Part shown: positions 1 to 22,662 of the stretch, in pieces
Position numbering within the stretch: the first letter of the stretch is position 1
Layout of the letters: each line of letters opens with the position of its first letter
Origin: a virus
IMG/VR virus record: IMGVR_UViG_3300046003_007575
Location: 1 to 22,662 of that record
Reading direction: 5' to 3' (one strand)
DNA: 22,662 nucleotides
The notes under the pieces: model-generated
The model's database searches: none
What the model was told of the DNA's origin: nothing
Seen by the model: the letters and a program-made list of their open reading frames with translations, nothing else
Program-made: the position numbers and the translations under genes

Positions 1-12
1 ATATTTAATATT

Positions 13-255
13 ATGGAAAATAAAGATTATAAAACTAGAACATTTAGTTCTACTGATGGTAGAACAATTACGTATTTTGATGGCAAACTTCATAACTGGG
101 ATGGACCAGCATTAAAGTATCCAAAAAGTGAAAAAAAGAAAGACGAATATTATCTATATGGTTTTCAACTCACTAAAGATGGTTGGGTTGAAGCACGTAA
201 AGATAGAAATGGAGTACCACCAGATAAAAATCCACAAGTAAAATCAAGATTTTAA
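13..255 (+). CDS. Small hypothetical protein with DGKxHxxDGPA motif
   Basis: An 80-residue soluble, charged protein of unknown function. Residues 23-33 read DGKLHNWDGPA and are followed by EYYLYGFQLTKDGW at 45-58. This DGKxHxxDGPA ... YYLxGxxLTK arrangement resembles short repeat units of hypothetical phage and bacterial proteins, where an Asp-Gly turn alternates with aromatic strands; here there is about one unit. No signal peptide or membrane segment is visible. The start ATG follows an A/T-rich tract (ATATTTAATATT) that resembles, at 7 of 9 positions, the ATATTTATA box found before other genes here. It precedes a P-loop gene with a 30-nt gap. The ORF is open and has codon use like its neighbours, so I think it is real, but I cannot assign a role. 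Confidence 0.6.
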   Translation: MENKDYKTRTFSSTDGRTITYFDGKLHNWDGPALKYPKSEKKKDEYYLYGFQLTKDGWVEARKDRNGVPPDKNPQVKSRF

Positions 256-285
256 TAATATTAATACAATTTTAAAAAATAAAAT

Positions 286-819
286 ATGGCTCGTATTGGA
301 TTAACAGGGACTGTCTCTGTAGGCAAAACTACTTTAGTTAATGCTTTAAAAGAATTATCACAATTCAAAGATTATAAATTTGCTACTGAGCGTAGCAAGT
401 ATTTAAGAGATTTAGGTATTCCATTGAATACTGATTCTACATTAAAGGGCCAAACAGTATTTTTAGCTGAACGAGTAAGTGAATTAATGCATGAAAACTT
501 AATTACTGATAGAACAGTTATTGATGTAATGGCATTTACTCTGAATGCTAAATCAATAAATCAAGCTGATAAAACTTCATTTGAAGAATATGCTCGTAAT
601 TTTATTAATGAGTATGATTACATTTTTTATGTTTCTCCTGAAGGGATAGAAATAGAGAACAATGGTGTACGAGAAACTAATGCTGAATATAGAGATTTAA
701 TAGATTTTACTATTAAAGGATTTTGTCAATTATATAATCATAGAATGAAAAAATTCACTATGATATCAGGTACAACTGAAGATAGAATTAATCAAATACT
801 AGAAGTTATTTCTTTGTAA
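286..819 (+). CDS. P-loop ATPase/kinase, NadR- or nucleotide-kinase-like
   Basis: A 177-residue single-domain P-loop protein. Walker A is GTVSVGKT at residues 8-15 inside the opening strand ARIGLTGTVSVGKTT. A second acidic motif, TDRTVIDVMAF at 74-84, fits a Walker B/DR(x)ID element of the NadR-like ATPase (AAA_28) and deoxynucleotide kinase-like families. Residues 124-140 carry the Arg-containing segment NNGVRETNAEYRD, which could be a substrate lid. Length fits a compact nucleotide or nucleoside kinase. No membrane segment is present. Likely role: phosphorylating a nucleotide, nucleoside or NAD precursor in the infected cell. The substrate cannot be told from sequence. It sits among accessory genes upstream of the packaging genes, so it is probably a metabolic accessory gene rather than a virion protein. 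Confidence 0.7.
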   Translation: MARIGLTGTVSVGKTTLVNALKELSQFKDYKFATERSKYLRDLGIPLNTDSTLKGQTVFLAERVSELMHENLITDRTVIDVMAFTLNAKSINQADKTSFEEYARNFINEYDYIFYVSPEGIEIENNGVRETNAEYRDLIDFTIKGFCQLYNHRMKKFTMISGTTEDRINQILEVISL

Positions 820-828
820 TATTTATAT
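818..828 (+). promoter_or_regulatory. Candidate late promoter box (ATATTTATA)
   Basis: Exact ATATTTATA at 819-827, starting at the stop codon of the kinase-like gene and ending 31 nt before the ATG of the 293-residue gene at 859. One of ten exact copies placed before genes in this window. Confidence 0.55.
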
Positions 829-858
829 CAAAATACTAATCTAAAAAATAATAAACAA

Positions 859-1740
859 ATGAATTTTAATATCGATTTTGATTTAAAGAAAGCAAAAAGC
901 CTTTTATTAAGCGAAGGATACCAAGAACAAGGGTTTGAAAGTGAAGATGAAATGCAAGATTACTATAATGATAGTGACTTCATTGATGAGGGGGAATCAT
1001 TAGACGAAAATAACTCACCAGAATATATGAAAGGGTATGGTGATGGTTACACTGATGGGTACTATGATGGTGAAAATGGGAATGAGAAAGCAGTTGAGGT
1101 CAATGAAAGTCAATTAGACGAAATGGCTAAAATTGCTGGTGATTTAAAATCTTCAATTGAATCTGTAATAACTGCTAATCCTGAACTGCAAGGTCTTGCA
1201 CTCAAAAAAGCAATTAAAGGAGATGCAGCTGTAATTAATGCTTTAGATGGTGAAGATTTATTTGATAATCAACTTAATAAATTTATTGCTTTAACTAAAG
1301 GTGAAAGAGAATTAGGACAAAGAGGTAGAAAAGCAGACCCAAATAAACCAGCTGCTGAACCAAAAGTAAAAGCAGAAAAACCAGCTAAAGAAAAATCACC
1401 AAAATTAAGAATTACTGATCCTACTGTAGGTGAAAAACCAGTTGCTACATCATTTATTGATGGTGAAGATGAAGAAGAAATGGCTGCTGAAAAACAAGCT
1501 ATTGCTGCTGCTAAAGGTAGTAAAAGATTAGGTACTGCTGCTGAAAAATTAGCTCAAATAACTAAAGAAATGAAAGCTTTAATTCCTGCTTATCAAGCAG
1601 CTAAAGGTACTGATAAAGAAGCTGCTATTGTAGCTCAATTAAGAGCTTTAACTGCCGAGAAAAAATCACTAGAAGCTAAAGTATTCAAAGCACCAAAATC
1701 ATTAAGTGCTGCTGATTTGATGGGTGGCGAAGAAGTATAA
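859..1740 (+). CDS. Unknown acidic/basic low-complexity protein upstream of terminase
   Basis: A 293-residue protein of biased composition and unknown function. The N-terminus (1-50) is acidic. Residues 57-74 hold a Gly/Tyr/Asp run (KGYGDGYTDGYYDGENG). A central basic tract at about 154-190 contains a QRGRK AT-hook-like motif and Lys/Pro/Ala repeats. The C-terminal third (about 205-275) is Ala/Lys/Glu-rich and probably helical or coiled coil. The N-terminal FDLKKAKSLLLSEG resembles the FDFKKYLAEG of the 86-residue protein at 9405 and includes a possible prohead-protease cut (LSE/G). In T4 the small terminase lies directly before the large one, so that is one possibility, but I see no diagnostic small-terminase feature, and a terminator plus promoter box separate the two genes. 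A DNA-binding internal head protein is another option. Start chosen as the first ATG, 31 nt after a late-type box. Confidence 0.6.
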   Translation: MNFNIDFDLKKAKSLLLSEGYQEQGFESEDEMQDYYNDSDFIDEGESLDENNSPEYMKGYGDGYTDGYYDGENGNEKAVEVNESQLDEMAKIAGDLKSSIESVITANPELQGLALKKAIKGDAAVINALDGEDLFDNQLNKFIALTKGERELGQRGRKADPNKPAAEPKVKAEKPAKEKSPKLRITDPTVGEKPVATSFIDGEDEEEMAAEKQAIAAAKGSKRLGTAAEKLAQITKEMKALIPAYQAAKGTDKEAAIVAQLRALTAEKKSLEAKVFKAPKSLSAADLMGGEEV

Positions 1741-1764
1741 TTAAAAAATTAATAAATTTAAATT

Positions 1765-1792
1765 AGCCTAACTTAAAATGTTAGGCTTTTTT
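1765..1792 (+). terminator. Rho-independent terminator before terminase
   Basis: Perfect 8-bp stem AGCCTAAC (1765-1772) / GTTAGGCT (1780-1787) with a 7-nt loop and a T run to 1792. It lies 24 nt after the stop of the 293-residue gene and 10 nt before the next ATATTTATA box. Confidence 0.85.
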
Positions 1793-1801
1793 CTCTTCTA
1801 T

Positions 1802-1810
1802 ATATTTATA
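1802..1810 (+). promoter_or_regulatory. Candidate late promoter box before terminase
   Basis: Exact ATATTTATA, directly downstream of the terminator ending at 1792 and 14 nt before the terminase ATG. Its position between a terminator and a gene makes a promoter the simplest reading. Confidence 0.65.
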
Positions 1811-1824
1811 TAGAAACACATCCA

Positions 1825-3426
1825 ATGAGTGAACAACAAGCAATTCCCTTAAAAGAAATGATAAAACAGGAATGGGTAAGATGTGCTCAAGATCCTGTGT
1901 ACTTCATGAAAAAATATTATTGGATTCAACACCCACAAAGAGGTAGAATCCAATTTAACTTATTCCCATTTCAAGAAAAAGTATTACATCAACTTCAAAA
2001 GAATGAGTATACCATTATCAATAAATCCCGCCAATTAGGTATATCAACATTAGCCTCAGCTTATTCTTTGTGGTTAATGTTATTTAATAAAGATAAAAAC
2101 GTACTGTGTATAGCAACTAAACAAGAAACTGCTAAAAACATGGTAACTAAAGTACGTTTTGCCTACGATAATTTACCTAAATGGTTAAAAACAGGTGATA
2201 AACCATCAGAAAATAATAAGTTATCACTTAAATTAACTAATGGTTCACAAATTAAAGCAGTTGGTGCTACAGCGGATGCGGGTCGTTCAGAAGCCGTTTC
2301 TTTTCTTATTATTGATGAGGCTGCTTTTATTGAAGGAATTGATGAAATTTTCGCTTCAGCACAACAAACTTTAGCTACTGGGGGTCAATGTTTAGCATTA
2401 TCTACCCCTTATGGTACAGGTAACTGGTTTCACAGATCCTTTACTAAAGCACAAGCTAAAGAAAACAAATTTGTTCCATTAAAATTACCTTGGACCGTTC
2501 ACCCTGAACGAGATCAAACATGGAGAGATGATCAAGACGAAATTCTAGGATTAAGACACGCAGCACAAGAATGTGATTGTGATTTCAGTACCTCAGGAGA
2601 TACTGTTATTGAACCAGATTTACTTAATTTCTATGAATCAACTTACATTTCAGATCCAATTGAAAGAAGAGGACCTGGTGGTGATTTATGGGTTTGGGAG
2701 CTACCTGATTACTCTAAATCATATATGGTAGTAGCTGACGTTGCTCGTGGAGATGGAGCTGACTACTCTGCGTTTCATATTTTTGATGTAGCTGAAGCTA
2801 AACAAGTAGCTGAATTTAAATCACAATGCCAAACCAAAGATTACGCTCATATATTATTTTCAATAGCAACAGAATACAATGATGCTTTATTAGTAGTAGA
2901 AAACGCTAATATTGGGTGGAGTGTAATTGAACAATTAATAGATAGAGGTTATAGAAATTTATATTACTCTTCTAAAGCCGATACCACAATGGGTGCTAAT
3001 GAAAATCAATTAGCAAGAATGGAAAACGGTCAAGGTATGCTACCAGGTTTTACTACTTCAATGAAGACAAGACCACTTTGTGTTTCAAAATTAGTTTCGT
3101 ACCTTCAAGAAAGGTCAGTTGTTTTTCAATCTCGTAGATTGATGGATGAATTAAGAGTATTCGTTTGGAAGAACGGTAAAGCTCAATCCCAATCAGGGTA
3201 TAACGATGACTTGGTAATGTCGTTTTCTATTGGTTTATTCCTGAGAGATACAGCATTACGTTTCAGACAACAAGGTTTAGATTTAACTAGAGCTACTTTA
3301 GGTAGTTTTGGTGTTTCTAACCACCAATCACCTGGAATATTTTCATATAGCCATCAAAATGATAACCCATATAAAATGGATGATGGTAAAGGTGGGACCG
3401 AGGACTTAAATTGGCTTCTCGGTTAA
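1825..3426 (+). CDS. 17: Terminase large subunit (T4 gp17-like)
   Basis: The DNA-packaging motor: an N-terminal ATPase pumps DNA through the portal and a C-terminal RNase H-like nuclease cuts the concatemer. At 533 residues it is slightly shorter than T4 gp17. Visible elements: Walker A-like SRQLGIST at 68-75, Walker B LIIDEAAF at 161-168 with the catalytic Glu, coupling motif LSTPYGTGN at 192-200, nuclease motif I VVADVARGDGADYSAF at 302-317, a second acidic motif VVENANIG, and GYNDDLVMSF near the C-terminus supplying the last metal-binding acids. The Walker A Lys of T4 (SRQLGKT) is Ile here, a deviant P-loop in which R69 may act. It is the first gene of the unit that also carries the portal. 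ATG 14 nt after a late-type box, no Shine-Dalgarno. Confidence 0.96.
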   Translation: MSEQQAIPLKEMIKQEWVRCAQDPVYFMKKYYWIQHPQRGRIQFNLFPFQEKVLHQLQKNEYTIINKSRQLGISTLASAYSLWLMLFNKDKNVLCIATKQETAKNMVTKVRFAYDNLPKWLKTGDKPSENNKLSLKLTNGSQIKAVGATADAGRSEAVSFLIIDEAAFIEGIDEIFASAQQTLATGGQCLALSTPYGTGNWFHRSFTKAQAKENKFVPLKLPWTVHPERDQTWRDDQDEILGLRHAAQECDCDFSTSGDTVIEPDLLNFYESTYISDPIERRGPGGDLWVWELPDYSKSYMVVADVARGDGADYSAFHIFDVAEAKQVAEFKSQCQTKDYAHILFSIATEYNDALLVVENANIGWSVIEQLIDRGYRNLYYSSKADTTMGANENQLARMENGQGMLPGFTTSMKTRPLCVSKLVSYLQERSVVFQSRRLMDELRVFVWKNGKAQSQSGYNDDLVMSFSIGLFLRDTALRFRQQGLDLTRATLGSFGVSNHQSPGIFSYSHQNDNPYKMDDGKGGTEDLNWLLG

Positions 3427-3432
3427 TTTTAA

Positions 3433-3441
3433 ATATTTATA
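3433..3441 (+). promoter_or_regulatory. Candidate late promoter box before portal
   Basis: Exact ATATTTATA in the 32-nt gap between terminase and portal genes, ending 17 nt before the portal ATG. Confidence 0.55.
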
Positions 3442-3458
3442 ATATATAATAGAATTTT

Positions 3459-5384
3459 ATGGTAGATACTTCATTTTTTGGTAGATTACAACGATTGTTT
3501 TCAACTGACGTTATAATAAGAAACGTTGGAGGTAATCAATTAAAAGTAATGGATACAGATCGTATCCAACAACTTGGTACTATTCAAACAAACTCACTTT
3601 TTGATAGATACAATAAAGTATACACTACAACAGGTGGGCTAAACTTTAATTTTAATAACGATTTATCATATCCTACTACACGTATCCAGTTATATACTGA
3701 CTATGAGTTAATGGATAGTGATTCAATTATTGCTTCTACATTAGATATTTTAGCTGATGAGACTTGTTTGAGAAATGACATGGGAGAAGTATTACAAATA
3801 CGTTCTTCTGATGAAACTATTCAAAAAATTCTATATAATTTATTTTATGATGTATTAAACATAGAATTTAATCTATGGTCATGGACTCGTAACATGTGTA
3901 AGTATGGTGATTTCTATCTTAAATTAGAAATATCAGAAAAATTTGGTGTTTATAATGTAATACCATTCTCTTCTTACTCAATTTTAAGATTAGAAGGTAG
4001 AAACCCTGAAAAACCACAAGAAGTAAAATTCAAATACGATCCTACTTTCTCTTCTCAACAATCTACAATGGGACCACAAACGGTTTCTGGTTATACTCGT
4101 AACCAAAGTGAGGGTATAGTATTTGATAATTACGAAATGGCCCACTTTAGATTATTATCTGATTTTAACTTTTTACCTTATGGTAGAAGTTATATTGAAC
4201 CTGCTCGTAAAATATTTAAACAATTAACTTTAATGGAAGATGCGATGTTGATACATCGTATTGTAAGAGCACCTGAAAAACGTACTTTTTTTATTAACGT
4301 TGGTAATATTCCACCAAATGAAGTAGAAAACTTCATGCAACGTACTATTAATAAAATGAAGAAAACACCTTACATGGATCCAAGTACAGGTGAGTATAAT
4401 TTAAAATACAATATGCAAAACATTCTTGAGGATTTTTATATTCCTGTAAGAGGTGGTGATGCAACAACTAGAATTGAAACTACAAAAGGATTAGATTATA
4501 CAGCTATTGAGGATGTTACTTATTTAAGAGATAAATTATTTGCTGCTTTAAAAGTACCAAAAGCATATTTTGGGTATGAAAAAGATTTAACAGGTAAAGC
4601 TACCTTAGCTGCTGAAGATATTCGTTTTGCTCGTACAGTAGAAAGAATCCAAAGAATTTTAGTATCTGAATTAACAAAAATTGCTTTAGTTCACTTGTAT
4701 TCACAAGGGTATGATGGAGAATCATTAACAAATTTTGATTTATCATTAACTGTTCCTTCAATCATATACGAACAAGAAAAAGTAGCATTGATGAAAGAGA
4801 AATCTGCATTAGCTACTGAATTGATTCAAAATAAAATTGTACCTACTGATTGGGTTTATGATAATATTTTCCACTTTAGTGAAGATCAATACGATGAATA
4901 TAGAGATTTAATGATTGAAGATGCTAAACGTAAATTTAGATTAGATCAAATTGAAACAGAAGGTAATGATCCAAGTAAAACAGGTGAAGCTTATGGTACA
5001 CCACACACTTTAGCTACACTTTATGGGCCAGGTAGATACCCAGGTACTGAAGGTGTACCAACAGGGTATAATGAAGATGGTGATACCTATCCTGATCAAG
5101 TATTAGGTCGTCCTAAAGAAAAAGCATCAAATATCAATACACAAGAAAATCCATTTGGTAAAGATAGATTAGGTAGAGATGGAATGAAAAATGGAGATGA
5201 ACCTAATGGTTTTAAACCATCAGCAAGACAAGCCTCTTCATTATCCTTAGAAAATTTATCAACACAAGCAGTTTATCACCAAATCTCAAGTAATTTGAAA
5301 AATATGTTTCCTAAACAGAAGGTAAGTTTGTTTGAAGAAAGTGATTTATTAAACGAAGACAACCTCTTAAAAGAAGATAAATAA
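3459..5384 (+). CDS. 20: Portal protein (T4 gp20-like)
   Basis: Forms the dodecameric ring at the special vertex where head assembly starts and DNA enters. At 641 residues it is longer than T4 gp20 (524). The family is recognised from the N-terminal segment with YTDYELMDSDSIIASTLD at about 87-104 and ILADETCLRND following it, the KYGDFYLKLEI strand, the RLLSDFNFLPYGRSYIEPAR segment, the clip/wing region MLIHRIVRAPEKRTFFINVG, and KVPKAYFGYE...TLAAEDIRFARTVERIQ towards the core. The C-terminal 140 residues are polar and low in structure (Gly/Pro/Asn-rich, then SLFEESDLLNEDN) and may extend inside the head; several LxE-type sites there could be protease targets. Terminase upstream and head genes downstream support the call. 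Confidence 0.94.
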   Translation: MVDTSFFGRLQRLFSTDVIIRNVGGNQLKVMDTDRIQQLGTIQTNSLFDRYNKVYTTTGGLNFNFNNDLSYPTTRIQLYTDYELMDSDSIIASTLDILADETCLRNDMGEVLQIRSSDETIQKILYNLFYDVLNIEFNLWSWTRNMCKYGDFYLKLEISEKFGVYNVIPFSSYSILRLEGRNPEKPQEVKFKYDPTFSSQQSTMGPQTVSGYTRNQSEGIVFDNYEMAHFRLLSDFNFLPYGRSYIEPARKIFKQLTLMEDAMLIHRIVRAPEKRTFFINVGNIPPNEVENFMQRTINKMKKTPYMDPSTGEYNLKYNMQNILEDFYIPVRGGDATTRIETTKGLDYTAIEDVTYLRDKLFAALKVPKAYFGYEKDLTGKATLAAEDIRFARTVERIQRILVSELTKIALVHLYSQGYDGESLTNFDLSLTVPSIIYEQEKVALMKEKSALATELIQNKIVPTDWVYDNIFHFSEDQYDEYRDLMIEDAKRKFRLDQIETEGNDPSKTGEAYGTPHTLATLYGPGRYPGTEGVPTGYNEDGDTYPDQVLGRPKEKASNINTQENPFGKDRLGRDGMKNGDEPNGFKPSARQASSLSLENLSTQAVYHQISSNLKNMFPKQKVSLFEESDLLNEDNLLKEDK

Positions 5385-5389
5385 AATTA

Positions 5390-5398
5390 ATATTTATA
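5390..5398 (+). promoter_or_regulatory. Candidate late promoter box after portal
   Basis: Exact ATATTTATA 5 nt after the portal stop codon and 27 nt before the next ATG. A 10-bp palindrome, TAGTTAACTA (5404-5413), follows in the leader. Confidence 0.55.
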
Positions 5399-5425
5399 AC
5401 TAGTAGTTAACTATATTTTGAATAA

Positions 5426-6280
5426 ATGGCTAATATAAAGCATAACAAATTCCGTAATACTGGAATACTATTTGAATTACTTGTAAGAAAAATTACAGCT
5501 GATACAATGTCCAGTCACGATTCTAAGGCGGTATCTTTGATTAAGAAGTATTTTGTTAATACTGAATTATCAAGAGAAAACAAATTATACCAATCGATAT
5601 CAAAATCCCAGAATATTAGTGAGGCTCAAGCTGAGTCAATTCTTTCTACAATTCTAGAAGTAAATAAAACTTTAGATAGAACTAAATTAGCTAAAGAGAA
5701 ATATAATTTAATTAAAGAAATTAAATCCAATTTCGATATTGAAGATTTTTTTAAAGCTAAAATTAGTAACTACAAATTATTATCTTCAACATACACTTTA
5801 TTAGAAGCTAATTTAACACCCACAAAAAATCTAGACGATATTTTATCCTCAAAAATTAATATCTTAGAACATATAGCTCAAACTAATGCTATATCTGTTC
5901 CACAACCTACAGTAAGTGAGTTTGAAACTTTAGATAAAGGAACTCGTGCGTTAGTTTACAAAATTATGCTAGAAAAATTTAATGATAGATTTAATACATT
6001 ATCTGATGATCAAAAAGATGTGTTAAAAGAATACATTAATAATATTACTAACACGACTAACCTGAAAAAATACGTGGATACTAAATTCACATACCTAAAA
6101 GAATCTCTTTTAAAATTATTACCTACAATAGAGGACGCTACAATTAAAATTAAAGTGAATGAGACAATAAATCTTATTAACCCTATTTTAGAAGCTAAAA
6201 CAATAAAAGACGATAATATAGTTGCATTATTACAATATCAAGAATTACATAGTGAGCTAACTAAAATTCATAATGGATAA
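5426..6280 (+). CDS. Conserved-type phage head-module protein, function unknown
   Basis: A 284-residue, mostly helical, charged protein without signal peptide or membrane segment. The N-terminus MANIKHNKFRNTGILFELLV resembles a hypothetical protein that I associate from memory with marine T4-like phages next to the portal gene. In T4 this place holds the small prohead core proteins gp67 and gp68, but this protein is much larger and I see no clear similarity to them. Residues 85-230 hold long amphipathic helices (DRTKLAKEKYNLIKEIKSN and TTNLKKYVDTKFTYLKESL). The 3' end overlaps the next gene by 8 nt, suggesting coupled translation. Placement between portal and protease suggests a role in prohead assembly or portal-proximal structure. 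No enzymatic motif is visible. Confidence 0.7.
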   Translation: MANIKHNKFRNTGILFELLVRKITADTMSSHDSKAVSLIKKYFVNTELSRENKLYQSISKSQNISEAQAESILSTILEVNKTLDRTKLAKEKYNLIKEIKSNFDIEDFFKAKISNYKLLSSTYTLLEANLTPTKNLDDILSSKINILEHIAQTNAISVPQPTVSEFETLDKGTRALVYKIMLEKFNDRFNTLSDDQKDVLKEYINNITNTTNLKKYVDTKFTYLKESLLKLLPTIEDATIKIKVNETINLINPILEAKTIKDDNIVALLQYQELHSELTKIHNG

Positions 6281-6956
6281 AGATAAACTAAGAGAATTAG
6301 TCCTAAAATATCTAGCTGAACTTCTCGATGAAACTTCAGCAACTGGTGGTGCTGGTGGATATTTAACTAAAGCTTTTGTTAGAAAATCTACTTCTCAAGA
6401 TAAAAATGCTCCTGCAGGATTTGAAAAAATGCCTAAATCAGGTGATGTTTATAGAAAAATGGGATTTAGAATTGTAAAACCCAATGAAAGAATTGATGCT
6501 AAGGATTTGTGGAAAGGGCAACATCTTGAAGAAAGAATAGGATACGCTACTCCAAAAGCATTCAAAAAACCTAAAAAACAAAACGAGACCTCTAAACCAG
6601 GACACGAAGATTTACCTAACCCAGATAAATATTTTGAACTAGTGAAATTTAAAATAGTTGACCCAACAAAATCTTCTAAAAAGAAAGAAGAACCACTTAA
6701 TGAAGTACGTTATTCTCAATTCAAATCACAATCTAAAAATAGAACACCACAAGAGCAATTGCATATGGGTGTTAAACAGATTCAACATAAATTAGATGAA
6801 ATTAATAAATTAGTTGAATTTGCTACTAGAATGAAAACTGAATTAAAAGGTGATGCTGATCAAATGAACTACCTAAAACGTACTCATAATTCATTGTTTA
6901 AAATAAATGAAAAGATCCAAGATATTAATAATAAAATTAAAGATTTAACTGAGTAA
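6273..6956 (+). CDS. Unknown head-module protein with coiled-coil C-terminus
   Basis: A 227-residue Lys-rich protein of unknown function. Residues 5-20 form an amphipathic helix ending in KYLAELLDE, which offers prohead-protease-like sites (LAE, LDE); a Gly-rich SATGGAGGYLTKAF linker follows at 22-35. The middle (60-150) is charged with few hydrophobic residues. The C-terminal 70 residues (QEQLHMGVKQIQHKLDEINK to the end) are strongly heptad-like and probably coiled coil. It overlaps the preceding gene by 8 nt and the following small gene by 1 nt (TAATG), so the three are probably translated from one message. The short helix followed by a cleavable site resembles T4 prohead core and internal proteins, so a core or scaffold-associated role is my guess; there is no direct evidence. 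Confidence 0.7.
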   Translation: MDKDKLRELVLKYLAELLDETSATGGAGGYLTKAFVRKSTSQDKNAPAGFEKMPKSGDVYRKMGFRIVKPNERIDAKDLWKGQHLEERIGYATPKAFKKPKKQNETSKPGHEDLPNPDKYFELVKFKIVDPTKSSKKKEEPLNEVRYSQFKSQSKNRTPQEQLHMGVKQIQHKLDEINKLVEFATRMKTELKGDADQMNYLKRTHNSLFKINEKIQDINNKIKDLTE

Positions 6957-7105
6957 TGGCAGCAGCAAAAGCAAAGGTTAGTTCTACTACAGCTAAAATA
7001 GACAAACCAAAAGTTTCTAGACCAGGTGTTCACTCTAAAGCAAAAACATCTAAATTAAAAAGTTCTAAAAACTATAAAAAACTAAACAGAGGACAAGGTA
7101 AATAA
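6956..7105 (+). CDS. 49-aa basic peptide, paralogue of the one at 22272
   Basis: A short gene starting at the ATG that overlaps the preceding stop (TAATG) and ending with TAA at 7103-7105. The peptide has 49 residues, about a third of them Lys or Arg, and almost no hydrophobic core. Its C-terminal half contains GVHSKAKTSKLKSSKNY (residues 24-40) and ends in RGQGK. The same arrangement, GIHSKKKNSKLKTSKNY ... KGQGR, is found in the 47-aa peptide at 22272-22415, so the two are paralogous and the reading frame is under selection. The 1-nt overlap with the upstream gene and the box immediately downstream define its limits. The composition fits nucleic-acid binding or packaging with DNA in the head, but the function is unknown. 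Confidence 0.75.
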   Translation: MAAAKAKVSSTTAKIDKPKVSRPGVHSKAKTSKLKSSKNYKKLNRGQGK

Positions 7106-7106
7106 A

Positions 7107-7115
7107 ATATTTATA
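7107..7115 (+). promoter_or_regulatory. Candidate late promoter box 3 nt before a start codon
   Basis: Exact ATATTTATA, one base after the stop of the 49-aa gene and only 3 nt before the ATG at 7119. If this is a -10-type element, the transcript would begin at or just inside that ATG, so it would be leaderless or start further in. Confidence 0.45.
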
Positions 7116-7118
7116 CCC

Positions 7119-8777
7119 ATGACAATACAAGATTTATACACTCAATACTTAGATGGTAAGGTAACCAAACAAAAATTTCTTTACGAGGCTCGTAGAGATC
7201 AAAACCTTACTATGATCTCCCCTACCAACTCATTTGATGATGTAGTTAAGATCCTTAAAAACAAATCTATCATCTCAGAAAAAGCTCATAAAGAAGCTAA
7301 ACAGTCTACAGGAAAACAAGATGTTGAAATTATATCTAAAACTATTGATATGGTTAACCCATATGAGTATGCTAATGGTATGGATTATGAATTGGGAATT
7401 ATAGATATACCAGCAACAGATGGAGATTTAGATGAAGGTAATGTACTTAAAGCACAGAAAAAAGTACTAGCTAATCTTACTAAAAATCCTTCATACTATA
7501 CTGAAAAATTGTATGGTAGAGTTAAATTTGATGGTGATAAAACTGTTGAAATTAATAAAAAATCAATGGATGCTATTGGTAAAGGTAAAAAAAATGTAAT
7601 TAGAGAAGGTGTAGCATATTCACAAGATCCTAAAAATGTAAAACTTAAAAATGGTAAGATTTATAGAAATGTTAGGTTTCATATGAAAGATGATCCTAGA
7701 TCATTTGTAACTGCTGATGGTGGTTATATGATAAATCAAGATATAGCTAGTGTAGTTAATGCTGATCAGCAATTTAAAGAAGTATTTGAAGGAGGATTTG
7801 TTTCAAGAGGAGCAATATTAAATGCACTTGATGATGTGGGTAGTGAATCTGAAATTAGACAATACTTAACCTCATTAGAAAAATCAGGTGATAAATTTAA
7901 AGACGTAGACGACTATGTTGAAGATTTTAAAAACTATATTGCTGATAAGGGGCTAGATGAACATGGTCAATATGCTGGTAAAGTAGCTGATGTAAACCCA
8001 CGTACTCAAGGTAAGATTAAAGAAAATATTATTGGTAAAAAAGTAAAACTTACTAATAAGAATGATGGTAAAGAATACTTTGGTACTATAGAAAAAGACT
8101 TAGGTAAAGGAGATTTTGTGTACAGAGACAAAAAATCAGGTAAATTAGAAAAAAGTACTGGATACGGAAAAAATTGGAAAATTGAGATGTTAAAAGAATC
8201 TTACAACCCATTCCCAATGACTGAAGATCAAGAAGCAGTAATAAGAAAATATGCTGAATCAACAGGTATAGCTTTTGAAAATTTATTAAATATGGTTGCT
8301 GAAGCTAAAGCTAAAAAAAAAGCTAAAAAAGACTATGATGGTGATGGTGAAATAGAATCATCTGAAGAAGAATATAAAGGTTCTCGTGATAAAGTTATAA
8401 AACAAGCTACTAACGAAGATCTAGATTTAGGTCATCAAGATAACGAACCACGTATGATTAAAGGTGAGTTATATCAAATTGCTAAACAAGCTACTGAATT
8501 ATATAAAATGATTGATGCTGTAGATAATATGGGTGAAGTAGATTTTCCTCATTGGTGGCAAGCAAAAATTGTTTTAGCTAAAAATTATTTAGCAGGATCT
8601 AAAGATTATTTAGATAGCGCTTTAGCAGTAGGTAATGAAGAAGGTGAAATGGAAGAAGCTATTGCTTTAAAAGATAAAGCTGGTAATACTCAATATGCTA
8701 AAGATTCAACTGAAGCTTCAAATATAGAAAGAGCAGCTAAAACTAAAGGTGTAATTTTAACAAAAACTCAAGTATAA
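7119..8777 (+). CDS. 552-aa multidomain head-module protein with EF-hand loop
   Basis: Unknown function; several regions can be made out. Residues 1-30 form a short helical tag (DLYTQYLDGK, KFLYEARRD) with a possible prohead-protease site. Residues 300-350 (IIGKKVKLTNKNDGKEYFG to YGKNWKIEML) look like a small beta domain. After a Lys/Ala stretch comes DYDGDGEIESSE at 405-416, a complete 12-position EF-hand loop (D1, D3, D5, G6, I8, E12), which probably binds calcium. Residues about 435-500 (LGHQDNEPRMIKGELY ... DFPHWWQAKIVLAKNYL) form a helical domain that I recall from hypothetical proteins of marine T4-like phages. The last 45 residues (ALKDKAGNTQYAKDS ... TKGVILTKTQ) form another small unit. 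It precedes and overlaps the protease gene by 1 nt, so a prohead core or maturation role is plausible. The next in-frame Met is residue 32. Confidence 0.75.
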   Translation: MTIQDLYTQYLDGKVTKQKFLYEARRDQNLTMISPTNSFDDVVKILKNKSIISEKAHKEAKQSTGKQDVEIISKTIDMVNPYEYANGMDYELGIIDIPATDGDLDEGNVLKAQKKVLANLTKNPSYYTEKLYGRVKFDGDKTVEINKKSMDAIGKGKKNVIREGVAYSQDPKNVKLKNGKIYRNVRFHMKDDPRSFVTADGGYMINQDIASVVNADQQFKEVFEGGFVSRGAILNALDDVGSESEIRQYLTSLEKSGDKFKDVDDYVEDFKNYIADKGLDEHGQYAGKVADVNPRTQGKIKENIIGKKVKLTNKNDGKEYFGTIEKDLGKGDFVYRDKKSGKLEKSTGYGKNWKIEMLKESYNPFPMTEDQEAVIRKYAESTGIAFENLLNMVAEAKAKKKAKKDYDGDGEIESSEEEYKGSRDKVIKQATNEDLDLGHQDNEPRMIKGELYQIAKQATELYKMIDAVDNMGEVDFPHWWQAKIVLAKNYLAGSKDYLDSALAVGNEEGEMEEAIALKDKAGNTQYAKDSTEASNIERAAKTKGVILTKTQV

Positions 8778-9394
8778 TGAGCAAATCATTATTAATAGAA
8801 TACGCTTTATTCACACCTAAATCCACAGTATTAACTGAGGGTAAAGGTGATAGAAACTTAATAGTTGAAGGTGTTATTCAAAGAGCAGATGCTAAAAATC
8901 AAAACGGTAGAGTTTACCCTAAAACTATTTTAGAACGTGAAGTTGAAAGATACATTGACGGTCCTGTATCTGAAAATAGAGCATTAGGTGAATTAGATCA
9001 CCCAGAATCAATGGTAATTAATTTAAAAAATGTATCTCATAACATCAAAAAATTATGGTGGAACGGAGATGATTTGATGGGTAAAGTAGAAGTATTACCA
9101 ACACCTTCAGGTAACATCTTAAAAGAATTATTTTTAAATAAAATTACTGTAGGTATTTCTTCTCGTGGTATGGGTTCAGTTCAACCATTAGGGGAAGGTA
9201 CAGTTGAAGTTCAAGATGATTTCGAACTATTATGTTGGGATTTTGTTTCTACTCCTTCAACACAAGGTGCTTTTATGACTCCAACAGGTCTAAGTGAAGG
9301 ATACAAACCACAACACAATAATAAATACTCAAAAATTAACACACTAATATCAGACATTATCTGTTCTCAATCAGGTGTATGTTGTATTAGATAA
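8777..9394 (+). CDS. 21: Prohead maturation protease (T4 gp21-like)
   Basis: A serine protease of the herpesvirus-assemblin-like fold (gp21/U9 and S78 families) that sits in the prohead core and cleaves scaffold, capsid and internal proteins before packaging. At 205 residues it is close to T4 gp21 (212). Visible signatures: NGRVYPKTILEREVERYI at 43-60, the catalytic His in GELDHPES (H75), the catalytic Ser in GISSRGMGSV (S128/S129), and the WDFVSTPST segment at 154-162. The N-terminus contains LTE/G and IVE/G, possible self-processing sites. The C-terminus ends with a Cys-containing tail (IICSQSGVCC). Start ATG overlaps the upstream stop (TAATG). Position directly before scaffold and capsid genes is the T4 order 21-22-23. 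Confidence 0.93.
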   Translation: MSKSLLIEYALFTPKSTVLTEGKGDRNLIVEGVIQRADAKNQNGRVYPKTILEREVERYIDGPVSENRALGELDHPESMVINLKNVSHNIKKLWWNGDDLMGKVEVLPTPSGNILKELFLNKITVGISSRGMGSVQPLGEGTVEVQDDFELLCWDFVSTPSTQGAFMTPTGLSEGYKPQHNNKYSKINTLISDIICSQSGVCCIR

Positions 9395-9404
9395 AAACAC
9401 AAAC

Positions 9405-9665
9405 ATGGAAAATTTTGATTTTAAAAAATACCTTGCTGAAGGTGCATTAATTAAGGAAAACTTAGGAATGTCAATGGATAAAATTGTAAGTGCATTACTT
9501 GACACTAATGATGGACCAATAGGACCAAGAAGCGTAGTTTACAGAGCACTTGAAGGAGCACAATATAAACAAGCAACATTAGATGATTTAGCAGATGCTG
9601 TACTAGAGGCTTTAGATGTCATTGAACAGAATGGAGGTAGTTTAGATTCTACTGAATTTAACTAA
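9405..9665 (+). CDS. 86-aa putative internal/prohead core protein with capsid-targeting-like N-terminus
   Basis: The frame is open from 9375, but I prefer the ATG at 9405 because 9375 would overlap the protease gene by 20 nt and add an untypical MYVVLDKNTN leader, whereas MENFDFKKYLAEGALIKE is a well-formed start. The N-terminus resembles the capsid-targeting sequence of T4 internal proteins (MKTYQEFIAEA): about ten residues, an aromatic residue, then a gp21-type site, here LAE/G at residues 10-13. The rest is a compact acidic, helical domain (GMSMDKIVSALLDTNDG, then LDDLADAVLEALDVIEQ). If the analogy holds, this protein is packed inside the prohead and trimmed by the adjacent protease. It is the last gene before a strong terminator. 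Function otherwise unknown. Confidence 0.7.
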   Translation: MENFDFKKYLAEGALIKENLGMSMDKIVSALLDTNDGPIGPRSVVYRALEGAQYKQATLDDLADAVLEALDVIEQNGGSLDSTEFN

Positions 9666-9684
9666 ATTAAAAATACTCTCCCGA

Positions 9685-9705
9685 TTTTACAAGTCTATTG
9701 TAAAA
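9685..9705 (+). repeat. Perfect inverted repeat upstream of terminator
   Basis: TTTTACAA (9685-9692) and TTGTAAAA (9698-9705) form a perfect 8-bp stem with a 5-nt loop, 5 nt before the terminator hairpin. It has no T tail of its own. It could stabilise the 3' end of the protease-region transcript or be a protein-binding site. Confidence 0.5.
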
Positions 9706-9710
9706 GACTA

Positions 9711-9739
9711 ATGCACTCCCTAAAAAGAGTGCATTTTTT
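9711..9739 (+). terminator. Rho-independent terminator after the protease unit
   Basis: Perfect 8-bp stem ATGCACTC (9711-9718) / GAGTGCAT (9727-9734), 8-nt loop, T run to 9739. It separates the terminase-to-protease unit from the scaffold/capsid unit; the next late-type box begins 12 nt downstream. Confidence 0.85.
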
Positions 9740-9751
9740 ATTCCCCCTTAT

Positions 9752-9760
9752 ATATTTATG
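9752..9760 (+). promoter_or_regulatory. Candidate late promoter box for scaffold/capsid unit (one mismatch)
   Basis: ATATTTATG differs from ATATTTATA only at the last base. It follows the terminator ending at 9739 and precedes the scaffold ATG at 9860 by 99 nt, the longest box-to-gene distance here. Transcripts would carry a leader of roughly 90 nt, A-rich near its 3' end. Confidence 0.5.
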
Positions 9761-9859
9761 GATATCTCAATGATAGATTATCCCAATATAATCTCCCTCA
9801 TAATCGAAAAATTCTATATTACTTCTCAATAAGTAATCAAAAACAATCAAAAAATTATT

Positions 9860-10798
9860 ATGGCAAACGAAAACACTAAAATCTTTAGTGAAGCAATCGC
9901 TGAAGCTAAAGCTATTAGAGAAACCGCAATGGCAAACGCTAAACTTGCTCTTGAAGAAGCTTTCGCACCTCGCATGCAAGAAATGATGTCTACTAAGTTA
10001 GCAGCAATGGCTGGAGACGATGAAAACATGGAAGAAAATTTTGAGAAATCAAATGGTGCAGCACCAGAAGATCAAATGGATGAAATTTCATTAGAAGAAT
10101 TACTAGCTGAACTAGAAGGTCTTGAAGAAGAAGATGGTTATTCTGAAGAAGAAGGATCAGTAGAGCCAGGACTAGACAACCCTTACATGGAAGAAAACGA
10201 AATTTTCGAAGCTGAAGACGACGATACCGTAAGTGAAATTACAGTTGATGATTTAAAAGACATCATCAGAGATGTAGTAGCTGATCTATTAGGTAATTCA
10301 GAAGAAGCAGGCGAAGAAGAAGAAATGGCAGGCGAAGAAGGAGAAATGGCTGGAGACGATGAACTAAGTTTAGAAGAACTTTTAGCTGAACTTGGAGAAG
10401 GTACTGAAGAAGAAGAAGAAAATGAAGTTGAAGAAGAAGAAAATGAACAGCTTGAAGAAGCTATGTCCACTATCGCTCAACTACGTTCTGAATTAAACGA
10501 AGTTAATCTTCTAAATGCAAAATTGTTATTCGTTAATAAGTTGTTCAAATCTAAAAACTTAACAGAAGCTCAAAAAGTAAAAGTTATCAACGCTTTTGAT
10601 AGAGCTGAAACAGTTAAAGAAACTAAAAACATCTTTGAAACATTACAAGAATCTCTAACAGCTACTCAATCTAAAAAGAATCCAATTAAAGAATCTCTTT
10701 CATTTGCTTCTAAACCCGCTGGTGTTGCTGACAGAAAACCAATCGTTGAAAACAACGAATTCATTACCAGAATGCAAAAACTTGCTGGTATTATTTAA
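9860..10798 (+). CDS. 22: Prohead core scaffold protein (T4 gp22-like)
   Basis: The internal scaffold around which the capsid shell forms; it is degraded by the prohead protease before packaging. The 312-residue product is extremely acidic, with Glu/Asp runs at 52-125 and 148-200, and its ends are helical: 8-48 (EAIAEAKAIRETAMANAKLA) and 196-262 (heptad-like, NEQLEEAMSTIAQLRSELNE). The C-terminus FITRMQKLAGI matches the usual gp22-type ending. An IAE/A site at 13-16 and many LxE sites fit proteolysis. A motif is duplicated: DEISLEELLAELE at 74-86 and DELSLEELLAELG at 167-179, with a related ITVDDLKDIIRDVVADL at 127-143. It lies directly before the capsid gene as in T4. T4 gp22 is 269 residues. 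Confidence 0.9.
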   Translation: MANENTKIFSEAIAEAKAIRETAMANAKLALEEAFAPRMQEMMSTKLAAMAGDDENMEENFEKSNGAAPEDQMDEISLEELLAELEGLEEEDGYSEEEGSVEPGLDNPYMEENEIFEAEDDDTVSEITVDDLKDIIRDVVADLLGNSEEAGEEEEMAGEEGEMAGDDELSLEELLAELGEGTEEEEENEVEEEENEQLEEAMSTIAQLRSELNEVNLLNAKLLFVNKLFKSKNLTEAQKVKVINAFDRAETVKETKNIFETLQESLTATQSKKNPIKESLSFASKPAGVADRKPIVENNEFITRMQKLAGII

Positions 10799-10837
10799 AA
10801 AAATTAAAAACAACAAAAATCTAAAAATTACATTATT

Positions 10838-12529
10838 ATGTCAAACATGATTAATTCTTTATTAGAGACCGCAAACCCATACACATCTATACAAAAAGAT
10901 GCTTCCAGATTAGCTGGAAAATGGGGTAAATCAGGTCTTTTAGAAGGTATTTCTAATGAAACTGATAAGTCTAACATGGCTATCATCTTAGAAAACCAAG
11001 CAAAACAATTAGTAGTAGAATCTTCTGCTACAGGAACAGGTGGTACTTTTACCGCTGGAACAGGTGAGCAATACGCTGCTGTAGCATTACCATTAGTACG
11101 TAAAGTATTTGGTCAATTAGCTGCTAAAGAGTTTGTTTCTGTTCAACCTATGAGCTTACCAGCTGGTTTGGTATTCTTCTTAGATTTCCAATATGGAACT
11201 AACGTAGATCCATTCAACACTACAGCAGGTACTAACTCATTGTATGGTAACCAAACAGCTAACTTCGGTAACGATAGAGCAGGTGGTTTATATGGTGCAG
11301 GTAGATTTGGATACTCAATTAACCCATTCTCAGGATCTTTTGTAAGTGGTACTTTATTACAAGCTGCTGCAACAAAAGCAACTTTAACTGCTACTACAGC
11401 TTCATGGGCTGATATTTCTTATGATGCTGATTTATCTGCTTCTCAAGCCGCAGGTACTATTAAAGCTTTAACATTACCAACTTCAAGTCTTCCAGGATTT
11501 GATATAAATGGTATTCGCTCATTCTCAGTTTCAGGTTCAGGTGCATTTACAGTAGCTAAACAATTACCACAATTTACACAATTGAATTTAGTTTCTGGAA
11601 ATATTACTTATTTCTTTACTGCTTCAACTGCTGAGGTAGCAACAGCTCAAGCTGCTTTAACTCAAGTATTGTATGGTAAAGGCCCAGCTGATAACTCAAG
11701 AGGTGATTTTGAAGATAATCAAGGTGCTGGTTACCCTAATGCTGAATCAACAACTTCGATTGTTATTCCAGAAATTAACGTTCAAATGCGTTCAGAAGCG
11801 ATTGTTGCTAAAACACGTAAATTGAAAGCACAATGGACTCCTGAGTTCTCTCAAGATTTAAATGCATTCCACCCACTTGATGCTGAAGCTGAATTAACTT
11901 CTATCTTATCAGAGTACATCTCATTAGAGATTGACCTTGAAATCTTAGATATGTTGATCCAAAATGTTCCAACAAACCAAGTTGAATTCTGGTCTGCTCA
12001 AGTAGGTACTACTGTTACTGCTGCTGGTGGAGTTGTTCCAAACAGTGCTAACTCAGGTTTGTATTACACTCAAATGTCTTGGTTCCAAACTTTAGGAATT
12101 AAATTGCAAAAAATCTCTAACATCATCCACCAAAGAACTTTAAGAGGTGGTGCTAACTTTATTGTTGTTTCTCCAACAGTTGCTACAGTATTAGAATCTA
12201 TCCCTGGATTTGCTGCTGATACAGATGGTGATTCAGCTAAAATGAGCTATGCATTTGGTGTTCAGAAAATTGGTGCTTTAAACTCTAGATATAAAGTTTA
12301 CAAAAATCCTTACATGCTAGAAAACACTATCTTGATGGGATTCAGAGGTAATCAATTCTTGGAATCAGGTGCTGTTTATGCTCCATACGTTCCGTTGATT
12401 ATGACTCCATTAGTATATGATCCAAATACTTTCTCACCAAGGAAAGGTATTATGACAAGATATGCTAAGAAAATGGTACGTCCAGAGTTTTATGGTAAAG
12501 TAATTGTGACAAACACTAACTCTATCTAA
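10838..12529 (+). CDS. 23: Major capsid protein (T4 gp23-like)
   Basis: The HK97-fold shell protein. At 563 residues it is somewhat longer than T4 gp23 (521). The N-terminal about 60 residues look like the propeptide removed on maturation: the junction QLVVESSATGTGG places a Glu at residue 61, close to T4 gp23's cleavage after Glu65, though the site is VVE rather than the usual (L/I)xE. Family signatures after it: ALPLVRKVFGQLAAKEFVSV at about 82-101, LVFFLDFQYGT, the long helix region RKLKAQWTPEFSQDLNAFH, the block DAEAELTSILSEYISLEIDL, FIVVSPTVATVLESIPGF, and the C-terminal KGIMTRYAKKMVRPEFYGK. Residues about 170-290 are Ser/Thr/Ala-rich and probably form an insertion domain. A strong terminator follows. 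Confidence 0.95.
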   Translation: MSNMINSLLETANPYTSIQKDASRLAGKWGKSGLLEGISNETDKSNMAIILENQAKQLVVESSATGTGGTFTAGTGEQYAAVALPLVRKVFGQLAAKEFVSVQPMSLPAGLVFFLDFQYGTNVDPFNTTAGTNSLYGNQTANFGNDRAGGLYGAGRFGYSINPFSGSFVSGTLLQAAATKATLTATTASWADISYDADLSASQAAGTIKALTLPTSSLPGFDINGIRSFSVSGSGAFTVAKQLPQFTQLNLVSGNITYFFTASTAEVATAQAALTQVLYGKGPADNSRGDFEDNQGAGYPNAESTTSIVIPEINVQMRSEAIVAKTRKLKAQWTPEFSQDLNAFHPLDAEAELTSILSEYISLEIDLEILDMLIQNVPTNQVEFWSAQVGTTVTAAGGVVPNSANSGLYYTQMSWFQTLGIKLQKISNIIHQRTLRGGANFIVVSPTVATVLESIPGFAADTDGDSAKMSYAFGVQKIGALNSRYKVYKNPYMLENTILMGFRGNQFLESGAVYAPYVPLIMTPLVYDPNTFSPRKGIMTRYAKKMVRPEFYGKVIVTNTNSI

Positions 12530-12553
12530 TAATATCTTAGAATATTTTAAAAG

Positions 12554-12583
12554 TGCCTAGCAAAAGCTAGGCATTTTTTTTTT
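12554..12583 (+). terminator. Strong rho-independent terminator after capsid gene
   Basis: Perfect 8-bp stem TGCCTAGC (12554-12561) / GCTAGGCA (12566-12573) with an AAAA tetraloop and ten Ts. It closes the scaffold/capsid unit. Confidence 0.92.
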
Positions 12584-12621
12584 ATTGTTCATAACTTTCT
12601 GTTAAATTCCGGGCTTTTCAT

Positions 12622-12630
12622 ATATTTATA
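12622..12630 (+). promoter_or_regulatory. Candidate late promoter box for HNH gene
   Basis: Exact ATATTTATA, 38 nt after the capsid terminator's T run and 14 nt before the HNH ATG. It gives the inserted endonuclease gene its own transcription signal. Confidence 0.6.
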
Positions 12631-12644
12631 ATAAACAATAAGAT

Positions 12645-13196
12645 ATGAAAAAGTGTAAAAGATGTGAATTAGAAAAAGATGAAACTGAATTTGTAAAACG
12701 TAAAGCTGAAAAAGATGGCTTACATAGATACTGTAAGGTATGTTCGTATGATATAGGAAAAAAATATTATCATAATACGGGTAAAATTTCAAGAGAATCA
12801 TACTATAAAGAATACCGTACCAATAATAAAGAAAAAATAAAAATTGGAATGAGATTAGCTATGAAAAAACACAGAGCTAAAAACAATAATTACAGATTAA
12901 GAGATAACATTCAGACATTACTTCGTTATCACATTAAAAATAAAACTCAAAGTGTAATTAAATACATTGGTTGTACCTTACAAGAATATAACGATCACAT
13001 CTCAGCTCAATTTAAGCCTGAAATGAACTGGGAAAATTATGGAATATACTGGGAGATAGACCATATTATACCAATCTCATCATTTGATTTAAGTATATCT
13101 GAAGAAGCCAATAAAGCTTTCCACTTCTCTAACACCCAACCCCTTACTATAACCGAAAACAGAAAAAAATCAAATAAGAGGTCTAACGCAAGTTAG
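12645..13196 (+). CDS. Free-standing HNH endonuclease (putative homing nuclease)
   Basis: A 183-residue protein with an N-terminal zinc-binding module and a C-terminal HNH domain. Four cysteines form two CxxC pairs: C4/C7 (KCKRC) and C30/C33 (YCKVC). Residues 40-105 are Lys/Arg/Tyr-rich and probably contact DNA. The HNH part reads YWEIDHIIPISSF at 135-147 (D139/H140 in the active site), then FHFSNTQPL at 159-167 with N163, and ENRKKSNK at 171-178, where Asn stands in the third position (HNN variant). Such enzymes cut DNA and often act as homing endonucleases, either free-standing as here or inside introns. The gene interrupts the head and neck genes between capsid and phoH and carries its own promoter-like box and terminator, as expected for a mobile cassette. 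No intron features are seen in the neighbouring genes, which are intact. Confidence 0.88.
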   Translation: MKKCKRCELEKDETEFVKRKAEKDGLHRYCKVCSYDIGKKYYHNTGKISRESYYKEYRTNNKEKIKIGMRLAMKKHRAKNNNYRLRDNIQTLLRYHIKNKTQSVIKYIGCTLQEYNDHISAQFKPEMNWENYGIYWEIDHIIPISSFDLSISEEANKAFHFSNTQPLTITENRKKSNKRSNAS

Positions 13197-13206
13197 GTCT
13201 TTTTTT
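13180..13206 (+). terminator. Terminator overlapping the HNH stop codon
   Basis: GGTCTAAC (13180-13187) pairs with GTTAGGTC (13192-13199) through six Watson-Crick and two G-U pairs, closed by a GCAA (GNRA-type) tetraloop, followed by seven Ts. The stem includes the last codons and TAG stop of the HNH gene. Confidence 0.75.
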
Positions 13207-13209
13207 GTC

Positions 13210-13218
13210 ATATTTATA
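13210..13218 (+). promoter_or_regulatory. Candidate late promoter box before phoH
   Basis: Exact ATATTTATA only 3 nt after the T run of the HNH terminator and 21 nt before the phoH ATG. The tight terminator-box junction supports a promoter reading. Confidence 0.6.
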
Positions 13219-13239
13219 TTAAACAATAAACGTTATTAT

Positions 13240-13926
13240 ATGGCTTCAAACCACCACACCGATGAGGTTTTTACTCCAAAAAGAAAACCTAAAAACCCAA
13301 TTAAGTTTAACCTACAACTTAATGAAGAACAAAAACTAGCAAAAGCTCTTATTGTAGAAAATCCAGTAGTCGTTCTAAAAGGGATGGCAGGTTCAGGAAA
13401 AACACTAGTGGCAGTACAAGCGGCTCTTGATATGTTATTTAACCGAGAGGTGGAAAAAATTGTTATAACCCGACCAACTGTAGCTAAAGAAGAATTAGGT
13501 TTTTTACCTGGTGATTTAAAAGAAAAGATGGATCCTTGGCTAGCTCCAATTTATCACAACTTATACATGCTATATGGTAAAGAAAAGGTAGATAAAGAAT
13601 TAGAGTATGGCAATATTGAAATTGTACCATTTGCATTTATGAGAGGAAGAACATTTGTTAATTCATTTGTGATAGTGGATGAAGCACAAAATGTAACTCA
13701 CGATCAAATGGAAACAGTATTAGGGAGACTTGGTAAAGGATCCAAAATGGTTGTTTGTGGAGATTTAGCTCAAATCGATTTAAAAATTAAGAAAGAAACT
13801 GGATTTTCATTTCTAACTAGAGTTGAAGAACAAGTAAAAGGATTTAAAGTATTTGCATTAAAAGCTAATCATAGACATGAGATAGTTTCACCTATACTAA
13901 AAGTATACCAAGACTTCAGAGACTAA
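13240..13926 (+). CDS. phoH: PhoH-like P-loop ATPase
   Basis: A 228-residue PhoH-family ATPase, about the size of the domain alone. Walker A is GMAGSGKT at 48-55, Walker B with the catalytic acids is FVIVDEAQN at 143-151, and the sensor-like motif VVCGDLAQIDL is at 171-181; ITRPTVAKEELGFLPGDLKEKM at 76-97 and the KANHRHEIV stretch near the end are also family-typical. phoH genes are common in marine and T4-like phages and related to the helicase superfamily 1 fold; their role in infection is unresolved, with RNA or phosphate-stress functions suggested. Its position between capsid and neck genes means it is probably expressed late here. Its own box precedes it and another follows, so it may be a single-gene unit. 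Confidence 0.92.
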   Translation: MASNHHTDEVFTPKRKPKNPIKFNLQLNEEQKLAKALIVENPVVVLKGMAGSGKTLVAVQAALDMLFNREVEKIVITRPTVAKEELGFLPGDLKEKMDPWLAPIYHNLYMLYGKEKVDKELEYGNIEIVPFAFMRGRTFVNSFVIVDEAQNVTHDQMETVLGRLGKGSKMVVCGDLAQIDLKIKKETGFSFLTRVEEQVKGFKVFALKANHRHEIVSPILKVYQDFRD

Positions 13927-13927
13927 A

Positions 13928-13936
13928 ATATTTATA
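13928..13936 (+). promoter_or_regulatory. Candidate late promoter box before neck/tail genes
   Basis: Exact ATATTTATA starting 1 nt after the phoH stop and ending 14 nt before the ATG at 13951. No further exact copy appears until 21984, so it may drive the whole neck-to-fibre run. Confidence 0.6.
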
Positions 13937-13950
13937 TTAAATAATATAAT

Positions 13951-15117
13951 ATGGCTAATTCACAATTATGGGCAGGAACTGCTACCTTTACTCAAGGTAC
14001 TTCAACTCCATTTGGATTTTATGACAATGATTACCAATTCCAGGTAGATGCTGTGAAGGTAGCAAAATTTTGTGCTACTCGTTTAGGATATCCTTCAATG
14101 GATGTTGAAATGGATGGTAACCAATTCTTTGCCTGTTTTGAAGCTGCTGTAACAACCTACGGAAACGAAGTTTACTTATATCAAATTAGAAATAATTTCT
14201 TATCATTAGAAGCTAACCCAAACGATATACCTTTAAATAACTCAGTTATAACTCCTAACTTAGGTAATTTAATTAGAATTGCTCAAAACTATGGTACTGA
14301 AGCAGGTGTAGGAGGTAATGTAGCTTACTATACAGGTTCATTCCGTATGACAGCGGGTCTTCAGGATTACGACTTAGCAGCTTGGGCTTCATCTTCTGGA
14401 GTAATATCAGGAAATGATTCAATTGAGATAAAAACAGTATTTTATGAAAATGCTCCTGCTATTGTAAGATACTTTGACCCATACGCAGGAACAGGATACG
14501 GATCACAACAATTGTTAGATGCATTTGGATTTGGTAATAAATCTCCGGCTATTAACTTTATGTTAATGCCATTAAACTATGATATAGCTACAATTCAAGC
14601 AATTGAATTGAATGATCAAATTAGAAGAAGTGCATTCTCATTTAATATTGTAAATAATAAATTAAAAATATTCCCTATCCCAACATCAGATAGAATGATA
14701 TTTTTTGAATACATTAAAGTATCAGAAAGAGATAGCGTAATAGCTTCTCATGGAGCAGGCTCAGGAGACAATTTAATTACTGATATTTCAAATGTACCTT
14801 ATGAAAACCCTACTTACTCAAATGTAAATGCTCCTGGTAGATATTGGATATTTGAATATACATTAGCATTAGCGGCTGAAACATTAGGACTTATTAGGGG
14901 TAAATACACTCAAGTACCTATACCGGGTGCGGAAGTAACGTTAAATCAGGCAGATTTATTAAATAAATCTAGAGAATTACAAGTCGCGTTAATTGAAAAA
15001 TTACGCACTGATTTAGACGAGGCTTCACGTAAAAATCAATTAGAAAGGAAAAAAGCTGAAAATGATGCTATGCAATCTACCTTATTAAATGTGCCAATGA
15101 CAATTTTTATAGGATAA
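13951..15117 (+). CDS. 13: Neck protein (T4 gp13-like)
   Basis: A 388-residue virion protein that I match to the gp13-type neck proteins, which close the filled head below the portal and dock the tail; T4 gp13 is 309 residues. Supporting segments: YDNDYQFQVDAVKVAKFCATRLGYP at 24-48 followed by FFACFEAAVTTYGNEVY at 59-75, a pattern I recall for gp13 homologues in marine T4-like phages; a beta-rich middle with FFEYIKVSERDSV; and a helical C-terminus (YWIFEYTLALAAETLGLIRGKY, then NKSRELQVALIEKLRTDLDEASRK). No catalytic motif is visible. The next two genes follow with 1-nt spacing or overlap and look like gp14 and gp15, which supports the assignment. In T4 these genes lie upstream of the terminase, so the order is permuted. 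Confidence 0.75.
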   Translation: MANSQLWAGTATFTQGTSTPFGFYDNDYQFQVDAVKVAKFCATRLGYPSMDVEMDGNQFFACFEAAVTTYGNEVYLYQIRNNFLSLEANPNDIPLNNSVITPNLGNLIRIAQNYGTEAGVGGNVAYYTGSFRMTAGLQDYDLAAWASSSGVISGNDSIEIKTVFYENAPAIVRYFDPYAGTGYGSQQLLDAFGFGNKSPAINFMLMPLNYDIATIQAIELNDQIRRSAFSFNIVNNKLKIFPIPTSDRMIFFEYIKVSERDSVIASHGAGSGDNLITDISNVPYENPTYSNVNAPGRYWIFEYTLALAAETLGLIRGKYTQVPIPGAEVTLNQADLLNKSRELQVALIEKLRTDLDEASRKNQLERKKAENDAMQSTLLNVPMTIFIG

Positions 15118-15118
15118 T

Positions 15119-15616
15119 ATGGCTTACTTTGGACGCTCTCGTGATATCGATATGTTTCATAACGTTAACAAGGAATTGTTAGGACAAGTTATTGAACAAA
15201 AAGTAGGATATTATCAAGTAATTTTAGATGAAACACCATCAAACATGTATGGTGAAAATTTAAATAAAAGATTCACAGGTCCTGTTTTAATAAACTGTTT
15301 ACTAGAAAGAGGTGATACCGCTCCTGTAACTGAAGACTTTGGAATGGATTTCACAAGAAATTTAAATGTAAGATTCTTAAAATATCATTTACAAGCAGCC
15401 AATGTTGAACCTTCAGTAGGTGATATCATTTTATGGAACGAAGATTATTACGAGGTTAATAATGTAAACGAAAATCAATTAATAGTAGGAAAAGATCCTG
15501 ACTATGCTTATACAAGTGAAAACGGAGTACCTGATGCTGGTAAAAGTTTATCAATAACATTAGAATGCTTCTACACTCGCCCAGAACGTGTTGGATTAAG
15601 AGAAAATAGATTATAA
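15119..15616 (+). CDS. Probable neck/head-closure protein (gp14-like)
   Basis: A 165-residue protein starting 1 nt after the gp13-like gene. It has a short helical N-terminus (NVNKELLGQVIEQKVGYYQVIL) and a beta-rich body: MYGENLNKRFTGPVLINCLLERGD at about 43-66, DFGMDFTRNLNVRFLKYHL, then PSVGDIILWNEDYYEVNNV and a final strand ITLECFYTRPERVGL. The YGE...F segment, the 'P-x-GD-x-I ... EDYYEV' strand pair and the position between gp13-like and gp15-like genes suggest a gp14-type neck protein, although T4 gp14 is longer (256 residues). A head-tail connector of another fold is the alternative. Overlaps the next gene by 1 nt. Confidence 0.6.
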   Translation: MAYFGRSRDIDMFHNVNKELLGQVIEQKVGYYQVILDETPSNMYGENLNKRFTGPVLINCLLERGDTAPVTEDFGMDFTRNLNVRFLKYHLQAANVEPSVGDIILWNEDYYEVNNVNENQLIVGKDPDYAYTSENGVPDAGKSLSITLECFYTRPERVGLRENRL

Positions 15617-16488
15617 TGGAAAAACCAAGACCATTAAATAAACGTGAATTTTTAACTACTCTTTCAGAACCTTATGTGGAACCTGAAAGAGAGATACAAC
15701 CTTATTCTAATCCTAATTCAACCTATTCAATTGATGTACAACCAGGTCAACCTGAATTTAATAGAGCATTTGAAGTATCATTAAAGGATGATGATACTCA
15801 ATTAATTAATATTGGGTTAGAAGACCATGATGATGCTATTTTGTATTACCTAGAAAATGTAATAAAACCTACGGTAACTCAAAACGATAGACAAATAACA
15901 GTTCCAATTATATATGGTTCGCCGGAAAGATGGAAATCGATTCAAGCCGACGGGTTTTATCGTGATAAAAACGGTAAAACAATGGTTCCTTTAATCATGT
16001 TTAAGAGAGAATCATTTGAAAAAAATAGAACTTTGGGTAATAAATTAGATGGTAATGTAGTTCATAATGTACAATACTTTGAAAAACAATATTCTCAAAG
16101 AAATGTATACGATAATTTTTCTGTTTTAAGAGGACAAAAACAACAAAAAGAATACATTTTAGGAATAATACCTGATTACATTACTTTAACTTATAAATTA
16201 TCAATTTATACAGATTACGTTCAACAAATGAATAAAATTATAGAAGCATTAGAATTTGCTTCGGATTCATATTGGGGTGATCCTGAAAGATATCAATTTA
16301 GAGCAGTAATAACTTCATTCCCAACCCCGGTTCTATTAGAAAATGCATCGGATAGAGCAAATAGAAGTGAAATTACTTTAACTCTTCAAGGATACATTAT
16401 ACCAGATACAATAAATGTTGCTCAAGCAGGACCAAACCCAAAATCTTACAACGTAACTAAAACAATTTTTACAGAAAAAATAATATAA
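15616..16488 (+). CDS. 15: Tail completion / sheath stabiliser (T4 gp15-like)
   Basis: A 290-residue protein resembling gp15, the ring that caps the finished contractile tail and binds the head neck; T4 gp15 is 272 residues. The similarity pattern runs: RQITVPIIYGSPERWKSI at about 92-109 (T4: strand IRVPITYASKEHF), KTMVPLIMFKR, a central Asn/Gln-rich stretch, then PDYITLTYKLSIYTDYVQQM at about 191-210 (T4: IKMIYELSIFTRYEDDM), NKIIEALEFAS, and RSEITLTLQGYIIP at about 256-269 before the C-terminal tail. The first 50 residues (Pro/Glu-rich) have no clear counterpart. It overlaps the preceding gene by 1 nt and is followed directly by fibre-type genes. Confidence 0.75.
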   Translation: MEKPRPLNKREFLTTLSEPYVEPEREIQPYSNPNSTYSIDVQPGQPEFNRAFEVSLKDDDTQLINIGLEDHDDAILYYLENVIKPTVTQNDRQITVPIIYGSPERWKSIQADGFYRDKNGKTMVPLIMFKRESFEKNRTLGNKLDGNVVHNVQYFEKQYSQRNVYDNFSVLRGQKQQKEYILGIIPDYITLTYKLSIYTDYVQQMNKIIEALEFASDSYWGDPERYQFRAVITSFPTPVLLENASDRANRSEITLTLQGYIIPDTINVAQAGPNPKSYNVTKTIFTEKII

Positions 16489-16489
16489 C

Positions 16490-16879
16490 ATGTCAGCAGG
16501 ATTATATAATTTCACAATAGAACAAGGTACTACAGTAGACTTTAAAATGCAATATAAGGATGTAAGTGGTAGTGCTATAAATTTAACAGGGTATGGAGCA
16601 GCTATGCAAATTAGAAGCAACTATGCTGATAATAATCCTACAACCTATATAACTCTTTCAAGTTCATTAGCTTCTGATGGAACAGGATTAAATATGAATA
16701 GTGCTAGCTCAGGATATATTGGAATTTTTATATCAGCATGTTCATCTTCGGCTTTAAATTTCCCAAATGCTAGATATGATTTAGAAATATTTTCAGGTAG
16801 TGTAGGATCCTGTCCTATAACAACACGTATATTAGAAGGACAAGTTATTTTAAGTAGAGAAACAACAAGACCATTATAA
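16490..16879 (+). CDS. Small beta-rich virion/fibre-associated protein
   Basis: A 129-residue beta-rich protein without signal peptide. The start SAGLYNFTIEQGTTVDFKMQY, then SGSAINLTGYGAAMQIRSNY, resembles N-terminal domains of phage baseplate or fibre proteins that begin with an 'xFxIxQGxT' strand pair followed by 'INLTGYxAxMQIR' (similar in outline to BppU-type N-terminal domains). The rest is Ser/Thr-rich strands ending in RILEGQVILSRETTRPL. It lies between the gp15-like gene and the collagen-like fibre gene, 1 nt from the former and overlapping the latter by 1 nt. A baseplate or fibre-attachment role is likely but not shown. Conserved family membership is from memory. Confidence 0.6.
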   Translation: MSAGLYNFTIEQGTTVDFKMQYKDVSGSAINLTGYGAAMQIRSNYADNNPTTYITLSSSLASDGTGLNMNSASSGYIGIFISACSSSALNFPNARYDLEIFSGSVGSCPITTRILEGQVILSRETTRPL

Positions 16880-17433
16880 TGTCTCAAGTAAATATAACAT
16901 TAAATACTAATACTGTAGAAGTCAATACAACTAATAATCAAATAGTTGTAACTGATCCTACTAATCCAAATGTAGTTAATATAGTACAACCTATTACTAC
17001 AGTAGTAGAAGTAATTACTTCAGGACCACAAGGTCCTCCAGGACCACAAGGGCCACCAGGTCCATCTGGTTCGATTAATACTGGATCTTTGGTAACTACT
17101 TCGTCATTTAATGCTTTTACTTCTTCTTACAACACAGGAAGTTTTACAGGAAGTTTTACTGGTTCTTTATTTGGTACTGCTTTATTTTCAATAAGTTCAT
17201 CAATATCTGTTTCAAGCTCATTTGCTCAACAAGCACAAAGTGCATCTTTTGCAATAAGTTCTTCAATTTCAAATCAAACTAATACCTTAAATGGGTTTAA
17301 TGCAGCCACTGTACAACAAATAAACGAAGGAGAAGTAAATAGTGGTGATTATGCATATATAGTACGAGCTCAAGAATTAGAACAAAGTAAACACACAACC
17401 ATTAATATTTACAATAATTTAAACTTTATATAA
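16879..17433 (+). CDS. Short tail fibre protein with collagen-like and SFTGS repeats
   Basis: A 184-residue fibrous protein. Residues 1-48 are Asn/Thr/Val-rich strands. Residues 49-63 are five collagen-type Gly-X-Y triplets (GPQ GPP GPQ GPP GPS), which in phages mark trimeric rods. Then LVTTSSFNAFTSSYNTGSFTGSFTGSLFGTA repeats at about 71-101, a Ser-rich heptad-like stretch SISSSISVSSSFAQQAQSASF, and a compact C-terminal part (NEGEVNSGDYAYIVRAQELEQ). The middle block is nearly the same in protein as residues about 98-120 of the 1096-residue adhesin downstream, though many codons differ. Likely a trimeric fibre or an adaptor to the adhesin. It overlaps the gene before it by 1 nt. Confidence 0.75.
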   Translation: MSQVNITLNTNTVEVNTTNNQIVVTDPTNPNVVNIVQPITTVVEVITSGPQGPPGPQGPPGPSGSINTGSLVTTSSFNAFTSSYNTGSFTGSFTGSLFGTALFSISSSISVSSSFAQQAQSASFAISSSISNQTNTLNGFNAATVQQINEGEVNSGDYAYIVRAQELEQSKHTTINIYNNLNFI

Positions 17434-17435
17434 AA

Positions 17436-17867
17436 ATGGCAATAAATAGACAACCAATATTCACAGCAATACCTATTTTAATTAGTCTAGGAACACTTCC
17501 TACAGAGAATCAAAATAACACATACAATACAAGTAATGTAACTAATATATACACAGATAATTCAACATACGGTAGCATGATTACTAAAATAACAATAAAT
17601 ACCAATGGAAAAATCGGAGAAACCCCACCATCCCAAAGAATAGATTTGTACGTATACGATGTTATTGGAGATAAACACAATTGTCTTACTTCAAAATATA
17701 TAACAGCAGATGTTGCAATAACACAAGAAACTCCAATACCCTCAGCTATATTTGAATTTACTGAAGGGTTAATATTACCTCCAGGAGGACAATTAGCACT
17801 ATCCTCAACAGCCCCATCACAAGTATCAATAATTATAGAAGGTGGAACATACGATCAACCATCATAA
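17436..17867 (+). CDS. Small beta-rich virion protein of the fibre cluster
   Basis: A 143-residue protein of unknown function, 2 nt after the collagen-like fibre gene and 10 nt before the large adhesin gene. It is Asn/Thr/Ile-rich with alternating hydrophobic residues, so mainly beta: SMITKITINTNGKI at 47-60, RIDLYVYDVIGDKHN at 68-82, PSAIFEFTEGLILPPGGQLALSS at about 102-124, then VSIIIEGGTY at the end. The 'F.F..GL.LPPG..L.LSS' pattern is common in jelly-roll-like domains of phage fibre accessory and capsid-fibre proteins. No signal peptide. Position argues for a baseplate or fibre component. Confidence 0.6.
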   Translation: MAINRQPIFTAIPILISLGTLPTENQNNTYNTSNVTNIYTDNSTYGSMITKITINTNGKIGETPPSQRIDLYVYDVIGDKHNCLTSKYITADVAITQETPIPSAIFEFTEGLILPPGGQLALSSTAPSQVSIIIEGGTYDQPS

Positions 17868-17877
17868 AACAAAATAA

Positions 17878-20800
17878 ATGAATAACGGATTCTACGAATT
17901 TTCAAGAGGTAAACAAGAAACTACATCATCGGTATTTCCATACACGGGTTCTGCACTCATTACAGGTTCGTTAGGAGTAACTGGAAGTATATCTGCAACT
18001 CAAGGATTTACTGGTTCTTTATTTGGTACTTCTAGTTGGGCCAGTAAGTCTATATCAAGTTCATTTAGTACTAGCTCATCTTTTGCTATAAGTTCTTCAA
18101 GATCAGTATCAAGTTCATTTGCAATAAGTGCTTCTTGGGCACCTTCACAAACAATAGACACAAGTTCACTAGTTACAACTTCATCATTTAACTCATTTAC
18201 AAGTAGCTATAACACAGGTAGCTTTACAGGAAGTTTTAGAGGAGATGGAAGTGGTTTAATTAATTTACCAGGACAGAGTATAAATACAAGTTCACTTGCT
18301 ACAACTGGTTCTAACACCTTTATAGGAAATCAAGTAATAACAGGCTCTCTAAACGTAACTCAAGGCATAACAGGATCTTTATTTGGTACTGCAAGTTGGG
18401 CTACTAATGCAATAATAGCTACAACTGCCTTAAACGGAGGAGTAACACAATTACTAGCAGGACCAAATGTAACACTATCACCAACCAATGGTTTAGGACA
18501 AGTAACTATTTCTTCAACATCAGGTGGTGGTGGATTTAATACAGCAACCGGTTCATATGGATCGTTTTATTCTACTCAAACACAAACTAATGTAGCGGGT
18601 ACAGCTCGTTCAATGTCCTTAAATACAACAGACATTACAAACGGAGTATCAGTATCAGGATCAACAAATCCTTTTAACACTTATATTAAAACAGAAAATG
18701 CTGGAGTATATGATATACAATTTTCTGCTCAAGTAGATAAAACAGATTCAGGAACAGATGAAATATGGATATGGCTTAGAAAAAATGGAACAGATCTAAC
18801 AGATACAGCTACATCAATACAATTAACTGGTAATGGGGCTCATTACGTTGCAGCATGGAATTTCTTTGTAAATGCAGCAGCAAATGATTATTTTCAATTA
18901 ATGTGGTATTCACCGGATGCTAACGTACGCTTACACGCAGAACCTGCATTTGGAGTAGTACCAGGTATCCCTTCATTAATAGTAACAGTTAATAGAGTAG
19001 ATCAATTTCTATCAAACACAGGATCGTTCAGTGGTCAATTCTCAGGTTCATTCTCAGGATCATTTACAGGACAGTTTACAGGTTCTTTATTTGGAACTTC
19101 AAGTTGGGCTAATAACGCTATAACTTCTTCATATATACTTAATGCTGTAAGTTCTTCATTTTCTCAAACAGCATCTTATATATTAAATGCAGTTTCAAGT
19201 TCGTTTGCTTTAACAGCTTCTTCAGTAAATATATTAAACCAAAATGTAACAATTACAGGAAGTGCATTTATAAGTACTTCTTTATATTCTCCTATAGTAT
19301 ATGGAGGAGTAAATTCTGGAAATAGTTTAACTTTAAGTTCAACTACTAACGCTACTAAAGGTAATATTGTATTTGGTACTTCAAATTATTCTGAATTAAA
19401 TAATACTTTAGGATTAGGTGTAGCAGCAAACTCACTTGATAGACTATCCATACAAGGTATAGGTAATACATCAGCTACGGATGTTATAAGCGCTGTAAAT
19501 TCTAATGGAAATGTATTATTTAAATCACAAGATAACGGACAGTTATTTATAGGACCAGTCTCATCATCAACTGCTATGGGAACTAATAACGCGTTACTTT
19601 TTATAAGTCAATCTTTAGCAACTGGTAGTACTCATACAACAACAATTTATGGAACTTTAGTAAATCAAAATATCTTCTCCAGATCTAGTAATAATGCAGC
19701 TAGTATGTTTGGTTCTTTTAATCAATATAATTTACAAATAGATCCATCACAAACTGCAACAGGAACGATTTTAGTCGGTAGAAGAGATAATATTAACTTT
19801 ACTGGTTCATCACCAACATCAACAACATATATATTAGCTGACATAATTTTTGGTGGAGGAAGTACTACCCCAATATGGAGAATATCAGCAGCATCAAGTA
19901 GTGCTGTAGCTAATAATAATTCTAATACTGTAAGTTTTGGTCATCAAATATTAATAAGTCAAGGTCTTACATCCAATAGTATTAATGCTGCAGGAGGTGT
20001 TATTATAGGAGGAGGTGGAAATACATTAGGTATGAATGTTGGACCGGGTGTTATTATTGGTACTGGTAATACTTTAACTAACACAGGAGGAGGCACTCAA
20101 TTTGTTATTGGATTAAATAATAATATAAATGGTAATTTTAATTCCGCTATAGGGTATTATAATTCTGCAACTACTACAAATCCTCTAACGGGACCTAATT
20201 TATCAATAGGTACTGGAGTTCAGGGATGGAATTGGGGAATAGGTTTAGCCGGATCTGCAGCAGCATCATCTTCAATAGCTTTACAATTAAAATTAGGTGG
20301 AAATATTGTTAGATATAGAAATACTAATCTTACCCCTGGTAATGGTGTTGGATATCCATTAGGTTTAGGATCTCATTCTAATATGTCTACTTTACTTATT
20401 GGAGGTCTTATTTTATCAATGGAAGGTAGAGGAAGTATTAATAGTGTAAGTGGGGTTGCTCTTGTAACTGGTTCATTATTACAAAACACATCCTTTAATT
20501 TTGGAAATAGCTTTACAGAACCCGGCACCACAATAATAGCTACTACAGGTTCTAATGCTGATTTGAGGTTAACAAATTCTGGATGGGTAAATACAACAGC
20601 AGTTTATGTAGGAACAGTATTTAGTTCTTCATTAGATATAAACAATACTGGTAGTTTATTTATTGATTGGGCTCCAAATACAGATAATGCTCAAAGAATA
20701 GGTACAGGAGGAATCCCTCCTACAGGAAGTAATTATTGGATTTGGAGAAAACCAGATGAATTTAGATTTTCAAAATCTGCAGGTCAAGCTGTATTAAATA

Positions 20801-21168
20801 TAGATACAGCAGGTAAAATAGGTATATGGGCTGATGTTACATCATCATATTCATCTACTACTCAATTATCTGCTATGTTAGATATTAATGTAGGTTCTGT
20901 AGTTAACTCAAATGGTCAAGTATCTGTTAGTGGAAGTAATATATATCCACAAATAAGACTTAGAGGAATGTCAGGTAATCCATCATCTATTTTTACTTTA
21001 GATGGAAGCTTATGGTATTTATCAACAAATAGTAGATTGATGATTAGACAAGGTAGTAATACACGAGAAATAATAACGTCTTCAGGCTCTGTAGGAGCAG
21101 CATCAGCAGCAGCAGGATCTATTGACATAGTAGTAAATAATACAACATATAACGTTTTATATAAATGA
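17878..21168 (+). CDS. Large tail fibre/adhesin with TGS repeats and C1q-like domain
   Basis: A 1096-residue fibrous protein, the probable receptor-binding fibre. The first 220 residues are shaft repeats: GFTGSLFGTSSWA at 43-55, GITGSLFGTASWA at 163-175, with GDGSGL at 122-127 (a common phage-fibre turn). Residues about 222-375 look like a C1q/TNF-type jelly roll (YIKTENAGVYDIQFSAQV, IWIWLRKNGTDL, YVAAWNFFVNAAANDYFQLMW, SLIVTVNRV). The shaft resumes at about 380-450 with SGSFTGQFTGSLFGTSSWA (repeat unit 401-411) and SSYILNAVSSSF repeats. Residues about 705-770 are Gly/Asn/Ile repeats (VIIGGGGNTLG, VIIGTGNTL, SAIGYYN) like the head of YadA-type trimeric adhesins. The C-terminus is polar; no obvious peptidase-type chaperone domain is present. 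Its stop overlaps the next start (ATGA). Confidence 0.85.
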   Translation: MNNGFYEFSRGKQETTSSVFPYTGSALITGSLGVTGSISATQGFTGSLFGTSSWASKSISSSFSTSSSFAISSSRSVSSSFAISASWAPSQTIDTSSLVTTSSFNSFTSSYNTGSFTGSFRGDGSGLINLPGQSINTSSLATTGSNTFIGNQVITGSLNVTQGITGSLFGTASWATNAIIATTALNGGVTQLLAGPNVTLSPTNGLGQVTISSTSGGGGFNTATGSYGSFYSTQTQTNVAGTARSMSLNTTDITNGVSVSGSTNPFNTYIKTENAGVYDIQFSAQVDKTDSGTDEIWIWLRKNGTDLTDTATSIQLTGNGAHYVAAWNFFVNAAANDYFQLMWYSPDANVRLHAEPAFGVVPGIPSLIVTVNRVDQFLSNTGSFSGQFSGSFSGSFTGQFTGSLFGTSSWANNAITSSYILNAVSSSFSQTASYILNAVSSSFALTASSVNILNQNVTITGSAFISTSLYSPIVYGGVNSGNSLTLSSTTNATKGNIVFGTSNYSELNNTLGLGVAANSLDRLSIQGIGNTSATDVISAVNSNGNVLFKSQDNGQLFIGPVSSSTAMGTNNALLFISQSLATGSTHTTTIYGTLVNQNIFSRSSNNAASMFGSFNQYNLQIDPSQTATGTILVGRRDNINFTGSSPTSTTYILADIIFGGGSTTPIWRISAASSSAVANNNSNTVSFGHQILISQGLTSNSINAAGGVIIGGGGNTLGMNVGPGVIIGTGNTLTNTGGGTQFVIGLNNNINGNFNSAIGYYNSATTTNPLTGPNLSIGTGVQGWNWGIGLAGSAAASSSIALQLKLGGNIVRYRNTNLTPGNGVGYPLGLGSHSNMSTLLIGGLILSMEGRGSINSVSGVALVTGSLLQNTSFNFGNSFTEPGTTIIATTGSNADLRLTNSGWVNTTAVYVGTVFSSSLDINNTGSLFIDWAPNTDNAQRIGTGGIPPTGSNYWIWRKPDEFRFSKSAGQAVLNIDTAGKIGIWADVTSSYSSTTQLSAMLDINVGSVVNSNGQVSVSGSNIYPQIRLRGMSGNPSSIFTLDGSLWYLSTNSRLMIRQGSNTREIITSSGSVGAASAAAGSIDIVVNNTTYNVLYK

Positions 21169-21554
21169 TAACAACTATAATAAACAAAGAAATTAGTATT
21201 TTTGATAAATTTGGAAAAATAGAAGTTATTTATCCAAATGGTATTTTAATTGAAAGTAATTTTATAATTATTAATGACTTTTATAAAATAGAGTCAAAGA
21301 TATATGAAAATATTTCTTATACTGACGAAAATAAAGAATTAATAATTTGTAAAGGATCTAATATATCTAATAATTTTCAAGAATACATAAATTTACAAAT
21401 CAATTGGGCATCAACACCTAAAAATTTTGATGTAATAAAAGATAATATTATCGAAACTGTAAATACATATATAATGAACATAATAAAAAATTATTGTTTA
21501 TTACAATCAAATGATCAATATAAACCTGAAAATATTTATCAACAAATAAACTAA
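21165..21554 (+). CDS. Hypothetical protein downstream of adhesin
   Basis: A 129-residue protein of unknown function, Ile/Asn-rich, starting in a 4-nt ATGA overlap with the adhesin stop, so its translation is probably coupled. Residues 1-65 look like strands (SIFDKFGKIEVIYPNGILIESNFII), and 85-115 are helical (KNFDVIKDNIIETVNTYIMNIIKNY). A resemblance to small fibre-cluster proteins is possible because of position: an adhesin chaperone or baseplate hinge would fit, but there is no motif to prove it. Base composition is even more AT-rich than in the head genes. A one-mismatch copy of the late box (ATATTTATC, 21532-21540) lies inside its last codons. Confidence 0.6.
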   Translation: MITTIINKEISIFDKFGKIEVIYPNGILIESNFIIINDFYKIESKIYENISYTDENKELIICKGSNISNNFQEYINLQINWASTPKNFDVIKDNIIETVNTYIMNIIKNYCLLQSNDQYKPENIYQQIN

Positions 21555-21567
21555 ATTAAACCAAGTT

Positions 21568-21969
21568 ATGAAAAAAATTACATTAAAACTTTTAGAAATA
21601 CTAAATCTATATATAGAAATTACAGGAACAAATCCATTAAATAGTATTATTACACATGATCATGATCATGATGTATTATTAAAAGAAAACTTATCAATTT
21701 CAACTAAATTCAAATTATATAAATTAATAACATCTTTAGATAAAGAAATTGATATTTTTATTAAAAATAGAGATGAGCTAGTTAAAAAACACGGAACTAC
21801 AACAGATAAAACAACTTATACTGTTATTCATGTTGATGAATTTAATAAAGAAATTGAAGAATTATTACAATTAGATATAGAGATAGAGTATCATGAGTTA
21901 ATATTATCAGAATTTGAACATATTAAAACTTCAAATATTCAACCAACTTTATACAAAATGTTTTCATAA
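21568..21969 (+). CDS. Hypothetical helical protein with HDHDHD motif
   Basis: A 133-residue, mostly helical protein. Residues 30-35 are His-Asp-His-Asp-His-Asp, a possible metal-binding cluster, encoded by a perfect 16-bp palindrome at 21655-21670. The layout (short N-terminal helix, 'LSISTKFKLYKLITSLDKEIDIF' helix, 'RDELVKKHG' turn, 'FNKEIEELLQLDIEIEYHEL' helix, then a short conserved-looking end) resembles the DUF1617-type small proteins of tailed phages in outline. I hold that only loosely. No signal peptide or membrane segment. It starts 13 nt after the previous gene and is followed by a late-type box. Confidence 0.6.
   Translation: MKKITLKLLEILNLYIEITGTNPLNSIITHDHDHDVLLKENLSISTKFKLYKLITSLDKEIDIFIKNRDELVKKHGTTTDKTTYTVIHVDEFNKEIEELLQLDIEIEYHELILSEFEHIKTSNIQPTLYKMFS
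21655..21670. repeat. 16-bp perfect palindrome inside a gene
   Basis: CATGATCATGATCATG reads the same on both strands. It encodes the His-Asp repeat of the 133-residue protein and contains overlapping GATC sites. Confidence 0.7.
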
Positions 21970-21983
21970 AATTCTAATCGTCT

Positions 21984-21992
21984 ATATTTATA
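21984..21992 (+). promoter_or_regulatory. Candidate late promoter box
   Basis: Exact ATATTTATA in the gap after the HDHDHD gene, ending 13 nt before the ATG at 22006. Confidence 0.55.
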
Positions 21993-22005
21993 ATAAAATA
22001 AAACT

Positions 22006-22248
22006 ATGAAAGAAATAAAATTATCCAAACAAACTGAAATTGATATTGTTATCAAAGAATCAATAAAAATTATTACAGATACCATTCAAATAAAACAATT
22101 AATAGATGATGGAAATTCTGTAAAAGCTGTTATAACTGTTAATGATAAAACTACTATGATAACATTATGGGAAGATCAATCTTATACAAATATAGGTCAA
22201 TGGACAGATAATGATGTTGAAAATAGAATAATAGTATTATTTAGTTAA
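22006..22248 (+). CDS. Small conserved-type phage protein, function unknown
   Basis: An 80-residue protein with an N-terminal helix (IDIVIKESIKIITDTIQIKQLI), two strands (SVKAVITVNDKTTMITLWED), and a C-terminal 'SYTNIGQWTDNDVENRIIVLF' segment. The 'LWE...YT.IG.WTD.DV..RI' ending is of a type I recall from small hypothetical phage proteins, but I cannot name the family or its job. It has a late-type box on each side (21984 and 22257), so it may be a one-gene unit or the first of a series. No signal peptide or membrane segment is present. Confidence 0.6.
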   Translation: MKEIKLSKQTEIDIVIKESIKIITDTIQIKQLIDDGNSVKAVITVNDKTTMITLWEDQSYTNIGQWTDNDVENRIIVLFS

Positions 22249-22256
22249 GTTTTATA

Positions 22257-22265
22257 ATATTTATA
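22257..22265 (+). promoter_or_regulatory. Candidate late promoter box 6 nt before a start codon
   Basis: Exact ATATTTATA, 8 nt after the preceding stop and only 6 nt before the ATG of the 47-aa basic peptide. A T4-type start site would give a nearly leaderless message. Confidence 0.5.
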
Positions 22266-22271
22266 AACATA

Positions 22272-22415
22272 ATGGCTCCAAAATCAAAAATAGCAACAAC
22301 TACATTTTTAGTTAAATCTAAAAAAGATAGAAAAGGAATTCATTCTAAAAAGAAAAATTCAAAACTAAAAACTTCAAAAAATTACACTAAACCTTATAAA
22401 GGACAAGGAAGATAA
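22272..22415 (+). CDS. 47-aa basic peptide, paralogue of the one at 6956
   Basis: A short gene, ATG at 22272 to TAA at 22413-22415. The 47-residue product is very Lys-rich with no hydrophobic core. Residues 22-38, GIHSKKKNSKLKTSKNY, and the ending KGQGR match GVHSKAKTSKLKSSKNY and RGQGK of the 49-aa peptide at 6956-7105, while the N-terminal halves differ. The conserved half is therefore probably the functional part. The next gene begins 2 nt after its stop. Nucleic-acid binding is suggested by composition only. Both copies sit next to structural genes. Confidence 0.75.
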   Translation: MAPKSKIATTTFLVKSKKDRKGIHSKKKNSKLKTSKNYTKPYKGQGR

Positions 22416-22417
22416 TA

Positions 22418-22662
22418 ATGGCTATAACTTTTAATAAAACTAATATTTCCACAGGAAATACAATAGAACCATCACATATAACTCAATCATATGATGCTTT
22501 TACTGCTCAAACAGCATATGATATAACATTATCAGGCTCATTAACTTTAACAGGCTCGATAAAATCATATAATGGTTTTACAGGTAGTTTTACTGGAAGT
22601 TTAAATGGAGATTTTATTGGATATAATAGTACATCTCCAGTTTCTATTAAAGTAGGTTTTAT
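22418..22662 (+). CDS. N-terminal part of a second tail fibre gene (runs off the window)
   Basis: Open from the ATG at 22418 to the window end without a stop; 81 codons are visible. The start MAITFNKTNISTGNTIEPSHI is a probable attachment domain. From about residue 41 there are LSGSLTLTGSI, then GFTGSFTGSLNGDFIG at 54-69, the same TGS shaft repeat used in the 1096-residue adhesin and in the collagen-like fibre. It is therefore a further fibre-family gene in the cluster. The ATG follows the basic-peptide stop by 2 nt, so the two are likely co-transcribed from the box at 22257. Confidence 0.75.
   Translation, partial: MAITFNKTNISTGNTIEPSHITQSYDAFTAQTAYDITLSGSLTLTGSIKSYNGFTGSFTGSLNGDFIGYNSTSPVSIKVGF

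Follow-up and report, generated by a model that had tools for sequence, protein, structure and literature searches.

Late transcription in phage T4 starts at the promoter TATAAATA, which works with gp55, gp33 and gp45, and it serves as a model for the coupling of transcription to replication through the sliding clamp. The box of T4-type late promoters lies at -13 to -6, and members of the gp55 family lack region 4 and have a short clamp-binding tail at the C terminus. Promoters of the primary sigma factor of Bacteroidota carry TTG at -33. Their -7 box is given as TAnnTTTG (PMC9723704), and described variants of the T4-like late box include NATAAATA in cyanophage S-PM2 and CTAAATA in Aeromonas phage Aeh1 (PMC2984593, PMC1524935).

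The window analysed here, a 22,662-nt stretch of viral DNA taken at its full length, has phages infecting Flavobacterium as its nearest named relatives and carries a repeated box, ATATTTATA. Taken as a whole, the explanation that we consider likely is that ATATTTATA is the late promoter of this clade, changed from that of T4 and read by a likewise changed phage sigma factor of gp55 type.

The box in the window

An exact search of both strands found ATATTTATA ten times on the + strand and not at all on the - strand. All ten copies stand where an earlier sequence-only reading had placed them, each in the gap preceding a + strand gene, and the single-mismatch copy that it reported at 9752 was confirmed as ATATTTATG. 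The candidate boxes and their surroundings are as follows, with predicted starts taken from the sequence-based start-site register described below.

819..827, + strand: candidate late box ATATTTATA; gene 859 follows, start predicted at ~831
1765..1787, + strand: hairpin resembling an intrinsic terminator, ahead of box 1802
1802..1810, + strand: candidate late box, 14 nt past the terminator-like hairpin and before the terminase gene 1825; predicted start ~1814
1825..3426, + strand: terminase large subunit (gp17-like; phrog_2, E 9.6e-49)
3433..3441, + strand: candidate late box, before portal gene 3459; predicted start ~3445
3459..5384, + strand: portal protein (gp20-like; phrog_213, E 1.2e-61)
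5390..5398, + strand: candidate late box; gene 5426 follows, start predicted at ~5402
7107..7115, + strand: candidate late box, ATG at 7119, 3 nt on; predicted leaderless mRNA from 7119
8777..9394, + strand: head maturation protease (gp21-like; phrog_207, E 1.2e-54)
9710..9735, + strand: hairpin resembling an intrinsic terminator, ahead of box 9752
9752..9760, + strand: candidate late box with one mismatch, 16 nt past the terminator-like hairpin, before a 20-codon ORF and gene 9860
10838..12529, + strand: major head protein (gp23-like), preceded by a 39-nt gap with no exact box
12549..12578, + strand: hairpin resembling an intrinsic terminator, ahead of box 12622
12622..12630, + strand: candidate late box, 43 nt past the terminator-like hairpin, before endonuclease VII-like gene 12645
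13176..13203, + strand: hairpin resembling an intrinsic terminator, ahead of box 13210; it overlaps the 3' part of gene 12645-13196
13210..13218, + strand: candidate late box, 6 nt past the terminator-like hairpin, before phoH-like gene 13240
13928..13936, + strand: candidate late box, before head-tail adaptor-like gene 13951
21984..21992, + strand: candidate late box, before gene 22006
22257..22265, + strand: candidate late box, before gene 22272

Nine of the 12 window gaps of at least 15 nt hold an exact box, as does the 13-nt gap preceding 7119, where the box-to-ATG arrangement is kept in relatives; genes lying less than 13 nt behind the preceding gene have none. The first base of the box at 819 is the final base of a stop codon. 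Four boxes lie directly downstream of terminator-like hairpins, the hairpin coming first. Dinucleotide shuffles of the whole window yielded a mean of 0.86 copies (maximum 5, n=200) and shuffles of the gaps alone a mean of 0.31 (maximum 3, n=1000), the earlier estimate being about one chance copy per window and far fewer in the gaps. When one mismatch was allowed anywhere, the window total was no higher than chance (40 seen, 41.9 expected), so that the signal resides only in the near-exact box. The sequence-only reading needs one correction: the T4 box TATAAATA does occur on the + strand, once, at 18279 within a gene, and TATTTATA is found once inside a gene, at 19544.

Related phages, gene classes and the predicted start site

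Across 80 related loci, the best 80 of at least 600 candidates, ATATTTATA was counted 270 times in the sense and 6 times in the antisense direction, with a sense majority in 72 of the 80. The both-strand count that had been suggested as a check was thus run on the window, with shuffles, and on the relatives, and both the strand bias and the gap enrichment hold. For the 8-mer scan, the site composition and the sigma-residue counts, 78 of the loci were used, L062 and L063 being dropped as near copies of L061. The unbiased scan ranked the core ATATTTAT first in the window, in the 78 relatives and in 50 kb of Mel-JY01, and found no signal of it in the 50 kb scanned of LR756508, despite a related sigma gene there; run on 40-kb portions of T4 and P-SSM4, the same scan placed TATAAATA first in both, with small counts (7 and 5). 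Sense copies in the gaps of the 78 relatives numbered 20 for TATAAATA against 295 for TATTTATA, and the core consensus across relatives is (A/C)TATTTAT(A). A candidate late motif of RM378, TTATTTAA, is weak (8 sense, 2 antisense). Positional k-mer counts at 417 unique sites in the relatives revealed no fixed-distance k-mer common to most, in keeping with the reported lack of a conserved -35 partner; the upstream peaks were small or lineage-driven, with a weak G/T preference 18 nt upstream.

Among genes preceded by a gap in four large relatives, the box stands ahead of 66 of the 89 of virion type and 21 of the 135 others that were classified, the classes having been assigned by the analyst from gene position and annotation. 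Fisher tests on the individual records gave p values of 1.6e-3, 2.9e-7, 1.2e-3 and 1.8e-6, leaving out genes with no match in phage immuto, among which the box stands before 7 of 40 (G001), 11 of 53 (G002) and 18 of 70 (G003). The small, early-type hypothetical genes of immuto almost entirely lack the late box and carry another, host-type promoter with TATATTTAG, in which TTG lies at -23 from the box at 26 of 26 sites; the two types occupy separate gene regions of that genome. Enrichment of this early-type pattern is not general among the relatives: its forward and reverse counts are 2 and 2 in G001, and 6 and 2 in G003. Equal frequency before early genes, named beforehand as an observation that would speak against a late role, was not what emerged: the box favours virion genes and is nearly absent before the early-type genes of immuto.

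The distance from box to ATG, taken at 403 sites, was 11-12 nt in 60, 13-17 nt in 12 and at least 18 nt, with a wide spread, in 327; 46 of the 60 predicted leaderless cases come from one gene family. At sites far from the ATG, position 11 is A in 77% and C in 1%, a purine peak. The predicted leaderless start codons and the purine peak suggest that transcription starts at a purine 3-4 nt past the box, which on this sequence-based start site would itself extend roughly from -12 to -4.

A candidate sigma factor and the two altered bases

The window itself holds no sigma gene. Genes of the immuto gp118 family were found in nine of 21 records searched, including all four of those above 100 kb, and also in Mel-JY01 and LR756508. 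By sequence the assignment is weak. In the genome search, the late sigma family phrog_234 gave weak matches (E 3.8e-5 and 0.008) and Sigma70_r2 gave none in immuto, G001 or Mel-JY01; among family members, 31 of 37 matched Sigma70_r2 at E <=1 (best E 3.5e-4). The direct PHROGs scan matched phrog_234 with the G003 protein only (E 0.0026), immuto gp118 showing no match at E 0.1, and phrog_12791 matched none of 20 records. Comparison of the family with eight known gp55 proteins by hhalign returned a probability of 21% (P 2e-4), and when the family was searched by sequence against solved structures, no sigma factor stood among the matches.

In VIA-align, where rows within 1 Z are tied and middling Z values are easily reached by helical folds, the highest row for the domain-2 model was T4 gp55 (7d7c_F; Z 9.4, rmsd 3.1, 106 residues), and the best 50 of 163 matches at Z >=2 all carried titles naming sigma factors or RNA polymerase complexes. 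No Foldseek match reached E <=0.001, and the entries at the top of its list for this model were not sigma factors. In the VIA-align comparison, domain 2 of the predicted protein appears to resemble T4 gp55 best, tied with other sigma factors. About 100 further residues follow the gp55-like domain, and residues 140-226 match region 4 of sigma-E weakly (2h27_D; Z 5.3, rmsd 3.4, 69 residues). Synteny of immuto gp115/gp116 with T4 gp46/gp47, expected from annotation, had no PHROGs support, and Rm378p144, the RNA polymerase sigma of RM378, was set aside as an ordinary sigma factor, judged by reading its sequence.

Homologues of the other T4 late factors, whose search had been proposed together with that for gp55, were not convincingly detected; of these searches, the one for gp55 turned up a gp55-like sigma in relatives, weak by sequence. 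In five relatives gp33 (phrog_254) gave no convincing match (one at E 0.02) and gp45 (phrog_223, PF09116) gave none, the P-SSM4 control being positive for each; the bacterial clamp PF02767, searched with no phage control, was likewise found in none of the five. A diverged or fused gp33 could escape the phrog_254 search.

The reverse-complement relation to the T4 box, to which the sequence-only reading pointed, looks incidental; the direct comparison is the informative one. In one register the T4 core ATAAATA becomes ATATTTA, two bases differing: A or C at -12, T at -11, A at -10, T at -7 and A at -6 are kept, and AA at -9/-8 is replaced by TT. A joint gp55 alignment took in 11 of the 69 family members. 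In the 37-member residue comparison, which sets aside the rows for T4 E70, D74 and E77, all 37 members have other residues where T4 has N13, R57 and T99, Y97 is kept in all 37, and the place of H95 is taken by F or Y. We infer from the aligned residues that the bases changed at -9/-8 may be those whose gp55 contacts changed. The matching is imperfect: cyanophages using TATAAATA likewise have F at H95; Mel-JY01 has the box, yet retains R at R57 and carries S in place of T99; and Moby, whose gp55 is known and was compared by protein alone, shows K and S at the places of N13 and T99.

A more specific version is possible, though somewhat doubtful: a T4-like late system that had lost the sliding-clamp activator, in which a single two-domain sigma would combine the gp55-like domain 2 with a region-4-like domain replacing gp33 on the RNA polymerase flap, the change from AA to TT at -9/-8 would have co-evolved with the reading pockets, and the spacing would be that of the Bacteroidota -7 box.

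Other readings and comparison with known systems

The box might instead be a variant of the host primary-sigma element TAnnTTTG, its reader being host sigma-A, possibly aided by a phage activator. The immuto early-type TATATTTAG and the late box have ATATTTA in common, and the predicted position of the latter overlaps the host -7 box at -12 to -5 (PMC9723704). However, in the host register the T expected at -12, immediately ahead of (A/C)TATTTAT, occurs at only 23% of sites; at -11, where the host element has A, 18% of sites have C; and A rather than G follows TTT. No TTG lies at a fixed distance upstream of late boxes, unlike at the early-type sites of immuto, and the two promoter types keep to different gene regions there. 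Since the sites have neither a conserved T at -12 nor the upstream TTG, we do not adopt this as the main reading and regard it as unlikely.

An RNA element of the 5' leader, acting in translation or mRNA stability, would account for a box just upstream of start codons in genes with no Shine-Dalgarno sequence (an SD-like 4-mer precedes two of the 26 window genes), a lack that is usual in Flavobacterium (PMC6847099). We think this very improbable, since the pattern of ATG distances fits a start site and not a ribosome-bound element; the genes behind gaps shorter than 13 nt have no box, and four boxes follow terminator-like hairpins. An operator for a phage regulator, with the true promoter elsewhere, is hardly credible even though some copies lie inside longer palindromes (e.g. 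TATTTATAAATA in immuto), as the nearly uniform orientation relative to genes and the purine peak at a fixed downstream distance are typical of a promoter and not of a symmetrical operator.

The reading of ATATTTATA as a diverged late promoter of T4-like phages of Bacteroidota, advanced earlier from the sequence, is supported by the strand and gap bias, the virion-gene enrichment, the sigma gene in relatives and the Flavobacterium kinship. The analysis itself shows the motif with its strand, position, conservation and virion-gene enrichment, along with the candidate sigma gene and its predicted fold in relatives; promoter function, reading by this sigma, the start site and the pairing of residues with bases are inferred. 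In such a scheme, this clade of T4-like phages, with Flavobacterium as host of its nearest named members, would use the box for its late genes as a -10-like element with no -35 partner. Host RNA polymerase core carrying the phage gp55-type sigma (immuto gp118 and relatives) would read it and begin transcription at a purine, mostly A, 3-4 nt on. The promoter would drive head and tail genes, in the window four times from right behind a terminator-like hairpin, and the mRNA would sometimes be leaderless.

An environmental clade that combines a gp55-like sigma with a box altered at two bases, and in which neither a T4-type clamp nor gp33 was detected, would reveal how such a system shifts its specificity and whether it can dispense with the clamp. 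Immuto and Flavobacterium sp. LMO8 offer a cultured phage and host for testing the candidate system, and the motif is usable as a marker of late operons in otherwise unannotated phage contigs. With the T4 late system the clade shares a short -10-like box before virion genes, the lack of a fixed -35 partner and, in relatives, a phage-encoded sigma with a gp55-like domain 2. It differs in the TT for AA, in a box predicted to lie 1-2 bp nearer the start site, in the failure to detect T4-type gp33 and gp45 convincingly in five relatives, and, relative to gp55, in the extra C-terminal region of the sigma, weakly like region 4. The Bacteroidota primary promoter has a similar predicted start-site distance and TTT in its box, but the late box has neither the upstream TTG nor T at -12, and that promoter form is found instead at the early-type genes of immuto. 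The clade box departs from both T4-type consensus forms, TATAAATA and NATAAATA: it shares with S-PM2 and Aeh1 the choice of A or C at -12, C being used at 18% of clade sites, whereas both of those phages retain AA at -9/-8 where the clade has TT.

Sense-strand enrichment of the late box

The window is an IMG/VR virus record of 22,662 bases. All genes taken in it lie on the + strand, and PHROGs profiles identify the following among them:

286-819, + strand: thymidylate kinase
Window, + strand: terminase large subunit, portal, head protease and major head protein
Window, + strand: endonuclease VII-like, PhoH-like and head-tail adaptor proteins

These profile identities mark the window as the head module of a phage of T4-like type. 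The closest named records are four of Flavobacterium immuto phages, from three isolates, with 59.7% identity in the terminase and 54.9% in the capsid, followed by Microcystis phage Mel-JY01, the uncultured 484-kb phage LR756508 and Rhodothermus phage RM378. A paper on DNA polymerase swapping places immuto and related 155-190 kb phages in one group of 14 (PMC11348598).

The late box ATATTTATA occurs ten times on the + strand of the window and never on the - strand, compared with a mean of 0.86 (maximum 5) in 200 whole-window shuffles and 0.31 (maximum 3) in 1000 gap-only shuffles. The motif is real: the ten exact copies in the gaps before + strand genes reported in the sequence-only reading, which estimated about one chance copy per window and far fewer in gaps, are confirmed. 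Nine of the 12 gaps of at least 15 nt contain the box; the others are 256-285, 9666-9859, which carries the single-mismatch copy ATATTTATG, and 10799-10837. In contrast to most other gapped genes of the window, the capsid gene lacks a late box in the 39 nt that precede it (10799-10837) and is presumably transcribed together with gene 9860. Six terminator-like hairpins were found on the + strand in a scan of bases 1-15000, and each of the four with at least 8 pairs has a box 6 to 43 nt downstream (1802, 9752, 12622, 13210). A 20-codon ORF, MIDYPNIISLIIEKFYITSQ, lies at 9770-9832 between box 9752 and gene 9860, and could possibly encode a leader peptide or small structural peptide; similar peptides follow TATTTAT in relative loci L009 and L010, and in immuto an annotated 30-codon gene of unlike sequence precedes the gene upstream of the capsid gene.

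The late box is a property of a clade. In 80 relative loci (the best 80 of at least 600 candidates, by capsid similarity) there are 270 sense and 6 antisense copies of ATATTTATA, with a sense excess in 72 of the 80. When every 8-mer was ranked by sense enrichment in the gaps of 78 relatives, ATATTTAT (377 sense, 21 antisense) and TATTTATA (295, 20) ranked first and second, against 3 to 5 copies expected from coding sequence; both are also the top 8-mers in the window. ATATTTAT ranks first in 50 kb of Mel-JY01 (11 sense, 0 antisense), and no signal of this kind was found in 50 kb of LR756508. As positive controls, the same script placed the T4 late box TATAAATA first in 40 kb each of T4 (7 to 1) and cyanophage P-SSM4 (5 to 0), both small counts. 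Variants of ATATTTATA are tolerated at the first A, where C is found (57 sense, 5 antisense), and at the last A, where other bases are (141 and 18).

Mel-JY01 (PP395634.1) has Microcystis elabens as its recorded host, yet in sigma and late box it resembles the flavobacterial clade and not the cyanophage type; either its host is other than labelled, or the box tracks the sigma rather than the host. TTATTTAA shows a moderate enrichment upstream of RM378 genes at 85-130 kb (8 sense, 2 antisense) and is possibly another variant of the late box. The overlapping 8-mers CCCCGTAA, CCCGTAAG and CCGTAAGG, each with 22-23 sense and 0 antisense copies in the gaps of loci L009-L088, probably represent a common terminator hairpin.

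Late genes, predicted start sites and early-type promoters

In immuto, neither inside genes nor before putative early genes does the motif match its frequency in late-gene gaps, a comparison raised when it was first described. Gaps account for 4.6% of the complete immuto genome and hold 24 of its 30 copies of TATTTATA. Of 25 gapped genes in the terminase-head-tail region, 13 have the motif upstream, as do 3 of 7 in the baseplate-fibre region, against 1 of 30 among the small hypothetical genes at 61-78 kb. The late box also marks late genes, as classed by annotation and position rather than expression, in three large contigs related to the window (G001-G003), whose genes were called mechanically and classed by similarity to immuto.

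Genes with ATATTTAT or TATTTATA upstream. Unclassified genes were left out of the comparison; the control is the reverse complement before late genes.
Record; late; other classified; control; unclassified
G001; 15/18; 4/15; 0; 7/40
G002; 18/21; 3/26; 1; 11/53
G003; 14/18; 5/22; 1; 18/70
immuto; 19/32; 9/72; 3; -

For the start site, 482 gap sites from 80 sources were aligned on TATTTAT, with positions counted from the first T. The base at -1 is A in 80% of sites and C in 18%, and A prevails at +11 (76%) and +12 (62%). Of 403 sites with an ORF of at least 30 codons within 60 nt, 4 have the ATG at +7 to +10, 60 have it at +11 or +12, 12 at +13 to +17 and 327 at +18 or beyond; in 347 unique sites without such an ATG within 18 nt, +11 is A in 77% and C in 1%. 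This pattern is what would be given by a start at +11 or +12, with some leaderless mRNAs and very short leaders avoided. The ATG spike involves 8 of 55 gene families, but a single family, the homologues of window gene 7119, supplies 46 of the 60 sites, and many of these homologues are alike from that ATG onward; counted once per family, 3 families fall at +11, 7 at +12 and 1 or 2 at each position from +13 to +17.

A different pattern, TAT(N)TTTAG(N)TA, occurs 26 times forward and twice in reverse in immuto, with 23 of the 26 among small genes at 60.9-76.3 kb and TTG exactly 23 nt upstream of all 26. G002 has 18 forward (17 at 88.9-96.2 kb) and 0 reverse copies; with 6 and 2 in G003 and 2 and 2 in G001, enrichment of the pattern in this exact form is not general. 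It resembles the Flavobacterium primary sigma promoter, TAnnTTTG at -12 to -5 (PMC9723704). Immuto and G002, at least, thus seem to serve one class of genes from host-type promoters and another from the late box. That the small genes of immuto are early is inferred from these promoters and the kind of gene, not from expression. The very uniform TTG-N20-TAT(A/C)TTTAG arrays before small hypothetical genes (immuto 60.9-76.3 kb; G002:C1:88865-96158) are probably early promoters. The host-type promoters of immuto are often followed by GTATCAATAATTAAAA, and a second sigma-70 region 2 protein, above the Pfam cut-off, is encoded just upstream of the G002 array (G002:C1:87442-87642).

A candidate sigma factor

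T4 gp55 belongs to phrog_234, and a genome search with this profile matched 2 of 20 records, through immuto gp118 (E 0.008) and a G003 protein (E 3.8e-5); scanned directly, the G003 protein matched at E 0.0026 and gp118 had no match at E 0.1. Built from 37 of the relatives fetched for these two proteins (80 each), profile A1 detected the gene, with E of 2e-81 or better, in 9 of 21 records. All four records above 100 kb are among these, one being G001, whose capsid is 86% identical to that of the window; the window fragment gave no match. Pfam Sigma70_r2 matched 31 of the 37 members at E 1 or better (best 3.5e-4). In genomes, it gave a match below cut-off to the family member of G002 and of G003, together with an additional sigma-like protein in G002; immuto, G001 and Mel-JY01 gave no match.

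A model covering the first 122 residues (pLDDT 83) was aligned to 202 PDB chains that Foldseek had pre-ranked. The top row is gp55 in a promoter open complex (7d7c_F; Z 9.4, rmsd 3.1; 106 residues aligned, 10-122 of the model with 10-124 of gp55). The 50 rows listed all carry titles of sigma factors or RNA polymerase complexes, counting two models named RPSB and RPSD, which we take to be sigma factors. Since rows within 1 Z count as tied, the predicted fold says sigma domain 2, gp55 included. Sequence comparison with gp55 is weak (hhalign probability 21%, P 2e-4), and Foldseek alone gave no significant match, with nickel superoxide dismutase and others in its first rows. The C-terminal 100 residues align weakly with sigma-E region 4 (Z 5.3), a part that, to our knowledge, T4 gp55 lacks. 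The gp118 family is the probable reader of the late box.

The sequence-only reading suggested looking for a gp55-like sigma and for gp33 and gp45 homologues, and the gp118 family is a candidate for the first. In immuto, G001-G003 and Mel-JY01, neither a T4-type clamp gp45 (phrog_223, PF09116) nor a bacterial clamp was found by profile, and gp33 (phrog_254) gave no convincing match, with both T4-type factors found in the P-SSM4 control; diverged forms could escape these profiles, and contigs G001-G003 are possibly incomplete. Only G003 and Mel-JY01 gave a strong match for a gp44-like clamp loader.

Comparison with the T4 late promoter

The suggestion of a diverged late promoter of a T4-like phage of Bacteroidota agrees with the late-gene enrichment, the sense bias across the clade and the Flavobacterium immuto relatives. 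Among the matches listed, titles and abstract openings on Flavobacterium phages, immuto/Immutovirus, Bacteroidetes phage late promoters or sigma and T4-like late promoters (subscription journals mostly uncovered) do not describe the late box, nor do those for TATTTATA with phage and promoter. We regard it as a new variant among T4-type late promoters; if a clamp-free, two-domain sigma does read it, it would be more than that.

The T4 box lies at -13 to -6 (PMC1524935). With the start at +11, the clade box reads (A/C)-12 T-11 A-10 T-9 T-8 T-7 A-6 T-5 A-4, which is the T4 core ATAAATA except that TT takes the place of AA at -9/-8. Within the open complex of gp55, Y97 holds A-12, N13 and H95 hold A-9, and T99 holds A-8 (PMC7892883). 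All 37 members of A1 keep Y at the Y97 place and have T at the N13 and R57 places; the H95 place is Y (30) or F (7), and the T99 place G (32) or Q (5). Because the N13, H95 and T99 places are replaced and that of Y97 is kept, the changed box positions would be those whose gp55 contacts changed, in one register and one alignment; the match of residue to base differs if the start is +12 or +13. The fit is imperfect: cyanophage gp55s can likewise have F at the H95 place, Mel-JY01 retains R57 and carries S at the T99 place, and LR756508 has D at the N13 place. The late box of Aeromonas phage Aeh1, CTAAATA (PMC1524935), has C at -12, the same alternative base as in the clade box.
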